In this document: piece by piece, positions 1 through 64,000 of the stretch | How positions within the stretch are numbered: position 1 is the first letter of the stretch | How the letters are laid out: each line of letters opens with the position of its first letter | NCBI GenBank assembly: GCA_037447655.1 | Contig: JBBHKE010001759.1 | Location: forward strand, 1 to 64,000 | Direction: 5' to 3' | Source: Zygnema cylindricum | Taxonomy: Eukaryota > Streptophyta > Zygnematophyceae > Zygnematales > Zygnemataceae | DNA length: 64,000 nt | Notes under the pieces: generated by a model | What the model was told of the DNA's origin: nothing | Database searches by the model: none | The model's input: the letters and a program-made list of their open reading frames with translations, nothing else | Made by a program: the position numbers and the translations under genes

Positions 1-2
1 AA

Positions 3-362
3 AAGGTTATTGCTCAGTCCACCATGGAGGCTGAGTATATGGCCTCTTGCTCTGCTGTAAAAGAATTGATGTGGGTCAAGTCTTTGCTTGGTGAGCTTAG
101 TCACCTTAAGAGTGGTGTGCAGAAAATTTATTGTGATAATCAGGCAGCAATCGCTATTTCTGCCAATCCTAAACATCATTTTAAAGCCAAACACATGGAC
201 ATTAGACTCAGCTTTGTTAGAGAGAAAGTAGAAAACAAAATAATCAGTTTAGAGTACCGACCAGATAGTGAGATGGTAGCAGATATGATGACCAAACCTG
301 TGCCTTCCCCTAAGCTAATTTTTTGTAGGGAGAAGTGTGGTCTCAAATTAAAGAGTGACTAG
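3..362 (+). CDS. Copia A polyprotein, C-terminal RNase H part (cut by window edge)
   Basis: The frame is open from the window edge to TAG at 360-362, about 119 codons. It is the end of a Ty1/copia Pol polyprotein. The RNase H region shows the STMEAEY block with a catalytic Glu, CDNQAAI with a catalytic Asp, HHFKAKHMDIRLSFVREK, and the closing MTKPVPSPK block usual for copia. RNase H removes the RNA strand of RNA-DNA hybrids during reverse transcription in the particle. No stop interrupts the visible part, so this copy may be better preserved than its neighbours; the rest lies outside the window. A polypurine tract (365-375) and an LTR follow at once, which fixes this as the 3' end of an element. 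The same tail recurs at 3789-4135 and, inverted, at 13105-13484. Confidence 0.88.
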   Translation, partial: KVIAQSTMEAEYMASCSAVKELMWVKSLLGELSHLKSGVQKIYCDNQAAIAISANPKHHFKAKHMDIRLSFVREKVENKIISLEYRPDSEMVADMMTKPVPSPKLIFCREKCGLKLKSD

Positions 363-375
363 AAAATAAGGGGAG

Positions 376-1426
376 TGTAGAAATTGATGGTTCTTTTTGT
401 ATTTTCTAGGTCTAAAATAAAGTGCAGAAAAAGAAGTCGAGGCATTTTGTCTCTAACTTCTCTCTCCTACTCTCACACTTGTTGCAGTCACTGAGAAGTT
501 GGAGAGGAAGCTAGTGCCATGGCTGCCTATGCTATCCACATATTTATAGGGTAGTAAAGTAGTTTATTTACTAAAATGTAAGCTCTCGCCTAGAGGATTT
601 GATCCTAGTACCTACGGTTAGGCAATGCCGCCGGTAGCTGGTAGCCTCATCTATTTAAATCTAGGATTAGTGGTAGACGATATAGTGTGTAATAAATATA
701 TAAACGTTAACATATAGGCTAATTCATTTAATGGCAACTATATACAGGATACATAGAGTCAGTTATGAAAAATACGGATTACGAGTACGAAGAATAAATA
801 AGTAACGCGCATTTGTTTCAATAACGAAACAAATACATCGCAACTATTTATGACAGCTACGATTGAAATCAGTATTCAATCGGACGGCCGGAAAGAATGG
901 CAAGATCGCGAAAGAAGATTTCAGCGGTTTATGGTCGGCGCCACATTGGATGACACGTGGCACCACGACATTGGATTTCGGCATCTCCAGGGATTACAGA
1001 AACGAATCCAGAAAAGACACATGTCGACATTTTGGTCATGTCGTACAATGTTCGTACATAAAGTACACCGGCAGTTGTACCTTTCTGTACGGTACTGTAA
1101 TATGATTGGTGTCGTACATCAGTAGATAGAGTTTTAGAGAGAGATAGGACTTAGAAAAATTTGGTAGATAGGACCCTCTCTCCTAGAGCGCTTCTGTAGA
1201 AAAGGTCAACTTTGATCTTCCATAACTTACTACTCCGAGGAGCAAATTCAAAGATTCTTTTTGCTATCAACTCACGGGGATCTTGCCTTCATAGGGGTGA
1301 AGGTGGTCAGAGTTTTTGTTTGCCAGGGTGGCAGATATTCGTGCTGAAACACATAGGGGTCAGGGTAACCTAGAGGCTTCGTGTGAGCTGCCTACTGTGA
1401 GGTCCTATGGAGGTCTCAGAGTTGCA
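376..1426 (+). repeat. LTR1a, 3' LTR of copia A
   Basis: It begins TGTAGAAATT directly after the purine tract AATAAGGGGAG and ends GGAGGTCTCAGAGTTGCA, so it has TG...CA ends and about 1050 bp. Landmarks shared with the other LTRs of this family, in order, are a CCATGGCTGCC block near 518, an antisense tRNA-like stretch (about 590-650), a GTAC cluster (1043-1117), an inverted CCAAT box (GATTGG near 1104), and the terminal ATGGAGG...TTGCA block. A truncated second LTR follows without any spacer. The 3' boundary rests on comparison with LTR4 and the solo LTR at 48812-49995. Confidence 0.75.
1043..1117 (+). promoter_or_regulatory. GTAC cluster in LTR1a, likely U3 promoter region
   Basis: Seven GTAC tetramers lie in 75 bp, followed by an inverted CCAAT box. 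The same arrangement is found in LTR1b, LTR2, LTR4 and the solo LTR. GTAC is the core site of SBP-box factors in green plants and of the copper-response regulator in Chlamydomonas; a role here is inference. Confidence 0.45.
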
Positions 1427-1954
1427 ATACGTCTTCGTCGAGATCTCGCAAAGGTCACTTTGGCGTTTTGTGACGTGGCATGACCTAGAGTTACGTGGAA
1501 GGATGACATTCGGTCGTGGGAATTCCGAGGAAAGTACGGACGAGTGAAAAACATACATGCGTTCAGTTTATAGCCTTGTTGTAAAGAGGGCGTACAAAAG
1601 GTACACCGGCAGTAGTACTTTTTGGTACGGTACAGTAATCTGATTGGTCAGTACTTCAGTAGATAGAAGTTATTAGAGGGAATCAGGACTTAGAAAGTTT
1701 TGGTAGGTAGTCACCTCTGCCTTTCAGAGTTTGGACAAATTGCCAATTTTACTGCCTGATAACTTATCGCCTGGTTGGGCCTTTTCAGAGTTTCTTTTTC
1801 CTCCCGACTCAAGGGAGTCTAGGCTGCACATGGGTGCAGTCAGATTGTCTACTTGTCTGCTTGGGTAGCAGGGGTTGCCATTGAAAGTGGGTTAGTTAAT
1901 TACTATCTAGAGGCTTCCTAAATTCTGTAGTCCAATGGAGGACAAAGAATTGCA
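1427..1954 (+). repeat. LTR1b, truncated 5' LTR of copia B
   Basis: This is the last 528 bp of an LTR of the same broad family, joined directly to LTR1a. It aligns with LTR2 from about 4619 onward (CGTCACTTTGGCGTTTTGTG-type region, GTAC cluster, GATTGG, TTCTTTTT, terminal ATGGAGGAC...TTGCA). It holds six GTAC in 1592-1654. It lacks the first 450 bp of an LTR, so the junction at 1426/1427 reflects recombination or deletion between two adjacent LTRs. A primer site follows at 1955, so it acted as the 5' LTR of B. Confidence 0.7.
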
Positions 1955-2439
1955 AGTTATGGGCCCACCCTCTAGGGTGCCCATCTTCAATGGATCAGGG
2001 TTTATCTATTGGGAAGCCATTATGAGAGAGGCTTTAATTGAAAAACGATACTGGGGTATTGTTAGTGGACAAGTGAAACGTCCACCTCAGGGAACACCAC
2101 CGAGATTTGGTACAATAAGGTTTTTTGTAGCAACATCTGTTGCAGCAAAGGAGGCAAATGATGGGGACAATAGTGTGTCCGAAAAGGGGAAATAAAAGGA
2201 GACACCTCTTACTCGTAATGCTCATATTCTCATGACACCCGTAGCGGCGATCGTGAAGACCTTGGAGACCGATACTCAAATGTGGGAAGACACCAACATG
2301 GCTGCCAAGAACTTCATTCTCAGACACCTCACACAAGCCTTGGCAACTCCCTTCCTTCACGTTTACAAGGCCGAGGGGTTGTGGTTGAGTTTGATAGAGA
2401 TCTATAGAGCTGGTATAATTCAAGAGCTCCATTAGGCAA
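1935..2439 (+). pseudogene. Copia B gag fragment
   Basis: The ATG at 1935 lies inside the LTR; the frame passes through the primer site, giving VMGPPSRVPIFNGS then the YW of the copia Gag N-terminal block. A TAA at 2193-2195 breaks the frame. Homology with J gag (7406-8017) resumes at 2232-2435, including ATPFLHVYKAEGLWLSLIEIYRAGIIQEL. Gag forms the virus-like particle. The remainder of gag, the protease and the integrase are missing through an internal deletion ending near 2735. The deletion and stop make it non-functional. Confidence 0.75.
1955..1967 (+). other. Half-tRNA-type primer binding site of copia B
   Basis: AGTTATGGGCCCA directly follows the LTR end. It is complementary to the anticodon loop region of initiator tRNA-Met (GGGCCCATAAC), not to its 3' CCA end. 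Drosophila copia and yeast Ty5 use such cleaved half-tRNA primers. The same motif occurs at 7411-7422 and in copia D near 46831-46842. The Gag frame starting at 1935 reads through it. Confidence 0.6.
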
Positions 2440-2739
2440 AGCAAAAGCTGGGAAATTATACTTACAAAGGGGGAAGTTATTAGACTGTAATGGTCTTTCT
2501 TGTTACTATATGGAGATGAAGAGTGCATAGAGGCGCTAACGAAGATGAAGGCTAAATACTCTAATCAAAGCCACGAAGAATATGAGAATATAGTTACAGG
2601 GTACAAGGAATGGTAATAGTTCATGGACGTGGAATCAGTGGTACAATGCTTGCAAGAGAACGATTGAAATCAAAAGAGGTTAAGAGCCCGTTAACACAGG
2701 CCCAGGGACAAGGAGACTAGATCCAAAAAATACAAAGGA

Positions 2740-4138
2740 GGAGAACCGTTTCGGTACAACGGGTTCACTCAAAAGGAGGGAATTGACTATGAGGAGAAAT
2801 TTGCTCCAATTGTTCGGTTCCCATCAGTAAGGATTCTCCTAAGTCTGGCAGCAGCGGAAGACATGGAAATTCATCAGATGGACATTAAGACCGCCTTCCT
2901 CAATGGTGAGTTAAAGGAAGAAATCTTCATGCGGCAACCGGAAGGGTTTGTGGAGAGTGGGGAAGAAAACAAAGTCAATAGGCTCATAAAGTCATTATAT
3001 GGACTTAAGCAGGCTCCCCGACAGTGGAATAAGAAACTAGATGAGTTTCTTACTGGTCAAGGATATATGAGGATCAGTTCTGACCATTCTATGTATATGT
3101 TTAAAGATGGGGATGGTATGATCTTTATTGCAATTTATGTGGATGATCTGTTGGTGTTGAGTAAGTCTTTGGAAAATATCATTAAGTTAAAGAAAGATCT
3201 TAGAAGCAGATTTGATGTAAAGGATTTAAGGGAGGCAAGGTATATTTTGGGAATCTAAATGGAGAGAGATAGGGGGAAAAGGGTTATCAGACTTACTCAA
3301 AAGAAAGCAATAGGTAATATGCTTGAGAGATTTCAAATGGAGAAATCTAACGTTGTACCACTCCCATGGACTTGAAGAAAGTAAGTGATGGAAGTGTAGA
3401 AGGAGGAGTGATAATATTAGATAATCAGATGAGTCCAGAGAAGAGAGAGTTTATGAAGTCTATTCCTTACAAACAGGTCGTAGGAAGTTTAATCTACTTT
3501 ATGAACTGTACAAGGCCGAACATAGCGACATCAGAAGGAGTTCTCAGTAGGAGTCTTAACAATCCTAGAAAGAGAGATTGGGAGGCAACCAAGAGAGTCA
3601 TGAGATATCTGGTTGGAACCAGAAAATTATGGTTGCATTTGGGAGGGGAGCATACTGATATCACCACTTGGAGTGATGCCACTTATGGGGATGCACCTAT
3701 GAGAAGATGCACTTTGGATATGTTTTTTATGTGGGGGAAGGTGCTTGTTGTTGGAGCAGTAAGCAACAAAAAGTGGTTGCTTAGTCTACTATGGAGGCTG
3801 AGTATATGGCGTATTGTTCTGCTGTAAAAGAACTAATGTGGGTGAAATCATTGTTGCAAGAACTTGGATATATGAAGAAGGGAGTGCATGAAGTCTTTTG
3901 CAATAATCAAGCTGCAATTGCAATTGAGCCAATCCAAAACACCATTTCAAAGCAAAACATATAGACATAAGATTAAGCTTCGTGAGAGAAAAAGTTGAAA
4001 ATAAAATTTTAAATCTTCTATATAGACCTGATGAAGAAATGGTGGCTGATATGATGACCAAACCTGTGCCCTCTCCTAAATTAAAATATTGTCGAGAAAA
4101 ATGCGGGTTGAGAGAAAAATTAAAATTAGACTAGAAAA
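2740..4138 (+). pseudogene. Copia B reverse transcriptase and RNase H, broken
   Basis: The copia RT domain is readable from FTQKEGIDYEEKFAPIVRF (about 2764) through MDIKTAFLNGE, SLYGLKQAPRQWNKKLDEF and the catalytic IYVDDLLVLS block near 3133-3165, so the YVDD motif is kept. A TAA at 3256-3258 and frameshifts follow. The connection region VVGSLIYFMNCTRPNIAT (3366-3827) and the RNase H tail (about 3789-4135, with MEAEYMAYCSAVKELMWVKS and the DMMTKPVPSP end) lie in other frames. RT and RNase H together make the cDNA. A short purine tract (4140-4147) and LTR2 follow. Confidence 0.82.
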
Positions 4139-4360
4139 TAACAGGAGTGTTGAAATAAATAGTTTTTGGGTATTTTCTAGGTCTAAATATATTAGCGAAA
4201 AAAGAAACATGCAGGCAGCTTGTCTCCATCTCTTCTCTCTTACCCCCATACTTGTTGTATTCACTGAATGAGAGAGAGAGTGAAAGAGCCATGGCTGCCT
4301 CAGCTCCGTAGACAGGGTTAGAGAGTGATATTAAGTCACTCTTTACAAAAAGGTTGAGTC

Positions 4361-4425
4361 TAGCAGAACTTGAACCCCCAACCGGTAGAGCGTGGCGTAG
4401 CCGTCTGCTCTAACCAGTTAGTCGT
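4361..4425 (-). other. tRNA-like sequence, antisense within LTR2
   Basis: On the minus strand the order is an A-box-like ACTGGTTAGAGC, a GGCTACGCC stem-loop and a B-box-like GGGTTCAAGTTC, as in a tRNA body. The acceptor stem is not convincing, so it is tRNA-derived rather than a functional tRNA. The equivalent position of other LTRs carries the same block. Confidence 0.5.
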
Positions 4426-4772
4426 AGATGTTCGCTAAAGTATATAGGGTGTGATTTATATTTAGAGTATGTTATGTCCCCTAAACGGATTAACGTAAAT
4501 GTAAATGTAACATCATAGAACAGATTAAAATTCAGTGCGAACTAGATGCTGCACGAAACAAATGAATCTGACATTTGTTTCAACGGACGATATTTAATGC
4601 TAGTTCTTATCCAACGGCATACGTCGTCACCGAGATGGCGGAAAGGTCACTTTGGCGTTTTGTGACGTGGCATGACTTGGAGCCACGTGGAAGGATGACA
4701 TTCGGTCGTGGGAATTCCGAGGAACGTACGGACAAGTGAAAAGCGGACACGCGTCCACTTAATAGCCTTGTC

Positions 4773-4846
4773 GTACATAGGGCGTACAAAAGGTACACCA
4801 ACAGTAGTACTTTTTGGTACAGTATAATAATCTGATTGGTTCGTAC
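4773..4846 (+). promoter_or_regulatory. GTAC cluster in LTR2
   Basis: Six GTAC tetramers lie in 74 bp around the inverted CCAAT box CTGATTGGT. The position relative to the LTR ends matches LTR1b. Confidence 0.4.
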
Positions 4847-5276
4847 TTCAATAGATAGAAGTTATTAGAGGGAATCAGAACTTAGAAAATTTTGGTAGGT
4901 AGTCACCTCTCCCTTTGAGAGTTTGTACAAATTGGCATTTTTACTACCTGATAACTTATCCCCTGGTTAAGCGTTTTTAGAGATTCTTTTTCCTACAGAC
5001 TCAAGGGAGTCCATGCTGCACAGGGGTGCAATCAGATTGTCTACGTGTTTGCTTGGGTAGCACGGGTTTCCATTGAAAGTGGGTTAGTTAATAAATTCTA
5101 GAGGCTTCTTGAATTATGTAGTCCAATGGAGGACACAGAATTGTAGACGTCACAAATTCAATAACATTCCACGATGTTTATCCGATTTTGCTCTTTTGAC
5201 TTTTCTAGCTGGACTTGCCATAAAAATATGCATAAAGGTAGTCAAAAAAAATATTTTTCCTTTAAATTTCATTTTA

Positions 5277-5486
5277 TACTACACCGTCGATGGTATTTAG
5301 CGTATATAAATTTTTAGAGTAAAGAAAAAATTAGCGTCATTAATTATAATTCAGTGCTAGGAGACATAGCAAATTATGGTCCACACCCTTAAATAGCGTC
5401 ATATATTCTATTTAAGGTTCAAAGGTAAAAATTTAGGGGCGCCGAATTAGTGTTTAACACGCTATATACGATCGACGGTGTAGTAT
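5277..5486. mobile_element. Candidate MITE with TA duplication
   Basis: Inverted ends of about 24 bp (CTACACCGTCGATGGTATTT at 5279 and its near-perfect complement ending at 5484, two mismatches) enclose about 160 bp of AT-rich, non-coding DNA and are bounded by TA on both sides. Size, TA flank and absence of coding capacity fit a Stowaway-like (Tc1/mariner) MITE. The subterminal word TAGCGTCAT occurs twice inside. The family is not recognised. Confidence 0.5.
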
Positions 5487-6417
5487 TGGTGTGCTCCATT
5501 CTAAAAGGTGTGAGATAAAAGCGATAATGTGAGAAAATGAGGGGAGAGGCGACAACAACGCAAAATTTTGCAAAGGACGTAGGAATAAAAGTGAAGGTCT
5601 GAAACCCATGTAGATTTTTTTTTGTACATGCTTGTCGTTTTCCGCACATGCACTTGACAGGCAAGGAAAAAAATAGCGAGTACTCTCTCTCATCCTAAAA
5701 TTTTCCCAGTCGTGTGGCGCATGCGTGGGCCGTTTTTCATTCTTTGTTTGTGGATACTTTCTCTGAAATCCAGTCCTGAGGCGATTTCTAATGAAGTTTT
5801 TTGACGGGCTGGATTTCTTTTGCTCGGGGATCGAAAAGTGGAAAACGTCAAAATGCGTTAATATAAAGACAACATGAAATACATTCAAAGTATCGACTTG
5901 ACGTTTGCTGTACTTTTGTAAAATTGTTGTGTTTGTACAGCTAAAGCTTTTCTCTTACGAAACTGCGTTTTAGGAGAAAATGACTGGAAAAAGTCGATAC
6001 TTCAACATATGGGGACATACCTTAACATCCAGTGAGTTTGACAGAGCGAAAAGTAAGGTTGTTTACTAATGACCGTACCGTTTCGTACAAGTTTGTACCA
6101 CCTTTTTTTTTAAACAACACAAACATCTTTACGGAAAAATATATGGGGTTGTAGGTCTTCAAACCTGACCGTCGAATGCATTAGACTTTTTATTTGAGAC
6201 ACCACGCTGCCTACCCTACAGTGTTTGGCGACCGTCCTTAATGAAGACATTTTGCACACACTTAATCTGTAAAAATACCACTTGGAAAATGGGAAAAAAA
6301 CCACGATGAACGCGCGATTAAGTGGGTAAACGCCGCATGTGCCATGTGCCTTCCTCCAAGGTGGATGATAATTCGCCGAAATTATTCGGTCACGTTCCCG
6401 CCATCAAAGTTGGTCGC
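5487..6417. other. Unassigned DNA between LTR2 and LTR3
   Basis: No retroelement domain, RNA gene or convincing coding frame is seen here, nor in the 131 bp between LTR2 and the MITE. Open frames on the minus strand are short, low-complexity and have no recognisable motif. It may be the old target DNA of these elements or an eroded repeat. Confidence 0.4.
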
Positions 6418-7410
6418 TGTTGAATTTACTAGTTTTTGGGTATTTTCTAGGTCTAAATAGATTAGCCGAAAAAGATAAGAAAAGTACAGGCAGCCTGCCT
6501 CCATCTCTTCTCTCTTGACCCCATACTTGTTCTAGTCACTAAAGGAGAGAGAGAGTGATGGAGCCATGGCTGGCTCAGCTCCATAGGCCGGACTAAAGAG
6601 TGACTTAAGTCACTCTCAACAAAAGGTTGAGAGCGGCAGGACTCGAACGTCCGACCAGTAGAGCGCGGCGTAGCCGTTAGCTCTAACCAGTCTGTCGTAC
6701 AAGTTCGTTAGGATATACAAGGTTTGATATGTATTTAAACTATTGTATGGTACTGAAACCGATTGACTGAAATATGTACGAAGGAACATAGAACTAGTTA
6801 AATTTTAGTGCGGAAGGAAACAAATGAATTGGACATTTGTTTCAACAGCCGACATTGAATGTCAAATTTAATCCGACGGCAGACATCACTGCCAAGATCG
6901 CGAAATGGTCACTTTGGCGTTTATAGACGTGGCATGACCTGGCGCCACGTGGAGGGATAACATTTGGTTGCGGGAATTCTCGGGAACATACGATCGAGTG
7001 GAATGGTGACACGCGTCCGCTCAGTGGCCTTGTCGTACACATGCCATACAGAAAGGACATCCAACGTAGTACCTTTCTGAACATTACAGTCATATGATTG
7101 GTTCATAATTTAGTAGATATGGGCTGTGAGAGGGGTGTAGGACTAAGGAAAATCTGGTAGGTAGTCACCTCTCTTTAAGAGAGCTTTGTATAAAATTGGC
7201 ATTTTTGCCGGCTCATAACTTATCGAATGGTTGGCCGTTTCAGTGATTCTTTTTGCTACGAACTTAGGGGAGTCCAAGCTGCACAAAGGTGCAGTCATAA
7301 TGTCAAATTGTCTTCTTGGGCATCAGTGGTTGTTGCTTAAAGTGGGTTAGTTAAAAACTATCTAGAGGCTTCCTGAATTTTGTAGTCCAATGGAGGACAC
7401 AAAATTTGCA
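6418..7410 (+). repeat. LTR3, 5' LTR of copia J
   Basis: TGTTGAATTTACTAG to ACAAAATTTGCA, 993 bp. The first 60 bp match LTR2 (TTTTTGGGTATTTTCTAGGT). It has CCATGGCTGGC near 6565, the antisense tRNA-like block (6631-6699) and GATTGG near 7097. Its GTAC cluster has decayed to two copies. The half-tRNA primer site follows at 7411. The five bases before it, GTCGC, could be half of a target duplication, but the other end of J is lost. Confidence 0.78.
6631..6699 (-). other. tRNA-like sequence, antisense within LTR3
   Basis: The minus strand reads GACTGGTTAGAGC (A-box-like), GGCTACGCC, then GGACGTTCGAGTCC (B-box and T-arm with a 4 bp stem). This is the best preserved of the LTR copies of this block. 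It may be a SINE or tRNA fragment captured by an ancestral LTR. Confidence 0.5.
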
Positions 7411-8330
7411 AGTTATGGGCCCACCCTCTAGGGTGCCCACCTTCAATGGATCTAGGTTCATCTACTGGGAAGCCATGATGACGGGGGCTTTGTACGAAAA
7501 ACGATACTTGGGTATCTTCAGTGGACAAGTGAAAGGTCCACCTTCGGGATCTCCACCAAGATTTGGAGGAGTAAGGTTTCCTGCAGCAGCGACTGCTTCA
7601 GCGGAGGAGGCAGATGATTGGGACAACAGTGTGTCCGAAAAGGGGAAAGGGAAGGAGACACCCCTCACTCTTATTGCCATGGAACCGAGAGCGGCTATTG
7701 TGAAGACCGTGGAAAAAGATACTCAAATGTGGGAAGATGTAAACATGGCTGCCAAGAACTTCATTCTAAGGCACCTAACTCAAGCTTTGGCCACCCCTCA
7801 CCTTCACATTTACAAAGCCGAGGGGTTGTGGTTGAGTTTGGTGGAGATCTATAGAGCTAGTATTATTCAGGAGCTCCAGTTGGCAGAGCAAAAGCTAGTG
7901 AGTTACACTTACAAAGGGGGAAAGATGTTATACTACTATAATGATATTTCTTATTTGTATATGGAGATGGAAAGTGTCCGATGGAGATGGAAAGTGTCGG
8001 GTGGACAGGTACAATGAAGATGAAAGTTAACACTCTCATCATGAAGTTACTAGACAAGTACGAGAACATAGTGTTCCGAGTAGCGGAAATGACTGACAGT
8101 TCATAGAAGTGGAATTCAATGGTCCAAATGATACTTATGCATGAAAACACCATGGAGATTAGGAGAGGAGGAAAGAGCATTCAAGCTCTAGCTGCAAGAG
8201 GGGACCGATGGGGGAAGGATCTGAAGAAGCCGTACAAAGGGGAAAGAGATCACTCTAGATGACCAAGGCCCCCAAAGAGCCTTTGTCATTTTTGCAAAAA
8301 GCAATGACACTTTATCACGAATTGTGTCAA
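7406..8330 (+). pseudogene. Copia J gag and CCHC knuckle
   Basis: The LTR ATG at 7391 is out of frame by one base (an extra T compared with B), and the Gag frame is open from 7406 to 8017: VMGPPSRVPTFNGS, WEDVNMAAKNFILRHLTQAL, YKAEGLWLSLVEIYRASII. The zinc knuckle lies at 8284-8328 as CHFCKKQ-stop-HFITNC, a CCHC spacing with a TGA inside it. Gag packages element RNA; the knuckle binds nucleic acid. The break at the knuckle and the start frameshift make the copy inactive. Confidence 0.78.
7411..7422 (+). other. Half-tRNA-type primer binding site of copia J
   Basis: AGTTATGGGCCC immediately after the LTR end TTTGCA, identical to the site of copia B. Confidence 0.6.
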
Positions 8331-8499
8331 GCTGTCGGAGCTGAGGCTCCAAAGGAACCGTGGAGGGGGTTCTTCCGGAGGGAAGAAAAAGGCATTTGTG
8401 GTCACAAAGGTGACACGAGAAACCGAGGACGAGTCCTCTGAGGAGGATTGAGAGCTTCTTTTTGACAAGAGTCAGAGAAAAAGGAGATCCCTCGGAGAC

Positions 8500-9730
8500 A
8501 GAAGTGTGCCCTTATATCAATTTGGGAAGCTCTACAGGAAGGATGCATCATCAACTCAAGTGCATCTTTGCATATGTGTTGTAATAAGCAACTTTTCACT
8601 AAGCTAAGAAAAAATCCCTACTGTAGAGATATAGTATGGGGATGAGAGAGTGGTTACTACAGATCTAGTGGGGTCAATATATCTGAAAGTCTTAGTGGAG
8701 GGTAAGACTTCAATACTCACATTCTCAGATGCACTCCACATTCCTCAGCTGAGAAAAAATCTTGTCTTTACATCTGTATTAGTTGACAAAGAGTTTCATA
8801 CCTTCACTAGAAGGGAGTCTTTATAGCTAAGTATGTGGATGAGGTCTAATTCACAGCAGATAAGGGTAGCCAAGGCATGTTTAGGCTTAACCTGAGTAAT
8901 GAAAACAATAATGCTTATTATGTTAATGTTCCAAAATTGATGATTTGGCATAAGCGGTTGGGGCGTGTGCATTTGGATAGGTTGAGGGAAAAGAAAAAGC
9001 TTAGCGTAGTAGAAGGCTTTGAGTTTGGTGATAATGAAATGGTGGATGATTGTAGTGGAAGTGCTCAAGGAAAAGCTCACAGACTTTCTTTTCCCAAAGC
9101 CGCCACATATAGGGGGGAAAAGGTACTAGATTAAGTCCACACTTATATCTTGGGACCAGCAAGAGTACCTTCCGTTGGAGGGAACAGGTTTATGTTAACA
9201 ATAACCGATGGCTGGTCTAGGTACTCCAAAGTCTAGTTCCTAAAAACAAAGTCTCAAACACCAACTTACTTCAAAGAATATAAAGTCTGGAGTGAGAAGT
9301 TGAATGGAACCCTCATTAAGAGAATAAGGAGTGATAATGGGGGAGAATATACCTCTAACCACTTTGAGGAATATCTTGGAGAAGAGGGAGTTCAGCACCA
9401 TAAAAATCAACCATATAACGCGAAACAAAATAGGGTAGCTAAAAGGTTGAACCGAACATTAGGAGATAGTGTATGTAGTATGTTGGTTCACCAAAAAAAA
9501 AAAAAGATTTTGGGCAAAAGCCATTACTCTGCCAATCACATTTAGAATAGAGTCCTTACCTCAACCGTAAAGGGAATGACAACTTAGGAGAGATGGGTTG
9601 GAAGGAAACCAAATATCTCACACCATAAAGTATTCGGTAGCCAAGTTTACAGTCTTGCTACGGATAAGAAAAACTGGAAACAAGGTGTTAAGGGCAAACC
9701 AGGATACTTTGTAGGATATGATCAGGATGT
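8500..9730 (+). pseudogene. Copia J protease and integrase, first copy
   Basis: The protease active site is readable as IINSSASLHMC at about 8547-8579, where copia normally has IIDSGASSHMC, so the catalytic Asp is Asn. The integrase follows: zinc-binding WHKRLGRVHLDRL (8943), core with ITDGWSRYSKV, RIRSDNGGEYTSNHFEEYL (second Asp), and a damaged KQNRVAKRLNRT where the third acid should be. Several in-frame stops occur. The frame stops being colinear at 9731, where a fragment of the G-family LTR is found. Confidence 0.78.
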
Positions 9731-9788
9731 CACGCGCACGTCGGATAAATATCGTGCACAAGTGCTACCGATACCCTGCGGCATGACA
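9731..9788 (-). repeat. Fragment of the G-family LTR end at a copia junction
   Basis: CACGCGCACGTCGGATAAAT, then ATCGTGCACAAGTGCTACCG and ATACCCTGCGGCATGACA, match the terminus of the methyltransferase-gypsy LTR at 58665-58756 and 40060-40153, with an internal deletion. It lies exactly between the two J integrase copies. It is probably the remnant of a G insertion reduced by recombination. Confidence 0.6.
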
Positions 9789-11198
9789 TACTTCACGGCA
9801 GATAAGGGTAGCCAAATGTTTAGGCTTAACCTGAGTAATGAAAAGAAGAATGCTTATTATGTTGGTGTTTCAAAATTGATGATTTGGCATAAGTGGTTGG
9901 GGCATGTGCATTTTGATAGGTTGAGGAAAAAAAAGAAGCTTGGTGTAGTAGAAGGCATTCAATTTGGTGATAATGAAATGGTGGATGATTATAGTGTATG
10001 TGCTCAAGGAAAAGCTCACAAACTTCCTTTTCCCAAAGCCGCTGCATATAGGGGAGGAAAGGTGCTAGATCTAGTCCACACAGATATTTGGGTACCTGCA
10101 AGAGTACCTTCGATTGGAGGGAAGAGGTTTATGTTAACTATAACCGATGATTGGTCTAGGTACTCCAGAGTCTACTTCCTAAAAACAAAGTCTGAATCAC
10201 CAACTTACCTCAAAGAATATAAAGCCTGGAGTGAGAAGTTGCATGGAACCCCAATTAAGAGAATAAGAAGTGATAATGACGGAGAATATACCTCTAACCA
10301 GTTTGAGGAATACCTGAGAGATGAGGGAGTTCAACACCAAAAAACTGTATAATATAACTCGAAACAAAATGGGGTAGCTGAAAGATTGAATCGAACACTA
10401 GGAGATAGTGTATGTAGTATGTTGACTAACAAGAAAATAGAAAAGAGATTTTGGGCAGAAGCCATGAACTGTGCCAACTACATTAAAAGTAGAGTCCTTA
10501 CCTCAGCCGTAAAAGGAATGACACCTTATGAGAGATGGGTTGGAAGGAAACCAGATATCTCACACCTTAAAGTATTCGGTAGCCAAGTTTACAGTCTTGA
10601 TACGGATAAGAAAAACTGGAAACTAGATGTTAAGGGCAAACCTAGATACTTTGTAGCATATGATGAGGATGTCAAGGGATATAGAATCTATGATTTAGCA
10701 AAGCAAGATATTATTCTGGTCAAACACCTAGTTTTCATTGATGAAGGAAAGTCATTTGAACCATTCAAATAAACCAAAAAGATAAAAATATGCTTTGAGT
10801 CTGGAAGCGAGAAGAGTCAAGTCTTTCTCGAAAAGGACATGAGTGATACAATGATTGCAGATTCAGGGGAGATCAAAGATACAGGAGATCTACCGTCCAC
10901 CTCACATATTCCTATGGACTTTGAGGAGACAAAAGAGATGGAACTGGAATTGGATTCCATGAATAGGGGAGCCGATGAGATAGTAAGGAGAAACCCGATA
11001 CTTCCTTCCATTCCAGCTTTAGAGTTCGAGGGAGGAAGAAGGAGCAGCAAAAGGATACAAGAGAGACATGCTGCTCATAAGGTTACTAAGCTATCTCATC
11101 CAGAGGAGCCTCAGTCATACTTGGGGGCAGTGAAAAACCTAGAAAAAGACAATATTTTCATGAGAGACAGGTCACTTTCTCATGTAATCAGAACTTAG
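9788..11198 (+). pseudogene. Copia J integrase, second copy, and linker
   Basis: This repeats the region beginning near 8850 and continues further. It shows WHKWLGHVHFDRL, VHTDIW (first Asp), RIRSDNDGEYTSN (second Asp), KQNGVAERLNRTLGDS (Glu), MTPYERWVGRKPDISHLKVF and FEPFK, then a linker (10839-11198) with SSKRIQERHAAHKVTKLSH. One stop at about 10350 breaks it. It is better preserved than the first copy, keeping all three DDE acids. Homology ends near 11190, where RT should begin, so the element is truncated. Confidence 0.8.
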
Positions 11199-12063
11199 TC
11201 TTGTTACTTAATTTTTTGCGAAGATTTTTCTTACTAGTTTAGCGTTTTGATGTTACACAATGAAATCGTTACTTCAAATTGTGACGTATGTTGATATGGA
11301 TGTAGTTTGTGACGGTTGTAGCCAACTACAATACTTGCGACAATCGATGACTTTATAGTGGTTTCTTATAACATTGCAGTTGTTTAAGGTTTGTGACAAT
11401 TTGACGTCACGCTCACTTACAATAGTGTCGACGTCACTAATTCCAAAACTTTAGGCCATGGTTTCCCAATTTGGTCTATTCATCCTTTCTCACTCTATTT
11501 GCCATCAAAATACACCTAAAGATAATCAAAAGTAATGTTTTTCAGTGACCTTTTATTTGATACCATTCGTGACATTTTTCATTGCAATGATTGTGAGATG
11601 GACGCGGTAATGGGAGAGGTAAAGAAAAAGAGGCGCCTTCACATGCTTCTTTTTTGAGGAAATGAGGTCCGCTGGTTGAGACCTTTCCATGGCCCTTGTA
11701 AAGAAAAAGTGCACGGAAAAAAGTACGCACAAGCCGTACCCATGCTGTGGATTTTTTTTGTTCGTGCTCCACGTAGAAAAGTTGTCAAAAACCTTTGATG
11801 AGTGCGACAACGTTTGCCTATTCGTTGACATCATAAAACTTTAGTTAAAATCAACCCGCAAGGTGTTTTCGATAGGAGTTTCACACGAAAGTTGGTCAAA
11901 ACACACTAGACGACAAAATGCATTACATCTAAAGTTTCAAATTGGAGCAAATTGCATTATGGTAATTTCATTTTTTTGTATGGCTACGATTTTTTTTTTG
12001 TTAAAGCTAAGTTTTGGAGGCAACCGACAAAAAAAAAAACCTTTACTTTATCACATGGGAAAG
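11199..12063. other. Unassigned DNA between copia J and LTR4
   Basis: No domain or LTR is recognised. GTGAC/GACGTCAC words recur (11282-11440), and poly-T/poly-A runs occur at 11990-12045. Minus-strand frames around 11553-11834 have no recognisable motif. This may be target DNA or an unknown non-autonomous element. Confidence 0.35.
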
Positions 12064-13087
12064 TGCAATCGTGAGATCTCCATATGTCCTCCAAAATGGA
12101 CAACTCACACGAAGCCCCTAAGATAACCTTGTCGCCTTTGTGTATCGACAAGAATAATTGCCACCGTGGAAAGCAAAAACTTTTACCACCTTCACTTCTG
12201 TTAAGACAAGACTCCCCTGAGTCGATAGCAGAAAGAATCTCTAAATTTGCTCCTTTGAGCAGTAAGTTATGAATGGTGAAAAATGACATTTTGTACAAGA
12301 GCTCTCTCAGAGAGAGACGACTACCGACTAATTTTTCAAAGTCTTAACTCCCTCTCTAAACCCTCTACTAGTAACGTACGACACCAATTACAGTACTGTA
12401 TCGTACAAAAAGGTACAGGTGTTTGTGTACTTTTTGTACAGCCATTGTACGGCATGGCCATTTCGCATCCGTATGTCATATCTTAATACGTCTTCATATT
12501 CTCCGGAGATGCCGCGATCGAATAGAATAATGCCACGTGTTATCTGATGTGTTATTGACCATAAACCGCAGAAGTGTCCATTCCACGATCTCGGCGCTTA
12601 CCAGGGCCGTTCTATTTGATCAGATTTTAATAAATGCCGATAAAAATAAATGTTCGCAACATTTATTTCTTGCGGTATTTTAGTATACACCAGGTTCTAT
12701 GTTCTCCCGTTCATTTCAATAATCAAATGAAATGTGTTACGTGTAAATGTTTAAAGAAATGTTGTACCCTGTATCTTTCAGTATAGGTCCTAGTCTATAG
12801 GTTGAAGCTATCAGTTACTGGCTACTTTCACACGGAGTAGGTACCAAGATTTATTCCTTATTCTGACAACCAACATTTTGGTACGGATGTGCTAAACTCT
12901 CTCAATCACTTAGAGAAATAAGCTTAGGCAGCCATGGCTTCCACTTCCTCTCTACTCTTCAGTGACGGCGGCAAGTGAAAGGACGGGATAGGGGAGTTGG
13001 AGACAGGCTGGCTCAACTTTCTTTTTATCAGTTATGTTTACATTTTTTGACCTTAAAAACACCTAAAGAAAACCATTAATTTCTACA
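12064..13087 (-). repeat. LTR4, 3' LTR of copia E
   Basis: Reading the minus strand it runs from TGTAGAAATTAATGG (13087) to CATATGGAGATCTCACGATTGCA-like sequence ending at 12064, 1024 bp. It is closest to LTR1a. A purine tract (plus strand CTCCCTTTATTTTCTAG, 13088-13104) separates it from the RNase H end. The GTAC cluster is at 12376-12450 (seven copies), a CCAAT box at 12384-12388, and the CCATGGCTGCC block near 12935. Confidence 0.75.
12376..12450 (-). promoter_or_regulatory. GTAC cluster in LTR4
   Basis: Seven GTAC tetramers lie in 75 bp, including ATCGTACAAAAAGGTACAG, with a CCAAT box inside the cluster. The spacing mirrors LTR1a. Confidence 0.4.
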
Positions 13088-13104
13088 CTCCCTTTATTTT
13101 CTAG

Positions 13105-14737
13105 TCACCTTTAAACTTAAGACCACACTTCTCCTTGCAAAACATTAACTTAGGAGAAGGTACAGGTTTGGTCATCATATGTGCTACCATCTCACTATCT
13201 GGTCTATACTCTAGGCTGGTTATTTTATTTTCTACCTTTTCTCTAACAAAGCTAAGTCAAATATCCATATATTTAGCTTTGAAGTGGTGTTTAGGATTGT
13301 CAACAATGGTAATGTATGTCTGGTTATCACAAAAAAAAAATTGCACACCATTTTTAAGATGACCAAGTTCACCAAGTAATGACTTAACCCAGATCAATTC
13401 TTTTACAGCAGAGCAAAAGGCTACATACTCAGCCTCCATAGTGGACTGAGCAATAACCTTTTGTTGTTTTTGCTCCAGCAGCAAGCCATATCACCCACAT
13501 ACAAAACATATCCAGATGTACATCTTCTCATTGAAGTATCTCCATAACTAGCATCACTCCAAGCGGTGATGTCAATGTTGCCCCCAACTAAATGCAATCA
13601 TAGATCCCTAGTTCCTATAAGATATCTAAAGACTATTTTAACTGCCTTCCAATATTTCTTAGTGGGAGCATTGAGGCTCCTACTCGATACTCTTACAGCT
13701 GCGGCTATATTTGGCCGAGTACAATTAATAAAATATATTAGGCTACCCACTACTTGTCTATAAGGAATTGTCGGCATAAATCTTATCTATTTAAGGCCAA
13801 ACTCATCATCCAAGATTATAACTCCCTCTAACACACTCCTCTTACTTCTCTTATTTCGTTCGATTGGAGTAGTACAACTATTAGCCTTGTCCATTTGGAA
13901 TTTTTCTAACATGTTTCCAATGGCCTCATTCTGAGTTAATTTAATCATCTTTCTATATCTGTCTCTCTCTAACTGAAATTCAAAAATATACCTTCCCTCT
14001 CCCATATCTTTCATCTCAAATCTACCTTTTAGATCATTTTTCAACTTATTAATTTTATCCATGTATTTACTTAAAACAAACAAATCATCAACATATATTA
14101 CAATGAAGATTACTCCCACCTTGTCTTCAAACAAATAAATTGACTGCTCTGAGCTAATCCAAATATATCCCAAATCTGTAAGAAACTCATCGAGCTTCTT
14201 ATTCCATTCTCGAGGCGGCTGTTTCAGCCCATACAAATATCTGATCAATCGGCATACCTTGGTCTCCTCCCCTTGCTCCAAAAATCATTCGGGTTGTCGC
14301 ATATAAATTTGCTCTTCAAACTTTCCATGTAGGAGGGTCGTCTTGATGTCTATTTGATATACTTTTATGTCTTCTGCTGTCGCCAGACTGAGAAGTATCC
14401 GGACGGAGAGAAACGTGACGACCGTGGCAAATGTCTCCTCGTAGTCAATTCCCTCTTTCTAGGTAAATCTATTCGCCATTTATCGATCCTTCTAGCCCTT
14501 AATGGTGTTATCCGGGTTGAGTTTCGGTTTAAATACCCAGTTAAACCCAATTGGCTTTTTGTTAGGACGACTATCCACCAACTCCCATGTATCGGCTGCG
14601 ATAATTGAGGCCATCTCCTCATTAATGGTTGACTTCCACTGATTTCTCTCAAGACGGTTCATTGCCTCATTATAAGTTTGAGGTTCATCAGTGTGAGACA
14701 GTTTGGTTACCTTCTTGTTAACTTGTCTCTCTTGCAG
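13105..14737 (-). pseudogene. Copia E reverse transcriptase and RNase H, 5'-truncated
   Basis: Minus strand, from 14737 to 13105. The linker with QERQVNKKVTKLSHTDEPQT is followed by the RT N-terminus (frameshifted, 14300-14650), then an open stretch 14281-13787 with YLYGLKQPPREWNKKLDEF, the intact catalytic IVIYVDDLFVLSK block, and LTQNEAIGNMLEKFQMDK. The RNase H part (13484-13257) has STMEAEYVAFCSAVKELIW and an altered FFCDNQTYITI. The 5' part (gag, protease, integrase) is absent. Copia F abuts at 14743 and probably inserted here. Confidence 0.8.
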
Positions 14738-14742
14738 TATTT

Positions 14743-15582
14743 TGTTGTTTTTAGAAAGCTTTAGTCCTCTCTATGCCACAGCTGTGAGGGAGAGAGAGCT
14801 ATTCAGGACTTAAGCTATTTTTGGTTGAGTTCGGTTCAGTGGTTACCAAAATTAGTGTGACAGTGAAGTTGGGAGTTCACGGTTCATTCACACTTGGGAC
14901 ACGCGACGTCACTTGAGAGAAATGCGTGAGTATGTCCTCCGTGGACGTACGGAAATTTGGCAGGACCACGGGACTTCGTGAAGTCAATTCTATGGTGCCA
15001 AATCCTCTAGTCAGACGGTTGACAGCCGCCGCCAACAAATACTTACGAGGCGTGACTAGATCACTATCACTTTACGTTGTCTGAACTTCGGTGTAAATAT
15101 TTGGTAGAATAGAATTTTGTTTGTAGCGAATTAGTTGTTTAGTGTTGAGAATGTGGTTTATGACATACCTTCAGTACACAGGTGTACTCATACTACTTGT
15201 TGTGTTAGAATGTTATATGTACGGCTGGAATGCCTCCGTACAGCTTAGTGTAGTTTCGGTGTATAGAAGTAGGACTTAGTGAATTTGATTCATTAGGAAC
15301 AAATGATATGAAAACAGTACACTTAGTTTAATGTAATTTCATTTCTACATATCTCACAGATTTGCAAGCTGAATTCATTGGAGTTTTGTGTGTTTGTTCT
15401 TTTGTATGTTATCTACACTGTGGTAAATATTCAGATTCATTGAATCATTTTTCCGAAAGTTATAGTCTTTCAAAAAGGTTGTTCTGCCATCGGTATTTGT
15501 GGAAGCTCCTCTTTTGTTTTGTTCTACGATGACTACTGCTGCATCTTCTTCATCTTCAGTGCCAGCAGTTGTCTCAGAACAA
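14743..15582 (+). repeat. 5' LTR of copia F
   Basis: It starts TGTTGTTTTTAGAAAGC and ends near CTCAGAAC at about 15582; the inverted copy at 20026-20862 shows the intact end AAAACAACA, a perfect inverted match to the start TGTTGTTTT. Length is about 840 bp. An ATG at 15529, inside the LTR, begins the Gag frame, as in copia B and D. The following bases TTTCACGGGCCC align with the half-tRNA primer site of copia D but are degraded. Confidence 0.78.
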
Positions 15583-16280
15583 ATATTTCACGGGCCCGCT
15601 TTCACGAATTCCGGTCTTTGATGGACGCGAATATCTGTATTGGGCAAATTTGGTTAAGTCTTACTTTAAGCAAGTGAAACTTATTGATGTGTTAAATGTA
15701 TCGCTGGCAGAATCTGATGCCAACTTTGATCAAAAAAATGACTATGCTTTGCATTTAGTAAAGCTTATGATATCAAAAGAATTGCATATGACATATATTT
15801 ATGTTACAAAGGCATCAGAATTGTGGGATGCATTGAAATCTTCTTATGTTAAAGCTTGTGACCAGCATGAGATTATAACTGCTGGTCAGATCTATGAGTA
15901 TAAGTACACAGGTGGTTGCATGGTGGAATACACTAATCGGTTTTGAATGTTATTGTCGGAAAATGCATGTTCTTCAGTGACTTTCTCCCCTTATCATCAG
16001 GCCATGATTCTCCTAAAGGGGCTTCTTAATGAATATAAAGGAGCCTCAGATGAAATGAAAAAATTGTCTAAACCTCTTTAGAATTTGCAAACAGTTATAG
16101 AGTTTATCTTGGAAGAAGGGGCTACTCAGACAATTTTATGATTTGGAAAACCAGCTGTAGCATTTACGGCTCAGTTTCAGAGGGAAAGTAGATATAAGGG
16201 AATCAGTTTAATCCTCAGTTTGAGAAATGTGTTTATTGCTATATTGATGGTCACTCCTTCAGAGCTTGTCCTTTGTATAT
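15529..16280 (+). pseudogene. Copia F gag
   Basis: The LTR-borne ATG frame (TTAASSSSSVPAVVSEQ) shifts near 15570-15600 into the frame with FTGPLSRIPVFDGREYLYW, WDALKSSYVKACDQ and YKYTGGCMVEYTNRF (to TGA at 15944-15946). A later part is in pieces with stops at 16079 and beyond. The zinc knuckle CVYCYIDGHSFRAC (CCHC spacing) is seen near 16230-16271. Gag is the structural protein. At least one frameshift and several stops inactivate it. Confidence 0.75.
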
Positions 16281-16499
16281 ATAAGCGCTTGAAACAAGTA
16301 CCTTTCGGAAAGGATGGAGACAGCGCGGACCTCCCATTTCCCAAAAACCTCCGAATAAAACTGTTGCATTTTCAGCAGAGGATACGGAATTGAAGAAGAA
16401 AACGACCGAGGAAACGACACCTGATGTGCTCAGTTTTCCAAAAACTGATGACAAAGAGTTCTTCGCTCTTGCCAAACTCGACATGATGGATTGAGAAAA

Positions 16500-17753
16500 G
16501 AACCTCGGATGGATAATGGATTCCGCCAGCTCTTCACACATGTGCTGGAACAAGTCTTGGTATAAGGAGATGTCTTCTATTCCTTTACGTCAGATCTTTT
16601 ATGCTTGTGGCTACGCCATTGAATCAAATGCCAAAGGAAACAAAGATCTGGATTGTGTGATAGATGGAAAGGTTGTTAAGAGAACTTTGTATGATGTCTT
16701 ATATGTTCCAAAGTTCAAGAAAAATATGTTTTCTACTTCTGTAGCTGAAAGCAAAGGCTTTGAGGTTCTCCAGAAAAATGGCAAGAAAATAGTGAGCAAG
16801 AATGGAAGAGTAGCTCTAGTAGGAACTAGAGGCCCAAACTTTTTGTACCGCATGGACCTGGCTAATAAAATTGATTTTGCGTACTCCAGTGTCCTATGTG
16901 ATAATGTTTTGTGGCATAAAAGACTTGGTCATGTGCATCATGAGAGACTTACTAAGATGATAAAGCATGACATGATAGAGGGATTCAAGCTTGGTCAACA
17001 AGAGTCTCATGTGTGTGATGGTTGTGCTCTCGGAAAGCTTCACAAGCTTCCCATATCACAAGTTTCTTATCACCGAGCCACAGATGTTCTTGGTATTATT
17101 CACTCTGATGTTTCAGCCCTTCTTAAGTTCCCTCTTTGGGTGGCAGCAGCTTCTTTGTCACCTTTACAGACGATTACTCCCGGTATAGTCGCATATATTT
17201 CATGAAGGAGAAGAGAGAAGTCTTCACTCACTTTAAGCACTACAAAATGTGGGCGGAGAAACTTCACAACAAATCTATTCTTGTTTTGCGGACGGATAAT
17301 GGTGGTGAGTATATATCTCATGCCTTTGCTGATTTTTTGAAAGAAAATGGCATCTCTCGTGAATTTACTGCTCCGTACACACCGGAACAAAATGGTGTTG
17401 CCGAGAGACTAAATCTGACTTTGATTGAATGTGCTCGGTCTATAATGGCTGATAAAGTTGTGGATCCAAAGTTTTGGGGGGAAGCTTTTCATTGTGCTTC
17501 CTACATCAGAAATAGATTGGAAACCCGGGCTGTTAGGGGTAAGACACCTTATGAAGTTTGGACAGGCAAAAAGCCAAATGTTAGTCATTTTAGAGTTTTT
17601 GGTAACAAATGTTTTATCATGGATAATCTTCCTAATTGGAAGCTTAGTCCAAAATCTATACCCGGTGTCTTTTTAGGCTATGATGATGAATCAGCAGGGT
17701 ATACAGTGTATAATCCTCAGAGAGGATGCCTTCAAACAGCCAGGATTATTTAG
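16500..17753 (+). pseudogene. Copia F protease and integrase
   Basis: Protease: WIMDSASSSHMC at about 16507-16545; the Gly after Asp-Ser is Ala. The linker has SVAESKGFEVLQKNGKK. Integrase: zinc-binding LWHKRLGHVHHERL and CDGCALGKLHKLP (16910-17052), first Asp in IIHSDVSAL, a frameshift near 17120, then VTFTDDYSRYSRIYF, LRTDNGGEYISHAF (second Asp) and PEQNGVAERLNLT (Glu), then KTPYEVWTGKKPNVSHFRVF. The catalytic DDE triad is thus present in sequence though split over two frames. It ends at TAG 17751-17753. Confidence 0.82.
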
Positions 17754-17789
17754 ATTAAAGAAGAAAGTCAATCTGTTGACGTTTTAAGC

Positions 17790-19650
17790 ATGGATGCAGC
17801 TGAAATGAATGAGAAAATACAAGAGTATATCATTCATGAGCAAGTACCTTTTACTCCATCCTCTCGTACCTCTTCTACCTCTCTCCCAAATGCCTCTAGG
17901 CCGCCTAATACTCCTTCTGAAGCTGCTCCTTCTGTCGATGCTCCTCCCAATACACGCCTGTGCGGCAATCTAGAGAACCAACAGTTCCCGCGTCAGATTT
18001 TATGGGGGGAAGAAGACAAAGCAGCCGCCTTCAAGGCGACCGAGTTGAGAGTGCTTTTTGTGCAAGCACAGGGGAGCTGCTTACTATTCATGAAGCTTTT
18101 TCCGTTCCTGAAAAGGATCATTACATCTCGGCTGCAAATGAAGAGATAAAGTCAATTATGGAAGCCGAAACTTGGGATTTTGTGGAGCTCCCACCGAACC
18201 AGAAAGCTATCGGTTGTAAGTGGGTCTTCAAATTAAAATTGAATCCTGATAAAACAATTGAGAGATATAAAGCTAGGCTGGTTGCTAAGGGATTTAGCTA
18301 AAAGGAGGGAATTGACTATGAAGAGACCTTCTCTCCTGTGGTTCGCTCTCCTACTGTTAGAGTTTTGCTATCTCTTGTTGCAATGGAGGATATGGAATAA
18401 CATCACATGGATGTTAAGACAGCTTTCTTGCATGGTGATTTGGAGGAAGTAATTTATATGAAACAGCCATAGATGTATGCAGAAAAAGGGAAAGAAAATC
18501 TGGTCTGTAAACTGTTGAAGTCCTTGTATGGTCTAAAACAGGCTCCGAGGCAATGGAACCTGAAATTAGATGAATTTTTAACCAATCTTGGCTTTACCAA
18601 GATCAGTTTTGATCACTCAGTCTATGTAATGCAAGGTGATGATGGAGTGATTTATGTGGCAGTTTATGTAGATGATTTGCTACTGATTAGTAAATCCATC
18701 AATGAGATTAAAAAAATAAAATCAGCTCTGAATTCCCGGTTTGAAATGAAAGACTTGGGTGAGGCTAAGTATATTCTAGGAATTCAAGTAGAAAGAGACA
18801 AGAAACAAAAAAATATTTATTTAACTCAAAAGGAAGCAATCAAGAACATGTTAGAAAAGTTTGGCTTGTCACAAGCATAGGGGAGTGCCACTCCTATGGA
18901 ATTCAGGAAAAAATTGGAGGGCACGGAAACGGATGTTGGTGTTTTGGTTGATGATTTCTTATATTCAGCGGAGGCAGATTCTATGTCCTCTATTCCTTAC
19001 AGGGAGATTGTCGGAAGCCTCATTTATTTCATGAACTGTACTTGTCCCGACATCGCAGCAGTGGTTAGAGCCTTGAGCCGAAGCCTGCAAAATCCAAGGA
19101 AGTCGGACTATGAGGCAGCAAAGAGAGTTCTTCGTTATCTTGCAGGAACTCGAAATCTTAGACTCTCTTCGGTGGAGGGGAAGTCAAAATTCATACATAG
19201 AGCAATGCGAGCTACGGAGATATGCCAAGCCGACGCTCCACCATTGGATACATTTTGAAGATCGGAAGTGGAACTTGCTGCTGGAGCAGCAAACTTCAAA
19301 AGGTAACAGCATAGTCTACCATAGAGGCTGAGTACATGGCTGCCAGCTCAGCAGTTAAGGAGTTACTTTGGGTAAAGTCTCTTCTCCAATAGCTTCTCTT
19401 TATGCAATCTGAACCATAGATAGTGTGGTGTGACAATCAGGCAGCAATTGCTATTGCATCTAATCCCAATCACCACTTTAAGAGTAAGCACATTGATATC
19501 AAGCTACATTTTGTAAGAGTAAAGGTGATGGGAAAAGTCCTTAAGTTGAGTTATTTACCGGATGAGCAAATGGTGGCTAATATGATGACAAAACCCTTAC
19601 CTGCTCCCAAATTGAAGTTTTGTAGAGAGGTATGTGGACTGAGTGACTAG
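17790..19650 (+). pseudogene. Copia F linker, reverse transcriptase and RNase H
   Basis: A proline- and serine-rich linker (17790-18000) leads to RT: IMEAETWDFVELPPNQKAI, KARLVAKGFS (stop at 18299), MDVKTAFLHGDLEE, SLYGLKQAPRQWNLKLDEFL and the intact catalytic VYVDDLLLISKS block near 18664-18700. RNase H follows in pieces: VGSLIYFMNCTCPDIAAVV, STIEAEYMAASSAVKELLW (out of frame) and CDNQAAIAIASNPNHHFKSK (19423-19650), ending MTKPLPAPK and TAG. The element is inactive but its RT core is intact. A purine tract (AGCTTTAGGGGAG) precedes the LTR. Confidence 0.82.
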
Positions 19651-19673
19651 CACAGTCCAAAGCTTTAGGGGAG

Positions 19674-20007
19674 TGTTGTTTTTAGAAAGCTTTAGTCCTC
19701 TCTATGCCTCAGCTATGAGGGAGAGAGAGCTATTCAAGACAAGCTATTTTTGGTTGAGTTCGGTTCAGTGGTTTCCAAAATTAGTGTGACAGTGAAGTTG
19801 GGAGTTCACGGTTCATTCACACTTGGGACACACGTCGTCACTTGAGAGAAATGCGTGAGTATGTCCTCCGTGGACGTACGGAAATTCGGCAAGACCACGG
19901 GACTTCGTGAAGTCAATTCTACGGTGCCAAATCCTCTAGTCAGACGGCTGACAGCCGCCGCCAACAAATACTTACGAGGCGTGACTAGATCACTATCACT
20001 TTACGTT
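19674..20007 (+). repeat. Partial 3' LTR of copia F
   Basis: It matches the first 334 bp of the 5' LTR, from TGTTGTTTTTAG to CACTATCACTTTACGTT, then switches abruptly to an inverted primer-site and LTR sequence. It is about 95% identical by eye to the matching part of the inverted LTR. Confidence 0.85.
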
Positions 20008-20025
20008 ATATGGGTTTTGATACCA
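20004..20025 (-). other. Primer-site-like sequence next to the inverted LTR
   Basis: Read on the minus strand it is TGGTATCAAAACCCATATAA, directly after an LTR ending ACAACA. TGGTATC matches the 3' end of initiator tRNA-Met, the usual plant copia primer. It differs from the half-tRNA-like site after the 5' LTR of F. Confidence 0.5.
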
Positions 20026-20862
20026 TGTTGTTTTGAGACAACTGCTGGCACTGAAGATGAAGAAGATGCAGCAGTAGTCATCGTAGAACAAAACAAAAGA
20101 GGAGCTTCCACAAATACCGATGGCAAAACAACCTTTTTGAAAGACTATAACTTTCGGAAAAATGATTCAATGAATCTGAATATTTACCACAGTGTAGATA
20201 ACATACAAAAGAACAAACACACAAAACTCCAATGAATTCAGCTTGCAAATCTGTGAGATATGTAGAAATGAAATTACATTAAACTAAGTGTACTGTTTTC
20301 ATATCATTTGTTCCTAATGAATCAAATTCACTAAGTCCTACTTCTATACACCGAAACTACACTAAGCTGTACGGAGGCATTCCAGCCGTACATATAACAT
20401 TCTAACACAACAAGTAGTATGAGTACACCTGTGTACTGAAGGTATGTCATAAACCACATTCTCAACACTAAACAACTAATTCACTACAAACAAAATTCTA
20501 TTCTACCAAATATTTACACCGAAGTTCAGACAACGTAAAGTGATAGTGATCTAGTCACGCCTCGTAAGTATTTGTTGGCGGCGGCTGTCAACCGTCCGAC
20601 TAGAGGATTTGGCACCGTAGAACTGACTTCACGAAGTCCCGTGGTCCTGCCGAATTTCCGTACGTCCACGGATACTCACGCATTTCTCTCAAGTGACAAC
20701 GCGTGTCCCAAGTGTGAATGAACCGTGAACTCCCAACTTCACTGTCACACTAATTTTGGTAACCACTGAACGAAACTCAACCAAAAATAGCTTAAGTCCG
20801 AAATAGCTCTCTCTCCCTCATAGCTAAGGCATAAAGAGGACTAAAGCTTTCTAAAAACAACA
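20026..20862 (-). repeat. Inverted complete LTR of the copia F family
   Basis: 837 bp, reading TGTTGTTTTTAGAAAGC from 20862 leftward to GTTGTCTCAAAACAACA at 20026. It is the reverse complement of the F 5' LTR and carries the intact LTR termini. Together with 19674-20007 it forms inverted arms separated by about 520 bp. It could be the 5' LTR of a second, oppositely oriented element otherwise lost. Confidence 0.82.
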
Positions 20863-21959
20863 GTATGCTCCTCTAACACTCCAGTGACATTATTCCCGAG
20901 CATGCCTGGATCTTTATGAGAGTATGCATGGGAATTAGGACAAGACACTAAAGTAGGAAGGACCTTGACGGGCTGGCCAGGTACATTAATGTTGTAATTC
21001 GGAGGGTAGTCAGTTTGGACACATGATTAGACTTGGTGAAAGGGAAGCAAAGCGGTCGTAATGTTTGAAGTGGGAGGTATTACAAACAAATAAGCCTCAC
21101 GAAGACGACTTACATTGATTGGGTTCGTCCATTTGGAGCGAACCCGATGTGCCAAGGACCCATGCCGAGAGACATCAATAATTAGAGGGGGTCCGATAAG
21201 GTAATCTATGCGCTTATAGTCAGCCAGAACTGTTGGTCGAGGATCATTAAAAGCGGCAATGTTCTCTAAAATGTATCCGACAAGCTTGGCCATGGTTTGA
21301 AGAAAATGAAGGACCCTCAAAAGCTCAAAAAACAATTTGGTACGGGGATTTGCCAAACCAAAACCTTTGCCTTCCCGAGACCTGCCTTGACACTCCCACC
21401 CCCCAAAAACAAGGTCTATCGGTTCGACATCCTGTAGATGATGATCACTAAGGATGCGGATATCTTGTGGAAGAGGAGTGTGCATGTGTAGAAAGGCTGA
21501 CTTTGGAAACAACTTTGGATACTGTGAATGCAAGAGATTACAGTGGTGCAATTGTGCTTTTCTAGCTAATGCATCAATTTCTACTACATAGCAGTGACGG
21601 ATAATGAGACCATTCCGTAAACATGACAATAGTGAAGTTCTGAACCCAACAAAAAGATCTAAAATAACCACCCTGTCCGTATGAGGACTCAGCTGTACGA
21701 GCTTCCAACTGATTAGAAGGAAACCCGAAAGATCGGTTGCAACTGTAGGTATAGGAGGGATAGTCGTTTATGGAAAAGATAATGTGGACTTATAAATATT
21801 GTCAAATGTGTGAGAATTGATAAGAAAACCCGGTTCCGCAAAGATCTCGGGTAAGGGGGAACTATCCGGCATAATTTCTTCGGCCGAAAGAGAGTGGAAA
21901 ATTTCCTCCCCAACAAAGTTCCCCAAAAATGCGGGAAGAGCTGTAGCCGAGTGGGCCAT
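20863..21959 (-). pseudogene. G1 C5-cytosine DNA methyltransferase region
   Basis: It is read from MAHSATALPAFLGN (about 21959) leftward. A TAA near 21769 interrupts the N-terminal extension. The open part 21671-21027 carries methyltransferase motif I as ILDLFVGFRTS (second Gly of the G-x-G changed to Arg), VEIDA (motif II), FGGWECQGRS with the presumed catalytic Cys codon at 21390-21392 (motif IV), ILENIAAFNDPRPT (motif VI, ENV to ENI) and SLAHRVRSKWTN (motif VIII-like). The enzyme family transfers methyl from S-adenosylmethionine to cytosine C5 in DNA. The C-terminal motif X is lost by truncation. A stop carried by G2 after RHGS is absent here. Confidence 0.8.
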
Positions 21960-22070
21960 AATGGGCAAAGGTTAGCAGGCTGAAATGAGAGGGAGGAAGA
22001 TTTTGCGCTCCGGAAAATGTGTCGATCGGTAAGAAAATGTTTGGTCGTGCATGTCCACGCCACCGCCAGT

Positions 22071-22639
22071 TCAGAATATAACGTCTTGACCCACCAAACA
22101 CTCATAGTCGTCACATTTAGTGACCAATGCTCTGACGGCAATTTCAACGGACTCATTTTCGGTTCCTGTCTGAAAACGAAAGATGAGCAGGTCCTTTGTG
22201 ATTCCGAGGACCGGCTCCGTGGTCCCAGCCAAAGTAAGAAGGCGGGTAGCGGTCGCTTGAAGCTTGTCTGCTGTCAGACCAAGCTTGAGCGCAAATCCGG
22301 ATCCGAGAATCACGGGTTTGGCCCCAGTGTCCATGAGAGGAAGAGTGGGGTGAACACCGTTCACAGAGAATGATCCACGAGAGTTATCAAAGAAACTGAT
22401 ATAGGGATCGAGATTACGACGTTCTTCCGTAGTAATCGGTTGAACCGCTGAAAGACTACGATTTTTATGCAAAGCCCTCAAAGCGGCTGCTGCTGCGACC
22501 TCATCAACGAGGGGAAGGGCGTTCGGTACATCCTCCAACATCCCTGAAAGAATACTTAATCGCTCTTTCACCCGATTAGCCTCAGGAGTAGTGCCATCCA
22601 ATATAGTCAGTGCCTTTGCCGCGATGGTAGGAGCGGTTT
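22071..22639 (-). pseudogene. G1 aspartic protease, end of the Gag-protease frame
   Basis: Minus-strand frame with ALPLVDEVAAAAALRAL, VNGVHPTLPLMDTGAKPVI (retropepsin D-T-G active site), GSGFALKLGL and ECLVGQDVIF, then TGA. The same TGA, and a second in-frame TAA about 35 codons later, occur in G2. The protease cleaves the polyprotein. The 5' side is joined abruptly to LTR-like DNA at 22640. Confidence 0.75.
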
Positions 22640-23494
22640 CACAATCACAATCCTGGGTTCAGCAACAGCTCGAGATACAAGGTTGAGCAACAATCCACTT
22701 GATGGGGCGAGAGAAGAAGTGAAGGGAAACCGGTTAGGCCTTGGCGTGAGCCGTGTAGATTAATTTGTAGGGCAGGTTTACAAAGAAAGAAAGTAAGAGC
22801 CAAGCAGCAAAACGCTTAATGGCAAGGAAAATAGCCACTAAAAACTATCGAGACAATTTCACAAGAAAAATCCTTAAAGTTTAGGTCAAATCTTCCAAAA
22901 ATAGAATTCTAGTGCTCTTGAAATTGTGAGCACAAAATTCACCTAAAATTTGCTAAGTACAAAGTCTACAGTTGAGCGCATAACCTACTGCAAATATATG
23001 CATTCTATGTAGTTGTCTGCGCCTAGTTTGGATTTTGGCCAATAGGCGACCAAAATCGTCTACCTTACGTTACAAAATCTACAGCCTATAGATAAAAATC
23101 CTTCCTAAGCTACATGTGAATGCGTGCAACCTCCAAGGGTCTAGGACTTAAAATGGTCCTGCGTGCAGTCCCCATCTGGACCGTCCATTCGTCCATATCA
23201 TTTGTGGTCGTAGATTCGCGTTCTAATCCACGATGGCGTTGACATCATTTGGAGTTGAGGTTTCGGTTCACGTGAATTTCAACGACCGACGACTTCGCGC
23301 ACAGAATCTAAAATGTCAACGGGTTTCATGGCGTCGGACCAAAATCTCTACGGACTTGTCGCCACCAAAATATCACCACGAGTAAATTAGTGTGGCGTCC
23401 TTTTTTTTAGGACCGCTTACATTAGGATCAAATATATTAAAAATGTTGTTAGAATGTGATTAACTATAATTAAAATGCGGCGACGCGATGCGGC
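22640..23494 (-). repeat. G1 5' LTR portion
   Basis: The upper end, plus strand GATGCGGCATGACA at 23481-23494, is the LTR start TGTCATGCCGCAT on the minus strand, as in G2. Blocks such as TTTTGGCCAATAGGCGACCA (23034-23053), AAAATCCTTCCTAAGCTACATG and the GAGCCGTGTAGATTAA region align with 58230-58320 and 57966-57980. It is more diverged from G2 than the coding part is. The boundary with the protease region is a deletion junction. Confidence 0.65.
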
Positions 23495-24122
23495 ATGACA
23501 TGTACAAATCGAGTGTACGTTAGCTGCCATAAATCATGTATGTCTTTTGTACAACACTGATAATAACATTGTACTTTCCATATCCGACCCCATGGTTTTG
23601 TCCCCTTCTCGTTTAATGTCCACTTGAGTGCTGCCACATGTTAATATGTGGCTCTTTTGGCGTTATTCCCCAAAATAACCATTTCGAGCTATCAACGCTC
23701 ACGCGGGCCGCCCTATCACTTTATTTCTTGACATGACATTTGTGCGATTAGGCGGCGAGCAAAATATTTTCTGGGTCCATAACTTATATGTTCACTACAT
23801 TGTTTTGTTCTGATAAATTATTTATCTGTTAAGGAATTTTTTATCACATTATCAAACCCTATATCCGTAACGATTCTTCTACGACCTACCGAATAAGGCG
23901 GACGACTACTATGGACTATGTAGGAATTGGGATCAAAACTATATCAGTCTATCATTTTTGTTTGACGCTACTTTGTCTCTCTTTCTCTTTTCTACCTTAG
24001 TGTGTTACCTTGGACACGAAGAAGGTAGCCATGGTTTTTCTTTGCCTATCTCTCTCTCTCTCTCTCTCTCTCCATTAGAGTCTAGGTGAAAAACAAGTGA
24101 TTATGAAATACCCTTTTCAACG
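23495..24122 (-). repeat. LTR H1, remnant 3' LTR of copia H
   Basis: On the minus strand it starts CGTTGAAAAGGGTATTTC (24122; TG changed to CG compared with H2) and shares with the A-family LTRs the CCATGGCTACC block (near 24027), a tRNA-like region (23880-23945) and scattered GTAC. A CT repeat fills 24046-24072. The distal end meets the G1 LTR at 23494/23495 and may be truncated by that insertion. Confidence 0.6.
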
Positions 24123-24136
24123 TTCCCTATATTTTG

Positions 24137-25525
24137 GTTTTTTTTTAATTTTACGCCCCATTTCTCCTTACAAAATTTAATTTAGGAGAGGGAACTAGTT
24201 TAGTTATCATGTCTACCACCATTTCCCCATCTGGTCTATATTTCAATTTAATTATTTTATCCTCTATTTTATCTCTCACAAAACTAAGTCTTATTTCTAT
24301 ATATTTTGCTTTAAAATGGTGTTTCAGATTGGCAACAATGACCATGGAAGCTTTATTCTCACAAAATATATTATATACACCATTTTTCACAAATCGAAGC
24401 TCTTCAAGCAAAGATCTAGCCCACATTACTTCTTTGACAGCAGCACACGAAGCCATGTACTCAACCAACTCCAACAACAAGTCCAGACCCAATATGCAAA
24501 AGATATTCAGATGTACATCTTCTCATTGGCACATTCCTATAATTAGCATCACTTCACGAAGTGATGTCAGTGTTATCCCCACCTAGATGGAACCACAAAT
24601 TCTTGGTTCCCATCAAATACCTTATCACTCTCTTGGTTGCCTCCCAATCTCTCTTCTGGGGATCATTCAGACTCTTGCTAAGGACCGTTGTTGCGATATC
24701 AGGCCTAGTATAGTTCATGAAATATATTAAACTGCCAAAATTTTGCCTATACAAAATGTTCTTCATAAATTCTCTCTCTTCTTCATCCATCTGATCATCA
24801 ATCATCACTACACCTCCCTCTAAGCTCCCTTCATAAATCTTCTTTAAATCCATATAAGAATTGCAACTATTAGCTTTATCGATCTAGAATTTTCCAACAT
24901 GTTTTTTATAGTTTTTTTCTGAGTCATTTTTATAGTCTTGTTTCCTATGTCTCTTTCCGTGTGAATTACCAAAATGTATTTAGCCTCCCTTAGATCTTTC
25001 ATATCAAACTGACTACTCTGATTTTCTTGCACTTTGTTATTATTTTTTAAATGACATACTTGGAACTAACAAATCATCAATATATATTGCAATAAAAATT
25101 ATACCATTCTCATCCTCAAATGTATAAATAGAATGGTTCAGACTGATTCCGTTGTATACTATTTTTGTCATAATCTCATCTAACTTGATGGTCCATTTCC
25201 TCAGAACCTGCTTGAGACCATATAAGCACTTTATCAATATGCACACTTTACTTTCCTATCCGTTCTCCATGAATGTTTTTGATTGTCTCATTAAGATTTC
25301 CTCCTGCAATTTCCCATATAGGAAATTCATCTTAATGACTTCATGGTAAATTAATATATTTTTCGCTCCCGCCTGACTTAAGAGGATTTTGACTGAGGGA
25401 AATCTGACTACTAGAGCAAAGGTTTCTTCATAATCTATTCCCTATTTTGGAGTGCATCCTTTTGCAACAAGTCTTGTTTTTTGCCTCTCTATTGAGTTAA
25501 CACGACTTGTTAACAATTTTTCTAA
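24137..25525 (-). pseudogene. Copia H reverse transcriptase and RNase H remnants
   Basis: Minus strand from 25525 to 24137. RT pieces: CLYGLKQVLRKWTIKLDEI, IFIAIYIDDLLVPS (catalytic YIDD kept, near 25070-25110), DMKDLREAKYILVIH. Connection region with NFGSLIYFMNYTRPDIATTV (24554-24853) and RNase H pieces VEYMASCAAVKEVMW and FCENKASMVIV, where the usual CDNQ is changed. Many stops and frameshifts show long decay. The 5' part is replaced by an LTR fragment at 25526. Confidence 0.75.
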
Positions 25526-25762
25526 GATATATTGGATAAGGCGGAAGACTTCTATCGACTATGTAAGACCTAGGATCAAAACTAGGTCAGTCCATCATTT
25601 TTATTAGAGGGTACTCTGTCTCTCTCTCTCTCTCGTCTGACTTAGTCTATCACCTTGGCCACCAAGGAGGCAACCATGGTTTATCTCAGCCTAACTCCCT
25701 CTCTTTCTCTCTCTACAGGATCTAGGTGATAAATAATTGAATATGAATTACCCTTTTCAACA
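25526..25762 (-). repeat. LTR H2 fragment
   Basis: On the minus strand it starts TGTTGAAAAGGGTAATTC at 25762 and matches the first 230 bp of H1, including the CCATGG block and a TC repeat (25619-25633). It is joined directly to copia H RT sequence at 25525. About 145 bp of unassigned DNA separate it from copia C; nothing is recognised there. Confidence 0.55.
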
Positions 25763-25907
25763 CTTTTCTCATCTTATAGAAATTCCTTTTGCAAGATTTG
25801 TTGCACTTAGAATGAAAAAATCTAGGGATGGGACTTTTCGTCCCACGTTAACAGGAGTCGGTTTTTCAATAGTATATAAACGTGGTGGACTTGTTGCGAC
25901 TCGCACC

Positions 25908-26411
25908 TGTTAGATTCAATGTTGTAATCGGCTCTCGCGGTCTATCGCGCGGCCAAATAATTTGTCGTTTTGTTTTAGAGGGTGGTCTTGTTGGTTTGAC
26001 ATCATTATGTCTTTTATATCCTTTCGTAGATTCTTGGTCTCGCGTAGATTCGGTTTTGCGACGACCAAGTTTAATTGTCGTTTGGTTTGTACGGGTTTGT
26101 TTGGGTTGTACGTTTAGGTGTACGTTTGCGTTGTACTTTAGTTTTATGTTGTTTCGTGTGATGACGTGTTTTTGATTGGTAGGCGCTTCGTGCGCACTTT
26201 ATGTTTCGTTTGGTTTTTATAGTTTGATAGTGTGACGCTTCACTTGCAGTACTATATACTGCAACTTAGAGGGAGGGAAACTTAACCTTTTGTTGGGAGA
26301 AAATGTCCGTGAAATATATTGGCTTTCGTGGACAGTTTTTCTCTCGTGTGAATGTTTTATTTTTGCTTCCGCTGTAGTCTTGCACTCAGCATTTTGTGTG
26401 AGATCCTATCA
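25908..26411 (+). repeat. 5' LTR of copia C
   Basis: TGTTAGATTCAATGTTG to GTGTGAGATCCTATCA, 504 bp, with TG...CA ends. It pairs with 59134-59637. Confidence 0.92.
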
Positions 26412-26413
26412 AG

Positions 26414-26425
26414 TGGTATCGGAGC
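26414..26425 (+). other. Primer binding site of copia C
   Basis: TGGTATCGGAGC two bases after the LTR, one mismatch from the plant consensus complementary to the 3' end of initiator tRNA-Met (TGGTATCAGAGC). This is the conventional primer, unlike copia B, D and J. Confidence 0.85.
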
Positions 26426-26470
26426 TTGTGTTCTCCCTTGAGGTGTAGAAGGGTGGCTAGTTTGACCACC

Positions 26471-27781
26471 ATGGGGAGAAAGAAGAAAAATACCCCTACT
26501 CAAATGATGCCTTCTTCTTCTACGTTGATCCCTCGACCTCCGGATCCGAATCTTCCGGATCTAACCGAATCTGAATCATCGTCGGATCCAAAAGTAGAAA
26601 CTCCATTTGCTTTCACCAGCAAAACTTTTGAGGAAGCCGTTCCGATTGATCCGTTCAGACAAAACAAGGAGAATGAGGGGAAAAAAGAGGAAGATGACCC
26701 GATGGGAGATCGTTTACAAAAAATGATGGATGGTCTTTTCCGTTATGTGGATCAGCGGATCTCCAAGGCAAACCGTGTTACTAGGTCTTCGTTATTCGGA
26801 GATCCGATTCCGGATCAAAGTATCGGCAATACGGAAGGAGGTGAAGGAAATGAGGAGGAGACGAGGGAATTAATTCGAAAGGGAAAACTTCCCATCGATG
26901 ACGATTCTGACCTTGATGATTGGAGTGAAAGGGACTAACCAGTTTAATCTATGTCCGGCAAGATCGTCATTTTCAATGGGACAAATTATCAATCGTGGAA
27001 GAAATATATCAAAGGTCAATTTAAATTGAAACGGGTTTGGAAGGTGGTAAAAGAGGTGGACAAGATGCCTACCTCGGGTCATCGAGCTTATCGTGTGTGG
27101 ACGAAGAAAAATATTTCGGCTATCGGCGCTTTATTTCAATCATGTAGCACCTCGATTCACGAACTATTTCTTACCCGAAGATTTGCCTATGATTGTTGGG
27201 TGGCTCTTGAGAATCACTTCGAAAAAAAGCCTTCAAAATAAAGGGCAACTGATTTATACCGACTATAACTCTTTAAGGTCAAGTCAAGTGAGTCGATCGA
27301 TAAAGCCGCGAAGGGATTGAACATTATTATCGAGCAACTCGCAAATTTGGGAAAGTTCATCCATGAGAGTGACAAGGCATCGGTCTTCATCCATGCCTTC
27401 CAGGAGAAAATGATTCACTTAAGGGACATTCTCTTATCAAGGGATTTGAACACCTTGGACTGGATCATTACATTTCTTAAATCGACCGAGGCGAATCGCC
27501 CGAACTCATCGAGGGGAACCCAACCGACCGTTTCCCTCAATGCAATAACACCGAAAACGCCCAATCTAAATTATTTTCGGGGAAGAGGAGGAAGAAGAGG
27601 GGGAAATCCGAAAGGAAAAGGGGGAAGAGGACACGAAAGGGCCGGGAGATCTCCTTCCCAGCTAGGATATTCAGATTTGACCAATATTGCATGTTTTCAA
27701 TGCGGCAAACTTGGTCATATAGCGGCTTCTTCCCGGATAAGGAGCGCCAATGTCACTTTTGCGGGAAATAGGGTACTATAA
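26471..27781 (+). pseudogene. Copia C gag
   Basis: The likely start is ATG at 26471 in the context ACCACCATGGGG. The N-terminal part is basic then acidic and proline/serine-rich (to TAA at 26936). Gag core blocks follow in shifted frames: IVIFNGTNYQSWKKYIKGQF and WVALENHFEKK (26951-27241), then 27317-27781 with LDWIITFLKSTEANRP, a GRGGRRGG stretch and a knuckle start CFQCGKLGHIAAS. The last Cys is lost from frame; one base over, a second knuckle-like CHFCGK appears. Gag coats element RNA. Three breaks make it non-functional. Confidence 0.75.
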
Positions 27782-27783
27782 GC

Positions 27784-28364
27784 CCCCACTGTTACTCGAA
27801 AGCCGAAAATGGAGGCGGCGGTTGAAGAGGAGATCGTGGCGGTAGAGGCGACGGCGGCAGCCGATACAGTGGGCCCAATGGCGGTCGTCTTGGCGGCCGC
27901 AATGGCCGCGGAGGTCGCCATGGAAGAGGAGGAGGACATTTTATGGGCGACGATCAATTTGAAAGAGGAGGCGAAGGCGCGCAAATATTTTCAGCCCTTA
28001 ACCTTTCACTTAATATTTTGGCAGGTGATACGCATCAAGAAAAGGAGTGGATTATAGATTCAGGCGCATCACACCACGTATGTACTGACGCGTCGCTTTT
28101 TGATGATTTTCGCGAACTCACGGTACTAAAAGGAATCACTGTCGCAAGTGGACAAGTGATTTCAATAAGTACAATGGGTACTTTACGTTTGGACTTACCT
28201 ATTTTGGACGCAAGTGGCATGGAAAAAGTGACCCAAACCGAACTAACAAATGTTTTATACTTACCTGAAGGTTCAATGAACCTTCTCAGCGTACCGCAGA
28301 TTTTCAGCGTGCAGGCGTGAGCGTATATGCGTATGGCGACTCCACAATAAAAATTGAACGATCA
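27784..28364 (+). pseudogene. Copia C RGG-rich segment and protease
   Basis: One frame reads a glycine/arginine-rich stretch (27808-27950, RGDRGGRGDGGSRYSG-like, one stop) directly into the protease: EWIIDSGASHHVC at about 28046-28081 (intact D-S-G), TVASGQVISISTMGTLRLDL and TNVLYLPEGSMNLLSVPQ. A TGA at 28318-28320 follows a small frameshift. RGG repeats often bind RNA. Gypsy I interrupts at 28370, and the sequence resumes in frame at 36193. Confidence 0.75.
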
Positions 28365-28369
28365 GATGG

Positions 28370-29328
28370 TGTAACAGTAATAGCAGATCGAACTTGTTTA
28401 TAAAAGGGGAAATTAGGTGTTATGATTATAAAGTACTAAATTTGGTAGACGTCTGCGAAAGAATCACGCTATTTGGAGTTATATTTTAAAAGTTATAGCG
28501 ATGGGTGTATTTAGGTGACACCGTCGGGTCTAAATAACAAGTGGGTATCATTGAAACGGGTTAAGGGTCAAATTAGTACCGAAATTACGCGTGTACGTTT
28601 CATAAAGTTCTAATGATACGTTTAGTATGCACGGTGGTTCGTTTCGTACAAATTTTAGTACGAAACGTCACTTTCACTCGTAAGAAGTTTTGCGTGCGAA
28701 AGTTGTTACGCACGATCGTGCGAAGTCCAGTTTCGTTTGGCACGCACTTTTGCACATAAATGTTACGTAGTGAAATGAAACGTTTGATTGGTTAGTAAAG
28801 TGCTAAGTAGTTAGTAAGAGATTTCGCACGTTTTTGTATAAGTATCTCTGAGTCCTTGCTGGTCAATGATTGGCCCAGGTAAAAGCTTGTTAAAACAAAG
28901 CGTTGACTCTGGCCAGGCGAGTCCAAGGCGATGATGGATAAATAGTGAAGTGTAAGAGGAGAGTACACATCTTTTCCTTTGGAAAAAAATGTGGAAATTC
29001 CGGTTGATCTTGGTCCTGAGCGATTAATACCAAATTGGAGAAAAGGCATTTTTGCATTGAAATCTCTTGCTAACTAAATAGTGTTTTAGTAGTTAAGAGA
29101 TAGAATTATTAAGAGTGAAGAGTAGTGGAAAACACTTTAATAAGAAGGGTTGAGCCACGAGGGCAAGAGACCAAGCTAATGTTATGTGGACAAAAGCTTC
29201 TTCTAATTTAAAGTTTATCCTTATGTGAGTGTGGTCAAATGTGGATGTGTATTTTCCAATGTGTGGAATGTGTGGTTGGGATTGTTTGTAGTAATGGGAT
29301 TTTCTGAGAGGTACGAGATCCTATTACA
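28370..29328 (+). repeat. 5' LTR of gypsy I
   Basis: TGTAACAGTAATAGC to GATCCTATTACA, 959 bp. It holds a perfect 10 bp inverted repeat CGTTTCGTAC/GTACGAAACG (28640-28649, 28658-28667) and the 14 bp palindrome CGCACGATCGTGCG (about 28708-28721). Confidence 0.92.
28640..28721. promoter_or_regulatory. Two dyad-symmetric sites in the gypsy I LTR
   Basis: The first is CGTTTCGTAC and its complement with an 8 bp spacer; the second is the palindrome CGCACGATCGTGCG. The first is kept in the 3' LTR, in the fragment at 59647 and, with one change, in the 61252 LTR. They resemble sites for dimeric factors in a U3 promoter; no factor can be named. Confidence 0.4.
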
Positions 29329-29330
29329 TA

Positions 29331-29342
29331 TGGTATCGGAGC
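29331..29342 (+). other. Primer binding site of gypsy I
   Basis: TGGTATCGGAGC two bases after the LTR end, the same site as in copia C and in the second gypsy I copy (62302-62313). Confidence 0.85.
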
Positions 29343-30140
29343 TTTGGTTACAAACCAGGGAGAAGTTTGCTCACCCGAAATCGATTGTCCTGACCAGTAA
29401 AGGTTCTCTAACCTGTGTCGGTAGAACCACAATGTGAAGTGGTAAGGGATTAGAGGGAAACTGGTAGAACCACAATGTGAAGTGGTAAGGGATTGGAGGG
29501 AAACTGAGTTATCACATAGCCAACGACCACTGGTTTGATGTGGGGCGTGCTCAGGTCCTAAAGACTAAGGCAGGGTGAGCAATGTAGCCACCGCTGAAGC
29601 TCACTCCAATTACCTAGAGGCCAAACAAACTTGTCTTCTTTTAGCAATAATTCATGTGTAGAGGGAGGGTTTTAAGCCATGAAGGGTGAGGGTTAGAGAG
29701 TAAAAGATCTTGATGTAGTGGGAAGTGGAAAATTTGCTAATGGAGGAGAAGGAAAGTGGAGTACTTTACTTCTTCAACAGCAAAGGAGTCCAGAAATGAC
29801 TCAAAACTTTTCAAACCCTAAATTGTTACCTTTGATTGCTTTCAATTTTGCTGTTGCAAAATTTGTGGTTAAATCTTACCTTAGAGAGCTTTCAATTTTG
29901 CTGTTGCAAAATTTGTGAGGAAATTCTTACCTTTTGTTTCAATTTTGGAAAATTGAAATTTGAATTTGCACTAACTTACTGTCAATGTTTTTTTTTATTA
30001 CTCAGAGTTCGACATTTTCAAAGGATTCGTTAAGGAGAAGAAGTCTTGGATAGGAACAATCTTAGGACTTCAAATCTGCAGCAAATTTCTTTGGGAAATT
30101 ATATTCTTTCTTTCCTTTTGCATCATTTCATTGTGTGATA
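29343..30140 (+). other. Untranslated leader of gypsy I
   Basis: About 800 bp without a convincing coding frame. It includes a tandem duplication of about 46 bp (GGTAGAACCACAATGTGAAG twice, 29421-29510) that is single in the second copy, and a repeated GCTTTCAATTTTGCTGTTGC block (29838 and 29888) present in both copies. Confidence 0.6.
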
Positions 30141-31455
30141 ATGACAAACTCTGCATGGAAACGTGAAATGGAGAATGCTTTGAATGTGTTGAAGAAACGT
30201 ACTATGAAATTGGTCAAAAGATTTAATAATCATGTTGCCGCTTTGGATGAAACCATTTCCGAATTGAAAAGTGAATTGCAAGTTGTTAAAGAAAATGGAA
30301 ATGTTTCAAATGAGAAATTAGATGAACTTATTAACTTAATTCAGGCCTAGAATGATATTAATGACCAAAAGGGTGAAAGTAGTAAAAAGAATGCCAGTTT
30401 TAAGGAGGATGATCATAATAGACCTAAGAAGATAAGAGATCTGAAATTGTCTATAAATGAGGAAAACTCGTATGATGGTAAGAAGATTGATGAGTTGGAT
30501 GCTTGGATTTTTTATGTAGAGTATTATATGGAATCTAGAAATTGTGATAATGATGATTACACTTCTTTTGTTGTTATTTCTTTGAAAGGCGATGCTCAAA
30601 TTTGGTATTACACTCAAAGAAGGTCTAAATTGATTTCTTATAATGCTAATTGGGAAACTTTTAAAACCGCAATCAAATCGCGATTCTTATCTGTCACTTT
30701 TAAATCCAGAATGGAAGAAAAGTGGTTGAACTATAAGTAGTAAGATCTGTGAAGGATTACATTGTGGAATTTGACTCATCTTGCATTCACATCATAGGTT
30801 TGACTGATGAAATGGCTAAGTTGCATTTCTTAAATTATCTAAACCCTATACTGAAATCTGAATTGAAACATCAAAAATTTAATAATTTGAAAGAATTACA
30901 AGACAAGGCATTGGAATTAGAGGATCAGTTGGGGTATAATCGGGAAACTAGATCACTAAGGGGTAATTTGAATGAAGTTCAAAGTGGGATGAGGGGGAAT
31001 TTGTGGATGAGGGTCTGAATGCTGGTCTGGTGAATAGGCAAAATATATTTAGGGGAAATAAGAAGGGTGGACAAAGTGGTATTGCAAGAAACAAATTTAA
31101 CAATAGAGGGGGATACATTAAGAGTCCTAAACCAAGCATTAATGCTCAGAAGCCTAACCTTACCATCCCCACATGCACTATGTGTCAGAAAAAGGGTCAT
31201 AGAGCATTTGAGTGTGCACAACTGAAAAAGATTAACTGTTATAACTGTGGAGAGGAGGGACATTTTAGTAGAGAGTGCACAAAACCCAAAAAAAAAATCA
31301 GTTGTTTCAAATGCGGAGGTCCAAATCATTACGCTAAAGACTGTACAGATAAAGGTTCTCTCAAAACAGTCGATGTAAATGAAGGTCAACAAGAGGATAT
31401 TGCATTATACTTAGCTGAGCAGGAAGCCGAGGAGGTGGGGAACGGAAAAGAATAA
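30141..31455 (+). pseudogene. Gypsy I gag with three zinc knuckles
   Basis: From ATG 30141 the first 70 residues are predicted coiled coil (LVKRFNNHVAALDETISELK). TAG at 30348 breaks the frame; the capsid part (30447-30740) has ELDAWIFYVEYYMESRN, DAQIWYYTQRRSKLI and TFKTAIKSRF. TAG at 30738 is followed by a frameshift, also seen in the second copy. The last part (30749-31018, 31003-31455) has three CCHC knuckles: CTMCQKKGHRAFEC, CYNCGEEGHFSREC, CFKCGGPNHYAKDC. Gag builds particles and the knuckles bind RNA. The stops make this copy inactive. Confidence 0.85.
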
Positions 31456-31469
31456 TTGAAATTCCTCAG

Positions 31470-32635
31470 TTGAGTCAACCGGATCCAGAAGTTAAAGAGT
31501 TAACTCTAGAGAGAAAATTAATAAATGGAAAAGTTAGGATAGTTGATTTTATTATGATTCTCACTACACTGCATAGTTTAAAGAATCCTTCTGATGAAAT
31601 TCTCAACAACAGACCTATGTTACGACAGTTAAGTAATGATGACACCAGACACAGATTGATTAGATTCGAGTCATTAGTGGAAGGAAAACCGTTGAGACTA
31701 ATGGTTGATTCAGGTGCCACACATAATTTTATTTAACATAGATTTGTAGAGGAAAATAAAATTCCTACTGTCATAAGGGAAAAGCCTTTAAATGCTCAAG
31801 TGGCAAATGGTAATAAGTCCACATTAGACTTACAAACAGACACGATAAAAGTTGATATCAAGGGTCATGAAATGAAAGTTGGGTTTGAAATAATGAATTT
31901 GGGAAGTGAAGAACTAATTGTGGGAAAGCCTTGGTTAACTGAACACAATCCTCAAATTTATTGGGAAATTAGCACCTTGAAAGTGAAGTCTGAAAACTGT
32001 TGGAAGTTTTGCAAGCAGTATCTCCTAAGAAATTGCATAGGAATCATATAAATAACATAACCAAATTGGGAGTGGAAGGTTTGATATCTGCTAAACAATT
32101 TAAAAAGCACTTAAAAGATAAAGCAAATCATGCTTTCTTGTTATTAGTAACTGAGGCAGTTACTGATGAAAGAGGGGGAGAAAACACTAACATTGATGAC
32201 ATCCCTAAATCAGACACCACTAAAACTCTCGAAAAACTAAAATCTGATTTTGTATTTGACATTAATACATCTGATGTTGCTGTTAAAGATTTGATTTTTG
32301 AATTTCAAGATGTTTTTCCAAGTGATTTACCCTCAAGAAGGCCACCTTCCCGAGATGTGGAACATGTTATTAACCTTGAACCTCGATGCAACCCTCTTAT
32401 CACAGGAATTTATAAACACAATTTCTTTGAGCAGGCGGAATTAAAGAAACAGATCAAGGAACTGCTAGAGAAAGGACATATTCAGCCCAGCAAATCACCG
32501 TACAAAGCACCAGTTCTCTTCGTCCACAAGAAGGACGGAACGTTGAGAACGTGTGTCGATTATTATAGTCTGGACAAGATTAGGATGAACGATAAGTATC
32601 CGTTACCTTTAATTTCTGATTTGATAGATCGTTAA
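31470..32635 (+). pseudogene. Gypsy I protease and start of reverse transcriptase
   Basis: The protease active site LMVDSGATHNFI lies near 31700-31735, followed by a TAA. VGKPWLTEHNPQIYW (near 31921) marks the protease end. RT starts in 32000-32635: [68 protein letters not shown], the usual gypsy RT entry blocks. Breaks occur at 31734 and near 32050 (frameshift). Confidence 0.82.
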
Positions 32636-33830
32636 AAAGGTTCTTAAGTAGTTTTGTTGATTGACTTGCGTATTGGCTTTAATCATGTGCCAATAATAAT
32701 TAAAAATGTTGATAAAACTACTTTCGGAACTAGGGTGGGCCATTTCGAATGGATAGTGATGCTATTCGGCTTAACAAATGCATCGCCTACTTACCAAAGA
32801 TTAATGAACCAAACCTTTTCAGATTACATAGATTAGTTTGTCCAAGTGTTTATAGATGATATTTTAGTTTACAGTGAATCTAAAGAACAACATGTAATTC
32901 ATTTAAAAAGAGTGTTGAAAAGGTTAAGGGAAAGAAAATTATATGGAAAATTGTCAAAATTCATCTTTGTTAAAAGCGAACAATTATTTTTGGGACACAT
33001 AGTTAGTGGGGAAGGTGTTAAAATCAATCTATCCTAAATTTTAGCAATCCAAAATTGGAAACAACCTACTAATGTCACAGAAGTTAGATCGTTTTTGGGA
33101 TTGGCCACTTATTACAGGAAATTTATCAGGAACTTCAATATGATCGCCGCACCTTTGACGGATTTACTTCGGTAGAAGGAGACGTTTGTGTGGGGAGCTG
33201 ATCACGAGGGAGCATTCGAGGAACTAAAAGGGAAGTTTACCTCTGCCCCTACACTAGTGTATGCTGACCCTGCTGGGGAATTTGAAGTTATGATCACTAC
33301 AGATGCATCTGAAAAAGGTCTAGGTGCAGTCATAAGTCAAAAAGTCGGCAAACACTTTCATCCTATTGCTTTTGAGTCCAAAAAATTCAATGATGTTCAA
33401 AAGAACTATACTCCACAGGAAAAGGAATTACTTGCAATTGTACATGCATTGGTGAAATGGCGTTGTTATTTGCATAATAAAGAATTTACAGTTCACTGTG
33501 ATGATAAAGCACTCTATTATTTACAAAGATGAAGTGATGCACATATTAAGACTGGAAAACAGGTTAGGTGAATGCAGAAATTAGCATATTTCAAATTTAA
33601 TGTCAAACATATTCCTGGGAAGACAAATGTGTCGACAGATCCTTTAAGTAGATGTTTTGAAATAAGTGTTATGGTTCAGGATGAATTGTTTTTAGATACT
33701 GTTAGAAATGGTTATGATAAAGATCCTTATTTTGCTGTGATTTGCAAAAATATTTCGGGAGGGAATTTTGACCCATTGAATGAGAGGCGTGTCAAAACTT
33801 TAGACTACATGATGGTTTAGTGTATTTGCA
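32636..33830 (+). pseudogene. Gypsy I reverse transcriptase core and RNase H
   Basis: RT continues with LIDLRIGFNHVPI (first catalytic Asp), LFGLTNASPTYQRLMNQ and VFIDDILVYSESKEQH (FIDD, catalytic pair kept, near 32849-32895), YGKLSKFIFVKSEQLFLGH. Then the thumb [16 protein letters not shown]. RNase H (33188-33532) has TTDASEKGLGAVISQ (Asp), YTPQEKELLAIVHAL (Glu) and VHCDDKALYYL (Asp). Stops at 32634, 32834 and 33530 separate otherwise colinear blocks, so the enzyme core is recognisable throughout. Confidence 0.88.
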
Positions 33831-33869
33831 AATTGGGGAAATATTATGCATTCTTGAAATGGGAGATAA

Positions 33870-35160
33870 AGAAAAAAAAAATTTAAAGCTCATGAGCATT
33901 TAGGACATCTAGGTCGACATAAAACTCTTAGTCGATTGCAAAGTGGATTGTTTTGGCCTGGGATGGCAAAGAAGGTGTTAAAACACGCGGAAAATTGTGT
34001 CCATTGCCAACACAGTAAAACTTGTACCCAAAAACCTAAAGGTCTCTTAAAACCTTTGGATATCCGTGAAAGACCGTGGGAAATTGTCACTTTGGATTTT
34101 ATTGTCAAGTTGCCTGTTACATCTTAAATAAATGACAATATCATGGTCGTAGTCGATAGGTTCAGTAAAATCGCAATCTTTATTTTTTGCAAAACCACTC
34201 ATTCAGTTATAGATATTGCAAAGTTATATTTTGACAACGTGGTCAGACATCTTGGAGTCCTTCTATCTATAGTCAGTGATAGAGATTATAAATTTACGTT
34301 TGCTTTTTGGAAAGAATTACAGCAAAATTTAGGCTCTGAATTGAAAATGAGTACCGCTTATCATCCTCAGACAGATGGACAGACATAAAGGATGAACCGT
34401 ACACTAGAGAAAATGCTTATGATTGTTTGCAGTGGAGTTTAGAACACATGGGAATTTAAATTGCCATTAATGGGATTTGCATACAATTCATGTAAGCATG
34501 CTAGTACAGGTTTCTCACCATTTAAAGTTGCATACAAATACCAACCTAGAGAAGCAATAGACTTAATAACAGGGGTCACTCAAGAGAATAGAGGTTATGG
34601 AACAGAGTTTTGGGAATACGTTCAAACAGTTTGGAAAACTGTCCGGGATGCATTAGTGGAGGCATAAACGAGGCAAGAATTAAATGCTAACCGCAAACGA
34701 GGTGATTCAGTGTTACCCACAGGTGAAAAAGTTTGGCTTTCTACAACTCATTACAGGTGCAAGATCAAGGGACAATCGGATCTTACGGGGAAATTTTCTC
34801 CTAAGTTTATTGGACCATTTACTGTAATCGAGATGATATCGTCAGTTGTTGCCAAATTAGACTTTCCACCTTCAACAAAAATTTATCCAGTGATACACAT
34901 CAGCCAATTGAAACCAGCGAATTTTCGACCAACTGAAGGAGAATTTGAATTGGATCCCTCAATAATTATAGAACTTGAAGTCCACAAATGGGTAATAGAT
35001 TGGGTTGGTCAACGATCAAGGTCTGCGATACTATATTCTGGCAAGTGCATTATCTAAGAAGGCAATACTATATTCTGGCAAGTGCATTATCTAGGAAAGG
35101 CCTGAGGATGAGTTGACTTTAGAGGATAAAAATTCTGAGTTTTTACAGAGGTATTGGAGG
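33870..35160 (+). pseudogene. Gypsy I integrase with possible chromodomain remnant
   Basis: Zinc-binding HEHLGHLGRHKTLSRLQ and CVHCQHSKTC (33890-34030), first Asp in VTLDFIVKLP, second in IVSDRDYKFT, Glu position lost where QTDGQT is followed by a stop at 34386. The C-terminal GPFTVIEMISSVVAKLDFPP and YPVIHISQLKPA blocks follow (34710-35057). The tail (EVHKWVIDWVGQRSRSA, then FWQVHYLG in another frame, then RPEDELTLED) resembles a degraded chromodomain. A 30 bp stretch, CTATATTCTGGCAAGTGCAT and onward, is duplicated in tandem at about 35030 and 35066, which breaks it. Chromodomains direct integration to marked chromatin; this one is uncertain. Confidence 0.75.
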
Positions 35161-35235
35161 AATAATAATATAGAAATCTTGTCTTGAGAATTATAATGTT
35201 TTAACTGAGGTCAATTAAAAATAAAGAGGGGATGA

Positions 35236-36187
35236 TGTAACAGTAATAGCGGATCGAACTTGTTTATAAAAGGGTAATTAGGTGTTATGATTATAGAGTA
35301 CTAAATATGGTAGACGTCCACGAAAGAATCACGCTATTTGGAGTTATATTTTAAAAATTATCGCGATGGGTGTATATAGGTGACAGCATGGGGTCTAAAT
35401 AACAAGTGGGTATCATTGAACGGGTTAAGGGTCAATTAGTACCGAAATTACGCGTGTACGTTTCATAAAGTTCTAATGAAACGTTTAGTATGCACGGTGG
35501 TTTGTTTCGTACAAATTTTAGTACGAAACGTCACTTTCACTTAAGGGAATATCGTAGGAAGTTTCGCGTGCGAAATTTGTTACGCACGCTCGTGCGAAGT
35601 CCCGTTTCGTTTGGCGCGCACTTTTGCACGTAAATGTTACGTAGTGAAACGTAACGTTTGATTGGTTAGTAAAGTGCTAAGTAGTTAGTAAGAGATTTTG
35701 CATGTTTTTGCATAAGTCACTCTGAGTCCTTGTTGATCATTGATTGGCCCAGGTAAAAGCCTGTTAAAACACAGCGTTAACTTTGGCCTGGTGAGTCGAG
35801 GGCGATGATGGATAAATAGTGAAGTGTAAGAGGAGAGTAGACATCTTTTCCTTTGGAAAAATTTGTTGAAATTCCGGTTGATCTTGGTCTTGAGCGATTA
35901 ATACCAAATTGGAGAAAAGGCATTTTTGTATTGAAATCTCTTACTAACTAAATAGTGTTTTAGTAGTTAAGAGATAGAATTATTAATAGTGGAGAGTAGT
36001 GGAAAACACTTTGAGCCAAGGGCAAGAGACCAAGCTAATGTTATGTGGACAAAAGCTTGTTCTATTTTAAAGTTTATCCTTATGTGAGTGTGGTCTAATG
36101 TGGATGTGTATTTTCCAATGTGTGGAATGTGTGGTTGGGATTGTTTGTAGTAATGGGATTTTCTGACAGGTAGGAGATCCTGTTACA
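35236..36187 (+). repeat. 3' LTR of gypsy I
   Basis: TGTAACAGTAATAGC to GATCCTGTTACA, 952 bp, preceded by the purine tract AAAAATAAAGAGGGGATGA (35217-35235) and followed by the duplication GATGG. Confidence 0.92.
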
Positions 36188-36192
36188 GATGG

Positions 36193-37350
36193 TGTACAAA
36201 TAGGCGAAGCAGAAGTCATGGATTTTATGCATAGTCGCTTAATATGGCGTCGGCCGAGAGCGCACCCAAATTCCAGTGGTATTATTTCACAAATCTCCAA
36301 GTTGAAAGGTGATTTAACTTTGTAGCACCACCGTATGTGCCACACATCCGAAAGGAGTTTACGACGCATGATTAAAAATAGAAGTGTAAGGGGATTGGAC
36401 TTGGCGTCGGGAGAGAAAATTAACGGGTGCGATGGATGTAGTAAGGGGAGACAAATCCGAAAGCCGCATCAAGCCAAGGATCCAATGCATCGATCTAAGC
36501 ATCCGCTTGATCTTGTGCATATTGATTTATGTGGGGACATAAAACCGGAGACGATTGGAGGAAACAAATATATTATGGTGGTAGTGGACAACTTCTCTCG
36601 CTTCACATGGGTAATATTACTTAAACACAAATCCGAAACATTCTTACGCTTTCAAGAGTGGCATGTGATGGCCGAAAGGCAATGTGAGAGAAAGTTAAAA
36701 TCTATTAGATTGGACAATGGAGGAGAATTTCTTCCTTTTGATCCTTATTGTAAAAAGTGGGGAATTTCTCATCAATATACCGTATCTTACTCACCGGAAT
36801 CTAATGGCGTTGCCGAGAGGAAAATCGTACACTTCAAGAAATGGTACGATCCATGGTACACGGATCCGGGAGGAGTATTAATTTGTGGGGCAACGCGATC
36901 TTAACGGCGAATTATATTTGCAATCGGCAAATCACATCGGTTTCGGGTGATAAAACTCCGTATGAGTTGTGGTATGGGCGAAATCCTACTCTATACCACA
37001 TTCGGATTTGGGGATGTCGTGCGTCGGTATATATTCAAGCACAAAAGAGAAAAGGTAAATTTGCATCGAGAAGTTGGAGTGGTTATTTCGTTGGATATAG
37101 TGACAAAGGGAGTCTTTATCGAGTTTATGATTCCGATTCGACATTTCATCGAGGAATCGAGAAATGTGGATTTTCACGAGGACTTATTATCCACAATCTC
37201 TCGATCGGCTAAGCGACATTCAAATCTTGATTTTCATGAGGAATTTGAAATTGGTGATCTTAATGACATCGAGGGTTCGGATTCGGAAATTGAGCCGGAA
37301 TCCACATCCAATGTTAAGAGGGGAAAGGTAAATTTGAGGAGAATGTAAGT
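36193..37350 (+). pseudogene. Copia C integrase
   Basis: The sequence resumes in frame after gypsy I. Zinc-binding residues are seen in HHRMCHTSERSLRRMI (after a stop near 36324) and CDGCSKGRQIRKP. The core has LVHIDLCGDIKPETIGGNKY (first Asp), SIRLDNGGEFLPF (second Asp) and PESNGVAERKIVHF (Glu), so the DDE triad is present in one open frame 36335-36904. A frameshift near 36870 leads to WGNAILTANYICNRQI and KTPYELWYGRNPTLYHIRIW (36841-37212), then linker sequence. Confidence 0.85.
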
Positions 37351-37392
37351 TTTGGTAACATTGGTGGGGATTCGCGAAGCGAAAATTCCCGA

Positions 37393-38818
37393 ATGTCTTC
37401 GGACACGAGGAAATCTTCGTCTTCTAAAACAAGTGAACCGAATATAATTGAGGAGGAATTGGCGAGGGAAGAAAAAGAATTTGAGCCGAGGAGGAGTATG
37501 CGGGAAAATAGGGGTAAGAAACCGGCTCGTCTTTCTTTTGATGGTAAAGGGAATGTGGAGAATTTATATTATTTTATTTCGGCGGAGAGGGAGGATGATT
37601 TTCTTTTATAACAATCATTATGTGAAAACAAGCCGGTCGATCCGCAATCGTATGTGGAAGCACGAAAATCATGCGATGGGAGAAGCATTGGAAACCAGCA
37701 TGGGAGGGAGAACTTCAATCTATTATCGACAACCGAACATTTGAGGAGGTAAGCCTACCGGAGGGTAAAAAGGTTATTGATGCAAAGTGGATTTTTAAAA
37801 CCAAAACTAGTGCATCGGGGGAAGTAGTAAAACATAAGGCTCGACTAGTTTGCAAGGATTTTCAACAAAGGGAGGGGATAGATTATACGGAGACTTACGC
37901 ACCGATAGTTAAATTTGATTCATTGAGGATGATTATTGTTATTGCCGCTCCCGGCAAGAAGCACATTCACCAAATAGACGTAGATCGGGCCTTCTTAAAT
38001 GGTGACTTGGAGAAGGAGGTTTATACAAAAGTTCCGGAAGGAGTAGTGTTGAAGGAGGGGAAGGTATGGCGGCTGCGAAATTCCTTCTACGGACTAAAAC
38101 AGGCATCGCGGATTTGGTATTAGAGATTACACAAAGTCCTAACCGAATTTGGATTTGAACAAACAGTTTCAGACTCTGGAGTTTACCTAAAAGGTGAGGG
38201 GGAGGATCAAATCATTTTTTCTGTCTACGTGGATGATTTTTTGATGATATGTGACAAGTTGACGCGAATTGCGGTATTGAAAGAGTACCTACGTCTTCAC
38301 TTTAAAGTCACAAATTTGGGGGACGTATGATATATTCTTTGGGTGGAAGTTTTGAGGTACGTTAATAGAGATATTAAATTGTCGTAAGCGCAATATTGTA
38401 AAAAAGAACTAACAAAATTTGCTATGTTGGATTTTAAGCCGGTTTTGACACCACTAGATTCCAAACTTCAATATCGCAAATTTGAGGAGGAGAAAACTGT
38501 CCATGTGCCCTATCGTGAGGTTGTTGGAAGTTTAATGTGTTTAAGTGTAGCCACGCGACCAGATATTTTGGCTGCGGTTTCTATCGTGAGTCGATTTTGT
38601 CAGGCTCCTAAAAAGATTCATTGGGAGGCCGTGAAGAGGATATTTCGTTACCTTGCAGGTACGGTCGAGATTGGTTTATTATTTCGATCTGGACGGACAT
38701 CTTTGGAGTGCGTGGGATATTGTGACGCAGATTGGGGTGGAGATTTTGATACAGGAAAGTCAACGTCTGGATATGCTTTTGTTTTTGGTGGCGCGGCAAT
38801 TTCTTGGAGTTCGCGACT
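37393..38818 (+). pseudogene. Copia C linker, reverse transcriptase and RNase H start
   Basis: An acidic linker (37393-37611) precedes RT: DAKWIFKTKTSASGEVVKHK, ARLVCKDFQQREGIDYTETY, IDVDRAFLNGDLEKEVY, SFYGLKQASRIWY with a stop at 38121-38123, then VYVDDFLMICDKL (intact YVDD, near 38223-38245). The connection and RNase H part (38424-38818) is open: VVGSLMCLSVATRPDILAAV, GYCDADWGGDFDTGKSTSGY (catalytic Asp), AISWSSR. G2 interrupts after the codon for the second Arg; the reading continues at 58757. Confidence 0.87.
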
Positions 38819-40153
38819 TGTCGTGCATGAGAGAGAAGCAAGGAAATCATGCATCATAACCAGCAAAATCATGCTCCAGACATGTATACAAACGAAAATG
38901 AATGAGAAAGGAAAAATATATATACAAGATGCAAAAGAATAAAGATGAAGATGACCAAATGAATAAAAGGGAAGAATACTCCCCTAACGTGAAGTGACCC
39001 CTATAATTTATACTCAGCCACAAGGTAGCCACTAGGCTCTTGGGTCTTCTACGTATTCTTTACATAGTTATCTCATAAGAAAGCAACGAAGCAAAATAAA
39101 TAATTCCAACCAAAAACAAGGAAAACTCCAAATTCGGCCAAAACTCACCCTTCCATTCCCAACCGAAAATACAAACAACAAAAATACAAACACCCAAACC
39201 GTTCAGCTGTCCGTGGGAAGGGCAGCCGGATCCGGATGCTTCTCCACACGAACTCCAATCCACCACTTCCCAAAAATGACACAAGTTGGAGGGAAACCAT
39301 CAGGACTTGGCTTTGAGCCGCATGGATTAAAAGCGTGGGCAGAATTACAAGGGATAATGTACGTAAACTATCTAGCCCCTACAGCTAGCTAGCAAAAGAA
39401 AAGAAGAAACTTGAGCAATCGGTGAGAGAGAGAGTAAGAGAAAAGCTCCGCCGCCAAGAGAAAATTCTTGTCCAAAAGCTAGATATTCTAAGTCTGGAAA
39501 TAGACTAAGTATTAGCTACACTACGCCTACGCAAACCCTAACCTAAGTCTAGGCTAGTTCACATGAACGAAATACTTAAGATGTTTGGCCAATAGGCGAC
39601 CAACATCGTCTGCCGTACGCCTAACAAAATCCACCGTCCGAGGGTAAAAACCCTCCCTATCTACATGTATGATTGAACCTACGTGGGTTAATGACTTTAA
39701 GGAATAAAAGTACATTGAAGCGCCACCAACGCTCCCAGAAATCGCGCTTCGTCGCCAAACGATACTTGACGTCTATACTCCAAAATCGCGTACGTACGCA
39801 CGAAAGGAAACATACCGCAAAAAATACTCCAAGAAATCGTGACGCGTCGCCCCAAACGATATTTGCGAAAGTACCATCGAGATCATGTACCTACAAAATG
39901 AAACAAAACAAACATTACGCACGAAATTAGTATGTATTCAATTAGACGCGTACGCGTATCGCGTACACGTCACAAAAAAGTGAACCAACATGCCACCGCA
40001 CGTGCGAAACGAAACTTATATATGCGTGCCAAAATATCGCGCGTGCATGCATGATATTGTGCGCGCGCGTCGGATAACTCCCGTGCGTGCACGATATCGT
40101 GCATGCGTGCAAAATATCGTGCACGAGTGCTACCGATACCATGCGACATGACA
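38819..40153 (-). repeat. 3' LTR of G2
   Basis: 1335 bp, TGTCATGTCGCATGG (minus strand, from 40153) to GCACGACA at 38819, with matching inverted ends TGTC/GACA. The first 150 bp on the minus strand are CpG-rich with palindromes such as GCACGATATCGTGC. The last 180 bp (38819-39000) are repeated next to it at 40156-40332. Confidence 0.8.
40020..40140. promoter_or_regulatory. CpG-dense palindromic block in the G2 3' LTR
   Basis: ATATCGCGCGTGCATGCATG, TGCGCGCGCGTCGG, and the perfect palindrome GCACGATATCGTGC lie within 110 bp near the LTR start. The same block is at 58625-58745 in the other LTR. As the start of U3 it is a candidate promoter or origin of methylation control; the function is inferred. 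Confidence 0.45.
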
Positions 40154-40332
40154 ATTGTCTTGCATGAGAGAGAAGCAAGGAAATTATGCATCATAACCAG
40201 CAAAGTCATGCTCAGACATATATACAAACGAAAATGAATGAGATAGGAAAAATATATATACAAGATGCAAAAGAATAAAGGTGAAGATGACCAAATGAAT
40301 AAAAGGGAAGAATACTCCCCTTCCATGAAGTG
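40154..40332 (-). repeat. Extra partial LTR of G2 joined end to end
   Basis: TGTCTTGCATGAGAGAGAAG to GAAGAATACTCCCC repeats the last part of the LTR at 38819-39000. The two units meet through AT, giving the perfect palindrome GACAATTGTC at 40150-40159. Copia D split this piece; the remainder is at 47964-47975. This looks like an LTR-LTR junction left by a two-LTR intermediate or by insertion beside an existing end. Confidence 0.65.
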
Positions 40333-42723
40333 TGTTTTTCTACAACCACCGTTGCAGGCCAAGAACCAGCAGTAGTAGTGGAAGTAGACATGAAAAATAG
40401 CAGAAACTATCAAAGTACCTACTCAACATCCAACTTAAAATTGACACAAAATATGACTCAGAAAGCCAATATGCTTCAAATTCGCCACAGTGATACAAAA
40501 TACAGTAAACTAACAATTCCCAAAATTGAAGCCCAAATGACTTTGTAAACCATAAGATATGATGTCAAGAAGTTTCCCAAAAACTGCCCTTAGAAAATCA
40601 TATTCCCAAAACTGGATGCTACAAAATTGGCTAAGTCCTAAGCTATATACTCACACTGTCGATCTACTGATCTACACTAAATTTGGTAACCGTTACTACG
40701 GATATTATCCTGACTAATGACAAAGCATCCTACCTGTACGTCACTGTACCTCAAAACCCTAATTATTATTTTCTAAAAACCTCATTAATGGAACATTATT
40801 TTTTTTATCACACTAAACTACAAACTAATGTTATTCAAATATTTATAGACATTGAACCATACACAAAACGTTCTAACCGTACACAAAACGTTCCTAATGT
40901 TAAGTTAGCGGTAGCCGCTAAAGTCCACCCGAATACGATCGTGTAGTACGAAGCACCTGAGTGCTTCGTCACTTGTGGTCCCACGTGAATCACGCCTCGT
41001 CACTTTGTGGTCGCACGTAAATCACGCCTCGTCACTTGCGGTCCCACGTGAATCGCGTTTGTCGACGTCTCTCAAAATCAATGATCATAATGCACTTCCG
41101 AAATATCCGGATGTTTCTATTTAATGATCATAAAAATATTCCGTACCATATAATTCCAAAATATCTGTATGACTCCAAAAATACTCGTACCATATATTTT
41201 CTGAGATATCCGGATCAGATTCCGTCTGTCTGATCTGGCGATTCCAATTCTCTGGTGTGTGACGCGTGTCGACGTCACTCTGTAAAACTTGCAAAGGTAC
41301 AATACACTATATTGTACTTTGCCTACTGTAACACTAATAAAGGTAAGTCTATTATTCTTTGGTCTAAAATAGACCGCAGAAGCCACCCAAACTATCATGC
41401 AAAAAGCTAAGCGAAGCTAGGCCGATGAACAATCATTTGAAAAACATCCTCCATATGCGTACACAGACGCAACAAAATGCATACACAGATGCATTAAACA
41501 ACAACTAGGGTTTCATGGAATAATCAACATAAACAAACTTTATGACAACAACTATGGTATGATGGAATAATCAACATAAAAAAACCTTAGGACAAATGCA
41601 TTAACAATGTATAACAAACAAACATATAAATAATAACACATGAATGCATCACACAAAAACAAATGTATAATCAAATAATCAATTTATCACTTAAAGTGCA
41701 TGACCTAATCGACAACCCTAAAATACTACATCTTTGGTCCCCACTTTACTAACCAGCATTGATGATAAATTCCTAACAAAGCTCATTCCTATATATACAC
41801 TTGTGAGCTGTCAACAAATAGATACATGTCAAAATAACCAACGTAACTTCCACTAAGTAGTATTACACCATGAGAACATATTACGACAAATAATCCTAAC
41901 TGTTAGTGTACACCTGAGAGTCGACCAATCATAATAGTACACTTGTTTGCAAGTTAGACACTACATACACACAAATTAAATTGCCGAAACCCTAACTGAC
42001 CACCAAAATAAAAACTGTCATGATCAGTACTAAATTATTAATACACATAAGACAAGACAATGTTGATTTAAATATTTACACCGACGCGTCCGCAAAATCC
42101 AGTCGCTAAATGACAACTTGCTTAGTCACTTGTGGACAATACCACGTAGTGAACCGACATCACAAAAGTACGGTCCACTTGATAACACGTCATCAAACAA
42201 TGCGATCCTTGAAAATATCGGCGGACGCCGTCCGCCTTCCACGTCTAGCTCGAACCACTGCCGAAATTAAACCATACTATCCAAATCTTGTCCGTACCGA
42301 AACTTCGTACCTCTCCATAAATTCCGCCGCTCAAATTCAAAGTAAGTCCATCCAAAATTGATTCTACGTACCAGTGGCGTTCTTTTTCTATAGATGTCGC
42401 CTGTCGCATTATGTTCTGTACGACCGGCAAACACCTTAAATATTTCGTACATTTCAGATCAGATCGCTTCGCGATCCGCCGTCCATTTCCCAACGCATTC
42501 CGCGCCACTGAATTAGTCCATTAATTTTACTTGTACATTTAATTCCCCAATCCGCAAATCCTTTCGAACCTCCACAGTATATCAGATAATTACATACGCA
42601 CGCAAACATGCATACGCACATACAAAATTTAATCTTCCAAAAACAACAAAGTCCTATATACCACTTTTTACAAACTATTCTAAGTCTACTCTATTTACTA
42701 ACTAAAGATTTCAAATCTCAACA
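40333..42723 (-). repeat. 3' LTR of copia D, carrying an insertion
   Basis: It consists of 40333-41349 and 42649-42723, matching the 5' LTR, around an insertion at 41350-42648. It includes the triple 32 bp G-box repeat (40964-41057). The purine tract on the minus strand, AGATTCAGGGGAG, precedes it. Confidence 0.85.
41350..42648 (-). repeat. Probable solo LTR inserted in the copia D LTR
   Basis: 1299 bp flanked by AAGTC (41345-41349 and 42649-42653), where the other D LTR has a single AGTC. On the minus strand it begins TGTTGTTTTTGGAAG and ends AAAGAATAATA, so the 3' dinucleotide is TA rather than CA. It is AT-rich, and no coding domain is seen. The start resembles the copia F LTR, but the rest does not obviously match. 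Confidence 0.6.
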
Positions 42724-42746
42724 CTCCCCTGAATCTTTAGACTCAG

Positions 42747-43500
42747 TTACTCACTTAGTCCAAAAGCTACTCTGCAAAAGTGCAACTTAGGAGCAGGAAT
42801 GGCTTTTGTTAACATGTCAGCCACCATCTTCTCATCTGGTAAATAACACAACTTAATGACTTTTGCAAGTACTTTTTCCCTGACAAAGTGAAGTCTAACA
42901 TCCATGTGTTTACTTTTAAAATGATGGCTGGGTTTAGAGGCAATGGAAATGGCTGCCTGGTTGTCACACCAAATAGACCGAGGACCTTTTTGCATGTACC
43001 CAAGTTCATGTAGAATAGACTTGACCCATAGGAGCTCCTACGGGGCTGAAGGTGCAGCCATATATTTAGACTCCATTGTGGATTGAGCTGTAAACTTTTG
43101 TTATTTGCTACTCCAACAGCAAGTTCCATCTCCAATCTTAAGTACAAAACCAGTTGTAGATTTCCGACTTGGCATGTCCCATAGCTGGCATCGCTCCACG
43201 TCTATATTTTCACCTCTTCTCCTCCGAGTATAAGCTTGAGATTTCGAGTTCCTCCAAGATATCTCAACACCGTTTTTGCTTCTTCCCAATCTTCCCTTTT
43301 AGGATTCTGCAGACTTCTACTCAAGACTCCCACAGCTGCTGCAATGTCGGGTGTCCTACAATTCATAAAATACATAAGACTTCCGACTACCTATCTATAT
43401 GGCTTTGAAGCCATAAACTCTTCCTCCCCTGTCTCTAGACTCCCACCAACCATTATGTCTGAATCTGTATCAATTCCTTCCAATTTTTGCCTGAATTCCA
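42747..43500 (-). pseudogene. Copia D connection region and RNase H
   Basis: Minus strand: VVGSLMYFMNCRTPDIAAAV, NPKREDWEEAKTVLRYLGGT, a stop near 43205, the TWSDASYG block (catalytic Asp), an out-of-frame STMESKYMAAPSAP-like stretch where the Glu of EAEY is lost, then the open frame 42995-42747 with WCDNQAAISIASKPSHHFKS (catalytic Asp) and MLTKAIPAPKLHF, ending in TAA. The upstream RT stop is at 43514. Confidence 0.82.
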
Positions 43501-43513
43501 TAGGAGTTACAGA

Positions 43514-44420
43514 TCATTTTACATCTCTCATTTCAAATCTTTCCAGCATGTTACCTATAGCTTCTTTTTGAGTCAACATAATCAGCCTCTTGTTTCTGTC
43601 TCTTTCTACCTGTAATCCTAAGATGTATTTTGCCTCACCGAGGTCCTTCATCTCGAGCCTAGACCTTAAAGCCGCTTTGATGCGGTTTATTTCAACCATT
43701 GACTTACTTATTAATAATAGATCATGCACATATACAGCAATGTAAATTACCCCATCCTCTCCTTGTAGAACATATACAGAATGATCTGAGCTAATTCTCT
43801 TAAAATCTAGCCCAATCAAAAACTCATCTAACTTCAGATTCCACTGACACGGGGCTTGTTTTAGCCCATACAAAGATTTCATCAATTTAAACACTAATTC
43901 TTCCTTTCCCTTTTCAACATACATTTCAGGTTGTTGCATATAAATTGTTTCTTCTAACTCTCCATGGAAGAAAGCAGTTTTAACATCCATCTGATATATT
44001 TCTATATTCTCTATAGCCGCTAGACTTAGCAAAATTCTGACAGTGGGAAATCTAACAACTTGGGAGAAGGTTTCCTCAAAGTCAATACCTTCTTTTTGAT
44101 TATATCCCTTGGCCACTAGTCTTACCTTATACCTTTCGATGGTGTTGTCCGGGTTCCGCTTCACCTTAAATGCCCATTTGCTGCCGATGGCTTTCCTGCC
44201 CGAAGGAAGATCCACAAGCTCTTATGTCTGTGCCTCCATAATGGACTTCATTTCATCGTTTGTCGCCTCGATCCACTGATTTCTCTTAGGTGATGAGAAG
44301 GCCTCCAGGATCATTAGAGGCTCCTCTGTAGCTGGAGAAAAAATAAAGTGAGAGCTTGCTTGCAGACAGCTGCTAGATCTCTTTCCCCCCGGAAATTCAA
44401 AGGCTGAGATTGTCGGCAAC
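43514..44420 (-). pseudogene. Copia D reverse transcriptase
   Basis: The linker end ISAFEFPGGKRSSSCLQASS (44419-44222) has a stop, then an open frame 44215-43514: SKWAFKVKRNPDNTIERYKV, RLVAKGYNQKEGIDFEETFS, MDVKTAFFHGELEETIYM, SLYGLKQAPCQWNLKLDEFL and IAVYVHDLLLISKS. The catalytic YVDD reads YVHD, which should abolish polymerase activity. LTQKEAIGNMLERFEM follows before TAA. Apart from this change the domain is nearly complete at 234 codons. Confidence 0.86.
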
Positions 44421-44456
44421 CTCTTATTTCTCTGTTTAGTTTGAACCGAACTTGAT

Positions 44457-45880
44457 CTAGTACAGAATGTGTAGTAGTTCCTTCCACCTAAGGTGTAGCT
44501 TGTGGTGAAGCATCTTGTAAAGGCACCAGAGGAACTGAAGGAAGAGGTGTCCCACTTGCCGATGGAAAGTAGACTCGCTGCGTATGGTGAAAAATGACAT
44601 ATTCTTGCTTTTCTTTTGCCGGTTGATCTGACACTTGAAACAGGTCAACCGAATCAAGTTCATCTTTAATCAGGATATTTCTAGAAACAATCACTTTCTG
44701 TTTCTCAAGTAGAAACACTCTATATCCTTTCGCATTATCATCATACCCCATGAAAATCCCAGGTAAGCCTTTAGGCTCCATTTTCCATCTATCATGTGAA
44801 GTATCTAAAATAAAACACCTGCTACCTAAGATCTTAAAATGACTAACATCAGGTTTTTCCCCAGTCCAAAGCTCATAAGGTGTAGTGCTAACAGACCTAG
44901 AAGCAATTATATTTTTAATATAAACAACACAGTTAAGTGCTTAAGCCCAGAATTTCAAATCTAGCCCTTTATCTACAAGCATGGACCGGGCACTCTCTGT
45001 CACTGTCCTATTTAATCTCTCAGACACACCATTTTGTTTCGGTGTATATGGAACTGTAAGATTGTGACTGATACTTTCGTGAAGGAGAAATTCTTCGAAT
45101 TCAATCGATGTGTATTCTCCCCGTTGTCTGATCTTAACGCCAATATTGGAACTCCATGAAGCTTTTCCGCCCACGCTTTGTAGTGTTTAAAGTGAGTAAA
45201 CACTTCACTTTTATGTTGCATGAAGTAAACTTTGGTGTACCTCGAGTAGTCATCTGTAAATGTGACCATATAGTGGACCCCTCCAGCCGAAGCCACTTGT
45301 GAAGGACCGAGAACATCAGAATGGATGAGCTGCAAAACTTTTTCCGATCTATGGTATGTTTCCTGTGGAAATGGCAATTTGTGGATCTTGCCAAGTGAAC
45401 AACCATCACATGTTTTTATAGGATGAGATGTGAGAGAAACTCCATCAACTTTTCCCGAATTCACCATTTTCTTTAGACTATCATAATTCATGTGTCCTAA
45501 TCTCTTATGCCATAACTCATTATCAAATTCGACACTTGAGTAGAGAACATCATTTTCTTTATATTTAGCCATGTCCATCCTTTACATTTTGCTAACATCT
45601 CTAGTTCCTGTTACTACGACTTTCCCTTTCTTGCTAACAACCTGTTCCCTCCTTTCAAAGCAACTTCAAAGCCTTTGCTCTCCACTAATGATGTAGAAAA
45701 AAGATTTTAACCCTAAAAATTTGGAATATACAAAACATTGTGAAAGGTTCTCTCTACCAACTTTCCCCCCACATCTACCATCAATGATACATCACCCTGA
45801 GCTGAGGTTTGAACACTCATGCCGCAAGCATATTAGATACTCTTTGGAGATGTTTGTTGCAGATTCGTAAAAGCCGCCAT
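44457..45880 (-). pseudogene. Copia D integrase and linker
   Basis: After the protease stop: STSLVESKGFEVALKGG, then the open frame 45578-45012 with ELWHKRLGHMNYDSLKKM, CDGCSLGKIHKLPF (zinc binding), LIHSDVLGPSQVASAGG (first Asp), FTDDYSRYTKVYF, LALRSDNGE (second Asp). A frameshift near 45120 passes to GEYTSIEFEEFLLHE and KQNGVSERLNRTVTES (Glu), to a stop at 44941. The linker continues to 44488 with PYELWTGEKPDVSHFKI and GIFMGYDDNAKGYRVF. All three DDE acids are present. Confidence 0.85.
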
Positions 45881-45883
45881 GTT

Positions 45884-46900
45884 CTAACACATGTGGGCAG
45901 ACGCTCCCGTGTCCATGAACCATCCTGCATACTTTGGACCCTCCATGGCAGCCGCCATAGCAAAGAAATCCGCCTCCTCTTGCTCATTGAAGATGAGAGA
46001 CTCATCTATATCAGTTGCAGAAGCTGAAAAAAGAGCATTTCCACGGGAAGGATTTCCAGAAAAACCTTTGTGATACTGGCTCTGCTGCCAACCTGGCCTG
46101 TATAAACTTGTCTCATTAGCCTTCTTCAATTTTGGACAGTACCTGTATCCATGACCCTTCTCAAAACAATAGAAACAAGTAGTAGTAGATGGCCTATTCT
46201 GCCTTGGATTAAACTGATTTTGATTCAGATTAAACTGATATCTTTTGTCAAAGTCTGTTGCAAATGCTTCAACCTTTCCTTCTCCATCAAGGAGTTTAGT
46301 ATTTGTTTCTTCCTCGAATATAAGATTATACGCTAACTGAAATGACCAGCTAGCTTTATCATGACTCTTTAATTGAACAGACACACCCTTTATGCTACTA
46401 GGGAGACCTCTAATAAGCAAAGTTGTCTGTTGAAACTCAAGAAATGACCCCCCAGCAGAAGAGTGAGCATCAATGAGCGCGCGAAAATTGTCACAATACT
46501 CAACCATAGTTCCCCCCGTGTATTTGTATCCCCAATTTTTTCCAGCCACCAAGAGCTCCTCCTAAACATTCGCTTTCTCAAAAGCGGATTTGAGGGATGT
46601 CCAAATCTCCCTCGCCTTCTTCATTTTCAGTCGAGACATGACCAAATTTTCTGAAATACAAAGAATTAGATTGTTCCTTGCCATTGAATTCTTTTTCGCC
46701 CAAGTTGGATCTGTTTCATCAAGGGAGCCATCCAAGACCCCCAATAAGTCAACAGTTTCAAACGACGATTCAACCATCGCCGCCCAGTACGCATACTTTT
46801 GGCCATTGAAGATAGGAATTCTTGACAAAAGGCCCATAACCAGTAGTTCTACAACCACCGTTGAAGGCCGAGAACCAGCAGTAGTAGTGGAAGTAGACAT
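45884..46900 (-). pseudogene. Copia D gag and protease start
   Basis: ATG at 46900 lies in the LTR; STSTTTAGSRPSTVVVELLV then MGLLSRIPIFNGQKYAYW reads straight through the half-tRNA primer site. A single in-frame TAG at 46562-46564 interrupts gag; the same frame continues to 45884. It has YKYTGGTMVEYCDNFRALID, QQTTLLIRGLPSSIKGVSV, the zinc knuckle CFYCFEKGHGYRYC, and the protease site WFMDTGASAHMC, where a TAG ends the frame. Gag forms the particle, and the protease matures it. Two stops in about 1 kb indicate modest age. Confidence 0.88.
46831..46842 (-). other. Half-tRNA-type primer binding site of copia D
   Basis: Minus strand GGTTATGGGCC, complementary to the initiator tRNA-Met anticodon region. 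It directly follows the LTR end region GTTGTAGAACTACT and lies inside the Gag frame (codons for VMGL). Confidence 0.58.
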
Positions 46901-47958
46901 GAAAAACAGCAGAAACTATCAAAGTACCTACTCAACAGCCAACTTAGAATTGACACAAAATATGACTCAGAAAGCCAATATGCTTCAAATTCGCCACAGT
47001 GATACAAAATACAGTAAACTGACAATTCCCAAAATTAGAGCCCAAATGACTTAATAAACCATAAGATATGATGTCTGGAATTTTCCCAAAAAACTGCCCT
47101 TAGAAAATCATATTCCCAAAAACTGCCCTTAGAAAATCATATTCCCAAAACTGGATGCTACAAAATTGGCTAAGTCCTAAGCTATATACTCACACTGTCG
47201 ATCTACTGATCTACACTAAATTTGGTAACCGTTACTACGGATATTATCCTGACTAATGACAAAGCATCCTACCTGTACGTCACTGTACCTCAAAACCCTA
47301 ATTATTATTTTCTAAAAACCTCATTAATGGAACACTATTTTTTTTATCACACTAAACTACAAACTAATGTTATTCAAATATTTACAGACATTGAACCATA
47401 CACAAAACGTTCTAACCGTACACAAAACGTTCCTAATGTTAAGTCAGCGGTAGCCGCTAAAGTCCACCCGAATAAGATCGTGTAGTACGAAGCACCTGAG
47501 TGCTTCGTCACTTGTGGTCCCACGTGAATCACGCCTCGTCACTTTGTGGTCGCACGTAAATCACGCCTCGTCACTTGCGGTCCCACGTGAATCGCGTTTG
47601 TCGACGTCTCTCAAAATCAATGATCATAATGCACTTCCGAAATATCCGGATGTTTCTATTTAATGATCATAAAAATATTCCGTAACATATAATTCCAAAA
47701 TATATGTATGACTCCAAAAATAGTCGTACCATATATTTTCCGAGATATCCGGATCAGATTCCGTCCGTCTGATCTGGCGATTCCAATTCTCTGGTGCGTG
47801 ACGCGTGTCGACGTCACTCCGTAAAACCTGCAAAGGTACAATACACTCTATTGTACTTTCCCTACTGTAACTTTAATAAAGGTGAGTCTTATATACCACT
47901 TTTTAGAAACTATTCTAAGTCTACTCTATTTACTAACTAAAGATTTCAAATCTCAACA
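46844..47958 (-). repeat. 5' LTR of copia D
   Basis: About 1115 bp from TGTTGAGATTTGAAATC (47958). The lower boundary is set by comparison with the element end at 40333 and is good to a few bases. It matches the 3' LTR closely except for the insertion there and a 35 bp tandem duplication near 47095-47135. Confidence 0.82.
47487..47596 (-). promoter_or_regulatory. Triple G-box tandem repeat with hairpin in the copia D LTR
   Basis: Three 32 bp units (47503-47534, 47535-47566, 47567-47596) of the form CTCGTCACTTGTGGTCCCAC plus GTGAATCACGC; units 1 and 3 hold CACGTG, unit 2 a variant. A perfect 9 bp hairpin ACGAAGCAC-CTGA-GTGCTTCGT (47487-47508) overlaps the first unit. The array is repeated in the 3' LTR at 40964-41057. 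G-boxes bind bZIP and bHLH factors in plants, so this is a likely U3 enhancer. Confidence 0.55.
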
Positions 47959-47975
47959 AAGTGACCCCTATAATT

Positions 47976-47984
47976 CCCCCCCCC
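47976..47984 (-). other. G-run, candidate polypurine tract of G2
   Basis: The minus strand reads AAGGAGCTGGGGGGGGG just after the PHD region and before the partial LTR piece. A purine tract at this place would prime plus-strand synthesis. A similar AGCT-plus-run occurs inside the element at 52565-52580. Confidence 0.4.
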
Positions 47985-48041
47985 AGCTCCTTAGCCTGCG
48001 GAAGAGCTGGTCAAAACCATTGGCGGCTCACGACGACCATG

Positions 48042-48218
48042 GCAAAACAAATGGCCAGCTGGCACAGCTGTCAATGGAGGAACTAAGCACTCCATGTGGA
48101 ACCCTTGGTTACAATGGTCGCATAAGAGCATGGAAGTCTCGCCGTCTGCTCGCCTGCAAATGGTACATTCGGTCGCCTCTGTGATTGGCATCCTCATCGG
48201 ATCCATATCCTGTGACAA
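48042..48218 (-). pseudogene. G2 C-terminal PHD finger
   Basis: Minus-strand frame 48218-47991, following the integrase tail after a frameshift. Cysteines and histidine are spaced as in C4HC3 PHD fingers: CTIC, 11 residues, CDHC, four residues (NQGF), H, two residues, C, 14 residues with PAGH, C. The last of the eight ligands is Arg where Cys is expected (HGR after the final Cys) and the usual Trp before it is Leu, both explicable by point mutation. PHD fingers bind histone H3 N-terminal tails. At this place gypsy chromoviruses carry a chromodomain, so a chromatin-targeting role for integration is inferred. Confidence 0.75.
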
Positions 48219-48806
48219 ATCCGGTAAGTAATAAGGTGCACAGTTCTTTGAATGCTCTCGATTATCCTGGTATCCGCACCCTGGAAACCCAACATCCCAT
48301 TAGCATCCATTTCCACCACACGAAGAATGTGTAGTGAAACATACGTGTCCAAAGTGTCGAAAGATTGTCGTCGAAGGTATACGTAATCTCCGACTTGGTA
48401 AGATTTCTGTTGAGGCTTGTAACTGCCACTTTGCTTGGTGGCAAAGCGCAAAGTATCCCGATGTTGGACAATATGAAAATTATCAAAAGCCATAGGCATC
48501 TCACGAGCAAAAAGCAAAGCACGGCGAGTTAGTTTTCTTCCAAGAATATGGTGTCAGACATTAGAGGCAAAGGTAAACTTGTTGCTTTCTAAATATTCCG
48601 ACCGAGCAAGGGTGCTCGACCGAAGAGAATATAGTACGGGCTGAAATTAGCCAAGCTAGCGTGTACAGACATCCGGTAGCCCATGGTGATATAACCCAAG
48701 GATTCGTCGCAGACAGAGATGTGTTTCTCCAAACAATGCTTTTGGAGAGCTCGCTTGAAAGTTTGGACAGCTCGATCCGCCAAGCTATCGGCTTGTGGGT
48801 GATCAC
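48195..48806 (-). pseudogene. G2 integrase, C-terminal half
   Basis: Minus strand. CDHPQADSLADRAVQTFKRA aligns with the third catalytic block of gypsy integrases, but the usual Glu is Asp. HKHC and GYRMSVHASLANFSPYYILF, then FGRAPLLGRN follow, and a tail (48517-48194) with YQVGDYVYLRRQSFDTLD and LHILRVVEMDANGMLGFQG, a known gypsy C-terminal GPY-like segment. The upstream half is at 50000-50548; the solo LTR lies between. A frameshift near 48230 leads to the PHD frame. Confidence 0.8.
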
Positions 48807-49268
48807 AACTCTGAAACTCTGAGACCTCCATTGGCCCTCAGAGTAAGCAGATCCAAAAAGAAGCTTATCTAGATAGTGCCGACTCCAAGTGGATATAAAC
48901 CCAAATGACTGACCCTTTGACAATCAAAACCCAAATATAGATTCACCCCTATGAAATAACACTTTCTGTGTGGTCAGTTCCACCACCCAATGCAAAGTTA
49001 GAATATGAGATTTGGACACATTCACCCACTTTGACTTTCCCTTAGAAATATCGCCACCCTGGCAGACAAAAACTCTGACCGACTACACCCCTGTGTAGCG
49101 TGGACTCCTCTGAGTCCGCAGCAAAAAGAATCACTGAAAATGGTCAAGTAAATTGATAGTTATGGCTGGCCAAAGTTTGCCATTTATACAAGGTGCTCTC
49201 TGGGAGAGGCAGCTACTTACCCAAAATTTTCTAAGTCCTATTTCCCCTCTAAAACTCTATCTACTGAA

Positions 49269-49343
49269 GTACGGCACCAATCAAATTACTGTGTCGTACA
49301 GAAAAGTACAGGTGCCGGTGTACTTTCTGTACGGCCATTGTAC
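49269..49343 (-). promoter_or_regulatory. GTAC cluster in the solo LTR
   Basis: Six GTAC tetramers in 75 bp with CACCAATCAAATTACTG beside them, the same arrangement as in LTR4. Confidence 0.4.
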
Positions 49344-49725
49344 AACATGGCCAAATTGTCGACACGTGTCATAGACGGATTCGTTCCCGCAATCTCCGGA
49401 GTCGCCGCAATCCAACATTGTCGCGCCACGTGTCACATGAAGTGGCGATGGCTGAAAAACGCCAAAAGTACATGTTCCGTGATCGCGGCACCTATCGCGC
49501 CCGTCCGATCAAAAACCGGCTATAATCTTAGCCGCTGAAATTCGACGCGCGGTATTTGTTTCGCTATCGAAACAAATGCGCGGTATCCGTTTCGTACCCG
49601 TACTGTACTCCGTACTATATTAAAACGGTATCTATGTACTAAGAATCTATTTCCCGTTAAACGATTTAGTCTACGCGTAACAATGTATATTGTAATCAAA
49701 CCTAACGTAATGTAACACTAGTTTT

Positions 49726-49800
49726 AGGTTTAACGGTTAAAGGCAACGGCTACGCCCACTTGTCAGACGGCAGGTTTCAGGTTCAATACCTGGGTCCGTC
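49726..49800 (+). other. tRNA-like sequence, antisense to the solo LTR
   Basis: Plus strand TTTAACGGTTAAAGGC (D-arm-like), GGCTACGCCC, then TCAGGTTCAATACCTGG (T-arm with TTCAATA loop and 5 bp stem). It matches the antisense blocks of LTR2 and LTR3 in position and order. Confidence 0.5.
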
Positions 49801-49999
49801 AAGTACATTTTATTAAATCTACCTAATTCACTTTCTGTCTTCTCTAGAGAGTTTAGGTAGCCATGGCTCTAGCTCCCTTTCCAGCCTTCAGTGACTACAG
49901 CAAGTGTGGGGGCTTAGAGAAGGGGACTTAGAGGCAGACGGCATCAGCTCTTTTTCTATCATAATACAGACCTAGAAAATACTCAAATATCAACAAACT

Positions 50000-50548
50000 C
50001 GTCCGACAATGATTAATTAAAGCTTCATCCAACATTTCTTGAAATTCCCCTTTGAACTCCGTACCCTGGTCCGTGAGAACCTATGCAGGAGCTCCATAAC
50101 GCATGAGAACGTTCTCTTTAAAAGCAGCGGTGGTCAATTTAGCTGTCTTGTGGGGAAGAGTGACCACCTCTACCCACTTGCTAAAAGTTTCAATCATTAT
50201 CATGATGTATTGTTTCCCCTTTCAAGATAAGGGAAACGGTCCAGCAAGATGGACGGACCAGCGATAAAACAATCCTCTGATGGGCAATGGTTGTAGCGAC
50301 ACCTGCCGATTAGAGAAAGAGGTGCGTAAGCGCTCGCATGTGGCGCATTTGTGGAGAATGGCCGCCACATCCGCTTGCATTTCGGACCACCAATAGCGTG
50401 CCTTTACAAGGATCAAAGTGCGCTTGGTCTCGTCATGGCCAAGCTCAGTATGTATCTGCTCAATCAAGGACAAGCGCTCGGTTGGCCGGGGGACATGTCG
50501 ATGAATGCTGTCCGCCAGCAATCGAACTAAAGATCCGTCGAGCCACAT
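50000..50548 (-). pseudogene. G2 integrase, N-terminal half
   Basis: Minus strand: SLIEQIHTELGHDETKRTLI and CATCERLRTSF give the HHCC zinc-binding domain; RYWWSEMQADVAAILHK lies between. The core starts RWSVHLAGPFPLS, where gypsy integrases have V-D-L; the catalytic Asp is His. After a stop, KQYIMIMIETFSKWVEVVTL and VLTDQGTEFKGEF (second Asp) reach the solo LTR junction. Integrase inserts the cDNA into the chromosome; with the first acid lost this copy is inactive. Confidence 0.85.
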
Positions 50549-50559
50549 ATAATTTTTGG

Positions 50560-51140
50560 CTCGTTTCTTTACTCAGTCTTCCTCCTCGGCGGTAGTACCG
50601 GGTCGAAAGGTTTGAGAGGAGAGGAAGAAGATTAATGGGCCGTCGCGCCACGGATCCGTGGCCGGCCGAGGGTGAGGCATAGAAGAGAGACAGTAAGTGA
50701 TATACGAACCAGCCAACATGGCCGGTACCTCGTCCTCGTCGAAATCTTGCCGGACATTGTTATCGATGGTCCCGGGTAGTGGGTTCCGAGAAATCCCGTC
50801 GGCGTTCAAGCTTAACAAACCGGGCCGATGGATGATCTCAACGTCCTACTCTTGTAAAATTAAAGCCCATCGGGCAAGCTTCCCTGAAAGCTTATCGATA
50901 GTCATCAACCAATGAAAGGGGTGAGGGTCAGTTAGGAGCGTGAATGGCTTGCCGTACAGATAATGTCGAAAATGAACAATACCCCATACGGCGACGAGAC
51001 ATTCACCCTCGTAACTACAGTAATTAGATTAAGCTCGTTTATTGTTCCGGTTGGCGTATGCCAATACGTTTTCCTCTCCGTTCAACTCTCTTTGCGTTAA
51101 AATAGCCAAAATGCCTGGCTTCCCAAAATCGGTTTGTAGG
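50560..51140 (-). pseudogene. G2 RNase H
   Basis: It continues from RT: LPFCLQTDFGKPGILAILTQ (first Asp), a stop near 51029, then GECLVAVWGIVHFRHYLYGK (Glu), FTLLTDPHPFHWLM (Asp) and ARWALILQEYDVEIIHRPG, the gypsy RNase H end. NADGISRNPLPG follows (50818-50573). Catalytic residues are kept across two frames. Confidence 0.8.
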
Positions 51141-52228
51141 CAAAAGGGAAGCTTGTGGTTAGGAGGTCGGAGAATGGGAGCGCTGGAAAGGGCGGTTTTC
51201 AGTTTTTCAAACGCTTCTACTTGGGTGGGTCCCCAAACAAAAGGCACTTCTTTTTTGAGAAGGTCGTTTAGGGGAGAAGCAAACGTACTAAAATTCAGTA
51301 CAAATAGACGATAATAATTGGCTAATCTGAGAAAAGCCCTCAGACTAATGAGATCTGTAGGGGCCACAAGTTTAGTGATAGCCTCTACCTTAGCTTCCAA
51401 AGGAGTGATGCCCTCAGCTGAAATAAAATGGCCGAGATAGGGCACTCCCTCCGCACCGAAAGTACACTTGGCTGGGTGACACTTCAGCACGACTTTCTTT
51501 AACTCGGTGAGAACCCACTCAATATGGCACGCATGCTCCTCAACTGTGGCGGAAGTGATTATCAAGCCATTGATGTAGCACCGGGCAACTTTACATCCAC
51601 CCAACACCGAATCCATGACTTTTTGAAACACGGCGGGTGCGTTCTTAAGACCGAAAGGCATAACTGCCCATTCCCACCGACCATCACTGCCCCAAAATGC
51701 AGTTTTATGCCGATCTCTTTCCTCGATTTCAAACTGGTTAAACCCTTGACGCAAGTCAAAAATGCTAAAGAACTTTGCACCACCTACATGGTCAAATATT
51801 TCCTCCGCTAGAGGCATAGGGTAGTGGTCTTGAACAGTCCGGGCATTGAGCTCCCGGTAGTCCCCACACATTCTTCGCTCAATAAAATTTCCGTCGGAGT
51901 CTTTCTTCCTAGGAATGACTGTGGGGGCGGCAAAGGTGGAAACCGACCGATAGATTAGACCGGCTTCTTCCAATTTTGCGCATCTTTTGTCCACCATGTC
52001 CCATTCCATTTCAGAGAGACACTATTTCGGCTTAAAGATAGGTCGATCGTCTTCAAGGTCGATTAACATTTTGTAAGTAGAATGACGTCCAAGGTCATTC
52101 ATGGAGAAAGCAAACACATCTATATGACGGGTGAGTGTGTCAGTTAATAGTGTCTGTTCCGCCTTTGTGAGACTGGAACCGAACTTCCACTTGGGCGTCT
52201 CGAGACTCTTGATAGTGAAAGCTTCCAT
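51029..52228 (-). pseudogene. G2 reverse transcriptase
   Basis: Entry region TLLTDTLTRHIDVFAFSMND (52228-52022), TAG, then a long open frame 52009-51029: RRMCGDYRELNARTVQDHYP, SIFDLRQGFNQFEIEERDRH (first Asp), VMPFGLKNAPAVFQKVMDSV, CYINGLIITSATVEEH, HPAKCTFGAEGVPYLGHFIS, LRAFLRLANYYRLFV. The catalytic Y-x-D-D reads YING near 51563-51580, so both metal-binding Asp of this motif are lost. Otherwise the domain is complete and clearly Ty3/gypsy. Confidence 0.9.
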
Positions 52229-52559
52229 GGCTTCAGCAAATGCAATTTGCTCATCGGCGATGAGTTAGTGGCCTAACTCGTATTTTACCGGAGTCTGCTG
52301 CAAGCAATTTACCCAGTGGTGCCAGCTACGCGTCAAAAATGCAGCTGTCCAGTGCGGTGCCGGACCAGGAAACGATGAAATTGTGGATTGAACGGCTGTA
52401 TAGGCTGGGATTTCCCAAGACATATGACTGGGGTTGAGGAAATCATAGATGGAGATGTTTTTAACCGCAGGTGTGAGAGAAGGGAAGAGAAAAAACTGAA
52501 ATGGATTTCCCTTGAGACTAGGAGAGGTGCGAAAGGAAATAAGACGTGAAGGAGCCGCC

Positions 52560-53854
52560 GTATTCCCCCCCCCCCCAGCTGGTTGCATGGGGTGATTCTC
52601 TACGTAGCGACCAGCTGCAAGGCCGAGACCTAAGACAAATGATAAAGACTGAGGATCCATGACCCTACCCAACAAAGTGCAACGTTGTCTGCGTGTAAGG
52701 TCGGGGGGCGCAGTAGTGCATTCAATAAAATGCATGAGATGCTCCCGTTCTGTGGCAGTAGGCTCCTCTAACTCTCTAGTGACATTATTCCGGAGCATGT
52801 TTGGACCGTTATGAGAGTATGCATGGGAATTAAGGTAAGACACTAAAGTAGGAAGGACCTAGAGGGGCTGGCCAATTACATTAATGTTGTAATTTGGAGG
52901 GTAGTTAGATTAGACACATGATTGGACTTTGTGGAAAGGAAGCAAAGCGGTTGTAATGTCTATAGTGGGAGGTCGTACCAACAAATTAGCCTCACAAATA
53001 CGACCAACATTGATTAGGTTCGTCCATTTGGAGCGAACACGATGTGCCTAGGACCCATGCCGAGCGACATCAATAATTAGCGGGGGTCCAACAAGGTGTT
53101 TTATGCGCTTATAGTCAGCCAAAATTGTAGGCCGAGGATCATTATAAGCTGCGACGTTCTCTAAAATGTATCTGACAGGCTTGGTCATGGTTTGAAGAAA
53201 ATGAAGGACCCTCAAAAGCTCAAAAAACAATTTGGTACGGGGATTTGCCAAACCAAAACCTTTGCCTTCCCAAGACCTGCCTTGACACTCCCACCCCCCA
53301 AAAACAAGGTCTATCGGTTCGACATCCCGTAGATGATGATTACTAAGGATGTGAATGTCTTGAGGAAGAGCAGTATGCATGTGTAGAAAGGCTGACTGTG
53401 GAAAAAACTGTGGATACTGTGAATGTAGGAGATTATAGTGGTGCAATTGTGCTTTTCTAACTAATGCGTCAATTTCTACTGCAAAGTAGTAACGGATGAG
53501 GAGACCATTCCGTAAACATGACAATAGTGAAGTTCCGATCCCAGGGAATAGATCTAAAATATTGACCCCGTCCGTATGAGGACTCGGCTGTACGGGCTTC
53601 CAACTGATAGGCAAGAAACCCAAAGGATCGGTTGCAATTGTAGGTATAGGAGGGATAGTCGTTAATGGAATAGATAATGTGGACTTATAAATATTGTCAA
53701 ATGTGTGAGATTTGATAAGAAAACCCGGTTGTGCAAAGAGCTCGGGTAAGGGGGAACTATCCAGTATAATTTCTTCGGCCGTAAGAGAGTGGAAAATTTC
53801 CTCCCCAACGGAATTCCCTAAAAATGCGGGAAGAGCCGTAGCCGAGTGAGCCAT
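52560..53854 (-). pseudogene. G2 C5-cytosine DNA methyltransferase domain
   Basis: The second reading frame probably begins at ATG 53854 (MAHSATALPAFLGN). Motif I ILDLFPGIGTS (53533-53562), motif II VEIDA, motif IV FGGWECQGRS with the catalytic Cys codon at 53285-53287, motif VI ILENVAAYNDPRPT, then RHGS and TAG (53048), and AHRVRSKWTN (motif VIII-like). After further stops, 52843-52560 gives ATEREHLMHFIECTTAPPDL and RRQRCTLLGRVMDPQSL, fitting the C-terminal motif IX-X of DNMT3/DRM-type enzymes. About 430 codons in all, the size of a catalytic domain. The enzyme would methylate cytosine C5 using S-adenosylmethionine. Position between protease and RT, conserved in G1, shows that it belongs to the element. 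Confidence 0.87.
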
Positions 53855-54064
53855 AGTGGGCAAAGGTTAACGGGCTAAAATGAGAGGGAGGCAGATTTTG
53901 CGCTCTGGAAAGTGTGTCAGTCAGTAAGAAAATGTTTGGTCGTGCATGTCAACGCCACCGCGAATTCAGAATATAACGTCTTCGCCCACCAAACACTGAT
54001 AGTCGTCACATTTAGTGACCAATGCTCTAACGGCAATTTCAACGGACTCATTTTCGGTTCCTAT

Positions 54065-55045
54065 CTAAAATCGAAAGATGAGCGGGTCCTTTGTGATTCC
54101 GAGGACCAGCTCCGTGGTCCCAGCCGATGTGAAAAAGCGGGTAGCGGACGCTTGAAGCTTGTCTGCTGTCAGACCAAGCTTAGGAGCAAATCCGGATCCG
54201 AGGATCACGAGTTTGGCCCCGGTGTCCATGAGAGGAAGAGTGGGGTGAACACCGTTCACTGAGAATGATCCACGAGAGTTATCAAGGAAAAAAATATGGG
54301 GATCAAGATTAAGACGCTCTTCCGTAGTAACCGGTTGAACCTCTGAAAGACTGCGGTTTAACTGCAGAGCCCTCAAAGCGGCTGTAGCTGCGACCTCATC
54401 AACGAGAGGAAGGGCTTTCGGTACATCCTCCAACATCGCTGAAAGAATACTTAATCGCTCCTTTACTTGATGAGCCTCATGAACAGTGCCATCCAATATG
54501 GTTAGTGCCTCTGCCGCGATGGTAAGAGCGGTTTCCGGTAGGGAAGGCAGAGGCTCTTTTGCAAATGAGATTGGGACACGAGAATTTTGTAATTTGCCCA
54601 CTCGATTATGGTCTGCTGAGCCCTTTTCAAATGTAGCTACCCGTTTTTGGACGGTGGAATCCTGAAGGGTTCGCCCGGCCAACGACGGCATATGGACAAC
54701 GGTCTTAGCCATCCCAGTAAACTGGGGTTTCATTTCCGCCATGAAAGGTGCAAATTGCTCTTTCATCATGGCCGCCATCATGGCTTGAAGATCGGCTTTC
54801 TCTCTCTCTCTACGAGAGATCTTAAGAGGAGCTTCCTCTTTCCATGTCTCCTTAGGCAGAGTGATTGGTTTCGCAGAACGGGCCGAAATTCTACCGTTTT
54901 TTATCTGATTTTGATAAGTGAAATTAGGGTCTTTCATATGGCATCGATGGACATAATGTCCCTTTTGGTGGCAATGATTGCGAGTGGCCGCCTAGTCACG
55001 ACACATGCGGTCATCGTGCCCGGTTTTTCCACATCGAAAACACAT
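54065..55045 (-). pseudogene. G2 zinc knuckle and aspartic protease
   Basis: Minus strand. Knuckle CFRCGKTGHDDRMC (55001-55042, CCHC), a TAG, then a degenerate second knuckle HCHQKGHYVHRC lacking the first Cys. The frame 54937-54065 follows: a methionine-rich helix ADLQAMMAAMMKEQFAPFMA, a linker, and VNGVHPTLPLMDTGAKLVIL with the retropepsin D-T-G. The frame ends shortly after LVG-DVIF at a TGA that G1 shares, about 150 bp before the methyltransferase ATG. Confidence 0.83.
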
Positions 55046-55149
55046 ACGGTTTCCGGGACTAACAGGTGGAGTTCCAATGGCTGGCGTCTTCTGGGCCTAT
55101 TGGGAGGCCATGGGTTTTTAGGTGGAGGAGGAGATGGATTAACCGGTTC

Positions 55150-55965
55150 TCAGTGAGGAGTTTTGGAACGCTCATAGGCGTCCCACCACGATGTGTGCAT
55201 CTCATACTCTAGCGCGTATTGAGCGGCTTGCTCAAAGGTGAATTTCAGTCCATACATCTGGCTGAGGTGGTTTTGGATAAACCTCTTTGATGGAACTGGA
55301 AAGTGTCCCACAAATTTCTAGACAGCCTCCGCATCGGACATGAGGATTGGTAATGCCTCTCGCAGAGTTTCCATCCGAGCTCGCAAGGCGGAAGCAGTTT
55401 CACCTGGCCTACGTTCGAAGTTCATCATCTCTTTGATCTGATCCGGATTTTGCATCCGGTACTCCTCTTGGAGGATGTCAAACATGACGGACAGAGGGTC
55501 ACGTAAAGGAATGGTTCCCCCCGCTCTAGCTGGGACCGCCGCCCAGGCATCCACTGCATAATGACGAGGGACCTCGGAGATAGCGGGATACAACCCGTCC
55601 CCAATAGCAACTAATACCGTCGGTCTCGCAGCCTGATATGGGATATTCACTTGGCCGAGGACTTCTGGTAACCCCGCAAACGGAGCCACGTACTCTCTCA
55701 TCGCAAGAACATCCTCGTACTTGCGAGTGTAGAGAGTGAGGGCCGTACCACGGAGGTATCGACCGAGAAGGGAAAAAGCGACATGGAGGTCAAACCTATC
55801 TTGATATCTAAATGTTAAATCCCTCATTTCCGTGTCGTATAACTTACGAAAATGCGATAAGGACATGTTGTCCTTTAATTCGGAAAAGCACAATTGCATT
55901 TTACTCATGGATCCCTCTGACGAGGAAGCCATGTTGTAAAGAGGAGGATAAGCCGGTTGTGCCAA
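55150..55965 (-). pseudogene. G2 gag capsid region
   Basis: Frame 55965-55318 with one TAG (55318-55320), then open to about 55154. Blocks: LSHFRKLYDTEMRDLTFRYQ, ILQEEYRMQNPDQIKEMMNF, RRPGETASALRARMETLREA and FTFEQAAQYALEYEMHTSWW. The pattern of a retrotransposon capsid with a major-homology-like RPGE region is recognisable, not a specific family. A serine-rich N-terminal extension (about 56146-55970) lies in another frame. A proline-rich stretch leads to the zinc knuckle. Confidence 0.72.
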
Positions 55966-56149
55966 AAGTTGGGCTCGCTGGGAACCTACGAGTGTGAGGA
56001 GTGGGAAAGGTTTCCTCCGGAAAGTCTTCTTCGGTCCCCTCTAGGTATGACCTAGATGAAACCGAGGACAATGATGACGTAGATGTGAGACTAGACCGCA
56101 CTGATGGCGATCTGCGATCCGCAATTAGATCGGATGTGGTCAACAATTC

Positions 56150-57650
56150 AGGAAATCCGAAGGATTTAACTGCGGAGGACGATAGAGTGTACCTCCTCGG
56201 GTGGACCCGGATAAATATTGAAGGTTATCCCAATCTGTGGGCATAAACAAAGGGGAAAACCCTGACTACAATAATGAAATGTTTCGCACGACCTAACCGA
56301 GATGCAACACGTGTCAGACCAATCCACTCATCCAGTCAACACACTCAGTCACTATCAAGACCCGATGGTCATATCTAGCAAGAAGTCGGTTTACCAAAAC
56401 CTCTACCCTGCAAACAGTTGGCAAGGCCAAAGGGCCAGATCTATAAAAACAAGAAAATGGCTATCCAGGCACCTTTGGGTGCAGATCTACAACAACACAG
56501 CCGGGAAAAGGTCTACACAGTGCCACCCACGGCAAGATCTAGGAAGAAATCCCACTCCTGATAGTCACACGAAAATCCAAGGCCACTTAGGGCCAGATAG
56601 CATGCAGGGAAAGCAGGAAAATGCCAATGCTCAATAAGAAAGGTTCACAATGGAACCAATCCACACCGCTCCCCTACACGCGTGTCTACACGAAATCGGA
56701 ACGCTCCTGCACCCGCAAGGCATCGACTACTTACAGACACCTTTAGTACTCTGGTGAGCACTAAGGGTGAACCGAACTTGTTCGAAGCAAGTCGGGTTTT
56801 GCAAAGCTCCCGAGGATAAAATTTGCTCCACGAAATTCGCTCCACGCAACGTCTCCCAAAATAACCCTCCGTACAGTGAAGATGTACGCCGTGGAATGTT
56901 AGGGAACCAATGGAAGGGAAAAAAATAACGTTGGGTGGATGAAAAATAACCAATAAGAAGCACAAAGGTGATAGATAGGAAAAAAGTGTTAGAATAAAGT
57001 CGTAGGCCGCTCAAACTCTAGATATACAGCCAATCTGGTGACCACAATACTCAAAAGCCAGCGGCCAACCCTAATTCCACTTGAAAAATCCTAATTCCAC
57101 TTGAAAAATCCTAATTCCAAAGCCAAACCCTAATTCTAGACGGCTAAAACTCAAAATCTGCAGCCAAGGAATAGAAGGATACCGTCCTAAGGACTAGAAT
57201 CAAAAGGAATAAACCCTAAATCTGCTGCAACCCTAATTCTGCAGCCAAAACCCTAATTCTGCCTCCAAACCCTAATTCTGCAGATTAACCCTAATTCTGC
57301 AGATTAACCCTAAATTTGATACAAAATTTAGGTTTAACACTAAAGCCAAGAAATATAGTGGTGACAGAATAAGAGACAAAGATTAAAAGAAAGAAATAGC
57401 GGAAACAAAAACAAAATGTTTTTTTTTTCTTTTTTTTTTTATAAAATAAAATTTATAAAATTAATTAATTTTGTAATATTTTTATTTCAAAGCAAAACTG
57501 AAAACGAAATGTAATTTGGAAAGAAAATAGAAGAGACCAAGCTATGAATTAAAACTGAAAATGAAAGGTGATATTTTTTTCTTTTATAAAATAAATTTGA
57601 TATTTTTAATAATTTAATTCAAATAAAAGCTTTTGAAATGCGAAGTCTTT
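56150..57650 (-). other. Leader of G2
   Basis: About 1.5 kb between LTR and gag with no recognised domain. It contains the telobox-like array (57067-57313), an A/T-rich low-complexity stretch (57400-57620) and a thymine run (57420-57441). No convincing primer site was found after the LTR. Small plus-strand frames here are out of the element's sense and look spurious. Confidence 0.45.
57067..57313. repeat. Telobox-like array in the G2 leader
   Basis: AACCCTAA occurs eight times in about 247 bp, mostly as AACCCTAATTCTGCAG units. The element-sense strand reads TTAGGGTT. Telobox motifs bind Myb-type telomere-repeat-binding factors in plants. Confidence 0.7.
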
Positions 57651-57654
57651 TGGA

Positions 57655-58756
57655 CAAGAATACTCAGCCACAAGGTAGCCACTAGGCTCTTGGGTCTTCA
57701 ACGTATTCTTTACAAGAGTTATCTCGTACGAAAGCAACGAAGCAAAATAAATAATTCCAACCAAAAACAAGGAAAACTCAAAATTCGGCCAAAATTCACC
57801 CTTCCATTCCCAACCGAAAATACAAACAACACAAAACAAACACCCAAACCGTCTAGCTGTCCGTGGGAAGGGCAGCCGGATCCGGATGCTTCTCCACACG
57901 AACTCCAATCCACCACTTCCCAAAAATGACACAAGTTGGAGGGAAACCTTCCGGACTTGGCTTTGAGCCGCGTGGATTAAAAGCGTGGGCAGAATTACAA
58001 AGGAGAATGTGCGTAAACTATCTAGCCTCTACAGCTAGCTAGCAAAAGAAAGGAAGAAACTTGAGCAATCGGTGAGAGAGAGAGCAAGAGAAAAGCTCCG
58101 CCGCCAAGAGAAAATTCTTGTCCAAAAGCTAGAAATTCTAAGTCTGAAAATGGACTAAGTATTAGCTACGCTACGCCTACGCAAACCCTAACCTAAGTCT
58201 AGGCTAGTTCACATGAAAGAACTACTTAGAATGTTGGCCAATAGGCGGCCAACATTGTCTGCCGCACGTTCCGCATAATCCACTGTCCGAGGGTAAAAAC
58301 CCTCCCTAACTACATGTATGCGCGAACCTACATGGGTTCGCGACTTAAATAAACATATGTATCGAAGCGTCGCCCGGAAATCGCGATACGCCTCCAAACG
58401 ATACTTCACGTCGATACTCCCCAAATCGCGTGCGTACGCACGAAACGAAACATATCGCACGAAATATATGGTATCGCACGAAATACTTGAAAAATGTGTA
58501 CCTGCGCACGAAACGACATGGTACCACGCACGAAATTAGTATTTGTTCTATTAGACGTGTACGCGAATCGCGTACACGTCAAACATAAATAAATCGCGGT
58601 CGCACGTGCGACCGAAAATCATACACGCACGCCGAAATATCGCGCGTGCATGCATGATATTGTGCGCGCGCGTCGGATATTTCCCGTGCGTGCACGATAT
58701 CGTGCATGCGTGCGAAATATCGTGCACGCGTGCTACCGATACCATGCGGCATGAGA
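57655..58756 (-). repeat. 5' LTR of G2
   Basis: It aligns with 39002-40153 from ACTCAGCCACAAGGTAGCC to CCGATACCATGCGGCATGA. The last 180 bp of the LTR found at 38819-39000 are missing or replaced here, so the LTR-leader boundary is uncertain. The LTR start (58560-58756) is very CpG-rich. Confidence 0.75.
58560..58750. promoter_or_regulatory. CpG-dense palindromic block in the G2 5' LTR
   Basis: Dozens of CpG lie in about 190 bp, with GCACGATATCGTGC, CGCGCGCGTCGG, GTACGCGAATCGCGTAC and repeats of CGTGCATG/CGTGCGTG. It is the presumed U3 start of a methyltransferase-encoding element. Confidence 0.5.
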
Positions 58757-59109
58757 GACTCCAACCAACTGTCGCATTAAGTTCAACCGAAGCGGAGTAT
58801 AGGGCTGCGTGTCATACGTCTAAGGCGACGATTTGGATTAAGGAGATACTTAGAGAATTGGGGATTACGATTGGATGCATGAAAATATTTTCTAGCAGTA
58901 TGAGTTCGATGGCGTTGGTAAAGAATCTAGTCTTTCACAAAAGGACAAAACGTATTAGGATTCAGTGGCACTTCATACGCGATTTGGTCACCGCAAAGGG
59001 AGTTGAATTTTTGTACGTTTCGAAGTTGGAGGAAGCCGCGAATATGTTTACGAAAGCCGCGAGTCATGATGTACTTTTGAGGGGAAAACCTAAATTAGGG
59101 TTGGTGTAA
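58757..59109 (+). pseudogene. Copia C RNase H end, after the G2 insertion
   Basis: It continues the frame left at 38818: LQPTVALSSTEAEYRAACHT (catalytic Glu), IWIKEILRELGITIG, then SSSMSSMALVKNLVFHKRTK where the usual DNQSA block (third catalytic Asp) is altered, and FIRDLVTAKGVEFLYV. TAA at 59107-59109 is the natural end, followed by a purine tract TTGAGAGGGGGA and the 3' LTR. Confidence 0.88.
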
Positions 59110-59133
59110 TGATTACAACTTTGAGAGGGGGAT

Positions 59134-59637
59134 TGTTAGATTCAATGTTGTAATGAGCTGTCGCGGTCTGTCGCGCGGCCAAATAATTTGTCATTTTGTT
59201 ATAGAGGGTGGTCTTGTTGGTTTGACATCATTATGTCTTTTATATCCTTTCGTAGATTCCTAGTCTCGCGTAGATTCGGTTTTGCGACGACCAGGTTTAA
59301 TTGTTGTTTGGTTTATACAGGTTTGTTTGGGTTGTAGGTTTAGGTATACTTTTGCGTTGTACTTAAGTTTTATGTTGTTTCGCGTGATGACGTATTTTTG
59401 ATTGGTACGCGCTTCGTGCGCACTTTAAGTTTCGTTTGGTTTTTAAAGTTTGATAGTGTGACGCTTGACTTGCAGTACTATGTACTGCAACTTAGAGGGA
59501 GGGAAACTTAACCTTTTGTTGGGAGAAAATGTCCGTGAAATATATTGGCTTTCATGGATAGCTTTTCTCTTGTCTGAATGTTTTATTTTTGCTTCCGTTG
59601 TAATCTTGCACTTTGCATTTTGTGTGAGATCCTATCA
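59134..59637 (+). repeat. 3' LTR of copia C
   Basis: TGTTAGATTCAATGTTG to GAGATCCTATCA, 504 bp, the partner of 25908-26411, followed by GCACC. Confidence 0.92.
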
Positions 59638-59646
59638 GCACCTAAC

Positions 59647-60005
59647 TGTAACAGCAATAGCGGATCAAACTTGTTTATAAAGGGTTTTTAAGGTGTTATG
59701 ATTATAGAGTACTAAATTTGGTAGACGTCTGCAAAAGAATCGCGCTATTTCGAGTTATATTTTAAAAGTTATAGCGATGGGTGTATTTAGGTGACAGCGT
59801 GGGGTCTAAATAACAAGTGGGTATCATTGAAACGGGTTAAGCGTCAAATTAGTACAGAAATTACGCGTGTACGTTTCATAAAGTTCTAATGAAACGTTTA
59901 GTATGCACGCTGGTTGGTTTCGTACAAATTTTAGTACGAAACGTCACTTTCACTTAAGGGAATATCGTAGGAAGTTAAGCGTGCGAAATTTGTTACGCAT
60001 GATCG
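59647..60005 (+). repeat. Truncated gypsy I family LTR
   Basis: TGTAACAGCAATAGCGG to GTTACGCATGATCG matches the first 360 bp of the gypsy I LTR, including the 10 bp inverted repeat. It breaks at the second palindrome. Copia C inserted 4 bp upstream of its start plus the duplication. Confidence 0.85.
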
Positions 60006-60231
60006 CCAATCCTAATTGAGGAAGGTTTGATACTGGCTCGACACAATGGAGCGGACATCTAGTAAATGCTGTCAGTAGACTTCTGCGTACATTTATTGGG
60101 ACCGCCTAATGGAATTATGTTGGAGAACTGTCCACTTTGGACTCCACACGTGTGTATCGCGTTGTAAGCTGGATTGCCAGTGCGCCGCTCATAGCCGTAT
60201 AAATTCGGTATTAGGCGCTTGTGTACACATC
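60006..60231. other. Unassigned DNA before the tRNA-like sequence
   Basis: No domain, LTR or repeat recognised. It might be the body of a tRNA-headed element on the other side or ordinary intergenic DNA. Confidence 0.3.
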
Positions 60232-60303
60232 GACCGGGTAGCTCAGTTCGTAGAGCTATTGTACGGTTTACACAGGTCCCGGGTTCGATCCCCGGCTTGG
60301 CCA
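60232..60303 (+). tRNA. tRNA-like sequence, probable pseudogene or SINE head
   Basis: 72 nt with a 7 bp acceptor stem (one mismatch, two G-T pairs), a perfect D stem GCTC/GAGC, A-box TAGCTCAGTTCG, a perfect T stem CCGGG/CCCGG with TTCGATC loop and B-box GGTTCGATCCC, and TTTT directly after (60304-60307) as a Pol III terminator. The anticodon arm is poor: position 33 is C, and only the inner part pairs, so the nominal anticodon GGT is not trusted. The end reads A, not encoded CCA. A 7 bp hairpin CCAAAGT-TAAC-ACTTTGG follows at 60308-60325. Confidence 0.5.
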
Positions 60304-60404
60304 TTTTCCAAAGTTAACACTTTGGCGCCCTTGCGATAAGTTGAATATCGCCGATTTCTAGTAAATTCTATCTTTAGACGCAAATTGAAACGAAACCTCT
60401 CAAA

Positions 60405-60582
60405 ACCGAGGAACTATAAGTATTACGTAAAATTACTATAGAATAAGCTACTGTAGAGTAAATTACTACACAATAAAGTATTGTACAATAAATTAGAATA
60501 AAGTATTGTACTGTACTATACTGTACAATAAAGTACTGTATAATAAATTACATTACAATAAAGTACTGTACAATACAGCAAT
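60405..60582. repeat. Minisatellite of AATAAAGTACTGTAC-like units
   Basis: About ten imperfect units of 14-20 bp built on AATAAAGTA(C/T)TGTACT and AATAAATTA, with many GTAC words. It is A/T-rich and non-coding. Confidence 0.65.
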
Positions 60583-60755
60583 TTAATGATTTCCATACCT
60601 TTTCGAACCAGGCCGTACTTTTTTCCTTTTCGTTTTTGTAAAACAACATATGCATAGAATTTGTCGAGATGCTCCAAGAGGTCTAGTCGTAACATTGACC
60701 GTCCAATTTTTTTTGTTTCCTCATCTGCGAAGCAGTCGGTCAATTCAGTCGGCAA
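60577..60755 (-). other. Unrecognised open stretch
   Basis: Minus-strand frame of about 60 codons before the minisatellite, with charged and aliphatic content (RSMLRLDLLEHLDKFYAYVV, QKRKGKKYGLVRKGMEI). It has no ATG at its start and no recognised motif. It could be a host exon remnant or chance. No function is proposed. Confidence 0.2.
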
Positions 60756-61251
60756 GTAACTACAACACAGTACAACGCCAATCGCTATTAGATTAAAGGA
60801 ATCAATAGGGCAAAAAAAATATAGTGTTTTTAACGCTAATTAGGAAAAAAAATCAAAAAAAACATATACACTAATAAATCCTTAAGTCTGCGTTCCATCA
60901 AACGAAAAGTGGGTTAGTTTACAAAAACCGACTCCTATCCGTATCATGACGTACCGCTTATTTTGTTTTTATACGCGAAAAATATTACAAAGAATCTTGC
61001 CAATATTCTCTAGAGGTCAAGGAGGTGACAATGACTGTTGAATATCTTTTCGCGAAGCATTCCCTTCGAAAGTTTCTGTAAATGGTGATGTCACTCATCA
61101 AGGTACATCACCATTTACGGGAAAAATTGAGCCACCACACGTTGGATAATGAACATATGTGTCAATACGGCAAGCAACGGAAATCAAAAAATTTCGCACA
61201 TGATACATCCATTCAAAAATCCTAACCGAAATCACAAAAGTAATCTCGTAA
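60756..61251. other. Unassigned DNA with a short perfect hairpin
   Basis: AT-rich, with no domain seen. It holds a 14 bp perfect inverted repeat GTAAATGGTGATGT/ACATCACCATTTAC (61078-61091 and 61105-61118) with a 13 nt loop. Confidence 0.45.
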
Positions 61252-62299
61252 TGAAACAGTAATAGCGGATCGAACTTGTCTATAAAGAGGTATTTATGTG
61301 TTATGATTATAGAGTACTGAATTTGGTAGACGTCCACGAAAGAATCACGCTATTTGGAGTTATATTTTAATAGTTATAGCGATGGGTGCATGTTGGTGAT
61401 AGCGTGGGGTATAAATAACAAGTGGGTATCATTGAAACAGGTTAAGGGTCAAATTAGTACCAAAATTTCGAGTGTACGTTTCATAAAGTTCTAATGAAAC
61501 GTTTAGTATGCACGGTGGTTCGTTTCGTACAAATTTTAGTATGAAACGTCACTTTCCCTTAAGGGAATTTCATAGGAAGTTTAGCATGCGAAATTTGTTA
61601 TGCACGATCGTACGAAGTCGCGTTTAGTTTGGCGCGCACTTTTGCACGTGAATGTAACGTAGTGAATCGTAAAGTTTGATTGGTTAGTAAATTGCTAAGT
61701 AGTTAGTAAGAGATTTCGCATGTTTTTGCATTTGTCAGTCTGAGTCCTTGCTGATCAATGATTGGCCAGGTAAAAGCCTGTTAAAACGCTTGCTGATCAA
61801 TGATTGGCCAGGTAAAAGCCTGTTAAAATGGAGCGTTCACTCTGGCATGGCTAGTCTAGGGCGTCCAGGGCGATGAGGGATAAATAGTGAAGTGTAAGAG
61901 GAGAGTAGACATTTTTTCATTTGGAAAAGTTTGTGGAAATTCCCACTGATCTTGGTCCTGAGCGATTAATAGCAAATTGGAGAAAAGGCATTTTTTGCAT
62001 TGAGATTCGATTAATACCAAATTGGAGAAAATGCATTTTTTGCATTGAAATCTCTTACTAACTTAATAGTGTTTTAATAGTTAAGAGATAGAATTATTAA
62101 GAGTGGAAAGTAGTGGAGGGTTGAGCCACGAGGGCAAGAGACTAAACTAATGTTATGTGGACAGAAGCTTCTTTTAATTTAATGTTTATCCTTATGTGAG
62201 TGTGGTCCAATGTGGATGTGTATTTTGCAATGTGTGGAATGTGTGGTTAGGATTGTTTGTAGTAATGGGATTTTCTGAGAGGTAGGAGATCCTGTTACA
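61252..62299 (+). repeat. 5' LTR of a second gypsy I element
   Basis: TGAAACAGTAATAGCGG (TGTAACAG elsewhere) to GATCCTGTTACA, 1048 bp. It is longer than the other gypsy I LTRs because of internal tandem duplications: CTTGCTGATCAATGATTGGC repeated at about 61750 and 61790, and the ATTAATACCAAATTGGAG region repeated at about 61965 and 62005. Confidence 0.88.
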
Positions 62300-62301
62300 T
62301 A

Positions 62302-62313
62302 TGGTATCGGAGC
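62302..62313 (+). other. Primer binding site of the second gypsy I element
   Basis: TGGTATCGGAGC, two bases after the LTR, as in the first copy. Confidence 0.85.
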
Positions 62314-63071
62314 TTTGGTTAGAAATCAAGGAGAAGTTTGCTCACCCGAAATCGATTGTCGTGACCGGTGAGGGTGCTCTAACCTGTGTCGGTAGAACCA
62401 CAATGTGAAGTGGTAGGGGATTGGAGGGAAACTCAGTGATCACACACCCAGCGGCCGCTAGTTTGATGTGGGGCGTGCTCAGGTCCTAAGGACTAAGGCA
62501 GGGTGGGCAATGTAGCCACCCCTGAAGCTCAGTCCAATTACCTAGAGGCCAAACAAACTTGCCTTCTTCTAGCAATGATTCATGTGAAGAGGGAGAGTTT
62601 TAAGCCATGAAGGGAAAGGGTTAGAGAGTAAAAGATCCTGATGTAGTGGGAAGTGGAAAATTTGCTAATGGAGGAGAAGGATTGTGGAGTACTTTACTTC
62701 TTCAAGAGCAAAGGAGTCCAGAAATGACTCAAAACTTTTCAAACCCTAAATTGTTACCTTTGATTGCTTTCAATTTTGCTATTGCAAAATTTGTGGTTAA
62801 ATCTTACCTTTGAGAGCTTTCAATTTTGCTGTTGCAAAATTTGTGGGGAAATTTTTACCTTTTGCTTCAATGTTGGGAAATTGAAATTTGAATTTGCACT
62901 AACTTACTGTCAATGTTTTTTTTTTATTACTCAGATTTTGACATTTTCATAGGATTCGTTAAGGAGAAGAAGTCTTGGATTGGAACAATCTTAGGACTTC
63001 AAATCTGCAACAAATTTTTTTGGGAAATTATATTTTGTTTTTCTTTTTGCTTGATTTCATTGTGTGATAAT
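62314..63071 (+). other. Leader of the second gypsy I element
   Basis: It is colinear with 29343-30140 of the first copy, without the 46 bp duplication there. It has no convincing coding frame. Confidence 0.6.
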
Positions 63072-64000
63072 GACAAATTCTGCATGGAAACGTGAAATGG
63101 AGAATGCTTAAATGTGTTGAAGATGCGTACTGTGAAATTGGTCAAAAGATTTAATAATCATGCTGCCGCTGTGGATGAAACCATTTCCGAATTGAAAAGT
63201 TAATTAAAAGTTGTTAAAGAAAATGGAAATGTTTCAAATGAGAAATTAGATGAACTTATTAACTTAATTCAGACCAAGAATGATATTAATGACCAAAAGG
63301 GTGAAAGTAGTAAAAGGAATGCCAATTTTAGGGAGGATGATCATGATAAACCTAAGAAGATAATAGATTTGAAATTGTCTATTTTTGAGGCACCATCCTT
63401 TGATGGTAAGAAGATTGATGAGTTCGATGCTTGGATTTTTCATATGGAGTATTATTTGGAATCTAAAAATTGTGATCGTGATGATTACACTTCTCTTGCG
63501 GTTAGTTGTTTGAAAGGCTATGATCAGATTTGGTATTATACTCAGAGAAGGTCTAAATTGATTCCTGATAATGCTAATTGGGAAACTTTTAAAACCGCGA
63601 TCAAATCGCGATTCTTGTCTGTCACTTTTAAATCCACAATGGAAGAAAAGTGGTTGAACTGTAAGTAGTAAGATCTGTGAAGGATTACATCGTGGAATTT
63701 GACTCATGTAGCATTCATATTACAGGTTTGACTGATGAAATGGCTAAGTTGCATTTCTTAAATTATCTAAACCCTATACTGAAATCAGAATTGAAACATC
63801 AAAAAATTAATAATTTGAAAGAATTACAAGACAAGGCATTGGAATTAGAGGATCGGTTGGGGTATAATCGGGAAACTAGATCACTAAGGGGTAATTTGAA
63901 TGAAGTTCAAAGTGGGATGAGGGGGAATTTGTGGATGAGGGTCTGAATGCTGGTTTGGTGAATAGGCAAAATATATTTAGGGGAAATAAGAAGGGTGGAC
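63072..64000 (+). pseudogene. Second gypsy I gag, running off the window
   Basis: It starts at the ATG matching 30141 (about 63072, MTNSAWKREMENA). A one-base loss near 63110 and a TAA near 63203 break the coiled-coil part. Capsid region 63369-63668: FDGKKIDEFDAWIFHMEYYL, LKGYDQIWYYTQRRSKLIP. The same TAG-TAA and frameshift as in the first copy follow at about 63666, then 63677-63946 with ITGLTDEMAKLHFLNYLNPI. The window ends before the zinc knuckles. Confidence 0.85.

Follow-up and report, generated by a model that had tools for sequence, protein, structure and literature searches.

Can a single retrotransposon carry both a C5-DNA methyltransferase and a PHD finger, and what might it do with them? 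DNA methylation is normally directed at transposons. If one of them encoded a de novo methyltransferase and a histone reader of its own, it could write the mark and pick its destination, so that target choice, self-silencing and host tolerance would be directly testable with one protein pair. The question is raised by a stretch of 64,000 nucleotides from Zygnema cylindricum (the window; contig JBBHKE010001759.1), in which the initial annotation had placed a Ty3/gypsy retrotransposon with both domains at 38819-58756. These boundaries proved to be exact. The minus strand of this interval is a single Ty3/gypsy-type element with the termini TCTC...GACA, inserted in a copia gene and flanked by a perfect 4-bp target duplication, of the short kind expected of Ty3/gypsy; the host copia frame reopens once the element is removed in silico. 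The proposed order of Gag, knuckle, protease, C5-methyltransferase, reverse transcriptase (RT), RNase H, integrase and PHD holds on the minus strand, where a Pfam profile search was run on the stop-free translated pieces. The coding parts and the insertions that interrupt them are as follows.

55321..56040, minus strand: Gag remnant, assigned by position (ORF; no Pfam family above cut-off)
54068..54991, minus strand: zinc knuckle remnant and aspartic protease (MDTGA; Asp_protease_2 23.1 bits, slightly under the cut-off of 24.3)
53051..53866, minus strand: DNMT3-like C5-methyltransferase from motif I into the beginning of VIII (PF00145 31.1 bits; DNMT3A E 1.6e-5)
52268..52858, minus strand: methyltransferase motifs IX-X and RT linker (alignment with P0003, P0055, P0026 and L001)
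50576..52021, minus strand: reverse transcriptase and RNase H (RVT_1 84.7 bits, E 9.2e-24; RT_RNaseH_2 52.5 bits, E 5.2e-14)
49997..50572, minus strand: H2C2 zinc domain of the integrase with the first part of its core (Integrase_H2C2 52 bits, E 7.5e-14)
48811..49996, no strand: insert of ~1.2 kb inside the integrase, ends approximate (sequence, tblastn)
48592..48837, minus strand: integrase core, last part (tblastn to L001, 50% over 74 aa)
48197..48553, minus strand: integrase C-terminal part (tblastn to L001, 45.7% over 94 aa)
47994..48299, minus strand: PHD finger at the integrase C-terminal end (PF00628 42.6 bits; 38% identity to L001)
40333..47958, minus strand: nested younger Ty1/copia, separate from the gypsy element (RVT_2 229 bits)

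This architecture supports the proposed identity of a Ty3/gypsy-type element that itself encodes a C5-methyltransferase and a PHD finger: protease, RT, RNase H and integrase stand in the gypsy order, with an RT of gypsy type in RT trees and an H2C2/rve integrase. The reading as a single element stood for the architecture and not for the state of the copy, which is old, broken and dead. It is non-functional because of 12 stop codons in its main frame, the insert in the integrase and the nested copia, which has its own target duplication (AAGTG at 40328-40332 and 47959-47963). Decay is also seen in the zinc knuckle, which lacks its first Cys, in the YIDD motif of the RT, which reads YING, and in the D,D-35-E of the integrase, where Asp stands at the Glu position. 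The integrase insert is akin to other repeats of the window, such as the one at 399-1339.

An intact-looking relative (L001), with 31-50% protein identity to the window element, carries the same domains in the same order. It has two long ORFs on one strand, with a methyltransferase (PF00145 45.9 bits, profile positions 3-119 of 324), RT, RNase H, H2C2 and rve (51.7 bits), and a complete C4HC3 PHD finger (39.9 bits, full model). Colinear tblastn matches extend from the protease and methyltransferase (31.5% over 607 aa, E 8e-73) through RT and integrase (46.9% over 749) to the PHD part (43.8% over 73), which argues against a chance co-occurrence of the domains. That proteins so distant still match implies that both extra domains have long been under coding constraint, and since the intact-looking relative carries both, their pairing looks like a property of the family rather than an accident. 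The two were seen together at these two loci only, and AlphaFold models were poor (pLDDT 30.7 and 45.9). We regard the identity of the element, as described, as almost certain.

The methyltransferase, judged from its sequence, is DNMT3-like and unrearranged. The PF00145 match in the window element (E 2.1e-7, cut-off 22 bits) spans only profile positions 2-113 of 324; motifs I to X follow in unrearranged order, with IX-X, which have no Pfam or NCBIfam match, assigned by alignment only. The domain lies above the Pfam cut-off but below that of NCBIfam TIGR00675 (dcm; 33.1 and 25.2 bits vs 100.65). DNMT3A, DNMT3B and DNMT3C are the best matches among solved structures, with DRM2 at 0.022 and 0.031. 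By eye, the motifs read DLFPGIG (I), EID (II-like), GGWECQG (IV), ENV (VI), HGS*AHRVRSKW (VIII, with a stop inside that is open in the second copy) and EPTATERE...RRQRCTLLGR (IX-X). The motifs that the initial annotation had recognized between protease and RT are therefore present, but with a stop in VIII and with Glu for Pro in IV, so that neither window copy has the catalytic Pro-Cys. In L001, a complete ORF holds AGWPCQG (IV), ENV, AHR and LLG.

The only other copy in the window, against which a lack of the methyltransferase could be checked, retains the domain.

20861..22640, minus strand: second copy, truncated, protease and methyltransferase (89.8% identical to 52756-54535)

It scores 25.9 bits for the protease (cut-off 24.3) and 23.8 for PF00145, and aligns to DNMT3A up through motif VIII. 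Between the window copies, dN/dS is 0.55 for the ORF (bootstrap 0.32-1.00) and 0.68 for the entire overlapping stretch; since these values are not under both out-of-frame controls (0.48 and 0.93), they give no signal of selection.

The C4HC3-type cluster proposed after the integrase is indeed a PHD finger by its PF00628 match (E 6.2e-11, cut-off 24 bits), but keeps only 7 of the 8 zinc ligands in the window copy. Its best matches include PHF12, Lid, KDM5A/5B, KAT6A/B, BAZ2A/B, UHRF1, CHD4 and Cph2, several of which bind unmethylated H3K4, and its first zinc loop is without an aromatic residue. A protein search using the PHD piece found no relative. The Pfam search gave no chromodomain match in the window element or L001.

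The ends of the element carry repeats, on which, as on the described element KnitGypsy-Dnmt3, the initial annotation was silent.

58757..58760, no strand: target-site duplication GACT, high-coordinate side
57660..58756, minus strand: terminal repeat A1, element 5′ end (repeat comparison)
47964..47975, minus strand: inner repeat B1, first 12 bases (repeat comparison)
40156..40332, minus strand: inner repeat B1, larger part, split from the first 12 bases by the nested copia
39010..40153, minus strand: terminal repeat A2 (90.6%, 989/1092 aligned positions, vs A1)
38819..39009, minus strand: terminal repeat B2, element 3′ end (95.2%, 179/188 aligned positions, vs B1, compared with ends differing by 1-2 bases)
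38815..38818, no strand: target-site duplication GACT, low-coordinate side

The layout is A-coding-B-A-B, the split direct repeats of DIRS elements, as seen in one full copy. The B1-A2 junction has two extra bases (GACA-AT-TGTC), and the inner repeat has TGTC in place of the outer TCTC. A G-run immediately before the first 12 bases of B1 could serve as a polypurine tract. Plain LTRs at both ends, the 5′ one followed by a tRNA primer site, are not found in the one copy examined, where TGG, the start of such a site, is absent from the 80 bases following A1; hence our wording "gypsy-type". Its DDE-type integrase (H2C2 here, rve in L001) and target duplication set it apart from the DIRS/tyrosine-recombinase elements, which have a tyrosine recombinase and no target-site duplication. 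The element thus combines repeats of the DIRS type with a DDE integrase, a pairing that, to our knowledge, known replication schemes do not cover.

Several known systems share parts of this design. Chromoviruses, the chromodomain Ty3/gypsy elements, also have a histone-reader-type domain at the integrase C-terminus, but it is a chromodomain there and a PHD finger here. Animal DNMT3A/B, whose solved structures match the window methyltransferase best, combine the enzyme with an ADD domain, a PHD-like reader, whereas reader and enzyme lie far apart in one polyprotein in the window element and are probably cut apart by its protease. Arthropod retrotransposons have reportedly captured a methyl-CpG-binding domain, likewise an epigenetic reader; going by the title of that report, which names no methyltransferase, their reader recognizes methylated DNA, not a histone tail. 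The closest description is that of KnitGypsy-Dnmt3 from Klebsormidium nitens, a gypsy element of a streptophyte host with an unrearranged Dnmt3-type methyltransferase in Pol and DIRS-type repeats (de Mendoza et al. 2018, PMC5890265). The window element shares these features, as compared with the published description; it differs in motif IV, and the main text of that paper mentions no PHD finger. SymbioDIRS-Dnmt3 of Symbiodinium combines Dnmt3 and RT in Pol with A-coding-B-A-B repeats, but has a tyrosine recombinase instead of a DDE integrase and another RT class; expressed in yeast, DNMTs from the DIRS elements of Symbiodinium carry out de novo CG methylation (PMC5890265). A 2025 paper (PMC12344493) describes DNMT3 embedded, as here, in streptophyte and dinoflagellate retrotransposons; its text as available names Copia and DIRS elements and cites the 2018 paper, with the PHD finger unmentioned. 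Ginger1 DNA transposons have a gypsy-type integrase, with a PHD finger in one listed family (Ginger1-9_HM), but they have terminal inverted repeats, and RT and methyltransferase go unmentioned in the part of the description consulted (PMC2836005). Our literature search returned no report of methyltransferase and PHD in one gypsy element and, in the sources as far as available, no description of a split-repeat, joined-ends life cycle using a DDE integrase.

How might such an element have worked? We infer four steps, in falling order of confidence. The methyltransferase would be released beside the nascent cDNA and methylate it. The PHD finger, in the position of the chromovirus chromodomain, would recognize a histone tail, probably that of H3 without K4 methylation, and steer insertion to gene-poor chromatin. 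Writer and reader together would mimic the logic of animal DNMT3, an H3K4me0 reader with a de novo methyltransferase, so that the new copy lands in silent methylated chromatin and already matches it. Finally, the inner B1-A2 joint, with the two bases that are missing from the outer ends, could represent a joined-ends template that rebuilds the termini. The first three steps, taken jointly, fall somewhat short of even odds. The idea of the initial annotation, that the element methylates its cDNA or target and reads chromatin, is plausible, although the dead window copy is itself incapable of it.

Two other readings concern the structure. Since the window is rich in nested elements, with two insertions inside 38819-58756, the methyltransferase or the PHD finger could have come from another insertion. 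Such a mosaic has next to no probability left and is refuted as far as the data go: there is one strand, one target duplication and nearly one frame (12 stops per 1,589 codons, as opposed to 72 and 89 for the two alternative frames), the order is identical in the independent L001, and the methyltransferase-RT joint recurs in four RT relatives (P0003, P0055, P0026 and P0085). The repeats might also be ordinary LTRs scrambled by deletion or duplication in an old copy, given that a single full copy was examined and L001, a single circle without repeat pairs, is uninformative. This is quite unlikely, as the inner boundaries of A1, A2, B1 and B2 coincide to 1-2 bases, the outer ends give a perfect target duplication and a DIRS layout is stated for KnitGypsy-Dnmt3 (PMC5890265).

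The function can be read differently as well. The methyltransferase might protect the cDNA, for instance against deamination of its cytosines or against being recognized as foreign for want of methylation, much like a dUTPase, with the PHD finger in an unrelated structural role. Bdelloid rotifer elements carry a dUTPase in the slot between protease and RT (PMC5408684), and cDNA protection, like cDNA methylation, is among the proposals for related elements in the 2018 Discussion (PMC5890265); this account leaves the PHD finger common to both loci unexplained, and we consider it unlikely. It is more improbable still that the methyltransferase is inherited, decaying cargo whose enzyme function was lost in the window lineage. 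GGWECQG in both window copies and the missing sign of selection between them fit such a loss, as does KnitGypsy-Dnmt3, which gave no methylation in yeast, a result its authors call inconclusive (PMC5890265). Yet both copies may descend from a recent common ancestor in which this change occurred once, the second copy aligns with DNMT3A through motif VIII, and L001 keeps the corresponding motifs intact. We therefore prefer the reading in which an autonomous Ty3/gypsy-type retrotransposon, with a Gag-PR-DNMT3-like-RT-RNase H-IN-PHD polyprotein in an A-coding-B-A-B frame, left a dead copy here and its family used a reader-writer mechanism; as a whole, we give it a probability of roughly 0.6.

Motifs IX-X lie just upstream of the RT in all four RT relatives. 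P0003, P0055 and P0026 were used in building the profile, so that P0085 (Closterium NIES-53, 32.5 bits) is the only independent match. Named RT kin include Klebsormidium, Closterium and Calypogeia, and the sole K. nitens RT protein listed falls in a sister clade lacking upstream motifs IX-X. This distribution suggests that gypsy elements bearing a methyltransferase extend beyond Klebsormidium to several divergent RT clades, one including Closterium. It is doubtful, though conceivable, that they form a broad and old streptophyte group with a DNMT3-type writer, a PHD reader of H3K4me0, cDNA pre-methylation, insertion into matched chromatin and split-repeat, joined-ends replication with a DDE integrase. 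L001 supplies intact-looking sequences of the methyltransferase-PHD pair. In it, a single UAG (context UAG CAA UCA) separates Gag-PR-DNMT from RT-IN-PHD, and the methyltransferase of that lineage may be made in Gag-like amounts via a leaky UAG of the TMV type.

The element on the minus strand at 38819-58756 is real, and the initial annotation, which had read it as one gypsy retrotransposon with both a methyltransferase and a PHD finger, placed its boundaries correctly. A GACT target duplication lies at 38815-38818 and 58757-58760, and when the flanks are joined without the element, the frame of the host copia on the plus strand is reopened as an open RNase H (...AISWSSRLQPTVALSSTEAEY...). These results indicate a single insertion with target duplication. 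The domain order proposed earlier was also reproduced on one strand by a Pfam scan of the stop-free minus-strand pieces of 38819-58756, with the protease below cut-off and Gag labeled by position, since no Pfam family reached cut-off for Gag in these pieces.

Pfam domains in the element, in order
protease, minus strand, 23.1 bits, slightly below cut-off
PF00145 methyltransferase, minus strand, 31.1 bits (cut-off 22)
RVT_1, minus strand, 84.7 bits
RT_RNaseH_2, minus strand, 52.5 bits
Integrase_H2C2, minus strand, 52.0 bits
PHD, minus strand, 42.6 bits (cut-off 24)

The reading frame that starts at the knuckle and continues through the integrase zinc domain holds 12 stops in 1,589 codons, as against 72 and 89 in the other frames. 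Nested in the element is a minus-strand copia of more recent origin (40333-47958), flanked by an AAGTG duplication of its own, and the integrase is interrupted by ~1.2 kb of other repeat sequence. A mosaic of different nested elements was considered and, on these data, rejected. In the nested copia, the low-coordinate LTR seems to carry ~1.3 kb of inserted sequence (41351-42649) that the high-coordinate LTR lacks.

That the methyltransferase should recur in other copies was checked in copy 2 within the window, which spans 20861-22640 and shares 89.8% identity with 52756-54535 of the element (copy 1). Copy 2 retains the protease and the methyltransferase (PF00145, 23.8 bits, cut-off 22). Between the two copies, dN/dS is 0.55 for the methyltransferase ORF (271 codons, 1 skipped), 0.44 for the protease piece and 0.68 for the whole methyltransferase stretch (364 codons, 5 skipped), which is no sign of selection given the out-of-frame controls of 0.48 and 0.93 (257 codons, 14 skipped each). 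Beside copy 2, at 14743-15582 and 19674-20862, sequence is repeated in inverted and direct orientation at 94-97% identity, as either young duplications or a nested element.

Using the RT relatives P0055, P0003 and P0026 as queries, a scan of genome contigs reduced 184 pattern matches to one confirmed locus, L001, a 9,285-base contig recorded under a cyanobacterial MAG. Its ends are identical (1-127 and 9159-9285), which makes it a circular assembly of 9,158 bases; this may be a true circle or a repeat collapse. A cyanobacterium is an unlikely owner; we take the contig to be misbinned eukaryote sequence, probably from an alga. ORF 3-3491 encodes Gag, one canonical knuckle (CSHCGKTGHSNENC) and one knuckle-like CX2CX4HX6C, a protease (20.5 bits, under cut-off) and the methyltransferase (45.9 bits), and ORF 3492-6635 encodes RT, RNase H, H2C2, rve (51.7 bits) and, as its final domain, a complete PHD (39.9 bits). 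By tblastn, L001 and the window are colinear from protease through PHD, and REHSKNCAP upstream of the PHD is identical letter for letter. Along with the architecture and insertion mode of the element, its conservation in this distant, intact-looking relative is established. The two L001 ORFs are in the same frame, and the sole stop dividing Gag-PR-DNMT and RT-IN-PHD (L001:3480-3505) is a single TAG followed by CAA TCA, which fits the tobamovirus-type leaky context UAG CAR YYA; by our estimate such a context arises by chance in ~1 in 512, given a TAG. A leaky stop would be a feature of this one locus and is not supported by P0003, P0055, P0026 and P0085, in which the frames are open at this joint. 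Scans of viral contigs confirmed no relatives, and the phage collection held no match to L001 ORF2. A separate, distant gypsy element lies on the plus strand at 32390-34547 of the window; its RT is 34% identical to that of L001, and tblastn of the methyltransferase and PHD pieces found no match there.

Among solved structures, the best phmmer match of the methyltransferase is DNMT3A in copy 1 (E 1.6e-5), in copy 2 (E 5.3e-6, aligned from motif IV to VIII) and in L001 (E 2e-8, DNMT3A/B/C), and DRM2 is much weaker (0.022 for copy 1, 0.031 for L001, unlisted for copy 2). The motifs keep the order I to X and show no DRM-type rearrangement, motifs IX-X being assigned by alignment of relatives and by a DNMT3A segment in the L001 search that scores below zero. 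Both window copies have GGWECQG as motif IV, where L001 has AGWPCQG. The NCBIfam dcm model gives 33.1 bits, under its cut-off of 100.65, and when the window methyltransferase piece served as a protein query, none of the 514 candidates reached E<=1e-3. The AlphaFold models are poor. DNMT3A/B head the Foldseek list of the second model, but we give this ranking no weight because TM-scores are <0.35 and rmsd is 17-22 (50 rows shown), and it merely echoes the sequence match.

The PHD has the same ligand spacing in the window, where the last Cys is missing, and in L001. Among solved structures, the window PHD is matched best by PHF12, Lid, KAT6, BAZ2 and KDM5A, and the L001 PHD by PHF12, Cph2, CHD4, UHRF1 and Lid. 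Several of these proteins read unmethylated H3K4. The first zinc loop has no aromatic residue, which argues against a K4me3 cage. A protein search with the window PHD piece gave no candidate.

An RT protein search returned 683 matches. Among the best 120 of these, 26 extend 100 residues or more upstream of RT, and four of the 26 carry motifs IX-X there (P0003, P0055, P0026 and P0085). Because P0003, P0055, P0026 and the window itself went into the motif IX-X profile, P0085 of Closterium NIES-53 (32.5 bits) is the sole independent match. An RT tree of 84 rows puts the window in a group with P0001-P0003 (100/99), P0026 and P0055 in one with Closterium (100/99), and L001 in one with P0012, P0034 and P0035 (100/96); these groups, a Calypogeia clade and others make up a 44-row clade (99/95). 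Motifs IX-X occur in four of the six listed proteins of this clade that are long enough upstream (not in P0049 and P0011) and in none of four (P0010, P0032, P0033 and P0058) in the clade that includes K. nitens P0010. The methyltransferase is scattered on the tree, with 5 changes, and 51 of 500 label shuffles were as low. Most rows lacking it are too short upstream, so a missing methyltransferase is not counted as a loss.

Methyltransferases in retrotransposons were already described in 2018 (PMC5890265), a study cited in 2025 by PMC12344493, whose available text names Copia and DIRS elements. KnitGypsy-Dnmt3 of Klebsormidium nitens is an element of the same kind, and the new part is the PHD common to our element and L001; a PHD finger is absent from the main text of the 2018 paper. 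Searches of open-licence literature brought up nothing relevant on methyltransferase retrotransposons of Closterium or Zygnema, and no gypsy element combining the two domains (PMC2836005, PMC3286476, PMC7602945, PMC5408684, PMC10799480 and PMC4255032). The nearest PHD cases in these excerpts are Ginger1 DNA transposons (PMC2836005) and CR1-type LINEs, the latter as titles in reference lists (PMC5408684, PMC4255032); arthropod retrotransposons with a captured methyl-CpG-binding domain are likewise cited by title (PMC12344493, PMC11244446). The methyltransferase could methylate cDNA inside the particle, and the PHD might guide insertion. In PMC5890265, DIRS-type methyltransferases are active in yeast, which supports cDNA methylation in principle, and a gypsy-type one is not active, a result termed inconclusive.

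In the sense direction, the element is laid out as A1, coding region, B1, A2, B2.

Repeats from the repeat comparison, in sense order
58756-57660, minus strand, A1
47975-47964 plus 40332-40156, minus strand, B1
40153-39010, minus strand, A2
39009-38819, minus strand, B2

This layout, seen here in one copy, is that described for SymbioDIRS and assigned to KnitGypsy-Dnmt3 in the 2018 paper (PMC5890265). A1 and A2 share 90.6% identity (989/1092), and B1 and B2 share 95.2% (179/188). The outer ends are TCTC...GACA and the inner B1-A2 joint is GACA-AT-TGTC; the repeats may be regenerated from such joined ends. The joint has CAATTGTC in common with L001 (by our estimate, a ~3% chance in 2 kb), and TGG is absent from the 80 bases after A1. 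No CpG depletion as a footprint of self-methylation was found in the window segments, whose observed/expected values are uninformative in either direction (1.51 in A1, 1.37 in A2, 0.51 in B2, 0.80-1.05 in the coding parts of the element, 0.75 in the nested copia, 1.15 in the host copia and 0.62 in the left part of the window). Repeat A (57660-58756 and 39010-40153) is CpG-rich, with palindromic CGTGCACGATATCGTGCATGCG blocks, the other measured segments ranging from 0.51 to 1.15.
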